A stretch of 64,000 bases of DNA from the NCBI GenBank assembly GCA_958496175.1, contig OY292278.1, positions 18,290,001-18,354,000 on the forward strand, given 5' to 3'. Under the pieces are notes generated by a model. The model saw only the letters and a program-made list of their open reading frames with translations. It had not been told where the DNA came from and ran no database searches. The translations under genes were made by a program, and so were the position numbers. Shown in pieces: positions 1-64,000 of this stretch (position 1 is the stretch's first letter; the number at the start of each line of letters is the position of its first letter). The stretch is from Sisyra terminalis (taxonomy: Eukaryota > Arthropoda > Insecta > Neuroptera > Sisyridae).

Positions 1-2670
1 GTAAATTTTGAATCTTAAGGTGAATTTTTAAGAAAATGAAACCTTAAAATTATTTTTAAAGTAAATAAAAAAAAAATTCTTCTATAGTTTCTGCCTACCA
101 GCAGGTTTCTATAAGGGGTTACATGGGCTTAGTTGGGGAAAAAACGGCCAATTTTCAACAATCTTTTTCCATATAAAACTTAATTATTTTTTTTAACTAT
201 TAATTGTCTTAAACATTTACGTTTAACAAGGAATTTCTGAAATTTTCGTAGAAAAATATTTAAAACTCCCTCGTTACATCATTTCCGGTGACTCTTTGGA
301 AATAAGATGTTTCCGCGTTGACAGCAGCAGAACTAAGGACAGGATCATCCAAGGGAAAAAAAAGTACGAATTTTAATTAAGGACCAAAAACTAGAACTTG
401 GACGAGGGGAAAAGAGAAATGAAAAATGGATTTTTAGTAAACATTTTTATAAAAAAAGGAAATTTCGGTGAAATTTGCTCGGTTTTTTTTTCTAAATAGT
501 TAAAGTAGAGAGGAAAATCCTTCATTCAAGTCCTCGTGAATTGTATCTCAAAGATCTGGTAAAATTTCATCAAAATCGGTTGAGAAGTTCTTAAAAAATT
601 TTTACAACCAACTTTAAAAATACAGTTTCGAGAAAAACGCGACAATAGACGAGTAACTGCACGACATTCCTGCGGTGCACTGAGCTTTCCAAAGCTGTAT
701 ACCCAAAACTATTACTCGAATTAACTTAAAAATTTAATAAACTACAATACAGTATTAATATCTTCTCAATGAAAAACTATTGAGTGATGTAAAAGATGAA
801 GAAAAGTTAAATATCTTGATCATCTTTACAAGCGCAAAGCAAATTCGTTGTTTATTTTCCAGAAAAGACGCCAAGAAAATGTTAACTTGCGTAATGAACT
901 CATCTTTTAATTAAGCATTAGTATAGTTACTATTTTATACAGTTGAAAGAACTTATGATATCTTCTAGATCTTTCGTTAAAAGTATAAGAGCATCAAATT
1001 TTAAATTGCAATTATGTATATTTTAACTCATTAATACAAAACTGTTTCCTTTCGGTATAAATGATTCATTAATGAATTCGCTCAAATACAAAAATAAACT
1101 TGTTACCAAGGAATCAGTTCCTTGTAAAACGTTTCTTTAATTTACTTTAATAAAAAAATGAATTAAACTTGTAAAATATGACTATAATAATTTACATTTA
1201 ACGTAATGTGAGTTGAACTGATAACTTGTAAAAGAGTTACAGGTTATTAAATCACTTTTATTGCGCAACTATTATACAAAATAAAGACTAACATTTCCTT
1301 TTGCCACAGTGGCTGAAGATACGAAAGCCCAGCAGGCTTTTTCTTCCAACTAAGTTTTATACAAGTCAACGAGACAATTACGTCCATATACATGAAAACT
1401 TAAACTATTTCTTGGCAAAAAAAATCTGATAAAAAATTAACTTTTTATAACCAACACAAAAAAAAGGATAAAGTTTTTCTTTAGTAGCCATAATTCATTA
1501 TATTAGTGGGTACACCTATTATGAAATAAACGATCGTTTTATTTTGAACGTCATTTGTTTAAAGCAAATGAAAAAGTTTGAAAATTATTTAGTTGAATTT
1601 CTGCACATAAATCTACACAATATTGTTATCTGTTCAAATTCAACTAACGACAACAGCCGTATACTCCACCCGTTCCCCGTTTATAAATTTTCCCCTTATC
1701 CTTTTTCATTTTCCTCTAAAACCATGTATTTTACGGTTTTGTTCGTCCTCTTCCCAATTCCTCAGATTCTCGTAGTTTGCAAAACAAATGATAGGAAAAA
1801 CTTTATAATAAATGACCCGAATTTATATTCCTTAACAACAAATAACAATAACTTTGAGTACATATTATACATATAGGTATATGAATAAATGTACGTCTTT
1901 TTCCCGGTTAAATCAACGTTTTTTATCCTCACGTTATTCCCCTTTTATTCTCCACGGATTGAAAGGCTTTGATTACAAGACGGGATAAATATGGGTGCAA
2001 ATGGGACTTGAACGACCAGCCGGGAATGAGACAATGTTTCTTTCTGTCCGGTTTATTTTATGTTTCAATGCAGTTATTTCATTGTTTAGTGCAATTATTC
2101 ATAGATGAATCTCACAGATTTTGCAAGCAGAAGATGCGCCATTGTAATATTCGTAATGCATTTGTGATTGTTTGGTTCAGTAGGAGAATAATATGAAACG
2201 AATGGATAGGAATGGGTGGAAACCGGAGGACATTTGAATTTCTTTCACGCGTTCTTGTGCATTTGATACGTTTTAAAGATACGAGTATATTTCAGTTGCA
2301 GTGAACATAGTCCTTGTATCTTTTTCTATTCTCTTCATTTATGATGTAAATCTATTTCGAATAATTTTCTCTTTACGATACAAAGGAAGTTGTCGTCGTG
2401 TTTCGTCCATTAATAAATTAGATTTGTGCATGTTTTACAGTCGCGCATTTAATTTATCTAAAATATTAGCAGAATATACAGCGAATGGCATGTTTTGATA
2501 AGAAATATTTCTATCAGCTTATTACCGGAATATTTATGCAAACACACGATTAAAAAAAGAAAGAAAAAATCCCTTTCTTTTACCAATGCATTAATTTTTT
2601 TCTCTATATTGTAAAACTGCGTCAAAATTGATTAAAGAAATAAACATTAAATTGTGAAGTATCTTTTTCT
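1..2670. other. AT-rich stretch, no gene recognised
   Basis: I see no coding signal, RNA gene or clear repeat here. Short open frames near 1544-1876 and 1969-2498 have AT-driven composition, no recognisable domain and no splice context that I can defend. A motif of the type common in dispersed insect repeats lies near 540-650 (a run about fitting a question-like TTTCATCAAAATCGGTT), but I could not assign it to a family. Confidence 0.5.
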
Positions 2671-2673
2671 AAA

Positions 2674-2919
2674 GCGTGATGATACCATTCACGCTAAGAC
2701 GACTGACATACCCTCCGATTTACTTTGATAACGACACTATCCTAATTGCTTCCAAGGTTCGTTACTTAGGCTTATACCTAGACATCCACTTAACCTGGAA
2801 CCCACACATTAAATTCAATAGACAAATACTAAACCAACGATACGGACTATTACGTAGACTTTTAGGACCTAAATCTTCAGTTAATACAAAAACTAAACTC
2901 ACCATTTACAAAACTCTAC
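2674..2919 (+). pseudogene. Jockey-type LINE reverse transcriptase fragment A1, 5' half
   Basis: This is the C-terminal part of a Jockey-clade reverse transcriptase, the enzyme that copies LINE RNA into DNA by target-primed reverse transcription. In frame it reads the thumb-region motif FTLRRLTYPP, then VRYLGLYLD, LTWNPHIKF and LTIYKTL, which is the usual order downstream of the RT catalytic box. A near-identical second copy lies on the minus strand at 58.5-59.2 kb and identifies the family. The fragment is 5'-truncated, as is usual for dead LINE copies, and starts inside the RT, so the apparent start codon is not a real start. At 2919 the homology stops abruptly where another Jockey element has inserted; it resumes at 3577. 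Confidence in family is high; it is clearly non-functional. Confidence 0.85.
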
Positions 2920-3576
2920 CAGGAGAGGGCTATGTCCCCCAGTTTATAAATATGATCAACAAATCCCTCAGAAGGACGAGGTTAGGTACCTCGGGATTTA
3001 CCTGGATAAATGCCTCACCTGGCACAAGCACATTGTCACCAAACGGGAACAGCTGGGGGCCAAACTAAGAAAGCTGTGGTGGATGCTGAAAAGCGATTCA
3101 GGTCTGTCCCTGAACAGTAGGCTGATGATCTATAAAGCCGTTATAAAACCGGTCTGGACGTATGGAATGCAACTATGGGGAACTGCTAGCAGCTCCAACA
3201 TTAACATCATACAAAGATTCCAGTCTAAGACTCTTCGATTAATCACAGGCGCCCCCTGGTATGTCAACAACTTTGACATACACAAGGATTTAAAAATGGC
3301 CACGGTCAGGGAGGAGGTGGTTAAATTCAGCGCAAGCTATCAAACACGACTAAACGATCACCCCAACCATCTGGCCGTTGGGCTCTTAGACAACAGTGAG
3401 GAAGTTATTAGACTGCGATGCATCTCATTTTTGGAGCTGCCATTCCGAAAAGTAGTATAAGGGGTACCCTATGAAGGTGTACTTCACCCGTCCGTACGTT
3501 CATCATATTCGCTTATTGTCCAGGGACAGATCGCGAATTAAAACAGCGAGAAAAAAACCAAAAAAAAAAAAACAAA
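2920..3576 (+). mobile_element. Jockey-type LINE fragment B inserted into A1
   Basis: A second, distinct Jockey element, 5'-truncated and inserted in the same orientation inside fragment A1. It is open from 2921 to the TAA at 3458-3460, about 179 codons of RT C-terminus: an LCPPVY motif, DEVRYLGIYLD, LTWHKHI, then IYKAVIKPVWTYG, RFQSKTLRLI and PWYVNN, all conserved Jockey blocks in the right order. After the stop comes a 3' UTR of about 80 bp and an A-rich tail (about 3550-3576). The insertion is flanked by a perfect 12-bp direct repeat, acaaaactctac, at 2908-2919 and 3577-3588, which is the expected product of target-primed reverse transcription. Its frame is still intact, so it is younger than its host fragment A1. 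A more decayed relative occupies 33.3-34.5 kb on the minus strand. Confidence 0.92.
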
Positions 3577-3900
3577 ACAAAACTCTACTATGACCTATCG
3601 GAGCAGAATTGTGGGGCTCTGCAAAACCATCCAATATCCAAATTATCCAATCTTTCCAATCAAAAGTCCTTCGTCGAATAATCAATTCTCCTTATTATGT
3701 TAACAACCGTATCATACACAATGATCTTAACTTTCCTTTTGTCACTATCTTAGTCCAAGAACGATTCCAAAAATTCCACTCCAAGTTAGTCCACCATCCT
3801 AACCCTAATGCCCAAATTCTTTCCTCTGAAACTCATCCAGACAACATTCCACGTAGGCTGAAACGACGTTGGCCTCGCAACCTCCTAACAAATTCTTAGA
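3577..3900 (+). pseudogene. Jockey-type LINE fragment A1, 3' half
   Basis: Continuation of fragment A1 after the nested insertion. Translation gives ELWGSAKPSNIQII, SFQSKVLRRII, YYVNNRIIHNDLNF and a basic end RRLKRRWPRNLL before a stop at 3897-3899, matching the C-terminal end of Jockey RT proteins. Compared with the 58.5-59.2 kb copy it has a C-to-T change creating TGA in place of an Arg codon near 3590, and an in-frame 9-bp deletion removing the W-A-Y of the PIWAYG motif near 3600. Both lesions make it dead. Downstream, about 3899-3926, is an imperfect hairpin that may belong to its 3' UTR. The exact 3' end is uncertain because an oppositely oriented LINE tail follows. Confidence 0.85.
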
Positions 3901-3984
3901 GAGTCCCAACATTGGTTGGACCCTCTCAACATGTTTCGAAAATACCACACCAGGGTCGAACTACGGTTTTTACCTCAAGTGTGG

Positions 3985-4045
3985 TATATAAGCAACCAAA
4001 ATTTATTAGCACATTGTTTAGCACATTTATTAGCACAGTTTAATT
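3985..4045 (-). repeat. Short tandem repeat at 3' end of LINE C
   Basis: Reading the minus strand, a motif close to tgtgctaa followed by taaa or acaa occurs three times directly after the stop of the RNase H LINE fragment. Short tandem 3' repeats instead of poly(A) are known for some LINE clades. This probably marks the true 3' end of element C. Confidence 0.5.
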
Positions 4046-4640
4046 TCAGTTCCAGTTGGTCAGGTCTGCTTCTGATATTAATCTCAGCAAATAGTCAACT
4101 GGATGTCTGTGTATGTTTCCCAGCTCATGTCCGGGTGGACCAAGCGAGTTGAGACGACTTTGAGTCATGGCTGGGCAGTCAAATATAACGTGGGAGACAG
4201 TTTCATCTTCCACGCCACTTTTCCTGCAAGCTGCTGACTCTGTGCTCTTCCCTATAGTTTGGAGATGTTTCCTCAAATTGCAATGTCCTGTTTGTCTTAG
4301 ATTTAGAAGTCTTTTGTTATGTTCTTTCAAAGGTTTTTTTATCATGACCTTTTAGAACTTGCCTCCTATATAGTAATTCCAGGATTTTATTTGTTCATTC
4401 TGCGTCCATTCGGCTATTCTACTCAGTGTTATGCACTTAGGTAGGCCAGTAGCCGGCTCTGGACCCATTAATGACATTTTTGAATCCGCCTTTGCGAGTT
4501 CATCTGGCTCTTGATACCAGAGTGCCTCGGCACCCAAGCAAGTGTAATCCTGTTGGATGTCGCCAACTGGTTGAGGAAGGGTCTATTTTACCATGCACTC
4601 TATAGCTCAGTGACTAAAGTGCTTTACACTCCATCCCGAT
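4046..4640 (-). pseudogene. RNase H domain tail of a LINE (element C)
   Basis: C-terminal RNase H and tail region of a non-LTR retrotransposon of an RNase H-bearing clade; RNase H removes the RNA template during element replication. From the 5' side the minus strand shows TLAWVPRHSGI (the conserved WVPGHxGI block, here with R for G), then after a frameshift PDELAKADS, GPEPATGLPKC, and further on RQTGHCNLRKHL, CRKSG, ETVSHVIFDCPA and a final stop at 4046. The last block is the CCHC-like end module that follows RNase H in such elements; one of its cysteines is serine here. An in-frame TAA near 4352 and the frameshift near 4525 show that it is dead. Jockey proper lacks RNase H, so this is a different clade from its neighbours. 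A second, unrelated RNase H relic lies near 46.1-46.7 kb. Confidence 0.8.
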
Positions 4641-4697
4641 TATTACGGGTGTTATTTAATCTCATTGAGTATTATTCACATTTTAACTTTTTTTAAT

Positions 4698-4858
4698 GTT
4701 ATTTACCGTTGCTTTATAATTACTATTATCTTTAGGGACTCTAGGGTTAATAAAATTCCGTAACCAAGAAATATAGAAAATTTGCTCGATAAGAGGATTG
4801 TACCCAACACCTACCAGTTTTGAAGTGGTCACCTTGACCACTCGGCCACCAGTAGGCT
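4698..4858 (-). mobile_element. tRNA-derived SINE, copy 1
   Basis: SINE read on the minus strand. The head holds an RNA polymerase III A box, TGGCCGAGTGG (about 4839-4849), and a B box, GGGTACAATCC (4794-4804), one base off the canonical GGTTCAATCC of the family. The A box and spacing are those of a class II tRNA (Ser or Leu type). The body follows, with conserved TCTCGATTACGG and TAGAGTCGC-like segments, and the end is T-rich on the plus strand (4687-4700), equivalent to a poly(A) tail. Six other copies or fragments occur in this window. No clean target duplication was found for this copy. Confidence 0.85.
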
Positions 4859-5678
4859 CATATTAATTTTATGTTGGCTACATATGGGGGAAATAGATCC
4901 TAAATTTACTGTATTTAATACAATTGAAGGGACTTACAAATTCATAGTGACCTGAATTCCATTTTGATCGAAAATAGACATAGAATAATACTTTAATCAA
5001 GGATGGACAATTGTATAGGCGTTCACAAATTGAAGATGTTACAATTCATTTCCAATAAATTTTTTTATCTTATTTTTTTCGCATGATCTGCATAGTGGTG
5101 CGATAAGGGTATTTAATCTAGTATATCTCATGAATATATTAACTCTTGCAAGCTAATCCATAATACTAATTTGGTACCGAAAATCTACAGGGTAAATTTA
5201 GAGCAGGAAAGAATTGAAAGAATCATTTGATTACCGGCACTGAAGTTCCCTTGTTGATTATTTTTGAACCAAAATACAAAATAAGCAGTATCACCGATCA
5301 CCGGTTCTATTTAGTCAAAAGCCAAATTCTGAATTAGCAGCTTCCACACGTTAAAGGATTTTAAAAATTTCTCAATTGTTTAGTAACATTCCTGTAACTT
5401 AAAAAATTAACACTTTTTTCTCTTTATGGAAACTTTTCTTTTTCAATTTTCTAGAGCTTTTCGTACTATCTATTTTCCGTATGTGTTAAAAGGAATTTAG
5501 GAGAGAATTCACCCATATCTAACGCCTTTTTCGATACTGAAACAGTTGCAAGTTTCCTTTTATTTGTATGTATCCCTTTTTATTTGCAAATTTAAGAAAA
5601 CGGAGCAAAAACTCGAATTAAGGATCTTTATTTTTAGGGTTAGATATCAAAAAGTACGTTTTTGAATTACCTCTAAAT

Positions 5679-5886
5679 CAGAAGTGTCTAACATGCTTTT
5701 GTGGAAGGTGAGATTTCAGATTTTTATTTCTGCACCGAACCAAAGGAAATTTCCAATAGTAAAGCGATAATTATAGTAACAATTGTGATAATAATTTTTA
5801 TTATTATAATGTTTAAGGAGTTTAAAATTGAACAAAGTTGCGGGTCGGATGAAGAGCTTTCGCATACCGTATGTTGGACAGGCCTG
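5679..5886. mobile_element. hAT-like MITE in duplication unit 1
   Basis: Begins cagaagtgtctaaca and ends ttggacaggcctg, imperfect terminal inverted repeats of the hAT type. It is flanked by 8-bp direct repeats ctctaaat and gtctaaaa (six of eight identical), the duplication length typical of hAT. It contains a cgggtcggatg block seen near the end of many hAT elements. There is no transposase; it would have been moved in trans. Confidence 0.75.
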
Positions 5887-6203
5887 GTCTAAAATATTTA
5901 GTTATAAAAGCTTACACCTAAAAGTATTTCAGATAAAAATTGTATTAAATTATAATCGATTAACCTAGAAGATTTTTAAAATTTAATGATAACAGATTTT
6001 ACAATAATTAAGGAGAGATTACGCCTCTGTCTTGCGCCTTTTCCGATGCTGAAACATGAGGAAAGATTTCCTACTATTTGTATTTCCTACTATGTTCCTT
6101 TCTATTCGTAAAACTGACAAAAAGGAGTAAAAATTCGAATTATTTAGATCATTGTTTACTTTCCCCCTTTCCAGGATTAAACGTCAAAAAGTATGTTTTA
6201 AAT

Positions 6204-6380
6204 CAGGGATGCCCAAAATGGTATTGTGAGAGGTCAAATTTAAGATTTTTATTTCCGCAGTGGACCAAAGGAAATGTCAAATAATAAAGCAATAGAAATA
6301 ACTATTCATAAATGATTTAAAATTGAACTAACTCGCGGATCGGATGAAGACCTTTCGTGGGTCCTTTGTTGGACAAGCCT
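6204..6380. mobile_element. hAT-like MITE in duplication unit 2
   Basis: Counterpart of the MITE at 5679-5886. It begins cagggatgcccaa and ends ttggacaagcctg, with 8-bp flanks ttttaaat and gtttaaat (seven of eight identical). It is about 30 bp shorter than its sister. Non-coding. Confidence 0.75.
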
Positions 6381-6489
6381 GGTTTAAATTCTTTAATTAT
6401 AAAAACTTACATTTAAGTATTTCAAAAAAATATTGAATTTAATTAAAAATCAATCCACTAGGAAGGTTTTTAAAATACAATGGAATCAT

Positions 6490-7270
6490 ATTTTACATTG
6501 CGAAAGCTATTTCTAGAAAGCTTATATTTAAAATATCATATTTAGATAATTAGTAGTTAGTGTATTTAGTAAGTCCTTAATTTCCAAGAAATCTGCATTA
6601 GAAAGGATCATTTACCGTACTATCTTTGAAGTCAGTTTATCTTAACAGGGAATGTTGAAAATCAAATGTATTATTTGCTTCGTTATACAAAAACACAATC
6701 AAAAGCTTTTAGAATTCTATGAAGTGCTTAAAAGATTATTAGGGATTAATAAACTTTATTAGACTATTTAACTTGCTTTCGGCCTATAAATTTAATTTTT
6801 GTAATCTAATAAATATGTCTTTCATCTTGTTAAATATTCAGGAACTGACTTTCTATAGAATGAAACAAATTGTGTCTATTTTTCTGGGATATCAGTCCTT
6901 ATAAAGATATCAAGATTATCCTTATCCCGGTTAGTATCAGAATGAGTTATGTACCTATTGTAATAGATACTAATCTTATCCTTATTTATGGGAACATTAT
7001 TGTTTTAATAAAGGTCAGTTTTAGCTTCAAGCCACCAATTTAAACAATGTGCAATTGAATTTAATGTAGGCTGAATTTCTACTAACAATATAATAAAGTT
7101 ATTAAATTACATAAAAGTATACAATTTGGATTAGTTTTCGGGAAAATAGTCGAGAAAGCTCTAAAATAATACCAGTGTACCAAAAGTCCTTTTAAAAAAA
7201 TAGACGTTACTGTTAATTTTTTCCATACGAAGGTGACAAATCTGAAACGTGAAGGTGAATCTTTGTAGCC
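6490..7270. other. AT-rich stretch, nothing recognised
   Basis: No coding, RNA or repeat signal that I can support. The minus-strand open frame that runs into 7082-7330 is low-complexity and enters the neighbouring foldback, so I do not treat it as a gene. Confidence 0.4.
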
Positions 7271-7272
7271 TA

Positions 7273-8228
7273 GATTAGGCCAAAAAAATAAACTTTTTTT
7301 TTTGAATAGTATATCGAAAATATTGTTCAAGGTGACAAAAAAAATATCGGGAAGGTTTGAGCCCTTAATATTAATATTAAGAGGTCTATCATCTTTAATT
7401 TCGATTTTTTATTTGTGCTTTCATTTTTGCGTCAATGCTGTCAAACCATCAAAATAAAAAAACATTTTTACATATATTTATAGAAAATTAAATTCTCTAC
7501 AAAAAACGTTTCTTTACAAATTTTTGCCAGACACGCCGTTTCCGAAAAATCAAGCTTTAAACATAGATATAATTTTCAGATATATCTTCTTTATTTTGGA
7601 ATTTTGTAACTAACAAACAAATAAATTTATAGAAATGAACAATATAGATTCTTGAAGGGAATTTAATGCTCTAAAAAAAAGGTCTCTTAACGTTTTTACA
7701 TAAAATCACTCTTTCAAAATTGGTTCAACAACGAAAAAAACAATAATTTAATTTTTCTTTCAACTTTAATTGTGAATAACTTTAGAAAAAGTGATTTTAT
7801 GTAAAAACGTTAGGAGACTTTTTTTCTAGAACATTAAATTTTCTTCAAGAATCTATATTGTTCATTTCTATATATATATTTGTTCGTTAGTTACAAAATT
7901 CCAAAATAAAGATCATAAATCTAATAATTATATCAATGTTTAAAGCTTGATTATTCGGAAACGGCGTGTCTGACAAAAATTAAAAAAAAAAACGTTTTTT
8001 GTAGGGAATTTAATTTTCTATAAACATATGTGCACATGATTTTTTTTACCTTGATAGTTTGACAGCATTGGCGCAAAACTGAAAACACAAATAAAAAATC
8101 TAAATTAAAGATGATAGACCTCTTAATATTAATATTAAGAGCTCAAACCTTCCCGATATTTTTTTTGTCACCTTGAACAATATTTTCGATATACTATTAA
8201 AAAAAAAAATAGTTGATTTGTTGGCCCT
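7273..8228. repeat. Long foldback (inverted repeat), about 0.95 kb
   Basis: Two arms of roughly 400 bp face each other around a centre near 7745. Landmarks in the left arm (atagtatatcgaaaat, tatcgggaaggtttgagc, ttaatattaatattaa, gatctatcatcttt-like, acgccgtttccg, gattcttgaagg, aaaacgtta) recur as reverse complements in the right arm in mirrored order out to 8228. No transposase or RT is present. The motif order partly matches the foldback at 10158-11275 (a segment reading like ttaatgctctacaaaaaaggtctcttat), so the two are related families. A transcript across it would fold into a long hairpin. Confidence 0.85.
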
Positions 8229-8229
8229 G

Positions 8230-10150
8230 TCTACTGTAGCCATAAGAAGTGAACACCTACTCATTTTAAAATAAATATCTAATTTAGAGGCGTAGGATTT
8301 TGCATTTTATTTTAATTTTATTTTTTTAATAAAACTGAAACAATTTTATCATTCGCGTTTGAGTAAATTTGTAACCATGTCTAATAAAAAAATTCCCACA
8401 TTCTTTTTTCAATTTTCAAATTCCCTGTCATACACACACTGAATTATGATTTCGACACATTTCTTTTGTGAATCATTGAGACATAAGCGCGTGTGAAGGA
8501 AATATTTCACTGTGAAAAATAAATGCTCCGTGTTCGAACCTATTTTCCAACGAGGACGAACGAAGCATGACGTAAAAGAGAAAACCAAAATCTATATAAC
8601 TTTTTTATGTATCTATATCGTACATATGTATATTGTAATATCGTGAAAGTGGAAAACTTTGAAAAGATTCCAGTTCCAACATTTGATATTCACAATCCCG
8701 TTAGTTAAATCGCTACAAAGACTTAAGAGTCAACCTAGCAAACACACCGTAATGTCTTTTGCTCGTGTGTCGGTTTGTGTAACAGAAAACACCCGGACCC
8801 AACATCCCCCAACATCCCCTACATCCTTATAACATTAGATTTCTTGTGACGATAGCGTGCAAATAACAGATGCATAAGTACAAAAGTACCATATATGCGA
8901 CTTCGAATGCGGAGAACACTCAAAGGACACGATTTCATTGCTAGCAACGAAAAACGGAAAAATAAATACTCACCATCAAACAGTACGAACACTTCTCGTT
9001 TTTCCGGCTCACAATTGCATCATTTTATTAAATATTTCATTTTTCTTCATTTGTAACATTTCCTATATAGCAATTCCAGTAACACTAAACATAGTTCGCG
9101 GAGCTTGTTATACTGAGTTTGGTCGTAAAAGTGATGTAACTATCATTAAACGAAAATGAAATAGAAAAGGTTGTAAAACCGAGTTTTGACCCCGGATACT
9201 CTAACGTTGATGATGGTCATGATGTGAATGCCTCCATTTTAAAGATTACCTCCCCATGCGATAATACACCAGTGCATTAAGCTCGACCGTAGCTGGAAAT
9301 TGAAGTGCAATGTACACATTGCACTTCATCTAACGCCCAATTTACTGGCGAAATAAAAAATGAATGGACTAGCTCTTTTGATCATTTTTGATATATGAGC
9401 AGAGTAGAATTCCCGTATTTCCCCGTTTATTTATACGATTCTTACCAAAGATTTATTTTATTAGTGAACGAAATTTCTATATAAATGCTAATCTTTGCAA
9501 CCATTTTTATTATTTTATGAAATATTCTGACAATATTTTTTTATTTATTTTTATTTCTTTATCTTACCAAATTACTTTAGAGGGTATTTATTATTCATAT
9601 ATTTTATTAATATACGTTTGCTTACAGAAATTTTATCTTCTATTTAATTTATGGAAATAATATAATGAATCGTTTTATTGCAGTTACGTAAAATATTTGG
9701 TATTGACAATTTTACAATCTACTACCATTCTGCACGCACAAAAAAAAGTTAGTAAAAGGGTAATCTCTTTAACATGAAAAAATTTCCAAAACCTTCTTAC
9801 TTAATTGATTTAATTTATATGAATTTTTGGGAGAATTATTTTTTAATATATCAAGCAATCCGCTGGGATTACCCCATTGCAAAATAATTATTTCCAAGAA
9901 CGATTCAAATTGTTACATCTCGGTGCAAAATGTGAAAAGCAACTGTGCCGCTAAATTTAAAATATAGCGCCAAAAGTGTGGTTCCACCAGTATGGGTTCT
10001 AATGGAAGATGTAAAAACGAAGTTTAGGGATTTCAACGGGGAGTATGAAAGTAGGTCTAGTATATTGCATCAAGATAGATTACGATCGTAAAACATATAA
10101 GGTGAAAATTATTGTTGATTAATTTGAATTAATTGTTATTCAATTGTTGA
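8230..10150. other. No gene recognised; one short perfect palindrome
   Basis: Mostly AT-rich. A slightly GC-richer part lies around 8690-9000 but has no supportable reading frame or splice pattern. The only clear structure is the hairpin listed separately at 9300-9327. Confidence 0.4.
9300..9327. repeat. Short perfect inverted repeat
   Basis: The arm tgaagtgcaatgt is followed by a 2-bp spacer and its exact reverse complement, giving 13-bp arms. It stands alone in unrecognised sequence. It may be the fused termini of a deleted inverted-repeat element; the arms are too short for a microRNA precursor. Confidence 0.6.
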
Positions 10151-10281
10151 ATGTTTAATAGGGTGGTCCTTAAAAGGGGTGTTTTTGAATTTCTTTGCTC
10201 CCAGGGGCTTTCAAAATGCTTTCAAAATGATAAAAAAAAATCCCTTAAAATTTGAGTTGAATCTCTCAACATTAACTTTAA

Positions 10282-10493
10282 GAGATGATAGAATTCGAAT
10301 CTCAGCTTTTCTTAAATAAGAAGACGACAATTCAGGTTGTATAAGATCAGTTTTTTTATTTAATATTTTTTAATATTCAAATTAGCTACGTTTCATTACG
10401 TATCGTAACTTCATCAGGCTTCTTGAATCACAAAAAATGTAATAGTTTCAATTTAAATTCAATAAATTTCAAATTTATTGAATAGTCCGCTTT
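10282..10493 (-). mobile_element. Hammerhead-type retroposon, single arm
   Basis: This insert in the foldback's left arm matches one arm of the palindromic elements at 13.8, 19.8 and 62.8 kb: gatagaattc near one end, aagaagac, caattcaggttg, then the hammerhead core and a tail ending near ttattgaat. Its limits come from comparison with the uninterrupted opposite arm. No clear target-site duplication is visible. Confidence 0.75.
10384..10423 (-). ncRNA. Hammerhead-ribozyme-like motif, 10.4 kb
   Basis: On the minus strand the parts occur in type I order: AGC (stem I), CUGAUGA core, one extra A, stem II GUUACG / CGUAAU around AUA (one G-U closing pair), GAA, self-complementary ACGU (stem III), A as the cleavable base, then GCU (stem I). 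All pairings are read directly. Activity is inferred, not shown. Confidence 0.55.
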
Positions 10494-11279
10494 CCAACTT
10501 GAGTTTCTTATGGAAATAACGTGGGAAAATGTAATTTGTTCTTTAGAATTCCGTAACTCAGCGACAAATCAAAAGTAACTATTTGTGTCGTATTTATTGT
10601 AAATTTAACGCTCTACAAAAAAGGGCTCTTATGATTTTTCGCTAAATCTATTACCTTAAGATTTATTGGGTTAAGAATGCGGCACTATTGGTTATTGAAA
10701 ATATAATGCATTTTTTGAACTAAGCAACGGAAAGATGGTAGAGTTTAGTTATATAACTAATATTGAATCTGACGACAATGTAAAAGTACAAAAAATGAAC
10801 GATGAACTACAGCTTAGTCGTGAAAAATCACAAAAATAATAATGTATTTGCTTCTTTTTGCTCAAAAACATAAATTTTGCATAAGAAATTTGATATATTT
10901 CGTAAAAATAAGTATTTACTTTATAATTATAGTTGATAATATTAATAGTTAAACTTTGAGCTCGAATAACTCTTAAGCCAATAGATTTAGCGAAAAATCA
11001 TAAGTGACCTTTTTTGTAGAGAGTTTAATTTACAATAAATATGACGAGATTAGTAACTTTCGATTTATTTGTCGCTGAATTATGGAATTCTAAAGAACAA
11101 AATTTAATTTTTCCCACGTTATTTCCATAAAACATTTAAGTTGGAAAGTGGACTATCTTAAAGTTAATATTAAGAACTTAAATTTTCAGGGATTTTTTTT
11201 TTTATTAATTTGGAAGCATTTTAGCCCTTGAGAGCAATGAATTTAAAAGACACCCCTATTAAGAACCACCCTAATGTTT

Positions 11280-13355
11280 AAAGTGTATATAAAAGTCAAT
11301 ATAAAAGATAATACCTTGAAATAAATAAATAATTACCACAATTGTCAATGTTAAACGTCAAACCTGAAAATGTTATTTTATCCTACCTAATGATAGCCAC
11401 GAAAGGTACAAAATGTTGCCGAATATTCGTAATTCGGTAATCGGCCAAATTACTATTCGTAGCATATATAATATTTACCTACCAATTATAAAGATAAAAT
11501 AGAAATTGGGCAGCTAAAGTTTTTGAGCTAATTGAGTCGATTTATATTTTAAGCGCCAATTTTAATTTCTAATTAAACAGTGCGACTATTAAAACTTTCA
11601 GTGGCGACAAAACTCGGAAATTGATGTCTCACTGTTAACTTATAAATTCATTGCAACTGGCATAAAACCGAAAATCAAATAACGATTACGCTTTTGATTA
11701 AAATTTTGTACAACTATTTATAAATTTTATATTTTTTTATCAAAAGAAAAATGATAGAATTTTCAATAATTTGAATTTCACGTGTAATCATAGAGAATAT
11801 AAAAAATCGGCAATATTTTTCGTTTAAATTTTTTTCTATCACTTCTGATATTGACAATTTCATTTTTTTCCATTTTCACATTTAAACATTTCATTAAATA
11901 TTTCAAAATTAAATGTGATGAAAAAAAAAACGTAAATATTGTTTCAACATTCAATAACACTCGATTAGTTTCTAAAATATCTTTTGATGGATAAAAAAGA
12001 ATTACAAACCCCTCACCTTCTTGTATTTTTAATAAAGATACTTCAAGAGAAATATTATATACATAATACAGATAAATCTCTGGAGAAAAATTAATACATC
12101 TATATAGAATCTTCCCCGTGCTTCCCGAGCCTGCTCGTGAAAAGGAAACAAGTAAATCGTTTTAATTTTTACTTTTCTTTTCCCTCGGTTTATAAATCGA
12201 AAGAAAGATTAAACACAAATTTTTCAAATCGTTCCTGTCTCTATCGCGCCATGTTTTATTATCGTTGAGCTTTTTTTAAAACGTATAACTCACACCAAGC
12301 TTTACGACTTGTCTTTTTTCTCCGATCCAGTCTAGCGGAAATTTGTGCTTCTGTCAAAGTGAAAAATGCCGCTTCAGTTCAATTTATAGTTTATTATTTT
12401 TTAACGATAAATTAAATATTTGGAAAAATATTATATTTGCCTCATCGTCGAATTCAATTTACAGATTTCTCTACAATTATTCACCTATAGCCATATTTCA
12501 ATTCCCAATAAAACACAAGTTACACAAGAACCATATTCTAATAAAAAAATACTATAACTTTAAACTTGACCAAACTGTTACCATTGCTAATTACTATAAT
12601 ACGTATTTTCGATTGAATCTATTTGCCATTTTTTTTTGCAAAAGAAAATGAATATTAATGGCAAGGAAAGCGTATTATACTAAGTGGATTAAATTACCTT
12701 TATCATAATAATAGTGTGGCATAATCGCATTCACAAACATGCCAGATAACGTCGTAATACGAATGTCTTAATTAAAGAGAGGAAAATTCATTTCACTGTA
12801 TGTATTTTCCCTCACATTACGTATTATGGGTGTTAGTCGCGATTATGTTGTCTGGAGATGATGAAGATTATGATACTGTCCAGGTGAAACGTATTCAAAA
12901 TTATGATAATGTTAATGAAACAATTGTCTAGATGTTATTGCACCAAATGCAAGTATCTAGAGAAAATTTAAAGCATCTTTGCATGTGAATTTCAGTAGTT
13001 TTTACGAAGGTTAATGAAGAAACAAGTACATAAGCAAAACTCCTTTTTCTTTTTTCTTTTTTCTTAGTTTATTTTTTTTCCTTCTACTAAGCATATATTA
13101 AGGATAAGTTTGAAGAGTTTGATGTTTCGGTTTCAAATACCGGTAAATATCTTAATTAATTAGCGGTGTACATAAATGCACAATAAAATATGTTAATTAA
13201 GGATGGATATTTAATTTTTATATAGGTGATTTGCACGCCAGATTGTCGCAAAAAATGCATTAATGAAGTCTAAAACGACATCACAAGTATGTAAAAAATA
13301 GAATTAAAAACACCAAATAGCGAACATTTTACGATTAAATAAGTAAATTTAATTA
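11280..13355. other. AT-rich stretch, nothing recognised
   Basis: No domain, RNA gene or duplicated block that I can support. Open frames near 11778-11960 and 12343-12651 are low-complexity and have no recognisable product. Confidence 0.4.
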
Positions 13356-13359
13356 TTAA

Positions 13360-13805
13360 TTAATCTTTTCTTTGCTTTTGATGGACGTCCACAGTTAACT
13401 TTTTGTCCTAAAGGAATACATTCAGTTTCCTTAGGGACTTGATTTTTTTTTCAAACAGATTAGAAGACCCAACAAATGCTTACACTTATAATTTTTTTGA
13501 AATATTGGACATGTATAATTACATTTATTGATATTAACATCTATATTAAACGCCCAAGTGCCATGAAAACTGTGTTCAAAATCTTTAAAAGTTATACAGT
13601 CTTTAATAACACATTTGGTTACCAAATCTGAAATTTTACTTTTATAACTCGAATTTGAAGTACATACCTTAAAGGTATTATCCATTTTATTATTTTCTTG
13701 TTTTGCAATGCCCAATGATAAGATTTGGTCCAATCTTTTAAAGTAACTGTTGGTTTCACAGATTTTTTTTTGCAGCATAGCTCTGGGTTTCTGTCTGTAG
13801 ACCAT
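13360..13805 (-). pseudogene. Mutator-like (MULE) transposase C-terminus with SWIM zinc finger
   Basis: A minus-strand frame of 124 codons ends in W-A-F-N-I-D followed by a SWIM-type finger, CNYTCPIFQKNYKCKHLLG: two cysteines, then a C-K-H. SWIM fingers of this form sit near the C-terminus of MULE transposases in insects, where they probably help bind DNA. The frame stops at 13431. In a second frame just beyond, the sequence continues VPKETECIPLGQK and GRPSKAKKR, the glycine-arginine-proline basic tail that normally follows the SWIM finger in these proteins. A slip in the run of nine A/T bases near 13445 joins the two frames, so this is a frameshifted pseudogene. The DDE catalytic core is missing; the fragment ends where a hammerhead-type element begins. 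A host SWIM protein is less likely because of the tail and the context. Confidence 0.7.
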
Positions 13806-13938
13806 TTAATTAGTAAATACTATAATTTATTTACAAATAGATGATAAAATTCAGATCTCAGCTTTTATTTTAAATAAGAAGACAATTCAGGTTGTTTAAG
13901 ATCGTTTTTTTTTATTTAATTTTTTTATTATTCAATTA

Positions 13939-13978
13939 GCTCCGTTTCGTTACGTATCGTAACTTCATCAGGCTTCTT
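13939..13978 (-). ncRNA. Hammerhead-like motif, degenerate arm, 13.95 kb
   Basis: Minus-strand twin of the motif at 14059. The core CUGAUGA, stem II GUUACG / CGUAAC and GAA are intact, but stem III reads ACGG instead of ACGU, losing the self-complementary stem and the U16.1-H17 cleavage site. Probably inactive. Confidence 0.45.
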
Positions 13979-14058
13979 GATTCACAAAAATAAAGTATTT
14001 TAAATTTATATTTATTTATTGAAGTTAAATTGAAAATATTTTATTTTTGTGAATCAAG

Positions 14059-14098
14059 AAGCCTGATGAAGTTACAATACGTAACGAAACGTAGCTAA
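14059..14098 (+). ncRNA. Hammerhead-ribozyme-like motif, 14.06 kb
   Basis: AGC, CUGAUGA, A, stem II GUUAC / GUAAC, GAA, ACGU, A, GCU, all in type I hammerhead order on the plus strand. One stem II change relative to the 63.07 kb copy falls at the loop boundary and shortens the stem by one pair. Confidence 0.55.
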
Positions 14099-14284
14099 TT
14101 GAGTAATAAAAATATTAAATAAAAAAACCGATCTCAAACAACCTGAATTGTCTTCTTATTTATTTACAAATTGGGAAACAGATTTAAGAAATTGAATTGA
14201 TTCAATTTTTATCAAAAAAATTTAAATTTTTTCTTAACTATCGGTTTGAGATGATCAAATTTTTGATTTTTTTGATATTTGTAG

Positions 14285-14600
14285 CTTTTTTTTTAGTTAG
14301 CACCCTTTTCTCCAAAATGAACCAGATTAAAATATCTACTGGGTTTACGTCTGGAGAATGTCAGAACCATTGTTTTGCCGAAATTAAATCCGAATTGTTG
14401 TTTTACAATCATTCTTAATTACCGCGAGCTTTATAAGACAATACGGAGGCGTATTGAAACGTCCATCGTCTGTTGTTGAAAGCTTATATACCCACGCTTT
14501 TAGGGCAGCTTTCAGAATGTTTTCGAGTATTACACCACATTTACTTTGACACAAATCTCAAGGAAAATGATTGAAGGACCATTTTTAGGGGTTATTGATG
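14285..14600 (-). pseudogene. Mariner-family transposase fragment
   Basis: Cut-and-paste transposase remnant, unrecognisable as a single frame but clear when the three minus-strand frames are combined. In order: IIFLEICVKVN, RRWTFQ, SYKARGN with E-L nearby (matching the TFQQD..HKA..QEWL block of mariner transposases, where the second catalytic Asp lies), then W-F before HSPDVNPVDILIWFILEKRV. The last is the SPDxNPxD block that carries the third acidic residue, followed by the usual L/I-W...LE..V helix. At least two frameshifts and several stops are needed, so it is dead. The plus-strand frame over the same bases (14197-14418) is only its antisense shadow. The lineage within mariner cannot be fixed. 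Confidence 0.65.
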
Positions 14601-14669
14601 TTTGAATCATTACCTGTGGTAGATGTCGCTTTTTGGTGTCCAATCATTGGTTCAAATTATTGTGTATGA

Positions 14670-17600
14670 ATTTAGTCAAGTTAACATGATCGTTTAGTTT
14701 AATGTTTTAATTTATAAACTGTTCTGTTGGAAAATTTTTCTCTTTGGAAAATGCAATGCTTGAAAATTGTGTACTTTCGATTAAATGAAGCAACTCATTG
14801 GTTAGTTTCAAGTATGTTTATAAACAACCATTTCAAAGAATGATAAACCGTTAAGTTGTTACTTATCAATTTTTCAAATGGCTGTTATATTAGTATTTAA
14901 ATATTTATTCTTATTTATAATTGCATACACTTTAAGTGAATAATATTTATAATGATTTCAAATATGATTTTTAAATCAAAAACTAATTTACAAGGACTGT
15001 TTTTTGAATTGCATTTTTTTGTAATCTTGATACCAGCTTAGTTATATGTTGTCATTAATCCATATCACGTTAAGGAGTAGTTACTGAGTAGTTTACTTAA
15101 AAATTAAAAACCTTTAAACCCCATATGCTTTACCTATTAAATGGCACGCTCCCTCCAGAAGATGTTGGAAGTTGAAAGTGTAGAATAGTCTGTATCGACA
15201 TTTGAAGACGCTGTTTGGCATCAAATGTGATCAAAAAGGTTTCTAAACGACAAACGTTGACCCTTAAAAACTTTTCAAAATTTTTAGAACTTCTTCTTTT
15301 CTTCAAAAGCTCAATGATCAGAAAAATTGTAAGAAAAACCAACATAAAAATCAACAAATTTTTTAAGCTGATAAAATAATTTACCAAAAGTGTGATTTTT
15401 AGCGAGCTGAATTTTTGAGTAACTTTCTAAGGTTTGTGTACTCGGTGCGACGAGGAAAGACAAGTGGGAGCAAAAAGGGAAACGACGGAAAAATGAATGA
15501 TCATTAATATGTAGGTTCTTGAAAAAATAAATGGCAACGAAAATTAACCACTGTTAATTTAGTAGTAGTAATAATGTAGTTAGTTTTTGGTGTTGGTGAT
15601 GGTAGTTATAGTAGGGAGTTTTTATTTAACTTTATTTGAGCATTGAATTATTATTTTCAGTATATTATTGCTTTATTTATACAATTATTTCGGAATAAAT
15701 ATTGATTTCTACTTTTAAGTTGTATTGTTTCATATATAAAAGAAACCTGTCGGGATCATTCACCATAAATTGTAGCACGGTATACCTAAGTCCGTATGTA
15801 TGATATTACCCCTAACATAACATGGTATTTCAATTGTTATTCTTAGGAAACTATTTTGGAACGCATGTACCTTCACCGTATGGGCATAATGATTGCCATA
15901 TACATAAGTAGCATAAGTGGTAATGAGAGATGAGATTAATTTTTTTTAATTAATTTTATACTATGAATAATTCGATTAAACAGGAAATGTAAAATTATTG
16001 TTTTTAATATTTTAAAACAGCATCAATCTGGCAACAGAATCATTCATTCATTCTATATTACAAAAAAATCAATAAATCAACCGTAAATTCAAAATTTGAA
16101 TAAATAGAACAACTTTATCATTTTCAATGCCAAAAAAGTTTCTTGAAAGCTTTACAACTTTATACACTACAATGTTATTTTAACTGAGATGGAGCCTTCA
16201 ATTGATTTCTTAGAAGTAAGCTTATGAATTCGATATTTAAATATCTGATACAAAATATTAATTTATTGTTTTCGAAGTATTCAAAAGTTTTTACGCAATC
16301 CAATTCTAATCGAATGAAAATATTGGTGTTTGAAAAAAATGTTTATTTATTACAAAGATTAACGTAACTTTGCTATTAACTATAAAATAAAAATCAAATT
16401 ATATCATTAAAAAATTTAAAAAACCGTAAAATTAAATTATAAACGTTCATGTAAATAGTTTTCAGAAGTTCAAGTTATAAAATCTGAAATAATGAAGAAT
16501 GGAAAAGAGATTTGTTTGAAAATTAAGTTAAAGTTCGAGTTCGGTATCTTAACTTTTTACAAAATTTTAAAGTTTTTCTTTTCTCTGCATCAAAATTGCT
16601 TTATAAAAGACTTTATCTGGTCAGAACTTTCCGTAAGTTTACATGAAAATGATGAATATATGGTTGATAGTTTTATAAAATTTCAAAGAAAATAGTGAAA
16701 ACTTGTTTTTCAAATTGCTTCGTTTCCGTTACTTAAGCTTCGACTTACTTAATTGTGTAATCAATGCAAACAAAATTGAAAATGTTGATTTTGTCACGTA
16801 ATCACAACTTCACCATAAAAGATAGTTTTATACTTGCTACCCCAACATGGATCTAGAAGTTTGAATAATAATCTCGCATCGACATAAGCAGTAGGCCATG
16901 ATTGAAATTATTCAAAGCCACCCTTAATCTCATATCTTCTAAACGATCAAATTATGCAAAATAACCCCGCTTTCAATTAATCCGCAATCACCGCCAATAT
17001 GAGCTTGTCTCTCCACTAAAGCTCCGTATATAGGTAAATATTGTCAAAAAGCGCATCAGGAGTTGCGGAAGAAGTGAAGCGAGGTGTCACTGTACTGTCG
17101 TGTTTGACGTTATTGAAAATGTTTTACCGCTATTTTAAATTCACTGAGCGTTTTTAACTCAAGGGGTGGCCACACCATATGTGGTAGTGTCAGTAATACC
17201 AATATGGAGGAAAAACGTGTTCATATTAAAGGCTCATTATGTACGTGTTTTACGACAGCAAAAAGACAATCCTGTGGTATTCCACTTCGTGGCAGTCGAG
17301 TCGTGTCTTCGATACTTGCGACATGGGAAAATAGAGGATACAAGACTATTAGTCCATGGGATTAGTATGTGTTCATAGGGCTTTCACATGCAAGTGATCG
17401 TCACTAAAAGTCGTCATGAATAAAAATCAGTATATGAAAAAAAGTGCTGCATATGCACATTGGAAGTTATATTTTTTTAATATAATACGAAAATAGCTTT
17501 CATCTGGTCATTTATCGACCTTTTTGTGAACCATTTGGATGATTTTTCTGACCGTTTCGGTATCATATTGAAAAAAAAACGGTCAAATCATTTTTTTGAT

Positions 17601-18035
17601 CAGTACCATAATAAAAACAGGAAAAATACCCTAAGGGCTGGAAAATTTTCAGCCCTCAAAATTTGTCATTTAGAACCACTTTCCATCACATACGGTAGAA
17701 GAAAGCTTAACAAACAGCATCCAAATATACTATACCATCCCTTTGATTCTGATCCCTTTCTGGGAGGCGAAAACTACTAGATAGATTCATGGTTTTCCAC
17801 AATATTTACACAATTATACCACTGGAATCAAACATATTCAGAACAAAATTTAGTGTATATGCTGAGCTTCATTTGGTTCCTAAAATACGGAGAAAAAAAT
17901 CCTATAACTCAATCAAGTGTTAACAAACTAGTGCGTAAATTACTAAAGGTATATGGTACGATAAGAATAATTCCGTTCTAATGATATAAGAATATCACTA
18001 GTACCATTTCGTGTTCAAAACTTTAGGGTTACTTT
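14670..18035. other. Long stretch without a supportable gene
   Basis: Contains short open frames at 15130-15387 (minus), 16492-16695, 17166-17378 and 17526-17780 (plus). None shows a domain that I recognise with confidence. Base composition is less AT-rich around 16950-17400, without splice or coding periodicity that I can defend. Confidence 0.35.
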
Positions 18036-18040
18036 ATTGA

Positions 18041-18213
18041 ATTATTTTTTACCGTCGCCTTATAACTTTATAACTTCTATGGTCTGTAGCGACTCTAGAG
18101 TTAATAAAAATCCGTAATAGAGAAATATCGAAAAATTTTCTTGGTATAAGGATTGAACCAAACACCTACTAGTTTTGGAGTGGTCACATTGACCACTCCG
18201 TCTCTAATAGGCT
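18041..18213 (-). mobile_element. tRNA-derived SINE, copy 2
   Basis: Aligns along its length with the copies at 4.7, 19.5 and 29.4 kb. The B box (minus strand TGGTTCAATCC, 18152-18162) is well kept; the A box is damaged (accactccgtctctaa on the plus strand). The body segment with ccgtaatagagaaat and the T-rich start, equivalent to a 3' tail, are present. Confidence 0.8.
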
Positions 18214-18506
18214 TTTAAGTACTATTGTTAATAGGTTATTTTAGATGTTTTTGAAAAAATCTTTTTGTGAAATAATTGATGTATAATTTTCCATTAGGAA
18301 ATATTGGTATCATCAAAATTATTATCTAGTAAAGTAAAGATATAAGGATTGTGAACGATATAGACTTTTTCACAATATTCATGTACACAATAAAAGATCT
18401 AGATCATAGTTCTCTTTTAATATTTAGAACGTACCTAACAGAGATGACTTATATACAAGATCAATGCAATTTAAAAATATGAATGGAATTTCGGCTAACA
18501 TGATGG

Positions 18507-18630
18507 TAAATCCCAGAGCTTCTGTAAACCGAACGCTAGTAGTCGCTGAATAAAATTACATTTGGCAAAACCTGATTTTGTACAATGAAAATTAGTAATC
18601 GGCTGATAGAAGCTCTGGGTTTAAACGACG
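18507..18630. repeat. Short inverted-repeat element
   Basis: aaatcccagagcttctgtaaaccga at the left is mirrored by tcggctgatagaagctctggg at the right, an imperfect 20-25 bp inverted repeat around about 75 bp of unique sequence. It may be a MITE remnant. Confidence 0.5.
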
Positions 18631-18717
18631 TGTGAACCCAAACTTCCTTCATACTATTAACATAGTATTGAATTTATATAAAGTCTCTCTTTTCTGACCC
18701 CTAAGGTTTTCTGAAGG

Positions 18718-18925
18718 TCTTTCAATCTTACAATGCATGATGGGAAACGTGTCAAAATGAGATGCCACTATTAGTATGTATTAGTATGTTTGCAGTACTA
18801 ATTTAAACCAAAACTTTGATCTTTACATAAAGTAACTAAAGTAACACAAATTAGTACACCTAATACTCTTGTGGCGGCGCCATATCTTGACACATTTTCT
18901 ATCGCACAGAAGATTGAAAATTACA
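18718..18925. repeat. Imperfect foldback, about 0.2 kb
   Basis: tttcaatctta...tgtcaa and atgccactattagtat on the left are mirrored on the right by ctaatactcttgtgg and ttgacacattttctat...agattgaaaa. The arms of about 70 bp are imperfect. No coding content. Confidence 0.5.
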
Positions 18926-19419
18926 ATTGTAAATAACAACTATATTTTCCGCGTAATGGTTAAAACATGTGATTTTTGAAGAGTATTGCATTTTACTGGT
19001 ACTGGACCTCAAATTGATGCCATTTTTTTAATATATTGACCTGTGGACTCCTTGTCTCTATACTTCGTGTGTGTATCTCTCGATGTGTCTCATACATCTC
19101 AAAAACGATAAATCGTAGAATTTTATGATTTTATGTTTAATCTTGGTTAGGAATGAAGTTGTACAAAAATCGTTCATTTATGAAACATTTTATTGTATAC
19201 TTTGTAAGATTACTTGTTTTCACTCAACTATAGAAAAAAAATCATTATTGACAGAGAATCAAATAAAATTACACCTAACAATAAGATCTTGTTTATAAAA
19301 TATTATTTCGATATCTATTTTAATAGATGGAATCTCCTATTAACTATTATATGGATATTTATAGTCTATTTGGAAAGTCGACATAAAAGGATGTAAATCC
19401 ATGTACTAACAATTAAATC

Positions 19420-19459
19420 CGCAACGTTTCGGTTCTTTATTTGACCTTCATCAGGCTTC
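19420..19459 (-). ncRNA. Hammerhead-like motif, 19.4 kb
   Basis: Minus strand: stem I GC / GC (only two pairs), CUGAUGA core, stem II GGU / ACC with a long loop, GAA, ACGU, U as H17. Its arm sequence differs from the 10/14/20/63 kb family, so it is a separate lineage. I see no matching second arm here. Confidence 0.45.
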
Positions 19460-19540
19460 TAAATAATCATAACAATAAAAAAATTGATAGTATTTACGGT
19501 AAATTAAAGAGTTTTGAAGGATTCAAAAAATATTTTTTTA

Positions 19541-19703
19541 TTGTTATTTTTGGTCGGTTTATAACTATCAAAGTCTTGAGGGACTTTCGGATTAATAAAA
19601 ATACGTAAATCGAGAAACATTGAAAATTTACTCAAGACAAGATTCGAACCCAAAACCTACCAGTTTTGGAGTGATCACCTTGACCCCTCGGCCACCAATA
19701 GGC
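19541..19703 (-). mobile_element. tRNA-derived SINE, copy 3
   Basis: The best-kept B box of the set, minus strand GGGTTCGAATC (19641-19651), with a good A-box region at 19684-19697 (ctcggccacca on the plus strand). A possible target duplication is aaatatttt, found just before the T-rich start and again after the head near 19707-19716; AT-richness weakens this. Confidence 0.82.
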
Positions 19704-19832
19704 CTACAAATATTTTGATTATTAATTTTATGTGTTGATCAATAATATTTAGGAAGATTAATATTAAAAATTAATGAATATGGCAATGAATCTTTGCTCC
19801 CAAGTACAGATTTTATTGAATTTAATAAGAGC

Positions 19833-20202
19833 TGATAAAATTCAGATCTCACCTTTTATATTTTTTTAAATAAGAAGAAAGTTCAGGTTATTTAAGATCT
19901 TTTGGTTTTTTATTTTTTATTTAATATTTTTATTGTTCAATTAGCTACGTTTCGTTACTAATTACATTATATTATAAAAGAGTTACAAAAATTTTATATG
20001 ATCTATATTATATGTATTTTATTATAATTTTGAAATTTATGTATGATTGACATATTTTGTAATTATTTTAATTTGTTATAGAAGCCTGAGGAAGTTACGA
20101 TTAGTACGAAACGTAGCTAATTGAACAATAAAAATATTAAATAAAAAATAAAAAACAAAAAGATCTTAAATAACCTGAATTGTTTTCTTATTTAAAAAAA
20201 AA
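19833..20202 (-). mobile_element. Palindromic hammerhead-type retroposon, 19.8 kb
   Basis: Same family as the 13.8 and 62.8 kb elements: gataaaattcagatctca, aagaag, gttcaggtt, agctacgtttcgtta on the left; the mirrored arm on the right ends in an A-rich run. It is flanked by a perfect 10-bp direct repeat, taataagagc, at 19823-19832 and 20203-20212. The left arm's hammerhead is cut off after the GUAAC-GAAAC half (about 19941-19959); the right arm keeps a complete motif. No protein encoded. Confidence 0.82.
20082..20119 (+). ncRNA. Hammerhead-like motif, 20.1 kb
   Basis: AGC, CUGAGGA, A, a weakened stem II (GUUAC...GUAC), GAA, ACGU, A, GCU. The core and stems I and III are intact; stem II has lost a base on its 3' strand relative to the 63.07 kb copy. 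Confidence 0.5.
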
Positions 20203-20214
20203 TAATAAGAGCAC

Positions 20215-21470
20215 TATTATGCATAGATCTTATTGAAAATTCACACTTAATAAAGAATAACTGCAAAAGTTTAAGGCGCTTAGATAATGGGATAAATCTC
20301 TGTTTTATTGTTAGAAATAATTGTAACAAATTGAAGCAGAATTGAAATGCACTTGATGGTGTAACACTCAGCGTGGGGTTACCACTATACATTTTCGTGT
20401 TGCACTTTGTGAGTTAAATAGCTATATATATCTCATACATTTCGAACGACAAAGGAATGTCGTATACAGAAACGTAACCCGGTAACTCTGAAACTAAATT
20501 TCTGACGAAATCAAAGTGCTGTGAAATGGATATGGGCTGTGCTTCTATCCGAGCTCGCTCCCATTTCTATTGCTTATTCTCTGACGATTCCCGCTGATGT
20601 TGATGGACCACAATAAGGGTGTTAGTTCCATGTTTACAACATAACCTTTCGTGTCTCATCTAAAAACTATTGTTTACGAATTATAAACCTCTGAATTTGC
20701 GGCTGTATTATCTAACAAATTCAACCCTCACTACCATCATATACACACATATACGTACATACGTCGACTATAAACTACTAGAGTAGATCACAGTGCAGTG
20801 AAAATTCGTAACTAGAAAATCATTCAACGAGAAAATGTGAAATTTCTTTCCACCATGACACTTTGAAAAATTATCGCACGCCAAATGTATAAGGGATGAA
20901 AAAAGAGAATTAAATGCAGACATACTGACAGTTTTCTTTTTTTGCAATGAGGTCGCTGTTTTTCATGTAGAATGTGACATTTCATTCCATTTTTTTTTTA
21001 AGAAAAGGTTCAAAAAAATTTTGCATTAGGAAAAATTCTTGACTCAATTTCCGTTATTTGATGGTGTGTCACTAGAAATAGACGACAGTTTCATTTCATT
21101 TCGACAAAAATTGTAACCCTATTGCTTTTCCTGTTGATTTTGTTGATCTCACTTGTGTATACCCAATTATTTATATTACTCTTCTAAACTCATTAAATCG
21201 TGAATATTATTTAATAAAATAGAATATCACTTCATAATTAACATCAACATGCAGGGTAATCAATTAAATTTCTCTACTATAGCATAAGCATTGGCGTTAA
21301 CATTTATATTTTACATGGAATATCTTAATTAATTAAATTAAATTCTTATCAAATTATAAACGCTGAATAAGTCTTGAAAAATATTTATCCTTTTCTGTTT
21401 AAAAGAAGTTTCGAAAGTAATGCTATTTTTTAATTTAAAATTATAACCCAAAACTACAAAGGGCCGTTCA
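20215..21470. other. No gene recognised
   Basis: AT-rich, with a GC-richer patch around 20520-20640. No domain or RNA gene that I can support. Confidence 0.4.
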
Positions 21471-21479
21471 GAAAACCCA

Positions 21480-22282
21480 GTGGTCTATCAACCACCTATC
21501 TTTCTGGTTCAGTAGAAGGAAAATTCTTAAAAATCCATCTAAAATCATCGCCAGAATTTTCTCTTTAAGACATTTTTTCAACCAACTGGAGCCAATCATG
21601 CTGGATTACATGAAAATTCCATGAAGTGAGAAAAAAACACATGTTAAATATCTGGGCATACTTCTAGACTCAAAATTAACATGACAAAGCTACATCTCAT
21701 GTAAAATCACAGAAACCAACACTGGACTCATCCAACTATACCACTTATTAACAGAAGGTCTCGTCTAAGTATGGAATGATCAATGATGATATACAAATCA
21801 GTCATTAGACCACTTCTCGAATACTCTTGCGCAGTCTGGCTTCCATCCTCAAAGAAAAGTCACAATGATCTACAGATGTTCCAAAATAGAGTCTTGAGAA
21901 TCATCACTAAAGCTCCATGGTATGTGAGAAACAACCAAATTCATCATAAAATGAACGTTCCATATACAAAAGACTTTCTAATCCAACTCACAAATATTTC
22001 CTTAACGGCCTAGAAAATTGTCCTAGTGCAGTAGAGCTAGGCTTAAGATAAACTATAAATCAAAAAAGGCTGAAACTCCCTCAAGAGCTCCAAGAAATAG
22101 CAGTTGCTTGACCACAAGGTCGAGAACAATCAACAAATAAAAAAACAAAAAAGACAGAGGAATGAAGTTCGACCCCTCCAACTACTTAAACGCCGATAAA
22201 GATCAATCGCCTGTTATCACCACCATGATATAGCAGCAAATTGCTGAACTGGTGCAAATTACATAATAGTCCACAAAAAAAC
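21480..22282 (+). pseudogene. Jockey-type LINE RT fragment D1
   Basis: C-terminal RT fragment of a Jockey family also present at 46.9-47.6 kb. In shifting frames: FSLRHF near 21560, THVKYLGILLD near 21640-21665, a TGA in place of the W of LTW, then from about 21783 an intact stretch with IYKSVIRPLLEYSCAVW, FQNRVLRIITKAPWYVRNN and IHHKMNVPY. It loses frame again near 22000, after which LNGLENC and LPQELQE can be followed. The 3' UTR matches the other copy up to gcaaa-tacataatagtccac and a short A run at 22276-22282. Several frameshifts and stops make it dead. The 5' end is truncated within the RT. Confidence 0.85.
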
Positions 22283-22469
22283 CATAATTTTGAAGCAAGT
22301 TTTAATTTTAAATCAATTATATAATCGTCAATATCATCAACCTTATTTTATACAGAATACAAATTTTTAATGTTAAGTTAGTAAAAATCAGTTGGTTACT
22401 AAGCAAAATATTTAGAAAATGTACCGATTAAAAAAAATAAAAACTCGTTTAAACAATTTTGGTCAACTA

Positions 22470-22605
22470 TAGTGGATAAAGCATTAATAGCCACTCTTAA
22501 TTTATTAATTTTTCCAGGGTTTTTCTTGTATAAAGAGTCTTGCATTATCGCGATGCAGAATCAAGTTTCCTCTATCTATAATTCTTGGAAAGTTTTAGGT
22601 AGTTG
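22470..22605 (-). pseudogene. Mariner transposase fragment (HxDNAR block)
   Basis: The minus strand reads RGNLILHRDNARLF near 22541-22575, the HHDNARxH block that carries the second catalytic Asp of mariner transposases. After about 20 codons with stops it reads GY, then IHYS, at the spacing where mariner proteins have the PPYSPDL block with the third acidic residue; the final Asp itself is not preserved. This is a short, badly decayed relic, and a different lineage from the 14.3 kb fragment. Confidence 0.5.
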
Positions 22606-22609
22606 GTTG

Positions 22610-24480
22610 ATCGACAAAAAAATTATTTGGAATATTTGACAGCTCTTCAACTATCAGTCATAGATTTTGTAAAGCTTCCTCCCTTAAATTCTTATTGTGT
22701 TTAGTTTTACCATTCTAGGTTAATGCTAGTTGAAAAACTCAAATTTTTGAATTCAAACTAAAAGCACATTTGGCATAAATGAACATTTATCCCACTGCGA
22801 TAAATTAGGAAAATTTTTAGGGTAGTAACTTTGCGTTACTACCCAATGAAACTTGATTATACTATACCAAATTTGTATCCTTTTGGGCATTTGACTGACT
22901 ATTTAAATATAAATTTCTGAATAATTAATCTTTTGCGAGCTTACAAGTCTTTAGTATAACTTTTTTTTTGTAAATTGGCTGTTTTTCCCCAGATCAGCTA
23001 GTTATAGCTATACACAGGTGTGTTTTACTTTAAGCCTATCACATTAAATTGTCTGAATATTATCCCTTTCTACTATCCCACTTGTGAGCATTTTTCTATT
23101 TTATTTTCTTAAATAATTTTCTTTACTTCACTTGATCTTAGGGCAGTCTAGTTTTCGGTCTGTTTTTTATTTTATCAATTCCATAGTATAATTTTGAAAT
23201 TATTTAACTGTTGATAAATGACAATTGAATGTCTATAGATTTGAAAACGACATTACTTTCCGTAGCTCCTAATAGTTTTAGTACTTAATCAATTTTACAC
23301 GTTATTGCATTATATGTAAAACTACATTAAAAATTATAATACCGAGGAAATATTATTTATTTTTTTATTTTGAAGCTTTTACAATATTAATTCTGTTATA
23401 TTGTTCCCAATTAAATTTTAAAAAAAATAAGTAAAAAAAGCAATTTTCACTAAAACTAAATAGATTACCTGAATAGAAATGGTCGAATTCTATTATTGAA
23501 AGTAAATTCAATTAAATTCTATTACCATTAAAAAGCTTTTACCAAATGCAGACACAAAAATAATTTTCAAAAAATAATTTTAAAAACTAAATAAAATTGA
23601 AAATTGTTCGTATTTTAGTAGATTTGATTACAGAAAATTTCTATTGACTTATCAATTTCAAATGAAACTAGACAAAAAAAAATACATAGAAATGGAACGT
23701 AATAAGGTTAATCGTGTACAATATTTGGAAAATGTTTTCCCATCCCCTATTCGGTTTCATTATCCCTATTTATCCCATATTCCATTAATCTATAGCTTGT
23801 CTCTATACAGAAATAATATGACAATCCAGGTCTGTTTTTCAATTGCAATTTATTTATGTTGGCATATTTGAAATTATTATACAATAATAGACGTAAATTG
23901 GAATGCATTTAACTCTATTAATTATTCGGTGCAATGAGTTTTGTGTTTAAAACGATGAAATGCCGCGTCTAAATGGGAATGGGACGTAATACGAATGGCA
24001 AAGCCAAAATATTAACCGAATCCTTATCAGTTGCGAATAATTATTTGAATTATTTTCCGCGTGTGTAATTTGGTCGAATGACAGCTTTCAAACCCTTCAT
24101 TACGTTGTGAAAATATATAAAGTTTGAAATTTTGCAATTTATATGAGTGGCAATTACGTAAGTGCTATAAAAGTTTTGTTTCTTAAATTTTCATTTTGAA
24201 CGACCGACGACGACTTCCAGGAACGTGCGGTGGAGGGATGGAGGATAAGTGATTTTTATCTTCGAGACTCGTCTCGTCAATTTTAATTTATTAAAGCACA
24301 CGATAAGGTTGATTTGTTCTCTCGCTGAAAATTAAAAGATTTCGTCATCTAATTTGATTTAGAAGGAAACTTTTAATGAATATTAAACTTTTACTTGGTG
24401 TATAGAAAAATTAAGAGGTGGCGCCAAAAGCTTTTACTTCCCTGCTCTGTAATAAGGGAGCTTTACAATCATTCTCATTT
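22610..24480. other. No gene recognised
   Basis: AT-rich. An open frame at 23644-23871 lacks any recognisable domain. A GC-richer patch lies at about 23930-24270, without supportable exons. Confidence 0.4.
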
Positions 24481-24481
24481 T

Positions 24482-25234
24482 CAGTACGTCCATCAATTTA
24501 GCACTATACTTTTGGAATTTCGAAAAAAATAACTACGGAATATTTTGGTGTTTTTTTGTCGTTCAAGAGCTCTGGACAAAGAGTTCGTCACCCCATATTT
24601 TCCAGGAAAGCTCTATGGAGTGTTAAATTGACTTTTTTAGCTTTTCTATAAATATTAAAATATCGAAACGTTTTTTGTACCATTAATTAGCGTTTTCTTT
24701 GTCGTTCAAGACCTCTGAAAAAAAATCCTAACTTGCATATTTTCCCACGTATGGCCATTTGAAGAAAAAAGCTCGATTTTAGTAATTTTCCTAATATGGA
24801 AATTTTGAATTGTTTTAATCGCCATTAACTGGTGTGTTTTGGTCGTTCAAAATAATTAATACCTTGCATATTTTTCCGGGAGTCGCTATTTAAAGAAAAA
24901 GCTCTATTTATATACACATATATCTAATATAGAAGCTTTAATACTTATAAAAGCAAGCGACGAATGTTATATATGCGCGTTATGAAATTATTCCTTTCAG
25001 AAGTCTCGAGCAACAAAATAACACCAATTAATGGTGAGAAAACGTTATGGAAACTTCCATATTTAAAAAATTATCCAAAACTAGATATTTTCTTCAAATG
25101 GCTATATCCGGGAAAATATGCAAGCTATTAAAAAATTTTCTTTCAAAAGTCTCGAACGACAAAAAAACACCAAAATATTCCGTAGTTATTTTTTCGAAAT
25201 TTCAAAAGCGTAGTGCTAACTTGATGGACGTATT
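24482..25234. repeat. Foldback with internal repeat units, about 0.75 kb
   Basis: The outer arms (24482-24575 and 25143-25234) are near-perfect mirrors: tacgtccatcaa, tttagcac, aataactacggaatatttt and ggtgtttttttgtcgttc are all matched in reverse. Between them a shorter module (gtcgttcaa..cct, ttgcatattttyc, atttaaagaaaaagctc) is repeated about three times forward and then about twice reversed. A decayed relative lies near 54.6-55.0 kb. The open frame at 25047-25352 runs through an arm and is not a gene. Confidence 0.8.
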
Positions 25235-25239
25235 TTTGG

Positions 25240-26290
25240 TTATGCTATTTTGGTCGAAATATCGTTATAGATTATTTTCAGCATGGCGTTTCAATATAAA
25301 TATAAAAAAAATCAATAAATTCAATTTAAACAACCAAATAACCAAATTTTAAAATTTTAGGATTTTGTATCAACGATTGATTCTATTTGTCTCTGTTGTT
25401 CCACCTGCATTTTGGTTAAAGTCGACTAAGTCAAAACGAGAGTATAGAACAATAGAGGTTTTATTATAGGTTTTATTATTTTATTGAGACAATTGAGATA
25501 ATTTTTGGGTAAAGATTTGGTTTGAATTTCGTTAAAAATAAATAAATTTCTATGAAATTGTTTCAGTTATTCAGTTTCAATTGTATCGCCAGTTGGTGCA
25601 ATCAATTCACTAGCCCCTATCAATTGACATATGTTTACGCAACCCCAAAGAATTAATTAAGTCTCTTATAGTAACAATCACTGTTACAAATATTCTGATA
25701 ATTTTTAAAATATGTGTAAGCAAATTTTAGCATCTTTAGCCGTATTTCCCAAATTATGGGTCACGAACGAATATTGAGTGAGTTTTAATAAGCGATTCGC
25801 TACTGTATAAGACATGAATAAAAAAAAAAGAATTGAAAATTTTAATATTTCCAATACGATTATCAATATATATGCGTTCTTTTCTCTAAGATAGCTAATA
25901 GGTGAATCCCAAGAATGGAAATTTTTGTTAGAGATGGGTTGGAACCCAGTCAATTTGGAACCACTGATCTAGAGGATCACAACGATTCCAAACGGCTTTA
26001 CTGAAGAAAAGCCTACACCATTCCTTTTGTGAGTTTTAATCTATGCTTATTCCATTTTAATCATGCTTATATTAGATCAAATTATAGAATATTTATTTTT
26101 ACTCTAGATTTACACACAGCTAAATAATCCCTTCTTTGCCCAATCTGAATATTTAAAACTGGAGGAACGATTTAATAGTGTTGTATTTCGGAATTGAATA
26201 TTTTTCCATTGAAGAAAACTTATTAGAATCATAAAAAAATGCATTTTGTTAGTGCAAACTGATAGTGGAGGCTGAAGGTTTCTTGTGTTA
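25240..26290. other. No gene recognised; possible lone hAT-like end
   Basis: AT-rich. The segment ending ggaaccactg at 25966, with an internal gggtcacgaac-type block near 25750, resembles one end of a hAT element, but no matching left end or 8-bp duplication was found. Confidence 0.3.
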
Positions 26291-26291
26291 A

Positions 26292-26742
26292 AGTGCATTT
26301 TCATGTTGATGCTAGACGCTGGTTTTTAGCGTTACATGTGATTAAAATGTAATATGTGCTTCATCTGCAAAAAAGTAGCAAAAAGCTAAACTAGATTTAG
26401 CTTTTATGCCAGACAAAATTTTCTAACCTATTAATATATTCCCAAATCTAAATTCCAAAAAGAGTACAAACTCAGTAGATTTATTATTCAGTAATTCAAT
26501 GTTTACAAACAATTATTAGATAATACATTTAAATCGTAATTATATACAATACACATACCAATGCAATATAGTAGTAATATCGATACAGTCTCATATATTG
26601 CTCAAATTTTCAACGCTAAACTACGCAATTTATCGCTATTTTTCATCTCCGATGGTGTGCATTTTTAATTTTAATCACATGATCACATTTAACGCTAGAA
26701 ATAAGCGTATAGCGTTAGCATTAAAATGCATTTTTTGGCTTT
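26292..26742. mobile_element. MITE with about 50-bp terminal inverted repeats
   Basis: The left end gtgcattttcatgttgatgc..gacgctggtttttagcgtta..atgtgattaaaat is mirrored by the right end through ttttaatcacat, taacgctagaaa, gcgttagcattaaaatgcat. The gtgcattttcatg..cgctag..cgctg termini are shared with the MITEs at 53.0-54.1 kb, so this is one superfamily. The target duplication is not resolved. No transposase. Confidence 0.7.
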
Positions 26743-27040
26743 TTTCTTTTCTTCATTAATTTTTGTAGCACAAGAATCAACCATGGTTCTTCGAAGGCTA
26801 GATCCACACTTCTTTCTATAACTAAATCTTGTACAGGTCAATTATTTTTATCCTTTTTTGTTTATTGTAAAACTTTTTCAAAGGAAAAAACTTTAGTTTT
26901 GAAGGCGAAGTTTAATGAGCTTTAAAATATTTTTTTCATTTGATGTAAGGTTCAATTCCAGTGTAAATAACAACAATAATAATATCAGGTTCACGGGTAA
27001 TTGGAATATATTTAAATTAATTTAAACAATCATTGATTTT

Positions 27041-27078
27041 GCGACGTTTCGTCTTTATTATCAAGACTTTTTCAAGCT
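27041..27078 (-). ncRNA. Hammerhead-like motif, divergent core, 27.05 kb
   Basis: The stem II pairing GUCUU / AAGAC, GAA, ACGU and C as H17 are intact, but the core reads CUUGAAA instead of CUGANGA. The twin on the plus strand (27401-27443) has the same change, so it is family-wide. Catalysis is doubtful. Confidence 0.35.
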
Positions 27079-27400
27079 CTGAAAGTATTACAATATTAAA
27101 ATTATAACAATATTTTTATAAACAGACCTCAACTATGTTTAAACAATCGTTAGTTAAAAAATATAAAATTAAAATTAAAAAAACGATTTTTAGCTTTAAA
27201 GTATGTATTTTTTTAACAAGTCTAACATGTTTTCAGTTGGCTGTTAGACTTGTTAAAAAAATACATACTTTAAAGCTAAAAATCGGTTTTTACTGTTTTA
27301 ATTTTAATGTTACATTTTTCGTAAGTAACGATTGTTTAAACATAGTTGAGGTCTGTTTATAAAAGTATTGTTAAAATGTTGTTAATATTGTAATACTTTC

Positions 27401-27443
27401 AGAGCTTGAAAAAGTCTTGATAATAAAGACGAAACGTCGCAAA
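27401..27443 (+). ncRNA. Hammerhead-like motif, divergent core, 27.4 kb
   Basis: Mirror twin of 27041-27078, with identical stem II, GAA-ACGU-C, and the same divergent CUUGAAA core. Confidence 0.35.
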
Positions 27444-27889
27444 ATCAATGATTGTTTAAATTAATTTAAATATATTCCAATTACCCGTGAACATGATATT
27501 ATTATAATTTTTTCAGTTTAAACCAACCTCATTAAGGCAGGAATTAATAAATTACCTAGTAAATAATAGTTAATACCTTTATGCGTCTAGCGTTAGCATG
27601 GAAATGCAGCTAAAAGCTTTTCTTTTCTTCATTAATTGTTTGTAACACATGAGTTGTAACTCAATTATTGATATGCAATGGCTAGATTTACAACACATTT
27701 CTAAAACAAATCGATTATACTTACCCTTATATGTTTATTGTAAAACTTTTTCAAAGAAAAAATTGCCAGTTTTGAAGGGTCAGTTTGTTGAGCTTTATTA
27801 TAATTCTTTCAATTTAAATCAACCTCATTTATTAAGGCTGATAATAATATTAATAAGTTGCCAAGGAAATAGTAGTTAATATCTACACA

Positions 27890-29250
27890 AATGGACCTAA
27901 TTTATGTTGAAAGATCAAATTGAAATCTTAATTATCATACTGATGATTAAAAAATCCTGATTTAGCCAAGGAATGCTTAGGGAATTGTTAAAAAGATCAA
28001 CGAACAATATTTTCGTCTCACTTATTTTTTATGTTGGGAGTTTATTGGGAAAGTGTTTAGAAAAATCAATTCAATAATGTTAAAACTAATATATCTAAAT
28101 ATTATCGTGTTAGTGCAACAAAAATGTGTATTCTAGCACAAGGGATTCATAATGCGGCGATATCAGACTTTTTAATTATAAAATATCAATGGAAGCCATT
28201 AAGATAACGGTGATAAAGGGTGCGAGAGTTTGCCGCATTTTTGGCTTCCAGTGGGATTCAATGGGAAATCTGGCGTCAACGAAAATCATCCGTTTTGACG
28301 ATCTGTTCCACATTTATGCTTGCATTGGCTCCAACCCGTTGTCACACTGATAAGGAAGTGGGAAAAGCTGCTCGCTCTCCTGTTTCGTATGAAACAATGT
28401 CATCGTCACCTCATATCGTCCCATTTCATTTCCATCGTCATGTCTTGCACAACTATTCTGACAATTCTTCCTCATCCTTTTGTAGTTTCGCTTCCATCTT
28501 GTGAAACATCCCAAACTCGGTCCATTGTATATGCGATCCTCCCATATAAATCACTTCTCATTGAGAGAGCTTTTGTCTTCAGCCACCACCGTCTGCGGTT
28601 TTCGTGCTGCTTTTACTTCAGATGGATGCTACTGGCTTTATACGGTGCTTCCATATAAAGCTGCTAACGTAAACGTTTAACCTGATTTTTTTAAAACGAG
28701 CAAAATATAGCAATTTACATGGTAAAAAATGACAAACGTTACTCGCCATAAAAACAAAAAAGTCTACTTTTCAACCGTAATGGAATATAAATACTTTTCC
28801 ATGATAAATCTGCTACGGTAATAGACTGGGTCGACCGTATCGACTTCGTGGTGAGTTAACGGATAAAAATTCATCGCTCGAGTTTGGTAGAGATTTACAT
28901 TGATATCGTAGTATGTATTCGGGATATGTATCAGCTCATTCACCCTTGTAAATGTCGATGACGAAAGAGCTATGTTCGATACTGAAACCTATACTTCGTC
29001 ACATGCTTCTCTTGGCATTGGAAATTTGTGCTCATGTTGCATTTCATATGAGATTTAAGATTTAATCTAAATTGCCACGTTTAACCTATAAGAACAACTT
29101 CATAAATTGTTAGAAGAAGTAAATAAATGGTTGTAAAAATTTTGTGTTCTTTCTGAATAAATTTCAAATATGTCTCATTTTATGTCTCTAGAAATTGATA
29201 GGATGTCTATTAAGATTTTAAATAAAGGAAAATTAGAAGAGAGAAATAAT
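27890..29250. other. No gene assigned; GC-richer patch 28140-29040
   Basis: The patch is clearly less AT-rich than its surroundings. It holds overlapping open frames (28220-28504, 28320-28658 plus; 28314-28514 minus), none with a recognised domain. It could be a host regulatory region, an untranslated exon or an old repeat. Confidence 0.35.
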
Positions 29251-29254
29251 TATT

Positions 29255-30275
29255 TTACATCACTGTAAGGAACATTCAACTAGAAAACGTGATTGAAATC
29301 AAATATCTAGGAAGTAGCACCATCGAAGATTGAAAATCTACCAATCAAATTAAAAAGCGTTGTACTATGGCAAAAATCGTGTTCAACTGTCAAAAGAATC
29401 GTTTTTTTTCTTAATTCGCTTTATTACTACTAAAGTTTTTAGCGACTCTAGGGTTAGTAAAAATCCGTAATCGAGAAATATCGAGAATTTGCTCGATAAG
29501 AGGATCGAATCCTAAACCTACCAGTTTTGGAGCGGCCACCTAGGTCCTAAAACACTTTGTCACCTGTAGGCTTCCAAAAGAATCGGTAGAATAAAAAATT
29601 GGAACTTAAACATCGGTTACAATTGAAGGGTTTGCTGTAAAAAGGAGGTAGCTCCAAGGGGAAGAATATATAAGAGTAGCTTTTTGGGAAAGTAAAAAAA
29701 AAACGTTTAAAACTTTAAAAGAATTAATTACGAACATGTTTTTAACTTAAGGCCTTTTTACATTATGCGGATAATAGTTTATTTATATTATGGATTATTT
29801 AGGTTTATTTATTTAATTGTATTTTATATATTCCTCCTTTTCTTTTTTTTTTTTGAAAATTGGAGCTCCATTGCAGCAAACTCTTCAATTGCTAAAATTT
29901 TATACGAGAAGTGTTACATTAAATGGGTGGGAAACTTGAGCATTAGGAAGACAGAGAAGAAGCATTTAAAGTACTTTGTATTGTGGTGCTGGAAAAGTAT
30001 GGAGGAACCAAATGAACCAATTGAGCCACAAACGTGGAAGTATTGAGAATAGTCAATGAAAAAAGAACTATTATCGATATAATGAGAAAAAAAGCTAACC
30101 GAACGGGTCGAATTTTTAGATAAGAATTTATACTTGATAATTCAGAAGGTAAACTGGATGGTCCTAGACAAAAAAGAAGAAAACGGATTAAAATCCTGGA
30201 TTTATTACGAAGAGAAATAGATTACCCAGTTTTAAGAAGCTTGCCTGGAATAAATGATGCCGAAATGAAGAATTA
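29255..30275 (+). pseudogene. RTE-type LINE endonuclease/RT C-terminus, F1
   Basis: C-terminal region of an RTE-type LINE protein. Read in order: VIEIKYLGSSTIED and NQIKKRC.MAK (29290-29380), the KYLGS...EI..RI block after the RT palm. Then, after an inserted SINE and about 250 bp that I cannot assign, SIRKTEKKHLKYFVLWCWKSME (the TEKK.LEAFEMWCWRRM block). Then in another frame TNVEVLRIVNEKRTIID (the VTNEEVL...ER..L block), and EGKLDGPRQ followed by KILDLLRREIDYP to a stop near 30275. A frameshift near 30020 and a TAA near 30121 make it dead. Relatives occur at 31.5, 61.7 and 62.0-62.3 kb. Confidence 0.8.
29402..29574 (-). mobile_element. tRNA-derived SINE, copy 4, inside RTE F1
   Basis: Inserted into the RTE fragment. 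A perfect 11-bp duplication, caaaagaatcg, flanks it (29391-29401 and 29575-29585), and a run of eight T at 29402-29409 is its poly(A) tail on the minus strand. The B box reads GGATTCGATCC (29502-29512) on the minus strand; the A box region is damaged. This is the cleanest proof in the window that the family moves by retroposition. Confidence 0.92.
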
Positions 30276-31115
30276 AATTATGTGGTAAAAGAGGAAAACA
30301 AAAAAAAAGCTCTTTAAAATTTGACTACAATTTTCTTGTTTACTTAGAGTAAGCTAGAGCTTACTTTAAGCTATAGTAAGCTGGAGCTTACTTGGAGATA
30401 CTAATAAAATTGTGGTCATATTTTAAAGAGCATTTTTTTTGTTTTCATCTTTTACCACAGGTAATGCTGTACAAAGCAGTGCTCAAACCAACATGGGCAT
30501 ATGGGGTCCAACTCTGGAACGTGGCAAAGCCCAGCGACATTGAAATGATCAGAAGATGCCAAAGTAAAATCCTTCGGTCATTTCTTGGAGCTGGTCGATA
30601 TATCAGGAATGACATCATTCAGCGGGACCTAAACGTTGAGGATGTCATTCAATTCATTACGGAGCTCATAATTCCATACGTAAAAAGGGTGGAAGAACAC
30701 CCAAACAAGTTGGCCTTGGGAACAATAAATGAATCCCCCCCACAAGAGACTAAAAAGAGGGGACATTAATGTTTTCTTGTAATTTTAAGAAGGTTAAACA
30801 ATTTTTATCAAGCCGTTGTATGGTTTTAGATTTTATGTCTTGTTTATTTTTTTTTCTTGTACATAGTTGTTAAGATTTTTGCCACCATTGTTCCCTCATG
30901 ACGATGGTCAGAGGAATGTAAATATTTTATAACTTTGTAAAGTTGGACCGTTGTAAAGTTGGACGTAGGCTAGGGACCCTACGGGTTCAATTCCTACCAA
31001 ATAAATCAAAAAGTTAAAAAAAAAATCTTTTACCACATAATTTAATTCTTCATTTCGGCATTATTTATTCCAGGTAAGGCTCTTAAAATCGGGTAATCTA
31101 TTCCTCTTCTCTATA
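30180..31115. repeat. Foldback of the RTE 3' end, interrupted by Jockey E
   Basis: The left arm (30180 to about 30340) carries the RTE tail: gaatagattaccc, ttttaag, tgcctggaataaat, gccgaaatgaagaattaaat, atgtggtaaaag, gctctttaaaat. The right arm is the exact mirror, made of 30410-30459 plus 31038-31115, once the Jockey insertion is taken out. The loop (30341-30405) contains agtaagct / agcttact repeats in both orientations. So the 3' end of an RTE LINE has become an inverted duplicate. Confidence 0.8.
30460..31024 (+). mobile_element. Jockey-type LINE fragment E, 5'-truncated insertion
   Basis: Open RT C-terminus from about 30461 to 30769: LYKAVLKPTWAYGVQLW, RRCQSKILRSF, YIRNDIIQRDLNV and a final ETKKRGH. 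Then comes a 3' UTR of about 250 bp and an A run (31012-31025). It is bounded by a perfect 13-bp duplication, atcttttaccaca, at 30447-30459 and 31025-31037. Frame intact over the retained part, so fairly recent. The residues encoded upstream of 30460 belong to the target, not to the element. It is a different Jockey family from A, B and D. Confidence 0.92.
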
Positions 31116-31280
31116 AGTAGTACCGTTACTAGCAAATTAAAATATTTTTCTTACCTAGATCATAGCTAACATCATTTCTTTTTAATTTTTCGAATGTTGA
31201 AAACAAAAATTCAATACATTTTTTCAGCTTCATGATTCTTAAAGGAAATATAAATGATTATTCTCGAAAAAAAAATTCGT

Positions 31281-31370
31281 TGTTATTTACCGTCGCCTTA
31301 CAACTACTTAGTTCTTTAATGACTCTAGGGTTAATAAAATCCATATATCAAGAAATATCGAAACAATTTT
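31281..31370 (-). mobile_element. tRNA-derived SINE, copy 5, tail only
   Basis: Matches the 3' part of the SINE (ttatttaccgtcgcctta, actctagggttaataaa, caagaaatatcgaa on the plus strand). The tRNA-like head is missing, as in a 5'-truncated copy. Confidence 0.7.
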
Positions 31371-31524
31371 TAATGCTTCAAACTCAACCATTCTTAATAT
31401 TATGAAAAATAGTATGGCTTTAATGATATCATTGTAAGAACTTTATTGTTGGAAATTTGATTTAAAATTGCTGTTTTTTTCCAGCACCAATTTACTTGTT
31501 ACTTTATGTACACATTCTAATTCC

Positions 31525-31625
31525 ATGCACTAATTGGATGCTCCCAAGATTAAAGAAAAAAAACATATCGAAATCCTAGACTTAATAAAGAAAGGATTGA
31601 AGGGTTTGCTGCAACAAGGAGGTAG
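31525..31625 (+). pseudogene. RTE-type LINE tail fragment, F3
   Basis: Short stretch reading LDAPKIKEKKHIEILDLIKK, which aligns with EGKLDGPRQ...IKILDLLRRE of fragment F1. It is followed by gaagggtttgctgc-aaggaggtagttcc, which also occurs at about 29627-29665, showing shared flanking sequence. Confidence 0.55.
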
Positions 31626-31709
31626 TTCCAATTTGACATTTTTTTGAGAGAGCGAAAAAGACATTTAAAACATTGAAATTAAGAGTTAATTGCAAACCAG
31701 TCCTACGAA

Positions 31710-33320
31710 TCGGGTGGGTGACGACTTGTATAAACATAAATCTATAGGTAATCATTGCAACAATTATTATAAAATTTGATTAAATGTGTCCATTTAAATT
31801 GTGCAACTTTTGCAGTTGTTCGTAGTTCTTATAAACATATCCGCACTTTGGAGGTAAAGGATAAGTTCCATTTGTCTGTTTTTTTTTTTAATTCAAATAT
31901 TTTTCTCGATAAATCTAAAGGTCGTAACCCTTTCTTTGAGAATTACTACCTTAATTGATGATGTAGTAGCTTCTGCAATTTGTTATGCTTTGAAAATATA
32001 GGTAATTTGGTGAAGCGAGAAAAAGGGTTGACAACTTTGAAATTTACCTATAAAGTATGAATGAGCGAATATAGTTAAGTTTCTCTGAACAATAAGGAAA
32101 ACTAATTTCTTGATGAACTTTCAAGAAACTTTTAAATGTCTTGAAAATATTTTCATCCTTTACTACATTATGACGTAAATAGTTCAAGAAAAATCAGAAG
32201 AATTTAAAAAGCAATTTGTCAAATCGATTTCCTTAATAACAACTTTCTGCTAAAGAAAAAATCAAGAAAGTTGGTTTGATTCATTATTTCCATTAATTAA
32301 ACTTTTAAAAAGTCTTCAGTTATTTCAAACTTTGATAGTATAAACTATAGAATGAAAGGTCAGAAAATAAAAATTATTGTAATTGCATCTTTTATCTACT
32401 GAAACATTGGAAAAACTGTGCAATTAATTAATTAATAATTAAATATAAATATAAATTAATAAATTATTTATTTATAAATTAATAAAGAAATTGATTCAAA
32501 AGACATACATAATTATTCATTAATTTATTAGATGTGACTCGGAAATAATAATTAAAATATTCATCAATGTGCAATTAAGGTAATCAGTTAAAGGCGGTTT
32601 TGATAAAAGAAGTTTCGAAAAAAAATTAAACTTAGGTAAATATAAAATACAAAAAACGTTTGTTCAACAATCACTAATTAAGAATATAATTGTTGAGTCT
32701 AGACATTGATATTCGTTAATCAATTGCTTCTGAAATACAATAGTTAAATGCCCGCTATATTTAACTGAATATTAAACTAGTTATTAGGAATTTGAAATTT
32801 TGTTGTAATCCAGCAAATTATTGCTTTTGTAAGTCGATTACATTGTTCATAAATATCTTCAAATGTACTGCAAATTGCACGAATTACGGAAAGTGATTTG
32901 GGTTATAAATTTGAATGGTTCCATAATATTGCGTTATTGCTTATTGACTAACGTTTTATGAACAATTGGTTGCCATTAATAATTTTGTCGGTAAGATGAA
33001 AATTGTCAACCCATGAAAATTTTTATACTGAAAACTTCATTAAATTCTCATTTGAATCGATTCAATTCAATTTCTGAATACAAAAAATCATAAATTTATC
33101 ATTTATGTTTATTCTATGTTTTCAATGTTAATTTAGTGTCTTTTTATTGTCATAAATAGAAACATACTAAAATCAATGATGTTAATTGAAATATATATCA
33201 GAAATTAACTTAAACAATTATATTTTTTTAACATTTTAATTTTCGTCCTGTTCCTGGACAAAAAGCGAATTTGATGAACAATATGCGTTGGGAAGGCATC
33301 ACTTATCAACGTTTATAAAT
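31710..33320. other. No gene recognised
   Basis: AT-rich. A short open frame at 31776-31958 has no recognisable domain. Confidence 0.4.
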
Positions 33321-33334
33321 TACACAGGTGGCCC

Positions 33335-34530
33335 CATTAGAAAAAAAAATGACGTCATACGAAGGATATTCGGTTCAGTGTTTTAATTTCCTCACTATTG
33401 TCGAGATGGGTAATAGTCAGATGGTTGGGGTGGTTTCTCTACCGGGTTTATTATTTAAGCTGTTTTTCCCTGATCGTAGCTATTTCTATGTATTTATGTA
33501 CGTCGTGGTTTGTGATGTACCATATCGTATTTGTTATTAAGTAAAATACCTTGGACTGGGATCTCTGTATTGTCTTGATTTTGAAACTACTAACGGTTTT
33601 CTATTGTGGAATGCCATATGTCCAAACGGGCTTTTGTATAGCTTTGGATATAGCTAATTTGCCGTCCAGGAACAGTCGCGACCTTTTCCCTAGCAGCTAC
33701 CCATTTCTTTTGCACCTACCTCTTTTTCTAGTGACCTAGTGACCAGAGCTTTTTGACCATGACCTTCGTTGGGTTCTTTTACTGAGAATGTGGTTTCTTC
33801 AGGTGAGCTGTTTGTCTGTATGGAACCTAGATATTGGATATCTGTGACTTGGAAACTTTGGCATACGTCAGTGTTTTGTAACCTGTGGTACCTGCACCCC
33901 TGGGGGTGCGAGGAGATATTTCTTGGAGTGCAGAGAGAGTCCCTAACAATATAAATTATTAAATTTTTGACAAAAAATTTCTATGAATTTTTCAAAAAAA
34001 AAAATTTTCTTAAATAAAAAATTGAAACACATTTTTCAATAGGGTGCGGGACCTAAATTTTCAAATTCAAAGATGGACTAAGATTTATTTATTTTGATCC
34101 TCCACTTTGGGACAATTGTTGAAGTGTAGCTTGGAGTTTCTCGGACGCTAAGTTAGAACTATGGCTTCGAACTAGCAGTGCTGTAAGGATCTGTTGTGTA
34201 TATTAAATACAAAATGGGTCCCAGTATGCTACCTTAGGGAACTCCCGAACCTATCTGGTGTAGTTTTGTTGAGAAATCTTCAAGAAGTTGGGTTTGATCC
34301 TCAATTCGAGCAAATTTTCCATATTTCTCGATTGCGGATTTTTATTAATTCTAGAGTCGCTAAAGAACTTAGTAGAATTGTCTTCCAACCAGGTAGGATT
34401 CGAGCATCTTGGCCAATAAAGTAGATAATACGTTTCTTATTTTCTGTATAAGTTCTTTGTGCTTAATTGTCTTGATTACTTGGTTTACGTCACGAAAGAT
34501 GGCGGAACAGTAATTCTTCGATAGAATTAT
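33335..34530 (-). pseudogene. Jockey-type LINE reverse transcriptase, broken, minus strand
   Basis: A near-complete Jockey RT domain hidden by frameshifts and an inserted SINE. From its 5' side (34530 down): KNYCSAIFRDVNQ (motif A with its catalytic Asp), KHKELIQKIRNVL, SYLVGRQFY; then the SINE at 34289-34382; then GVP*GSILGPILYLIYTTD (RT motif B, Q replaced by a stop), KINKS, an AT-rich insertion near 33957-34040, DIQYLG, FLDGKLAI, KPVWTYGI, IKTIQRSQSKV, HPNHL and LDNSEE. The last blocks match fragment B at 2.9-3.5 kb closely, so this is an older relative of that family. The YADD box is not found in the readable frames. The plus-strand open frames at 33328-33954 and 34194-34424 are shadows. 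Confidence 0.82.
34289..34382 (+). mobile_element. tRNA-derived SINE, copy 6, headless, inside Jockey
   Basis: Plus-strand copy starting at the B box GGGTTTGATCC and running through gagcaaattttccatatttc, ttgcggatttttattaa and tagagtcgctaaag. The A-box head is missing. It interrupts a minus-strand Jockey RT between SYLVGRQFY and GVPxGS. Confidence 0.75.
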
Positions 34531-34534
34531 GAAT

Positions 34535-36290
34535 CCTTAATTGTTTTTGCAACTCAATATACTTGCTCTACTATAGAGCAATGCTTTAAAAAGCCAAATC
34601 AATGATTTAGGATTACTTCCTTTTGGATTAAAGTTGTATAGATTATAAGAAGAAAAGCTCTATTTCAGATGAACTTCTATCAATGTATAGGACACTGAAC
34701 TATTAGATTTTTAAGATTACCTACTATTTACTAATCATCGATTAAAAAGCTCTGTGCTTTAAAAGCGGATCAAACTGAATATAATAGAAACAAACATTTT
34801 TTTTTAAATCAATAGAATTGAACTTCTATTGACAGTATATTAATAAAATAACCCTTTGATAAATAAAATTTTGCAACAATATCCCTAATTTATGAAATAC
34901 GCAATGTAATTCGAATTCGTATATCATAAAAACGCTTTTTTGTTTATTAAACATACACACAATAATGATTTACATTAAAATAAATTTACCAACCAAATAA
35001 ATATTTGAACAGAAACGATATAGGTGTAATCTTTTTTTTTCTGTTTTATGGTATTCAATTAAATGAAAATAAAATTATTTATTTCTGTTATAAAAAAACA
35101 AAAACCCGAAACAGGACGAAAGAATGAATACAAAGCGATGACAAGGTTGAAAAAAAAATAGATTAAAATAACGATTTCACCCCAACTTTGGTACATTTCT
35201 AATTATGATTTTTTCATTTCGATAAAATCCATGAATATATTCATGAATTTATGGTATTACATACATAAAAAATCAAATTAACTCGGCCATATTATTTTGG
35301 TTCGAGCCCTATTCATGTTTAATCCTTTTGCTGAGATTTTTTCAATAGTATAGGAATTTAAATTTTAATTTCTTTTACACAAAATGTCAAAGTTCTGAAT
35401 CTATTTAAATACATCAAAGAACGAATTTTGCTCTAATTTTTTATACATTTTATTTGGGACATGCTTATACGACATCGTTACGATATAGTCTCAAATGTAT
35501 ATACGAATGGAGTCAAAAAGTTAAATGTGAAGAAAACGAACGAATAAAACACAAGAAACGTGTTTTTAAAATTCATACATCACTAGACAAGAGACGAAGA
35601 AGAAGAGATCACGAACAAAAAAAAAAAAAGCACTAGCGACAAAAAAGCTTCTAGTCAAGCTTCACAAGTAGTGGAGAAAAAACTTAAGTTCCCAGCAGAG
35701 TTTTGCGCCTGTTAAGAATGAAATATGGGCGCCTGTTTAGAAAATAAAATAAAAACACTAAAATATATATGAAAAATAAAATCTCGGCCATAAGTATTTA
35801 TTATGAAAATTTACGAAAAAGCCGACTCGAGCGTTTTATTCGAAATCTGAATGAGAGATGAGCGCCAGAAGAGATATGAAAGGAAAAACACATTTAAGCT
35901 GAAGACAGAAAACGTTGTTAATCCTGTTTGTTGTTGGTCTCCCTTCGTCTACCATAAGACGTAATGAGAACGAATAAATCTCCTGTACATTTTCTCCTTA
36001 ACATTTGTTTTACACATATAAATGACGTGATAAATGAAAAGAGAACGGGAAAAATGGAGTCAGATTTAAGTCAATTACGACCTAAATCCATCAAAAATTT
36101 TATGTAAACGAAAAAAGTTTTACACGAAAATTTCCCATTAAATAAAGCAAAATGAATCTTATCACTTAGCAAGGACTAAGATAAATTTAATTTATTAATA
36201 ACAATAAATGTATGTTCCTGTGTTTTAAAACAAGCTAAGCATTAATTATTCAATAATAAATTCAAATTTCTAAGAAAAAGCAATGTTAAA
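34535..36290. other. No gene recognised
   Basis: AT-rich. The open frame at 35454-35636 ends in a lysine/arginine-rich low-complexity stretch and is not convincing. Confidence 0.4.
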
Positions 36291-36443
36291 CAGAAAATCA
36301 ATACTTACCATTAAAATTAAAGCGAAAATAAAATTATTAGAGCTTTTCATTTTAATTTTTGAAAATGACCAAAAATAAAAAGCTTACAAACCAAAACTTT
36401 ATCATTATTTGGTCACTATTTTTGAGCTTTGCAAGGTCTAGTA

Positions 36444-36682
36444 CAGTGGTTCTTATCCTTGTTAAAGGTACTAATCCCCACCAGTTTCATATGAGTTTTC
36501 ACTGAATCCTTCTAGGAAAAATAATATATGATTTCTTCAAATTCAAAACATAGGTATATATTTAAACATTTAGTAGGTGAACAAAATGAAAAAATAAACA
36601 TTAAGCCTCGATATCCACCAAACCTTCAAGACTGACTTACGTAATCCCTACGGTTTGATTGAACCCCAGTTAAGAACCACTT
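36444..36682. mobile_element. hAT-like MITE in duplication unit 1 (36 kb)
   Basis: Starts cagtggttctta and ends taagaaccactt. The 8-bp flanks gtctagta and gactagta differ by one base, the hAT signature. No coding capacity. Confidence 0.8.
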
Positions 36683-36912
36683 GACTAGTAGATTATCAAA
36701 AATGTAATACATTATGAAAACCAAAATATAAAACCTTCTGAGCTTTGGTATTTGAAATGACAGGCCATAAAATCAATACTCACCTTTGTATAAAGCAGAG
36801 AAATAATAATTTGAGTTTCTTATTTTCATTTTTAAAAATGGTTAAAAAATAAAAAGCTCTCAATCCAAAACTTCATCATTGTTCACTTTTTTAAGCTATG
36901 CATAGACTAGTA

Positions 36913-37140
36913 CAGTGATTCTTAACATTGTTGAAGGTACTAACCCCCAAACGTTTCATATGGGCTTTCATAGAACTCTTCTTGGAAAAATAAAATATAA
37001 ATTCTTTAATTTCAAAACATAGGTATATATTTATACATTCAGTAGGTACACAAAATTAAAAAAAAAAAAACATTAAACAATGATATCCACCGACCCTTTA
37101 AGACTGACTCACCGAATTGAATCCAAGTTAAGAACCACTT
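36913..37140. mobile_element. hAT-like MITE in duplication unit 2 (37 kb)
   Basis: Starts cagtgattctta and ends taagaaccactt. The 8-bp flanks gactagta and gcctaata have diverged at two positions. Sister of 36444-36682. Confidence 0.78.
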
Positions 37141-37239
37141 GCCTAATAGATAATCAAAAATGTTATGCATTATAAAAACTAAAACCAAAATATTTATAAA
37201 ACCACCTGGACTTTGGTATTTGAAATGACATGGCCAGAT

Positions 37240-39375
37240 TTGAATAAAAACCAACCGTATTTATATTTTGTGACGATTTTTTTCCATTTTTTCAATTTTT
37301 AATTTTTCAAATCGAAACATCTGTCAATGTATAAGCTTGCTACTCATTTCTTTTCGAATTACCTATAAATTTTGCTTATAAATGAATTTTATTACTTATG
37401 TCGTATGACTCAGTTTTTTTTTTCACAACGGCTAGCTATCACCGTTAGGTGCTATTTTTATTAGTAAATTTTTAAACAAGTTTCATATAAAGTCTTTGTT
37501 GAAAAAATTTTTTACGTTAATGATATTGTTATTGTAAAGATGAATATAACAATTATAAGGGCAAAGCTACGGCCAAACTCTTGCAATTATCAAAGATAAA
37601 TAAAAGCATAGCTCTAAGAAACTCAAAATATATAACAATCAAATATTATGTGAAACTTAAATACACAGTCATTAAAGACTTTAAATTTAAAAAGTAAAAT
37701 TAACAAAACGAAAATAATTAACTTGATTACAAGGGTTGATATTTGAATCTCGTTTATTTTTTACCTTAATACTATAAATTTATATACATTTGTAATGATA
37801 CTTGTTTTTGGTATTAGTTTTAAGTTATTAGATTAATAAGATATAAATGTATTTAGATTAATAAGAATATTTTCCAGGCCTATGTACAGGTGTTTTTGAA
37901 ACACTTCTATAGATGCATACTTCGTATGCACAATGTATGTACATGTTTATGTAACTTGGTCAAATATAAATATTGGTTAGAATAAGTTTGTGGGCTTTAT
38001 AAACTTCATATTCTTCCAGGGTGTTCTTGCAAATATGTATATTGTATAAGTTTAAAGTATGTTCCAAAATTTATACACTTATGATTTTTATCTTATAGAC
38101 GTTTTGTAAAATTTGAAGACGTTGTTGAACCAAGCTTTTTCGGTATATGATCCTTGTATCTAATCCCGAAAAATCTACCATTTTGGTTACCAAAAATCTG
38201 TCATAAAGAATGTTTACAGGAACCACATTAAACTTTATATATTCCGGTTATATTTTTCAGTTTGATTTGGTCATTCTCCCTTGGCTTAAGAATTTTAAGG
38301 ATAGTTTTATTTGGCGAAAATACGATGTTGCTATTAAGTTTCATTAGAAAGTCGGCGATTGGTTGCAAATATATCGTTGAAACTTTATTTGTTTATACAA
38401 GATATATAAATATGAAACCAGAATTAGCCCTTAAGAAGTGCTGACTGCCAATAGAAAGTCAGTAAGACCATTTATTAAGGTTTTTTTTTGTTTTGTTATT
38501 TGACTAAGACTGGCAATTAGCGACAGTGTAAACTTCCTAAGATTTCTCAATTTTTAATAGCATAAAATACTAAGTTTAGTGCTTAAATAGTACGATTTGG
38601 GGACAGCATTGATTATCTATTACCATTTAAGCAAAACCTGCTGTGAAATCAAATCGAATAATTGTTGAAGATTACGTTGACTATGCTCTTAAGAAATTTT
38701 AGTATTTAAAGAGATTTTAAGAACCAAGAACGTGGAAACCATTGAAAAAATTAGAAATTAGGTTCAAAGTTACGACGACTTAACCAAATTCTAGAGTTAC
38801 CATAAATTTCAGTTAAGAGTTGACTTTGAATATTTCAATTATAGCCCAAAATTAACCAAACTAAATTTATGGAACCGAACAAAACTATCATGTGAATTGG
38901 TTTCCCGAGGGTTGGATTCTATGAATATTTCCAAAATTTTCCAATTTTCCATAATTCTTACCTCTTGAGAACCAAACTTCGATTTTGTCCAACTTTTTAC
39001 TAAAGATATATTTGAATGTGTTTTAATTACCTTTGTCCTATCCTGTTAAATAGAGTTGACTACTATAACTATCTTTTTTCATCCCCTACAGTTCAAATCT
39101 CTAATCATTGTGTTGGAAAAAAATTGTTTTGATCTTTCTATTTTTTCTACTATCGATGTTCATGACTTTTTGCTTCTTTCTTTATATGCTTGATTCTTCT
39201 ATTAATTCTTTTTTCTGCCATCTACTCCACATTCCCTATTTCCAAGATTGACTTCACTTATTTGTATTTGAATTTTCCTTTTTAATACTTCTGTTATTAA
39301 CTTAATTTCATTCCTCTATCTCCCCAAATTCTCAGTACAACGTACTCAGCTTAGTTTACCACTAGTTTATATATT
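37240..39375. other. No gene recognised
   Basis: AT-rich. The open frame at 38262-38444 has no recognisable domain. The pyrimidine-rich stretch at 39060-39350 may be the decayed continuation of the LINE fragment that follows. Confidence 0.4.
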
Positions 39376-39379
39376 TACC

Positions 39380-39690
39380 CTTCAATTTGATCGAAGTGGT
39401 CTTGTAGCATAATATCCTATACATGTTTCTCCACTTGAAACATCCACATTGTAAGATTCATATCTCTTTGACATCCTCCTTCATCAACCTCAAGTACTTG
39501 CAACAATTTGCCTTTTTTATTTCTTCATTGTTAATTTTTATAGAACGATGAGTGTTTTGGAAATACTTTTTGCACTTGGTTTGCCTGTTTTAAATTTTTA
39601 CTAACTTCTTCCAGTTTAGCTGTCCAGGTGTTCAGATTAGCTACTAGATCTTCTCTAATCTTCGTTTAGGAACGATTTTCGTGATGGTTA
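39380..39690 (-). pseudogene. LINE reverse-transcriptase fragment K
   Basis: The minus strand reads EDLVANLNTWTAKLEEV (a block before the KTK..V segment of RTE-like RT proteins). In another frame it continues KINNEEIKKANCCKYLR, corresponding to the INxxxIExVxxFKYLG segment. Frameshifts and stops break it. It lies on the RT side of the region covered by the RTE fragments at 29.3 kb, but the sequence is divergent, so it is probably a different family. Confidence 0.55.
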
Positions 39691-39699
39691 CAAATAAAA

Positions 39700-42140
39700 A
39701 TGAGCTTAATGCTGATCTTCGATCTATATTTTACATGCATGAAAAGATTTCCATCGGCTTATCGAACATTTTTCTAATTTTCCCCCATTTGTAACTTTGA
39801 ACGTAAAAATTTCCATACCATAAGTAAAACAAGTTGAAATTTCATCTTCTAAAATCTTAAGGTCCAGATAGTTACGTCAATTATATTTTTGTCTAGAAGT
39901 ATTAACTTATGCAAACTTTTGAAATGAATTGAATAATGATCATAATTAATATTTACATGGAATCTGAAGGCTGATATTTTTCGATTTTTTGGATTTCGAG
40001 CAACTATATTCATCCATTATGGTACATAATAGTGAAATATTGCTCCAAATCCATGCTTCAAATCAACTAAATCCGAACACGCGGATTTATTCCGTACACG
40101 AGCTGCATTCTCTTTTATTTCGATAAAGTTTTCCAGGACGAAAATGTCGCAACGCGACTCTCTTTCCATTAATAAATTTAAATAACACTCAATATTCTCG
40201 TTGATTTATCTCAAAAAGTTATACGTCTCGTATAGATTTACATTTTTTTTCTATTTTTTAATATACGAAGCACAAAAAGAACAGTGCCATAGAATAAAAG
40301 ACTCAGACATAATTAACCTTAAGTTTAACTTTTAAAGATAGCCTCGATCCATTTTATAAATGATAAAAGAGATGACAATAATAAATGAACAGTACCCAAG
40401 CATATAGCCTGCCATATTAATCCTTCTCTTTTTCTCACTCATTAATCCTTAATATCTCGCGTTCCTTATCTCCAGAGACACATTTATAGTAAAAATTTAA
40501 GTTAATAGTTGAAGGTAAAGAAACTTTTTCCTATTAATCTTTAAATGTAATTTATTGAATAGGGTTGGCGTTTTTTGTTTTCGTGGGTCATAAAAAATAA
40601 TTTAATGCATAAAATGAGAATGAATATCTTAGAATGTGGGTGAGTTACGGGTGAATTTTGCCAAGAATGCAACAACTGGTTTTAATCAAAATCCCGTCCA
40701 GTGCACAAAATTGCATTTGCATTGCTGCTCTGCATAGGTATTGGAGCGACGTGTTTCAGTTTTATGTGAGATGCCTTCCTCAAACTTAATTATGCATTGC
40801 ATGCATTTACCTTTTGTATTTTACAGTGACACAAGTGCATATGACATTCCGATCTGAATATAAGATTATTGCTGCTAATATAATGAAGACTTCAATTTCC
40901 TTCAATCTGCATGATATCTGCGTAATTAAGTTATGAAATTTTGTTCAACTTTGGTTTCAATTCCACAAATATATGCGGTTTTTAGGCTTTCACAATCTGT
41001 CTTAATAATTTAACAACCCTATTGAAGTTATGGCTTTGAAATTGGAATTGGAAGTCATGTTTTTGAATGGTGGTGCCCTTTTACACCTTGTCTGACAATC
41101 TCCCCGAATTACAACTTCAGGGCGTAAAAAGCTCTGAAATAGTTTCGGGTTATTAAAGAGTCATTATAGTATTAATTATCTGCGGCTTAGCCAGTCTGAG
41201 AAAAAATATCTCATATAGAAATGATAATTTATTACGTTAGACATTTTGAGGAAGAAAAAGGTTTCTGAAATCGAATAAAATCTTACTAAAGAGGGGAGAT
41301 CGATAAGGAAACCCTTATAAGATAAGTGTATCAGGATTGAAATAAAATTTGTAAAAAGTTCAATTCAAACATCAAATTTGCTCCAAAATGTACATAAATT
41401 TGTTCCCACCAATAGAATATTTTGAACTTGAATTAAAGAATGGCATTGAGAAATTTTTACATGTAAAACTGAGGATTTTGTCATATATTGATTTGCTGAT
41501 GTGTGGTTGGGACGATTGAACCATGAACGAATGTATAAACTTTTGAATGATATATTTTTACACACAATGTAACATTGGGGAAGGAAAGGAGGGACTTCAC
41601 TTATAATGTTTACAATATCCTGCATCGTAGAGGGGAAAAATCAGAATTTTTGTGGGTCAGTTATTGTCGACAAGGTCAGAAAAACACCTATAAGATTGGA
41701 GAATATAAAGATGTAGATGAGGTATTATTTTTTTTCTTATATCCAGCTTGGATTTATATGGTTGTTGAATTGGATATTTGAATTATAAATCAGTCTCTCC
41801 TCGGTAGCGATTGAAAAGTAAAAGTTACAGATTTTGTATTTTTTTGGTGTTTATGTGCAAATCCTAGGTTGCACTTTGAACAATATCCAATTTGGAATAA
41901 CATATACCTACTCCTGTAAATCAAAATTACTTATTATCTTCGAAGTCTTAGGATATTGAAGCTAAATATGCAGCAGAGGATTTACATACAATCGACTAAA
42001 ATTGAGAAATCTATAACTTTCTCCCTTAAGCTCGCATTAAGATTTAAGGGTTACAATTACAAACTTCTTACTTTTGTTGTTATTAATTGTCAAATCCTAG
42101 TTTGTATATTAAATTTCAGTCTTCTAGGACTTTGGAGTAT
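39700..42140. other. No gene recognised
   Basis: AT-rich. Open frames at 41365-41625 (minus), 41575-41781 and 41956-42147 (plus) show no recognisable domains and no convincing splice context. Confidence 0.4.
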
Positions 42141-42149
42141 ACCCTAGAG

Positions 42150-43495
42150 CAGGGTTTTCCGGACTATAATCCGTGGAGCATAAATAGGTATTTAGCAAAA
42201 ATTTGGAGAAAATTTAGAAAATTGAACTCTTGATTCAACTTTATAATGAAAAATCAACAGTTATACTTTATTAAGGCTTGTGTTATCAAGAGTGGGAAAA
42301 AAAATTTTTGTACCTAGAAGTTGGGTACAGCAATAAAAATCTTTAACAAGTTCCAATATTTTTTACCGAAGGTGATATAAAAAAAAAATAATTTAAGAAC
42401 CCAAAATCATCAAAGCCAATAGGAGTTTGATTTATTTGTATTTTTATGTTTGTTACCTAAATTATATTTCTTTAAAAGCATTTTTTAATTTTCTTTATAT
42501 TATTATGAAGAGTCCGACCGAAAACAGTTTTAACGACCGAAACCAAAACCAAAACTTCCGTATAAGGTCAAGTTTTCGTAGGAAAAACGTTTCATAATTA
42601 GTCCGTCTACTTAATTTTAAATCTTATAGGATTTTTTTAGTTATTCAATCTCTAATATCTGAGCTAACCATTAACATAACACATTATTATTACTTCTTAT
42701 TTCAAATAAATTATTTGTGCTGAAATAAGGGGTTAAAATGAAAAAAATGCACATAATTTATCTTTTAAATTATAGCTACGAATAACAAAAATTTAAAACA
42801 AAGTTTTAAAACAAAATTAATTTTTACCTTATATGCTTAGGTACACAAAATATAATGTTCTCTTTCTAATATCTTAAAAATCTTCTAAACTTTGGTGGCT
42901 TTTTTCGAAAACTAATACAAATAATTTTTATCAACTGATACTTATCAGTATTTCATAATGAAGAATTCATATTCACATTCATAAATGAAGAATCTAATAT
43001 TGTAAGTATAATAATAATTTTCCAACATTTTCATCTCACGAATTCAGTTTCGGTTTTCGTTGTAGTTTCGATTTGACGACAGCGGTAACCGAAACTAGGC
43101 CAAAACTCGTTTTTTGCCGAAACTGGTCTAAAATCGAAAGTTCAGTCGGACATTAAAAGTTAGAAATAGAAAATGTCTAGCGATATTTACATAATTGTTA
43201 TGATATAAAAAAATATAATAAAAATGAAGAATGGGAACTAACCAATTCAGAATTGATCAAGTTTATAGTCAATTTTCATAAAATTTTCACTCTAACACTC
43301 ATCTACATTCTAAAGAATTCGATATAGTTATCGATGAAAACGATGAAGTTAACCCGAAACTCATTTTGGTCAAAACCGAAACCGAAAATTCGGTCGGAAT
43401 AAATACCCAACCCCTCACAAAATAAGTTAAGTGTTTCGCCAAAGTTTTCAGATTTGCCAAGTATTTCATCACTGAAAATTTTTGGATAAACCCTG
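42150..43495. mobile_element. hAT-like non-autonomous element, about 1.35 kb
   Basis: The left end cagggttttccg and right end ggataaaccctg form short imperfect inverted repeats. The 8-bp flanks ccctagag (42142-42149) and tccttgag (43496-43503) match at six of eight positions. No transposase frame is visible. It contains a nested inverted-repeat element (42513-43153) rich in gaccgaaa / tttcggtc motifs. The ends are short, so confidence is moderate. Confidence 0.5.
42513..43153. mobile_element. Nested inverted-repeat element with gtccgac termini
   Basis: Left end gtccgaccgaaaacag; right end mirrors it as cgaaagttcagtcggac. Subterminal accgaaac / gtttcggt motifs occur many times near both ends. 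A further ttcggtcgga end-like copy lies at about 43390-43400. No clean target duplication, no coding frame. Confidence 0.5.
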
Positions 43496-43499
43496 TCCT

Positions 43500-46080
43500 T
43501 GAGATTTTGAGTGAGAACCTGGTAAAATCAACTCTTTTCGAATATCAATCAAATCTCAAGTATAAAAGCTGGACAAATTATACTTAACATACTTGAGAAG
43601 TGTAAAAAATGTAGCGAATTTCAAAAACTTTTGGTCTCTATTATTATTCTAAGCTATGAATGTTTGAAACTATGTACAATGAAACATTCGAGAAAAGGTA
43701 TAATATGCTACCCTACTTCGGTATGGCTTATGTGGGCGGAATCACTACCGTATAAATCGTACCGTATACCCGAATAATTCTCTGTGGATTTTAGTAATTC
43801 TCAGAATATAATTTCAATTAAAAGAATATTTGTAACAATTTGAATATCTTAATGTTTAGTTATTTGATTTTACAATGGGAGGAATCCAGGTTCGGTTTAA
43901 CGTAGCTTTTATGAAGGTATGAATGTAGGTTAGTAGTAGCACAGACTTATGTCAGGGGTCGTTGTTCACGAGATAGTCAATTTTACTTTAGCTGAAATAG
44001 GACAACAAGAAGTTAGTTAGCATATAAGGAAATCATGTATTGTTTGCATCAAATTTTTTACGAGTAGGTTTGATTAATACAGAAAAATGAAAATCATGGT
44101 TCATAAACTTCAAAGTTTATTTGAGTGGAGAAATTCGAGTATATATCTACATACAATTTTCAATTAATTTTTTTCCTAGCTAACCTAATTTTTCCATGCA
44201 AATATGTTTCATGTTTCATTATGTTTCGATTACATAGGAAAATGCTGAAAGGATTGTGATGGAGTGGAAGGAGCTTTATTTAATGTTTACATTCATACGT
44301 CATACATGAACGGGAATAATGGGGATAGGGCGTGAAGTGCCTGTCAATCGCCTCATCAGTTTCACTCTTCACTGCACTACATTTATAAAACTTTTTATTT
44401 TCATCGCTGTACGTTGAGGTTTTGAGGCTAAGTGATTTTCATTTTTAAAAACCGTTCGAAATCAATTATGAATTCATACACTTACTACGTTCGCTGGCTC
44501 GTAGTGAAAATATGATGATCTCGTGGTGGAATTGAACGAGGAAGAACGTTTTATCGTATCGAATGGTGCTGGATTTTGGAATTACAAATGGAACGTTGCT
44601 CGTTGAATATCAAAGCAATTCAAATTTTGGCGAGCATACTTACCTGCTATCAAATAATGTAGCAATGTTATTCAAGCTTTCCGCTTAAATATTCAGATGA
44701 TGCTGAAATGAGAAAGGAAAATAGATGTTTCCAAATACGTAATTTGGTGGTAAGTATCCTCTGAAAAATACTCTAATTCTTTTGATGGGATATTTGGTTT
44801 CGAGTGAACACTTTGCTTGCAAGTTTAATGGAACATAATTAAGGAACTTCATGCTTTGAAATGTAAAATGCATTGGTTCATCATAAATGTATGTTTACAT
44901 AAGCAGTTATGGACGTTGACTGTAAAATGGTAAAATATAAACAAAAATTGAACTAATTATAGTCGAATTTTTGCGAAAGTTTAAAAGCTTTATGAATATA
45001 GATATAATCAATGCAAAATATCACTAACTCATTTATAACAACCTAAACCTCGTGAGGTTTACAAAGTTATAAGTATTTTTAGTTGTTTTAATGGAGGAAA
45101 AACTTTCATTTATTCAACCCCAAAGAAAAATAAGATGGTTATAAAGAAAAAATTAAGTTGTTCATTTCACAGCTAGTCAATCGTTAAGTTTAAAACTTTT
45201 TGTTATTTTGTACCAAAACATTGGTTGAAACCAAAAGTCAACAAAATAATTCCATGATATTTGATCCCACGACAAAATATCCGAAGACCAAATATTTCCA
45301 AAAAAATATCCATGGACAAAATGTCCCTAAGATAAAAAAACCCATACATTTAAATAGTTGGCAAGACTACGGTTCTTCCGTGAATTTTCTTTACGTGAAA
45401 AAAGAGTAGTCGCATTTTTTAAGACATTGCACTTAATACAATAACTGATATCAGATCTTTTTCGTATTTTACGATAACTAGAACCGTTTTCTCTTTTTGT
45501 TTTTCGTTTAATGGTTTTCATATAGTGAAGGAAATTAACCCGGCTTTGAAATAGTATGCCATAGTAGACCTACACTTTGGTTAACTTTGGTCACCCTGAT
45601 TTTCTTTTTTGGTATATTTATAGATATAATATTGGTGCTGATTTTAAACAACTTACTTAACAAAAGTTAAAAGGCATAAAGCTCGAATAATTTGTATCTA
45701 AAGCTCGAAAGAGCTTTTAAGAGCATGAAAGAATACAAACCTTATATTCTTGATATAACGTTAGATTTGTCAATATTCTGACATTTTCATTAATCTATAT
45801 ATATTTTTTTCTTAAAATAGTATTTGTCGCTAGCAATAGGGTTCTTTCATTACGATGGTAATTTTGAGCTTTATTCTTAAAACTCTTAAATGTCTTAAAA
45901 CTAGACTTTTTATGTATTCTACGTTCTTCACTTTTTGACGAAGTATCACTTCCTTTACGATAGTAAAAACAAAATATCTCTTTTCCTCAAAAAATTGTAT
46001 TATGCCAGTTATTGACTTATTTTTCCACAATTTTTTAACAGCTAATACTTTCTCTAATTTTTTTATTTCTTGAGGCAATT
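43500..46080. other. No gene recognised
   Basis: AT-rich. Open frames at 44685-44873, 45200-45409, 45327-45521 and 45830-46078 overlap on both strands and are low-complexity. A gacaaaatrtcc-type phrase recurs around 45250-45340 and loosely near 48790 and 48990, perhaps an old dispersed repeat. Confidence 0.35.
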
Positions 46081-46084
46081 ATTT

Positions 46085-46670
46085 CGATGTCGATGTACCC
46101 AATATATGTACCCCCTTAGAAAACTGCTGCGCCTACGGAGAGGTCGTCAGTCCTGCAAATTTGAGGAATCTTATGGTCTCTTGGATCTCTCTAGCTATCT
46201 TCTGCCATCTTGTAGCACCTCATACTGCTCTCTTTCCTCTCTGTAACAATGACATCCCAGGATGATAAGGCCTATTGTTAATTCGCCCGCACATCTCCTG
46301 CTTTCTGTCTGTTCACCGGTTATCAGGAGAGAGTGGATGAGTTTAACTCTTAACCGGAACGACACAACAAAGTACCTCCAAAGTACCCAGAGGTGGATTA
46401 CTCAGTACTGTTTATTTGATCCGTTACAGCTTCAGAGGGTGGTTCTGCTATATACCATCGCATTTCGTTAATTAAGTTTTTGACACACTCTAATGGTGTC
46501 CTTTTTGGTAAGTTCTTCCCACTTGCGAGATAGTCTCTTCCCTATCGTCGCTTCATTTTCTGCTGAGTCCAGAAGCTCAATTTCTTCGATTCCCTGACAT
46601 CCTAGGACCAATACAAACTTAATGAGTCGTTCCGATCTGCGATCTGCGTAGCTTGCACTGCATGGTTTTA
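46085..46670 (-). pseudogene. Decayed RNase H LINE tail (element J)
   Basis: The minus strand reads LGCQGIEEIELLDSAENEAT, which fits the VPGHxGIxGNExADxLA block of LINE RNase H with the G-N of GNE lost. Downstream, with frame changes, come LLITGEQ...RRCAGE..TIGLIILGCHCYREER, matching the TGH...CR.C...ET..H.ILxCPA...R tail module, and ETIRFLKFAGLT, a typical last helix. Stops occur between the blocks. The region is GC-richer than its surroundings, as expected for a former coding sequence. It is not the same family as element C at 4.0-4.6 kb. Confidence 0.5.
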
Positions 46671-46910
46671 ATTACTGAGTTTTGTTAATAATTTTGATAT
46701 TTTTCTAATCCTAATCCTCATATAAATGAAAACTATTTCTTAAAATTACCCTTGAGTAATAGTTAAGAAAATAAAGGATACAGCATGTATTCTTCTATTC
46801 GTAGTTTCCACTTCTTCTATTGTATCATCACCTGGTTATTAGTTTATTCTATCGATCATTTAATTATTTTTACCAACTGATAAAAAATATTACTATGAAA
46901 CCTTTTATAG

Positions 46911-47562
46911 TTTTTTTTTTTTTTTGTGGACTATTATGTATTTTGCACCAGTTCAGCGATGTGTCGCTATATTATGGTGGTGATGGTAGGCAATTGGTCT
47001 TTAGCGGCGTTTAAGTAGCTGGAGGAGTCGAACTTCAATCCTCTGTCTTTTGTATTTTTTTATTTGTTGATTGATTCTTGATCTTGTGGTCAAACATCTA
47101 TTCTTTCTTGGAGCTCTTGTGGGAGTTTCCGCTTCACTCTTCTATGATTTATGGTTTCTCCCAAGCCTAGTTCTATTGCACTAAAACAGTTTTCTAGGCC
47201 GTTAAGGAAGTTCCTTGTGAGTGCGGTTAGAAAGTTTTTTAAGTATGGGACGTTCATTTCGTGATGAATTTGGTTGTTTCTCACATACCATGGAGCTTTA
47301 GTGATGATTCTCAAGACTCTATTTTGGAACACCTGTAGCTCATTATGATTTTTCTTGGAGGATGGAAGCCAGACTGCGCAAGAGTATGTGAGAAATGGTC
47401 TAATGACTGATTTGTATATCATCAATGAACATTCCATACTTAGGCGAGACCTTCTGTTGATAAGTGGTATAGTTGGATGAGTCGAGTGTTGGTTTCTCTG
47501 ATTTTACTTGAGATGTGGTTTTGCCAGGTTAATTTCGAGTCCAGAAGTATACCCAGATATAG
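46911..47562 (-). mobile_element. Jockey-type LINE fragment D2
   Basis: Second copy of the family at 21.5-22.3 kb. From 47562 down: YLGILLDSKLTW, HISSKIRETNTRLIQLYH; a one-base frameshift near 47455; then NRRSRLSMECSLMIYKSVIRP, SCAVWLPSSKK, FQNRVLRIITKAPWYVRNN, LNGLENC and LPQELQERID to a stop at 47090. The 3' UTR ends in 15 T (46911-46925), a poly(A) tail on the minus strand. 5'-truncated within the RT. The 346-bp open part (47090-47437) is better preserved than in D1. Confidence 0.9.
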
Positions 47563-47569
47563 ATTTTTT

Positions 47570-49985
47570 TTTGATATTATGAAGAAAAAATATTTCAATT
47601 GAAACTGGAAAGTATTTTGATGTTAAGTAGAGCTTGCTCTACTAAGTTCTATTGATTAAGCATGTAGCTTAAAAATTAAAAAAATACTTTACAGCTATTC
47701 GTAGTGACACAAGATTGTTAATGGAAAATGAGAATATTTTATAACTTTTCATTATACCAATTGAAATAATATCATTTTCATAAAGAAGTATGAAGTGTGA
47801 AAATTGTCTACTTAGCATTCCACTTGGTTCTTTTATTGAATTTGTGTGCTCATAATTCATTTCTGCAGTTACATATAATGCAATAATGCAATTACATGCC
47901 GTTACTCATAATTAAAGTAACGTAAGTAAAGATGTAAACGGATGACAGTGGCGACAGGGATGAATTTATGCGCAAACGGACGCGACAACATTCCATCATA
48001 AAAATATGATAAATGCATTTTCCATTTAGTAATGTCACATCACTTGTTTATCGCTAACGCCCATTACATAATAAATTTCCAAACACCGGGTGACAAATAT
48101 CATTTTATGTAAAAAGTTACGACCCCAAACACACGTATATGCGAAATATTCTACCGTTGATCCTCATCTTTTTGCAAATGGCGGGAGAATGGAAGAGTTG
48201 GTTAACCCTCAAGATGAATACGTTCTTCAAAGGCTGGTGGAATGGGACAGGGATTCACAGCTATGCTCTAATGCAGATTAATTTAATTCGTACTAACAAG
48301 ATATGGGCCATCCCTTGTATAATGTGACAAATAAACACATTCAATTCTCTACAGTTTCCCTATTTTGCTTTATAGATTACCAGCAAATGATACATTTTTG
48401 ATGAAGCTTAAGCTCCGAATTTCTCGTACAATTTCTACCCCCTTCTAAAAGCCAAAATTTGCTTAAAATTTAGAATATAAATGATTTATACTTTTAACAC
48501 TTTCTTTCAAACCATTCAATCGTGCTTATTTGATATAATCAACTTGATTTTATAGTCAAATATTCGGAATAATTTTAAATAAATTCTGACTAAGGTGAAT
48601 ATATTTTATGAAAAAATCACTTTTATTTATAATTCTTCATCACATCTTTTGCATTTGACGTCTAATTTTCTTACAAAGCAAAAACAAATCATTAGTCGGA
48701 CTACATAGATCACAACCAATTTTCAAAGTTTCTGATAAATTTTTTGTTTTGTTCTAATCCCAGAAAACAAATCTTAAAATACGGCAAAAAATTGCCAACC
48801 AAATATTTTGTCATTTCCATCAAAGTTAAACTATATTTCAAGCTCTACTTGAAGTGAAAATCTGGTTTTCTATCAATTTGGTGTTTTACCTGTAATCTAT
48901 TTCATCCCCTGGTATTTTAGGTACATTTCCCTTGGCACCCTCAAAATGTACACATATTCAAACATTCGGCCGCCAAATATTTAGATGACAAAATGGTATT
49001 TGACAATATATCTATTTGGAGTCTCTAAATGCAAATTGCACATACCATTTAAGGAACTTTAAATAAGTAGTCTAAAGTGGTGGGAAAATTTTTGCGAATA
49101 TAAAAAATCGATCTCAATTTTTTTAGCAAAAGTATATTTTACCCGAAATAAACGTATCCTAAATAAGTAAACGATTATTTTGATAAGTTCATCTCTTTAT
49201 AAAAACCGTGCACTTTTTCCAAGTATGCTTCATGTAAAGAATTTTTTCCATGGAAAAACGTCTTCTTATGTCCATGAAAAGTTTAGTAATAGAAAAATGA
49301 AAATAACAGCATATAGATATTAACCGTCATAGATTCTTCTATTATACTATGGAACATTCAAAGTAAGCATACAGTTACGTAAAATACGTAGGTTTAGAAT
49401 TAAGTATTTACAAGTAGCTACCCGTGATATTTTCACAGCCAGTACTGACACAACAATTGAATGAAATCGAAATGATGATGACAGTTGAAACAAATGATAA
49501 CAATCTGATAATTTAAATTTGAGACAATGGTTATTATATATTTTTTCACTCACTCGTAGGTATGTGAATATGTACATTCTTTAGTTCTTTGTCTTTGGCA
49601 ACAATCTAAATATAACTGCCTATTATTATATTGACCTCCATTAAAAATAACATCATTTCATAATCGTTTTGACTGCAAAATATTTCCTTTAGAAAGAAAA
49701 TGATTAAATGGTAAAAATAAGCCGTCAATGTTTGATGGAACGTTGAACCTTGACAATGAGGAAATGGATTGGGTTGAAAGTTTGAAATAAAAAAGGAACG
49801 GAAAAGGAATAGTAATGTGATTGAGCAGGATACAAGTTTGTGTTTTCTTGGTCCAGAAATGAATGATTGATGTTTTGTACACGGATGGAAAATTTTAAAA
49901 CCATATTGAGGTAGAAGATTACCACTTGTTTAGTACACAAAATAGATTTTGTTGAAATTAAAAACGGTTAAAAAGTTATCAACAA
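47570..49985. other. No gene recognised
   Basis: Two overlapping plus-strand frames at 48090-48327 and several minus-strand ones at 49347-49940 lack recognisable domains. Nothing else supportable. Confidence 0.35.
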
Positions 49986-49991
49986 GTTTTA

Positions 49992-50065
49992 ACTTCTTGA
50001 GAGTTTATTCGTTAAAATGACGGACTTTTAACCTGTAGACTGTGGATTCGAATCTTCTGAGAAGT
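49992..50065 (+). tRNA. tRNA-Lys(TTT)-like relic, probable pseudogene
   Basis: A 74-nt stretch with a seven-pair acceptor stem (ACTTCTT / GAGAAGT, last pair T-G), an anticodon loop CTTTTAA with TTT at 50027-50029 and four of five anticodon stem pairs, a five-base variable region, and a canonical T-loop TTCGAAT. The T stem is mostly wobble or mismatched and no D stem forms, so it is not a working gene. It may be a decayed tRNA gene or the head of another tRNA-derived SINE. Confidence 0.35.
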
Positions 50066-50069
50066 AACA

Positions 50070-50970
50070 AAATTATTTCTTGGTTTGCAAGAATTTAAAG
50101 ATCGTATGGTTTTAATGTCTAAGAAATCAAAGATCAGCATTTTTACTCGTGAATAGGTAAATCATATGCTTATTATAGCTATTTAACACATCAAATTTAT
50201 CTTTTAGATAAATTCTACACATATCACTATTCTAAGGTGAAAATACGCATATTTTCTCTATTCTCCGATTAAGTTTTATCTAATAGATAAATGCCTGTAT
50301 GTATATGTGAAAATTAACCCTTAAGGTAAAAAAAAACGAAGGTCTGGTCAAAGAAAAAAAAATACGGTTTTTCATTACCGAAGATTAAGCTATTTGAGTG
50401 GTTAAACTTCTTCTTTCAATGTTATCTCCGGAGAAGTTTCTCTGGTCAATGTGGTTAATTTTTTTCTTAAGTATGATAGGTGCAAGGTGTTAATTCTTCT
50501 TTAGTTTTTCCAGTTTTTCTTCTACAATATTTATCTAACATTAGTAGGGTTCCTAACAGAATGCGATCTATCCAAATAATTATTTTTCCTATCACCACAT
50601 TGATGATCTTCGATGGCTTCTCATTACTTTTACGATGGTAATTCAATTTGTATAATTGCTCTTTTTTATTCTTCTCCACCTCAAAAATCAAAGCTCGCTA
50701 GATACTTTCGTTCTAGTTTTTCCTAAGCATATAGAACTTTAATTTTTCAATGAATACAAAGGATCGGAAAGTAAATTCTAAGCTAATTCATTGGCATTAA
50801 CATGTAATAGTAGATAATCTCTTTTGCTTGTTTTTTATAGTTGCAGGACACAACAGAAAAAATAAAACAGAACACGTCAAATTTTCGTTGGCTTAGTTCC
50901 ATTTGATTTAATTTTTTCCGGTGAATTTTGAAGCAATTGGCATGTGTATACTAAGTTCCAAGTTATGTAA
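50070..50970. other. No gene recognised
   Basis: A 74-codon minus-strand frame (50467-50691) has a basic C-terminal half but no domain that I can name. AT-rich elsewhere. Confidence 0.35.
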
Positions 50971-50974
50971 TTTG

Positions 50975-51215
50975 GTTAATACAGATTCTTAGAGGACTAG
51001 GATCGAAATAAGCTGTTAAATCTCGATTTTTACTCGCGACGTTTCAGCTCCTTTATTGGGGCTTCTTCAGGCGTTCATAAACAATCGCTTTAACTTTGTC
51101 AACAATAACCTTTGTCATGATTTATTTTTATAGATATGATACAGTTGATAAAAAGCAATAATAAAAAAAATGATAAATTTCGATCTTAATCCTCTGAGAA
51201 TCTGTATTAATCAGT
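50975..51215 (-). mobile_element. Palindromic hammerhead-type element, 51 kb
   Basis: The outer arms ttaatacagattcttagagga and its mirror (tcctctgagaatctgtattaa) enclose one hammerhead-like core on the minus strand near the left arm. The layout and the cttaatcctctga / gaggactaggatc blocks resemble the 57.9-58.4 kb element, of which this looks like a shorter, one-core relative. Confidence 0.65.
51035..51074 (-). ncRNA. Hammerhead-ribozyme-like motif, 51.05 kb
   Basis: CGC (stem I), CUGAAGA core, stem II AGCCCC / GGAGCU with AAUAAA loop (one mismatch; here the extra A of other copies is paired to U), GAA, ACGU, C, then GCG (stem I). All elements are in type I order. Confidence 0.6.
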
Positions 51216-52390
51216 TGCCACCAAAGATTTGAAAAACTTATCATAATGTTATGTGTTCTGTTTTGTCTTGTTTTGTTTTGTGTTGGTATTCCAAGTAAAT
51301 AATTGGAAATTAGAATCAAAATTCGTTAGGTCAGTGGCATGGAAAGTTTCCATGATGAAAAATTTAAAAAAATAAAATAGGTAGATTGAAATCGTTATAA
51401 AGTTAGTTAGAAGTTTGTACATTTGTACGTCGAGTAGATATTCGTATACCACTGCGTTTTTAAAACCTCATTTAAAAATTGTAGAAAATTTTATTTGAAA
51501 TTGAAATATATTACACCAATTGCAACACTTCAATCAAATTATTTATGTATAGACATAAATATATGTAGAGAGAAGCAATTCTATTTTAAATTCTCTTAAC
51601 ATGGCAACCACTTTAACGGAAGTGACTAAATAATACGGAAATGGTGAGAGATACGAACGACACGCGGGAAATGCTTTCAAATATTCAAAAGGTCTGATAG
51701 AGACATATACGTTTATATATCGCGCAAATGTACTTAGCCTCGTTGTCCCTTCGTTGAAAATGTGGAAATATGAAAGCGAATTTTCCATTTTATATATAAA
51801 TATATATATACCTATATGCAAGTAAATGGTGGTGACGATACACACATTTGCCATGATCATTCAAATGTTCGCCGAGAAAAAATCGTAGAAAATTGCTGCC
51901 CTCAGGTATAAATAAATATGTTTTTTATCGAGTCCTAATGGAAAAATCATTATAATTTCATTTTTAAATTTGTAGATATGGAGGAGAAAAAACACGACCA
52001 AATCGTTATTTTAAAAGTAACGATCCTTTGAGCAAGTAGACTGAAAAAAAAAGATGTAAATGGAATGGCGTCTTGATTTAATCAAACTTGTTTAAAAATA
52101 TTCTGTCTTTGTTGTGATTTTCCTCGGTTTTTCCCTCTACAAAATTTAATGAGATCGATGCAATATTCTGTGATATTGGCTTTATTGGCCGTATTCAATC
52201 AAAAACTTTTGTCTATAACTGATACAACAATATAGTAAGTCGACGACGACTGTCGTGGCAGTTTGCCTCGTAAACTTTTTCAAGTAAATCCCAATGAAAT
52301 GACTCTTTGTTTGATATCTTTTTTATTTCCGACAAAGTTTATTTTGCTAAGATCTTCGGTTTGAAAACAAACAATAAAAATATAAATAAT
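51216..52390. other. No gene recognised
   Basis: AT-rich. Contains a (ta)n-like microsatellite near 51790-51812 and a gttttgtcttg repeat near 51259-51282. Open frames are low-complexity. Confidence 0.4.
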
Positions 52391-53009
52391 TAATTATTTT
52401 ATTTACTGTGCATTCACTATAAATATCATTTTTCAAACTATATTTTATACAAGGACTTACATTTTATTTAAATTCAAGCTTTTTTATTGGAACAAAATTT
52501 AAAAATTAAATCAATTCATCACATCATATTAAAATTATCAATTTAAGTATGCAAAGTTAATTTTAAGGATTAATTTACTTATTTATTGTAAGCTATCGCT
52601 TTTTTATAAATCAAGTCAAATGGAGCTTTTTCACGCTGTCGCTAGTCGCTGATTTTTGACGAGAAATGTCACGTCATTTAAATGTAACATGTGTGCCAAA
52701 ATTTGAGCGACAAATGAGGCTTTATCGGATGTCAATGTATCGATGTAACCGCTTAATTGTATAGGAATATTATTGCCAGTAATAAGTATTAGTTAAGTAA
52801 TCCTTGTAAGTAAATATTCAGCTTATGAGTAATTAATATACCGGCATTATACTCTTTTTGGAAATGTAACAATAGAGAAAATCATGCCAGGAGATAATTT
52901 AAATTCAAGCTTTGCTATTGAAATCAAATTTAAAAACTAAATCAATTCACGAAACCATATTAAAATCATCGATTTAAGAATGCAAAGTTAATTTTAACAT
53001 ACCATTTAC

Positions 53010-53447
53010 AATTCAAGTTAAATGGTGCTTTTCACGCAGTCGCTAGTCGCTAGTTTTTGATGATATATGTCACGCGATTTAAATGCAATATGTCCGCCTA
53101 AATTTGAGCGACAAATGATGACAACTTTATCGAATGTCAATGTATCGATATAACTGCTTTATTGTAATGGAATATGTATATAATTGAGAGAAATATTAGG
53201 TAATACTTGTTAGTAAACATTCAGCTTATGAGTTATAAATACGCCGGCTTTGTACTCTTTTTGGCAATGTAAATAAAAGAGAAAATCATGTCTAGAGAAT
53301 ATGAATGATATGTCTGAAAAAAGCAACGAAAAATCTAAAGAAAATATAGCTTTATCACTTATTTTTTTAAATGTTTCATTTTAGTCAAGGGACCACATTT
53401 TTCGCTGAAAACCAGCGACTAGCGATTGCATGAAAATGCACCTAACG
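53010..53447. mobile_element. MITE in array unit 2
   Basis: The left end tggtgcttttcacgcagtcg..ctagtcgcta is mirrored by the right end agcgactagcgattgcatg..aaatgcacc. This is the only array unit that keeps both ends well. A TAA follows the right end and precedes the left end, which could be a 3-bp target duplication of PIF/Harbinger type, but this is weak. Confidence 0.65.
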
Positions 53448-53714
53448 TCATTCAAAATTATTAGTAGTATATATTACTTTTGAGTTTTTTTTGTATTTTT
53501 TATTTTATTTACTGTGCATTCACTACAAATATAACTTTTTAAACAAATACTTACATTTTATTTAAATTCAAGCTTTTCTATTGGAACAAAATTTAAAAAC
53601 TAAATCAATTCATCAAATCATATTAAAATTATCAATTTAAGTATGTAAAGTTAATTTTAAGAATTAATTTACTTGTTTATTGTAAGGTATCGCTTTTTTG
53701 CAAATCAAGTTAAA

Positions 53715-54070
53715 TGGAGCTTTTTCACGCTCTAACCAGTCGCTAATTTTTGACAATAAATATCACGTGGTTCAAATTTAACAAGAGCGCCTAAATTTGA
53801 GCGACAAATGAGGCTTTATCGAATGTCAATGTATTAATTGCAAATAATAAGTATTAGGTAACACTTGTTAGTAAACATTTAGCTTATGAGCAATTAATAT
53901 ACCGGCCTTGTACTCTTTTTGGAAACATAATAATAGAGAAAAGCATAACTGGAGAATATGAATAATATGTTTGAAAAAAAACGGTGAAAAAGCTAAAGAA
54001 AATTTAGCTTTATTGCTTATTTCTTTAAATGTTACATAGCGACTAGCGATTGCATGAAAATGCACCTAAA
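53715..54070. mobile_element. MITE in array unit 3
   Basis: Same termini as 53010-53447. The left inverted repeat is damaged (ctctaaccagtcgct) and the right is clean (agcgactagcgattgcatg). Shorter by internal deletion. Confidence 0.6.
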
Positions 54071-54599
54071 GTCATTCAAAACTTTTAGTAGTGTAAATAA
54101 CTTTTGAACTTTCTTTGTATTCTTGAAGCAATTTTGAAAAGTGCTGCTATATTTTTTACCCAAAGTAATGTTCATCTAGAGATACCTACTACTATTTCTT
54201 ACCTCTTTGGAAACATAAGGTTTCCTTAAGTAGCGATTGCATGAAAATGCACTTAATGTCATTCAAAACTATTAGTAGTATATATAACTTTTGAGTTTTT
54301 TTTTGTATTTTTAAGCTTTTTTAAAAATAAGTGCTACTATATTTTTTACTGAAAGTAATGTCCATCTTAAGCTACTACAATTGCTTATCTCTCAGGAAAC
54401 ATAAGGTCCCTTTAAAAAAAAAAATCGTAATTCAAGGCTTTCCAGAAATCAATCCAATTTTAGTCAAGTTATGCATTAAAGACCGAAATAAGTATTATTC
54501 GAATGGAACAATAATCGGCGAATATGATGCATGGAGAAAGATATTCCATTGAAATGCTTCAAAAGCTTCCTTAACAACTTTAGCGACATGTGGCCGAGC

Positions 54600-55005
54600 T
54601 TTTCCGTGCTGAACGATGGCCTTTTCATGACGTCCATCAAGTTAGCACTTCATTTATGGAATTTGTAAAAAAATAACTATGAAATATTTTGGTATTTTTA
54701 CTGAAATAAAAATCATCGCTCAAATATTTTCCAGAAAACCCGAATAAACTGCTAAGTTACCGTTAAAAGCTTTTCTATAAACATTAATATTTTTGTTTTA
54801 TACACCATTAATTAGTGTTTCTATCTTTATATGCTATTTAAAGAAAAAGCTCAGTTTGAGGTTTTTCCATATAATGAAATTTCTGATTCTTTGTTTGCGC
54901 CTTCAATTGATGTTTTTTGCCGCTTGAGAGTTTCGAAAGAAAAAATTCCATTGCTTGCATATTTTCTCGGAGGCGATGGTAAATAGCAATTGAAAATAAA
55001 AACAG
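54600..55005. repeat. Decayed relative of the 24.5-25.2 kb foldback
   Basis: Contains gacgtccatcaagttagcact, aaaataactatgaaatatttt, taaacattaatattttt..accattaattagtgttt, atttaaagaaaaagctc and ttgcatattttctcgg in the order of the left half of the 24.5 kb element. The mirrored half is not recognisable. Confidence 0.55.
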
Positions 55006-55009
55006 TTCT

Positions 55010-56055
55010 TCCCTTAAATTGCGTTTTGTGGACACAAAAGTTTGCATAGAGCACAATGAAAGTATATTATTAACACCTTAGCAAAATGGTGAATATTTAT
55101 TTATCAAAGAAATGGGTAACCCTTATATATGTACATAGTTAAAGGGTAATCCGTAACGATGAATCCTGCAATAACGTAATTTTTATTTAATTCCTCAAAA
55201 CTTAATATTATACCTCATTTTATTTTTAATAGTTCACTTTAAAAAAAAATAAGTTTTTGTGATGAAGTTACAATTGCATATTTCAAATTGAAATGAAATG
55301 TTTTCCAAAAAATTTCCGTTTATGTATCTTTGCAAAATTTTATTAATAACGTGCATGTTGAAATTAAAAAAAAAATGAACAAATCAATAGATAACATGAA
55401 ATGGTTCAAATGAAATATGCTCATTATACATTTCAAAAGGTATTAATATGACGTTGATATTTTATTAAGGTTTATAATTAGCCAATTATTATAAATATTA
55501 CATGAGTTGCACTCTGATATTTAATAAAAATAACAATCACGCATAGTTTTGTAACTGATTTAAATTTAAATCAAACCTGAATCGATATGGAAAAAAGGCG
55601 GACACATTGTTGACACTCGGAAACTAAACTTTTGCAATTTATGATATACAAATTATTAATTGCATTTTATTTATTAAGTTTTTCATGATGAATATCAAAT
55701 TTTACTGTGATATTTTTCAACATAAATAAAATTCTGTGTTTTGATTATAGGTTAACGCTTAGCGATGAGGTTTTGGTTGATATCACCATAACAGTGTTAC
55801 ACTAAATTAAAGTGTTTTTAGTACAAGTATAACTTAAATACTATAAATTAATATAGAATTTTATATCATTAATAGTTTAGCAAATTAACATACTTCAATC
55901 AATAAATGAATTATTAATTTAAAAGTGGTGGATGGTGAGAATATATGCCAATTAAAAAATATGGGTTAGTTATATCAAATGTAACAATGTTTCTACTGAT
56001 TTATCAATATGAAAATTGATAAGAAAATTTATTGCAGGTAAACTCTACATATAAG
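55010..56055. other. No gene recognised
   Basis: Very AT-rich. No coding, RNA or repeat signal. Confidence 0.4.
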
Positions 56056-56058
56056 GTA

Positions 56059-57041
56059 TAGTCACCAAATTTCGTCCCAAGCTTAATTTCGCCCCCTTGG
56101 GTATCTTTTTTTTTAAATAACGCCTTTAGTTTTTATAATTTGAATTTAAAGTCAGTTAAGTCAGACAACCATTTCAAATGTTTAGCGGTGAAATGTTGGG
56201 TCTGTGTCAAGATATTTAAAAAAATAAAAAACTTGTCAAGGTAAGTTTTTGATTGAAATACTATCGATAAGGTTTAAATGGTGATGTTCTTGAATTATTG
56301 AAACGAAATTTTGCCAAAATTTGATGTTATCGCTTAAAATTAAATCGATTATATTTTCATTTAGGTTATGACATGCGGTTTTGGTTGAATACATGTTGTC
56401 AACACAACTGGCAAATTCCTAATATCGTCCCCTTACATAAGCCTAATATCGCCCCCGGGACGATATTGAAATTACTTCGTTATTCGGCAGTTGTAATTTT
56501 TCAACAGTCATTTTTTCAATAAAATATTTAGTGTGGACGAAACAGGGATCAGCACCATGGTAAAATGGGAGAAAAGTGGATAGGATGCATAAAATGTTTC
56601 CAATGGATGCATGAGGATTGTGTTGAAAATCCAGGGCCTAACTTTATCTGTTCAATTTGCTTAGAGAATTAAAATTACTTAAAGTTTAAACTCTAGGTAC
56701 ATCAATGATTAATAAGTCTGATTAGATATTGTTATTATTATGATTATACTAATAATTATATATTGTTAAAAATATAGTTTATGTTTATGTAAGTGTCCTG
56801 ATTATTGTGATCTCAATATCGTCCCCGGACGTAATTAGGTGCCCAAAAAAGAATTTTCAGAATGTCTACTTTTTTGTAAAGAATATTTTTGCATAAATAA
56901 TAAAGAATTTAACAGATTTTTTTTTATTTAAAATAATAAAGAAATGTTATAACTAAACTTTGACGTTATATTTATTCCTTTAATCGCAACATTTTTTTCA
57001 AAATTTTTATGTTTCAAAAAGGGGACGTTATTTGGTGACTC
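56059..57041 (+). mobile_element. Deleted pogo/Tigger-type DNA transposon, 983 bp
   Basis: The termini tagtcaccaaatttcgtccc and its mirror ggggacgttatttggtgact(c) form inverted repeats of about 20 bp, bounded on each side by TA (56057-56058 and 57042-57043), the target duplication of the Tc1/mariner/pogo group. Inside are two short remnants of a pogo-type transposase. GC-rich subterminal repeats (atcgtcccc, tcgccccc, near 56080-56095, 56422-56465 and 56818-56830) stand out in AT-rich DNA and may be transposase binding sites. Confidence 0.8.
56527..56672 (+). pseudogene. pogo transposase remnant: D-motif joined to C-terminal zinc finger
   Basis: FSVDETGIST (56527-56556) is the block around the first catalytic Asp of pogo/Tigger transposases. 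Immediately after it, in another frame, GEKWIGCIKCFQWMHEDC and FICSIC lead to a stop at 56670-56672. This PHD-like finger (C-x2-C, W-x-H-x2-C, C-x2-C) is the C-terminal end found in several insect pogo-like transposases. The rest of the DDE domain, normally between these parts, is deleted. The finger itself has no lesion. It cannot transpose itself; the element would depend on an autonomous relative. Confidence 0.75.
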
Positions 57042-57188
57042 TACTTTAATGTTATATCTATTGAAATGCAAACAGCAGAGCTTAGGAAACCTTCTATTTA
57101 TGAAAAATAATTTTTATAATTATATTAATAATGTTTCCACTTTATACCTATAATCAATTAGCCACTAGGTCTTCACCCATTAAATATC

Positions 57189-57283
57189 GCGTAAATTTAT
57201 GATATTTCTCGATTTACGGATTTTTATTAACCGTAGAGTCACTAAAAACCTGGGCAGTTATAACGACGGTAAATAACAATTAA
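57189..57283 (+). mobile_element. tRNA-derived SINE, copy 7, tail only
   Basis: Plus-strand copy of the SINE body: gatatttctcgatttacgga, tttttattaacc, tagagtcact, ttataacgacggtaaataac. It lacks the A and B boxes and ends in an A-rich stretch. Confidence 0.7.
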
Positions 57284-57289
57284 AAAAAT

Positions 57290-57855
57290 TACCATTTCTC
57301 CATTAACTCCATTTACTACTACTCGTTTTTTATTGCATTCCATAGATATTTGGTTCTTGGTTTTAGCTACTTCCGTATAGCTATAGTTCCGTACTATACT
57401 TCCGTATGGATTAGTACCACTTTCATAATCATTGTCTATCTACACAATTTCATTTTCTGATTAATTGTAAATTGGATCAACTATGGAGACTTTTTGATAA
57501 AGTATATACCAACCAGTAATAAATTAACAATTAAATTTAGTTAATTATGAATTACGCGATATATCATTTTGTCAAAAAATGACCTTACATCACTTTCAAA
57601 ATAAATGAAGTAAATATCGTAATAAATATGTTTTTCCAGTGAAAAAGTAATAAAACAATAGAGTGGGTTTCTCAAAAATCCTATCCGTAGCGGATATTGC
57701 GAACCTTGAGGGACAATCTTATTTTATCATCCTTATGGTGTACCAAGTTCGTATGTATTTTTCAGCCAGATACTTTCCTGTATAATGAGTTATAATACTT
57801 TTTTTTTTTAAAAAAATCTTTTATTACTGTAAAGTTTCAGATCCTCAATGATGAT
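57290..57855. other. No gene recognised
   Basis: AT-rich, nothing supportable. Confidence 0.4.
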
Positions 57856-57920
57856 AAATTGGTAAACAATATTCAGAGGATTAGGATCAATAATAATTAG
57901 TCAAAACTATTTATTACATC

Positions 57921-57959
57921 CGCGACGTTTCGGCCCGGTTATTGAGCCTTCCTCAGGCG
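57921..57959 (-). ncRNA. Hammerhead-ribozyme-like motif, 57.9 kb
   Basis: CGC, CUGAGGA, A, stem II GGCUC / GGGCC with AAUAACC loop region, GAA, ACGU, C, GCG. Minus strand, reading outward from the palindrome centre. Confidence 0.6.
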
Positions 57960-58293
57960 TTCGTAAATAATCGCTTTAACCTTGTTAAAGACAATACTGA
58001 GCGGCTCGAATTTTTAAAATAACGTCATTTTTTAAATTTTTTAAATTAACTTCATTCCTTAACTAATTTTTAATTGTTTTTGTTGAAATTTTATTTTACA
58101 TATTTTACTGAAAAAATTTTTGTGTATCTTGGGAGTTTTATTATTGTTTTTTACCAACTATACCGTATAAAAATGAATGGACAATGATTGTTTTTAACAA
58201 GGTTATAGCGATTATTTACGATATGTAAGAACTCATTGTAATAATTGTTTATAATTTTTGATATTAATAAAAATTGGCTATGGTATTTCAGAA

Positions 58294-58333
58294 CGCCTGA
58301 GGAAGGCTCAATAACCGGGCCGAAACGTCGCGG
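58294..58333 (+). ncRNA. Hammerhead-ribozyme-like motif, 58.3 kb
   Basis: Exact twin of 57921-57959 on the plus strand: CGC / GCG stem I, CUGAGGA core, GGC..GCC stem II, GAA, ACGU, C. Confidence 0.6.
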
Positions 58334-58451
58334 ATGTAATAAATAGTTTTGACTGATTATTATTGATCCTAATTCTCTGAATATTGTTTACCAATTTACC
58401 TTTTATTACCTTCTATATATTTACAATTTATATACTATGCAATGTGGCATA

Positions 58452-59213
58452 GTTGTCTGGATGAGTTTCAGGGGAAAGAATTTGGGCATTAGGGTTAGGA
58501 TGGTCGATTAACTTGGAGTGGAATTTTTGGAATTGTTCTTGGACTAAGGTAGTGACAAAAGGAAAGTTGAGATCATTGTGTATGATTCGGTTGTTAACAT
58601 AATAAGGAGCATTGATTATTCGACGAAGGACTTTTGATTGGAAAGATTGGATAATTTGGATGTTGGATGGTTTTGCAGAGCCCCACAATTCTGCTCCGTA
58701 AGCCCAGATAGGTCGTAGTAGAGTTTTGTAAATGGTGAGTTTAGTTTTTATATTAACTGAAGATTTAGGTCCTAAAAGTCTACGTAATAGTCCGTATCGT
58801 TGGTTTAGTATTTGTCTTTTGAATTTAATATGTGGGTTCCAGGTTAAGTGGCTGTCTAGGTAAAAGCCTAAATAACGAACCTTGGAAGCAATTGGGATAG
58901 TGTCGTTGTCAAAGTAAATCGGAGGGTATGTCAGTCGTCTTAGCGTGAATGGTATCATCACACTTTTTTCATTGTTGATTTTTATCTTCCATTTCTGACA
59001 CCATCCCGAGATGAGATCGAGGTGGTACTGTAACGTATTGGTTGATTTTATGGGGTTAGGGTGGGTTAGTGGAAAGGATTGCTGTATCATCAGCATAAGT
59101 GAGAGTACAGCTATGTGGGTGAGTTGGGATATCGGCCGTATAAATGATGTAAAGGAGAGGACCAATAATACTCCCCTGTGGTACTCCAGCGAGAATAGGA
59201 AACGAAGTTATAA
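58452..59213 (-). pseudogene. Jockey-type LINE reverse transcriptase fragment A2
   Basis: Best copy of family A. From 59213 down: ILAGVPQGSIIGPLLYIIYT (RT motif B), DIPTHPH and TYADDTAILS with the catalytic Asp pair near 59084-59098. A frameshift near 59065 follows, then in the frame that runs to 58428: NEKSVMIPFTLRR, RYLGFYLDSHLTW, LTIYKTLLRPIWAYGAELWG, SFQSKVLRRIINAPYYVNN and HPNPNAQIL. Homology to A1 ends at 58452, so the last residues before the stop at 58428 are not LINE. The first 30 or so codons of the long open frame are out of frame with the RT and should be ignored. Adjoins an RTE fragment at its 5' end. Confidence 0.88.
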
Positions 59214-59735
59214 TATATGATATTTTCTTGGATTTCTCATGACGTTATCCAGGAATTCCAGCGTCCTGTTCTTTATCTTGAATAATACCTCTTTTTCTTT
59301 ACTTATTCTTTACTCATTATTTTCAAGATTTCCTCGTTTATTTTGTGATCAATTCACGGTATTTACGGTACTTTGAACCATAATTCGAAAGCTTTCAGCT
59401 ATTTGCATGATATCTCCAGTAAGATTCAATAATCCACCCCTTACAGCAGGTTGGAAAAGACATAAAAGACATAACATCGCAAAAGCTGTTAAAACTTTGT
59501 TCATCCTGAGGAGCTTTAAATCGCGCTTTTCCGATGCGACAATTGATCTCTATTGATTGATTCCAGTTTTCATTTATCGTAGTGTCCAAGCATTTCCAAT
59601 AAGGTTTCACTCTTTTGATTGGGTGATACTTGACAGTTAGCTTTTCGCCAAGATTTATGTAGGTAATCATAAATTTTGTCTCCTTGATGTTTGGTTTAAG
59701 TTTATAACCTTCACTGGCTGAAACTTCACCTTCTG
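59214..59735 (-). pseudogene. RTE-type LINE RT C-terminus, element G
   Basis: The minus strand reads GYKLKPNIKETKFM (the LxLNxxKTKFM block), VKPYWKCLDTTINENW and IEINCRIGKARF (the YKYLGTxINExW..EI.CRI.KAR block), then CKGWI. In further frames it reads DHKINEEIL, then EVLFKIKNRTLEFLDNVMRNPRKYHIL, matching the VTNEEVL...KTRKLEYLGHVMRNxKYxLL block. This is the standard order of the region after the RT palm in RTE-like proteins. Its PRKYH block separates it from family F. At least two frameshifts; a dead relic. It ends exactly where Jockey A2 begins, so one probably inserted beside or into the other. Confidence 0.75.
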
Positions 59736-59739
59736 AAAC

Positions 59740-61020
59740 TCTGTTAATCAGTCGTTGTTACCCATTCAGATTACTTGCAACTATTTTAGTATCTTCTGTG
59801 AATCGGATAATATGAATGCATTATCCATTAATAAAATTAAGTGTATTTTTTTAGAGATATGGAATATTTCCCACTGCACTTCTACGTTTTTAAATTCAAA
59901 GATCATGGATGATAAAATTCACAGTATTTTTGGAAAATAAATAATCGCTTGGAAATTTATAAAGGTATGAAATAATTTAATCTGCCAACGTTATTCTCTA
60001 CTATAAACCCTTCACCGTGCGTAGTCTGACACGTTCATGACTAGTTTTATAAATATTAGCAATTATATTCGATTTTCTTTCCTATCACTCGCTACTATTT
60101 ATTTAAAGCTGTAATCAATTGTAAATATCCTGAAATGTTTTACAAACAACAAAAAAATAAACAATGCTAAGTAAACGAACAAAGTTTGTAAGATTTTCAA
60201 ATTGATGTAAGTTTAATATAAAATCTGACCTGATTCGAAACGTTTCTAGTATTTAATAGTTTGTTTTTGTTTTCTTCTCTCCCGTGTTTTGTTTTATTTT
60301 TCTTCAACTCGTTGCTTTTTTGTTTATTATATATGAACACACACATACCTACCCATTTACTTTATACCAGGGCACCCGGTGAATAGAGTGAGGTTAGAAT
60401 CAAGGTTTTTATTCTATGCTTAGAGATCCGAATACATGTGAGTGCTGAAGGCGTAATAGTACGGGCTTGTTGGTTCTGTTACGCCCTAAAGCTGTTCAAC
60501 CAGACTGTATATCGATGTTAGTATGGGAAATCGGGAGAGCTTTCTGAATTTATATATCGAAAAGACGTGAGCGCACAACTCTGCGAATGAATGGTTAGGT
60601 GGTTGCTTATTTACTAAAAATACAAATCGCAGAAAATAAGGAAAATGTTTGCCGAGCATAACGTAACAGGATGCTCACTTGTTTCATCCAGGAGCATTTT
60701 GATTTTGTGTATGTGGAATTGATAAAATTTTCAAAGCGAGTTTATGAACGAAATTCATTTGTCGAGGGCTTAGGTTCGCGTTTGATAAACAACTAAGTAC
60801 CATTTATTTATTAATATGTTTTCAGGGAGGATTTAGGGATTATGTGCTGTGGAACACAGAACGTCAACTTTTATAATTATCGTGGTTGCTAAATACAATT
60901 CAATGTACGATTTAAAAGCCACTAAATGGTGCAGCTTGTTGGGTTGTTGGGGAGTTAAGAAGTGCGTGGTTGGAAAACATGGAATAAGTATGTATATAGG
61001 GTGTCTTAGTAAATAGGTAT
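59740..61020. other. No gene recognised
   Basis: A GC-richer stretch at about 60360-60720 has no supportable frame. The open frame at 59755-59940 has no recognised domain. Confidence 0.4.
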
Positions 61021-61025
61021 ATTAA

Positions 61026-61675
61026 CAGAATCCAGTAACTTCATCAAATTTTCAACCATAGAATTCTTACAAAGACATAGCCTACCAAATGCTTTCCTTT
61101 GATTTAAATTCATGTCATTTATTGTCATTTTTTGGAATAATAATTTTTTGCCTATAAAAATCGTAGAGCTTTTGAAGAAAAACAGATATAAATTTTTGTT
61201 TACAACATTCAGTAAAATAAAAAAAAATTAAGACTAGCCATACTTAATATTAGAAAAATGATTTAAGGCCCTATTAATCATACTAAACTTTACTTACTTT
61301 AAGCTTACAAGAAAACAGTAGCCAAATTATAAAAAGTCTTCTTTTATAAATAGAATCAAGTAGCAGTATTAAATTTTCAACCATAGAATTCTTACAAAGA
61401 CATGGTCTACCAAATCCTTTCCTTAGATTTAAATTCATGTCATTTTTTGTAATTTTTGGAATAATCATTTTTTCCCCGTAAAAATCTTAGAGCTATTGCA
61501 AAAAAAGGTAATAATTTTCGTTTAAAACATTCAGTAAAATAAAAAAAAAATAAGACTAGCTATACTTAATGTTAGAAAAATATTTTAAGGCCCTATTAAT
61601 CATACTAAGCTTGACTTACCTTAAACTAACAAGAAAACAGTAGCCAAATTATAAAAAACTTTCTTTTCCCGGTTT
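61026..61675. repeat. Tandem duplication, 325-bp unit, two copies
   Basis: Units 61026-61350 and 61351-61675 are highly similar: ttttcaaccatagaattctt, acaaagacatgg, atttaaattcatgtcatt, aaaacattcagtaaaataaa, aaggccctattaatcatact, acaagaaaacagtagccaaa. They are better conserved than the other tandem duplications here, so this one is younger. Non-coding; the minus-strand frame at 61283-61468 lies across the unit junction. Confidence 0.9.
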
Positions 61676-61704
61676 CTTCCTTTTCCAAAAAACTTTTTTG
61701 ATCA

Positions 61705-61820
61705 CTCCACTATATTTTAATCCTTACAGACTCTTTAAAGGAGAATAATCCATTTCTTTCTTTAATAAGGTAAGGATTTCAATCTATTTCCTTCCATTTT
61801 TCCTGGGCGTTCCAGTTTGG
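61705..61820 (-). pseudogene. RTE-type LINE tail fragment F4
   Basis: The minus strand reads IEILTLLKKEMDYSPLKSL, aligning with IKILDLLRREIDYPVLRSL of fragment F1, preceded by a TPRKNGRK stretch at the GPRQKRRKR position. Short and broken by a stop. Confidence 0.65.
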
Positions 61821-61959
61821 ATAAGAGTTTTTAGTTTAAAAAAAATACTCCTTGAATGCTCCATCAGAATCCTGGCCTAACATCGTACGTATATTTTTCA
61901 TTTTTTTAGATTTTTTTTTCTGTTTTTTACCTAAACCTAACGGAGGTTTACCACTTGGT

Positions 61960-62345
61960 TAGTTACCCGCTGGTATCCGCAAGTTACTCGTTTGGTAAAA
62001 TGCTTTTCTCCAACGTCGAATATTTCTGTCAAGTCTTTTCAAAGTGGGTTAATCCATTTTTTGTATCTATAAATTAAGGATCTCTATTCATCGTCTTCCT
62101 CTTTTCTCGTGAAACCTTCTAGTTTCCCTTCAAAAGCATTAAGTATGAATTCTATTATTCTTAAAATAACAACTCTCCAGACTGCGTTTCTTCTTATCCC
62201 CTTACCGTAGATAGTACTTTTTTCTTTGATTATTCTAAATATTTCTTATTTATTTCGTTATTCTTCTTTAATACTTGTCATAGTTTCTTAAATACTTGTT
62301 CTATAGGACATTGCTTATCAAAGCATAACTCTAACTATGCGGCTC
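61960..62345 (-). pseudogene. RTE-type LINE C-terminal fragment F5
   Basis: The minus strand reads EIFRIIKEKSTIY, RRNAVWRV, EFILNAFEGKLEG and, after a stop, KKWINP and KDLTEIF. These fit the NEEVL...EKS.I / KRR.NWIGH / FILNA.EGKLEG / RWIDDI / DLT.I succession of RTE-like C-termini. The EFIL...EGKL block matches F1. Stops near 62090 and elsewhere show decay. Confidence 0.6.
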
Positions 62346-62898
62346 CTCAGAGGATCTTGGAAAATAATTCTTTAATAGTAATTAATGGTGTATAAGTAAA
62401 ATATTGATGGTCACTAAAGTCTAAAATTTTTGGAAAAAAGAGTTTTGGATTTTTTTTTGTGCTTTAAGAGACCATGGTATGGACATTTTTGAGAAAACAG
62501 TATTCTGGAAAACAGGGTTTAGGGTTTTGATCTATGTATTATTAAACTCTACTCTTTAGCTACTTTAGCATTTTAGCTACTGCTTTCGGAATTTAGTCCA
62601 CAATTTTCCCATAGCAAAACTCGACTTAATTTTGCTAGTGGATTTTTCGTTTTTGGTAATTACTCTTTACTATTAGAATTGGGTCAAAATTTTTATTACT
62701 ATGTTTTTCACGCTTACTTATAGAAACATTTTTTTCTTCGATGTCCTCGAACGATCTCTCAATGTATTTGACAACTTGTACGATTTGATAGTGTATAATA
62801 TCTTAACAAAAGGAAGATATTACTTTAAAAAGTATAAGAAGACAATTCAGGTTGTTTAAGATCGGTTTTTTTATTTAATATTTTTTAATATTCAAATT

Positions 62899-62938
62899 AA
62901 TTACGTTTCGTTGCGTATCGTAACTTCATCAGGCTTCT
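62899..62938 (-). ncRNA. Hammerhead-like motif, weakened arm, 62.9 kb
   Basis: Core CUGAUGA, GAA, ACGU and A are present, but stem II has an A-C mismatch (GUUACG / CGCAAC) and the stem I partner reads AUU instead of GCU. Probably a weakened copy of the 63.07 kb motif. Confidence 0.45.
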
Positions 62939-63064
62939 TGAATCACAAAAAATATAATATTTTCATTTTAAATTCAATAAATAAAAAAAAATTGTTATTT
63001 TTGTTTTATTTTTTTTTATTTATTGAATTTAAATTGAAAATATTATATTTTTTGTGACTCAAGA

Positions 63065-63103
63065 AGCCTGATGAAGTTACGATACGTAACGAAACGTAGC
63101 TAA
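63065..63103 (+). ncRNA. Hammerhead-ribozyme-like motif, 63.07 kb
   Basis: The most regular copy of the main family: AGC, CUGAUGA, A, perfect six-pair stem II GUUACG / CGUAAC with AUA loop, GAA, ACGU, A, GCU. Confidence 0.6.
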
Positions 63104-63455
63104 TTTGAATATTAAAAAAAAAAAATAACCGATCATAAACAACCTGAATTGTCTTCTTATTTAATAAAAGCTGAGATTTGAATTTTATCATTTATTTAAA
63201 AAGTATCTTTTTCTCAACTGTTGCGTTTTAAATTTCAATTAAAATCCTATGTACTTTTTCAAATATCCTTTTATGGTAATAGATGTCTTCAGGAGAAATA
63301 ATTATTTGCTCCATTAATTTCAATTGTACTCATATAAGTTTATAATATATAAGATTATTGGTGAACCATATAAGATAATTATATCATATAAGATTATTGG
63401 TGACGAGTGATAATGAGAGGACGGTGAAATAGTAGAGAAAAACAAACTAAATGTA

Positions 63456-63836
63456 TAATCAAAATAAGATTTTTTCACTGACTTTGAACAGTTATACTGT
63501 GTATACAATATATAGGATATATTGCGGTCCAATTTATGTAGTATGATTTAATATAAAAATATATATAAATCATACCATAAACATAAATTTGAACAGAAGT
63601 TCAAACAAAAATATTCGTGACGTATTGCCCAGATACGTATTTCGATTGCCAAGCAATCTTCCTCAGTGGTCATCAAGTAGTTTGGATCACTCCGTAACTG
63701 CTTTGTGATGAATCATCACAAAACAGTTATAAAGTAGTCACAAAGCAATTTATGTTTATGGTATGATTTTTATATATTATTATATTAAATTATACTATAT
63801 AAATTGGACCGCAATATATCCTATATATTGTATACG
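63456..63836 (-). mobile_element. Palindromic hammerhead-type retroposon, 63.5 kb
   Basis: 381 bp bounded by a perfect 13-bp duplication, caaactaaatgta, at 63443-63455 and 63837-63849. The outer arms gtatacaatatataggatat, attgcggtccaattta, atggtatga-type blocks and ataaacataaat are mirrored around a loop of about 150 bp that holds one hammerhead-like motif. The arm sequence is unrelated to the 13.8/19.8/62.8 kb family, so this is an independent lineage with the same architecture. Confidence 0.88.
63628..63669 (-). ncRNA. Hammerhead-ribozyme-like motif, 63.65 kb
   Basis: CCA (stem I), CUGAGGA, A, perfect stem II GAUUGC / GCAAUC with UUG loop, GAA, an 8-base self-complementary stem III AUACGUAU, C, then UGG (stem I). 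Every helix differs in sequence from the other families yet still pairs, which is the strongest single piece of covariation here. Confidence 0.62.
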
Positions 63837-64000
63837 CAAACTAAATGTAGTCATTTGGTATCGCTATTCATTGTTGCAATCATCAAAATTTTGGTATTAC
63901 TACACTATATATGACAAGTAGTAGATAATGTTTTACCAGTTTCATAATTAACCAGTTTTATTTTGAAGTTCTGCGAAAGCTATAGTAGACGTCTACTATC

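Follow-up and report, generated by a model that had tools for sequence, protein, structure and literature searches.

The question raised by this 64-kb stretch of DNA, the whole of which we call the window, is what the short motifs that recur along it are and what carries them. They are very probably minimal type I hammerhead motifs, predicted from their sequence to self-cleave, and most of them (11 of 13) lie in head-to-head inverted pseudo-LTR (pLTR) insertions, likely of Penelope-like retroelements (PLEs). The preliminary description had put the number of hammerhead-like loci at nine or more, and 13 sites were counted, seven of which matched a strict descriptor (CUGANGA with at most one mismatch, stem II with or without an extra base before it, GAA, a self-complementary segment, an H17 that is not G, and a stem I of at least 3 bp) and six of which were decayed or relaxed matches (Table 1). 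The strict descriptor had no match in 60 dinucleotide-preserving shuffles of the window, and two core patterns gave 2,812 matches in the 377-Mb genome versus 8 with reversed control patterns. The core word by itself was only mildly enriched in the window (32 occurrences against a shuffle mean of 17.2, with 1 of 100 shuffles reaching 32), and therefore the evidence rests on the combined features: the core CUGANGA...GAA, stems I and II, and an H17 other than G were found together, as in a minimal type I hammerhead of the PLE kind, with several copies decayed. The pairing of the stem I triplets, which had been said to hold in every copy, is broken at 62932-. At the 27-kb locus with CUUGAAA a decayed hammerhead pair was indeed seen, but some of the core bases are missing. 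Rfam covariance models, the check that had been proposed for the window, gave no hammerhead there at the gathering score or at E up to 10, and in this respect the sites are not classical type I hammerheads. Rfam microRNA matches at 13.95-14.09 kb were set aside, as they fall in the same place as a palindrome.

Covariation of stems I and II had been claimed from the window. Genome-wide it is strong, with 178 of 204 stem II cells paired (shuffled mean 125.4) and 80 of 114 stem I cells paired (shuffled mean 62.5), pairing that 0 of 1000 shuffles matched, in a shuffle that ignores kinship among copies; but in the window it is weaker than claimed, the inner stem I pairing being reached by 36 of 720 permutations and that of stem II by 5 of 720, when each of the six groups was represented once. 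H17 was G in 1 of 76 genome sites. The extra unpaired A, which had been mentioned as a caveat, is present but is better described as a rule, because the extra base after the core was A in 48 of 51 distinct hairpins genome-wide. A viroid hammerhead with an additional base beside the core was reportedly described by De la Pena and Flores in 2001; the extra nucleotide is found likewise here, as a rule in a genomic retroelement lineage. Helix III is reduced and self-complementary, being ACGT at 55, ACGTGT at 20 and ATACGTAT at 1 of the 76 genome sites in a search that admitted these three forms only, but it is not always palindromic as had been stated: 13971- is an exception, and ACGUGU, the form in the most common genomic family, is self-complementary only if G-U pairs are counted. 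RNAcofold saw no shared helix III in dimers, although cofolding says nothing on activity. The hammerhead shape might also be a fossil or a protein-binding motif that does not cleave, which would fit the numerous decayed copies and a published PLE hammerhead that, in the portion of the report drawn on here, was inactive without protein (PMC11167929). This is improbable, however, because the core, the H17 rule and the pairing were retained in families with different stems (L029, CATCA/TGATG; L030, GCC/GGC and GACA/TGTC; L036, CTC/GAG and GTTGG/CCAAC). A pattern scan of viral contigs gave two matches, mutually similar and GC-rich, which were judged to be due to chance; one of them, the only match whose frames were listed (L001), sits within a 1,042-aa frame.

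Table 1. Hammerhead motifs, carrier elements and intron-like insert in the window (positions of the whole stretch; a dot marks elements given without strand; TSD, target duplication; TIR, terminal inverted repeat)
Positions	Strand	Feature	Descriptor match (site)
10283..10481	-	Single pLTR unit, nested in an arm of a TIR element; left-hand tail; 26-nt palindrome at 5' end; empty site readable in other TIR arm; no target duplication found	
10384..10420	-	Hammerhead, family A, intact	strict (10417-)
13839..14162	.	Inverted pLTR pair, left arm with tail; TSD TTTACAAAT (13830-13838, 14163-14171; 14-bp repeat counting overlap)	
13938..13974	-	Hammerhead, family A, ACGG in helix III	relaxed (13971-)
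14060..14096	+	Hammerhead, family A, intact	strict (14063+)
19420..19457	-	Hammerhead, stem I AGC/GCG, stem II weak; upstream end TTTAG resembles intron 3' end; partner arm looked for, none found	relaxed (19454-)
19833..20202	.	Inverted pLTR pair, left arm with tail; TSD TAATAAGAGC (19823-19832, 20203-20212); 5' half of hammerhead missing from left arm	
20083..20118	+	Hammerhead, family A, stem II decayed; upstream TTATAG agrees with the family A intron 3' end	relaxed (20086+)
26939..27507	.	Inverted pair; arms ~90% alike; tail left; possible 8-bp TSD TTTTTTCA, low complexity	
27040..27078	-	Left-arm hammerhead, decayed (core CTTGAAA)	relaxed (27075-)
27403..27441	+	Decayed hammerhead, right arm, identical to left-arm copy	relaxed (27406+)
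50968..51213	.	pLTR unit with short second arm of ~37 nt; no TSD found	
51035..51073	-	Hammerhead, relative of family C, intact	strict (51070-)
57828..58399	.	Inverted pLTR pair; tail left; TSD CTTTTATTAC at 57818-57827 and 58400-58409; insert in one arm, absent from other	
57921..57959	-	Hammerhead, family C, arm without intron	strict (57956-)
58221..58291	+	Intron-like insert of 71 nt, ATATGTAAG...TATTTCAG; starts with A, versus G in 6/6 other family C copies	
58294..58332	+	Hammerhead, family C, arm with insert	strict (58297+)
62836..63194	.	Inverted pLTR pair, right arm with tail; TSD TTTAAAAAGTAT (62824-62835, 63195-63206)	
62899..62935	-	Hammerhead, family A, stem I broken (AGC/AUU)	relaxed (62932-)
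63065..63101	+	Hammerhead, family A, intact	strict (63068+)
63456..63836	.	Inverted pair; short right arm without hammerhead; tail left; TSD CAAACTAAATGTA at 63443-63455 and 63837-63849; 35-nt palindrome 63695-63729; arm match 89 nt, 94.6% alike over 92 nt	
63629..63669	-	Hammerhead, helix III with AUACGUAU	strict (63666-)

The carrier elements, like the intron-like insert and the outer part of stem I, are absent from the preliminary description. The pairs that hold the 11 sites are inverted and read outward, and six window elements have target duplications of 8-14 bp together with a tail of some 27-42 nt on one side only. Repeats of at least 10 bp were found at element ends in 7 of 19 pairs versus 12 of 342 swapped controls, a comparison in which one control-beating repeat (L020) is ATT-rich and in which the ends computed for 62836-63194 fall short, so that the best repeat there differs from its 12-bp TSD. 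An inverted partner within 1.5 kb was present at 25 of 38 sites and absent at 13. In family A, the nearest relative of each arm was the partner arm of its own locus, a similarity that could also have its source in gene conversion. Two of the elements (13839-14162 and 62836-63194) are near-perfect palindromes with TSDs, and further TIR elements lie nearby (10159-11273), as might be expected if these were foldback or MITE-like DNA transposons, in which a transposase mobilizes palindromes made of long terminal inverted repeats with hammerheads inside. It is very improbable that they are, because such elements have a fixed TSD length and symmetric TIRs, whereas here TSD length is not fixed, the tail is one-sided, the arms are unequal with some second arms short, and the arms within a locus are closest to each other. 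Furthermore, the exact loss of the intron-like insert among copies, described below, requires an RNA step, which argues against a transposase.

Inverted pLTR pairs, variable TSDs and a one-sided tail point instead to PLEs. A GIY-YIG-endonuclease-like frame that shares the strand of the pLTR and lies upstream of it was found at one locus (L077 998-1450) and in family A only; its link to the endonuclease is by similarity to P0011 (47% identity over 95%), which clears the GIY-YIG cut-off at 22.8 versus 22.6 bits, and the frame's own Pfam scan was empty. The N-terminal part of P0011 presumably resembles the PLE thumb. The minimal type I reading of the PLE kind, as first proposed, is thereby supported by the core, the H17 rule, the covarying stems, the pLTR anatomy and this frame, while the retrozyme half of that proposal did not hold, since no tandem array lies over the hammerhead sites in the window and the pairs are inverted.

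Three families have copies with a GT...AG insert (about 62, 71 or 202 nt) at one point of the stem I 5' strand. The insert ends one or two bases upstream of the inner 3 bp of stem I and is exactly absent from other copies of the same families; in the main family, 154 copies have the insert and 163 do not. Complete inserts began with GT in 18 of 19 cases (12 of these imposed by the search rule) and ended with AG in all, by rule. Splice-like ends and exact removal are features of spliceosomal introns, and the insert is most simply read as such an intron splitting the ribozyme, with the outer stem I coming from exon 1. An insertion or a lineage-specific sequence block could instead be proposed, given that the insert copy in the window begins with AT and that most pairs are uniform in state across arms, as expected of old subfamilies; however, this is rather unlikely, because the inserts of the three families are mutually unrelated and differ in length and yet share the same position, the splice-like ends and the exact absence elsewhere. 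When 90 copies were analyzed with 26 unclear ones excluded, the outer stem I's own pairing had a mean of -2.15 kcal/mol in 44 intron-less copies versus -1.01 for 1,290 between-family swaps, and a mean of -1.38 kcal/mol in 20 insert-bearing copies. In the window alone this pairing was unconvincing, being reached by 42 of 720 permutations. Support for an outer stem I supplied by exon 1 is thus modest.

The fuller proposal, which we consider possible rather than probable, is that in three PLE families unrelated spliceosomal introns split the hammerhead at the same point, exon 1 providing the outer stem I strand and exon 2 the catalytic core. Splicing would then complete the ribozyme, and therefore self-cleavage would be splice-gated and the mature RNA would be the one cut. 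Each head-to-head arm would come from a separate RNA molecule, and therefore genomic copies would keep a record of the splice state of their templates. Among 38 classed pairs (23 of 138 arms were not classed, another count of 16 arms had only a 3' splice-like end, and pairs with an unclassed arm were excluded), both arms were spliced in 27 and the state was mixed in only 1, and therefore the arms mostly agree in splice state. Agreement between arms (27 + 2 of the 38) and the palindromes at pLTR 5' ends (63695-63729 and 10457-10483) could be explained by self-priming through fold-back of the end of one cDNA, as opposed to copying of RNA from both target strands, the model favoured in the cited part of PMC3846280. 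Self-priming is somewhat unlikely, because short second arms retain the outer 3' end and lack the centre (63456-63836, 50968-51213, L054, L055, L060 and L061), and because the mixed pair, 57828-58399, has one arm spliced and the other unspliced. We favour separate copying from both target strands, which is backed by the unequal arms and by this one mixed locus. We gave up the view that the predicted cut sets the end of short second arms: 13 of the 25 partners start before the cut and 12 beyond it (+3, +5, +7, +19, +19, +23, +28, +42, +44, +47, +50 and +51, some of the matches being weak).

With separate copying from both strands, the life cycle might run as follows. The pLTR would be transcribed, some copies in the three families with the insert; exon 1 would be spliced to exon 2, in which the complete catalytic core lies, and the last bases of exon 1 could pair downstream of the cleavage site as the outer stem I, a pairing with modest support. 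Because helix III consists of no more than a few self-complementary bases, cleavage would need either two ribozymes with a common helix III or the element's protein, as published PLE hammerheads suggest. After opening both strands of the target, the element's endonuclease/reverse transcriptase would copy RNA on each strand, beginning at one of two closely spaced sites, a process that may account for the products observed, namely a pair of arms that read outward and vary in length independently, a tail on one side and a target duplication with a stagger. In a read-through transcript of a head-to-head insertion, the ribozyme is predicted to pair with its own complement, and therefore head-to-head copies are probably silent.

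The ribozyme type itself is already known, as a PLE-like minimal type I hammerhead without a helix III hairpin; the less expected part is the anatomy, that is, the inverted pairs, the intron-like insert inside stem I and the unequal arms. Minimal type I PLE hammerheads are reportedly the subject of Cervera and de la Pena (2014) and Lunse et al. (2017). In the excerpted accounts, PLE hammerheads have a helix III of a few bases, are linked to pLTRs and occur in thousands per genome, with dimer action suggested (PMC7761336, PMC6155905). The present sites share the type I order, the reduced helix III, the link to PLE pLTRs and the copy number in the thousands, and differ in the extra A past the core, the modestly supported outer stem I and the intron-like insert within stem I, the last of which does not appear in those excerpts. 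Penelope of Adineta vaga, according to the relevant sections of PMC3846280, has inverted pLTRs, one of them bearing a 31-bp tail, as well as 8-10 bp TSDs, palindromes at pLTR 5' ends, an insertion without a TSD, and intron retention. All of these features have counterparts here, whereas our pairs are short, have no ORF between the arms and carry hammerheads, a word absent from that paper. For Poseidon PAc of Anolis, a pLTR hammerhead, reverse transcription starts one tail apart, and cutting and extension of both target strands are described in the part cited (PMC11167929), much as proposed here; unlike here, its hammerhead overlaps the ORF start, and the text does not mention splicing. Metazoan non-LTR retrozymes likewise are short non-coding elements with type I hammerheads and a weak helix III, but in the cited passages they form tandem direct repeats of about 170-400 bp (PMC7229834), in contrast to the inverted pairs here.

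Rfam models missed the ribozymes of the window, and therefore similar ones may go unnoticed in other genomes. Natural insertions, spliced or unspliced and with either long or short arms, number in the hundreds in this genome, which makes two-strand insertion testable by counting. Finally, the role of PLE hammerheads is called unknown in reviews, as excerpted, and an intron within stem I is a possible answer, in that splicing could set the time at which the ribozyme is completed.

The window holds 13 hammerhead-like sites, against the "at least nine loci" of the preliminary description: seven match a strict motif descriptor, which found none in 60 dinucleotide shuffles, and six are decayed or relaxed copies. 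The Rfam hammerhead model, proposed there as a check, found no hammerhead in the window. In the genome (376.6 Mb in 11 contigs, the window lying on contig 5), where pattern counts are lower bounds, CTGATGA-N17-GAAACGT gave at least 438+438 matches (reversed-pattern control, 1+0) and CTGAGGA-N12..24-GAAACGT at least 988+948 (control, 2+5). Covariation was assessed in 76 sites from the window and 40 fetched genomic loci; one chance-like site (L044 + 351) was retained. The genomic loci fetched for the analysis as a whole were a non-random sample from contig 1, mostly listed pairs or variants plus single plus-strand matches. The stem I and stem II covariation claimed earlier held up genome-wide: stem II was paired in 178 of 204 cells with 65 two-sided changes (51 distinct hairpins; shuffled means 125.4 and 24.7), and stem I in 80 of 114 cells with 23 two-sided changes (38 distinct combinations; 62.5 and 11.1), each matched by none of 1000 shuffles, which ignore relatedness. 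The number of pair types in the stems was matched by 9 and 10 of 1000. Families with differing stems are legible at L029, L030, L036, L037 and L043. The extra A between core and stem II, previously noted in most copies, is the added base in 48 of the 51 hairpins. Helix III was ACGT in 55 sites, ACGTGT (self-complementary by way of G-U pairs) in 20 and ATACGTAT in one, the search having admitted these three only. In five of six copies the minimum-energy fold had a 3-bp inner stem I separated by an internal loop from an outer stem I, one of the five with additional pairs within the core; the exception, 63618-63680, folded differently. The family A core CTGATGAAG (e.g. at 63068) contains an ATG opening a 10-codon frame that ends shortly beyond the cut site; in the Anolis element, too, the ORF begins inside the hammerhead.

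Eleven of the 13 sites lie within inverted pairs, with the hammerheads reading outward; the others are 10283-10481, whose sole partner is a 26-nt palindrome, and 19420-19457. Target-site duplications (TSDs) of 9-14, 12, 10, 10 and 13 bp and a low-complexity 8 bp flank six window elements, each with one arm extended by a tail of about 27-42 nt, and the words of 12, 13 and both 10 bp occur nowhere else in the window than at their two element ends. Flanking repeats of at least 10 bp were found in 7 of 19 pairs compared with 12 of 342 swapped combinations, and of at least 8 bp in 16 of 19 compared with 101 of 342. The 10283-10481 insertion sits in the left arm of a TIR-bearing element (10159-11273), whose right arm preserves the empty site, with no duplication. 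For Adineta Penelope, PMC3846280 reports pseudo-LTRs (pLTRs) in inverted orientation, TSDs of 8-10 bp, a tail of 31 bp present on one of the inverted pLTRs, palindromes of 18-38 bp where the pLTR has its 5' end, one TSD-less insertion and intron retention. According to PMC11167929, a purified protein of Penelope-like elements (PLEs) cuts and extends both target strands, begins reverse transcription at two sites one tail length apart, and aids its own hammerhead. In locus L077 a frame of 151 aa (998-1450), the border between exon 1 and the insert (1677) and a hammerhead (1884) share one strand. The frame matched no family in a Pfam scan; it is 47% identical over 95% to protein P0011, itself barely above the GIY-YIG cut-off, and is related to P0015, likewise GIY-YIG. 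L066 has a similar but shorter frame 5' of its pLTR.

Each family A arm is closest to its own partner, at 94.5, 94.0 and 92.5% identity compared with 88.5 to 92.9% to the nearest other arm, which fits either a palindrome formed during every insertion event or later homogenisation; in the family A tree the 19.8-kb pair alone was supported (99/98), the other two being left open. The second arm is frequently the shorter one and retains its outer end, on the 3' side (63456-63836, 50968-51213, L054, L055, L060 and L061). One arm in L069 (1286-1418, minus strand) lacks precisely the hammerhead, and the flanks meet at a 5-nt overlap, ATTAA, present in both strands of outer stem I; the template may have been switched across the ribozyme in its folded state. 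L057 came nearest to a tandem dimer: two copies of the hammerhead type found at 63.6 kb, with ATACGTAT, lie in direct orientation at 5238 and 5430, separated by about 190 nt, and a further copy is inverted. Read-through RNA of 62836-63194 is predicted to form a single long hairpin, at -188.5 kcal/mol against a mean of -51.9 for shuffled sequences, in which the hammerhead is base-paired to its complementary copy. With the hammerhead so sequestered in the model, cleavage of inserted inverted copies would be rare.

In the upstream flanks, copies with and without an intron-like insert differ at a single point, in the 5' strand of stem I.

Insert borders (marked by slashes), and separate features of the window
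Feature	Location	With insert, or description	Without insert
Main family	upstream flanks	CATATTAAG/GTAWTTTAAC...GATTTTAG/AAGC	CATATTAAG/AAGC
Family C	upstream flanks	TTTACG/GTATGAAAG...TTTCAG/AACGC (70-71 nt)	TTTACG/AACGC
Family A	upstream flanks	AATCAAG/GTATTTATT...TTATAG/AA	TCAAG/AAGC
Non-LTR RT fragments	2673-3460, 30380-30769, 47090-47503 (-), 58428-59207 (-)	like C-terminal part of non-LTR retrotransposon RT; Pfam RVT_1 match in the last only, below cut-off	
SWIM frame	13431-13805 (-)	124 aa; SWIM zinc finger scoring 21.3 bits against a cut-off of 19.6; may derive from a transposase	
Repeat	61046-61657	322-bp unit x 1.9	

The last RT fragment has 10 relatives, five of them from Ranatra chinensis, a water bug, at 46-57% identity; its top-scoring named relative is filed as the bacterium Pantoea sp. 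Taur, a record that is probably contaminated.

The insert measures 57-63 nt in the main family (76-77 in two divergent copies) and about 202 nt in family A (L077; similar in L066). Among 138 arms, 80 were intron-less (main 30, A 30, C 20), 19 had a complete insert (main 12, C 7), 23 were unclassed and 16 had the 3' end only, the last including two complete family A inserts because the classification reached no further than 140 nt upstream. Exact matches in the genome numbered 154 for the main insert border, 163 for the main joined border and 240 for the family C joined border, with reversed controls of 0 each. Given that the inserts have GT...AG ends, that three unrelated ones occupy one position and that other copies lack them exactly, the insert would most simply be read as a spliceosomal intron, with retrotransposition of the spliced RNA. 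Among the literature matches listed, no title or abstract opening linked a hammerhead to a splice junction or to inverted PLE pairs.

One inverted pair, 57828-58399, combines a joined arm with one that bears the insert; from the core outward the two are 98% alike, and the insert now begins with A. It is the sole mixed pair among 38 classed pairs, and its composition points to arms that may derive from two RNA templates. The catalytic core is located in exon 2, and the ends of exon 1 could pair with sequence downstream of the predicted cut (ATTCAA/TTGAAT in family A, TATTAA/TTAATA in the main family, TTAC/GTAA in family C and CCCAA/TTGGG in L044). The mean energy of a copy's own outer stem I pairing was -2.15 kcal/mol, compared with -1.01 in between-family swaps and -1.38 in insert-bearing copies. 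The comparison supports, without proving, the view that stem I would be completed by splicing.
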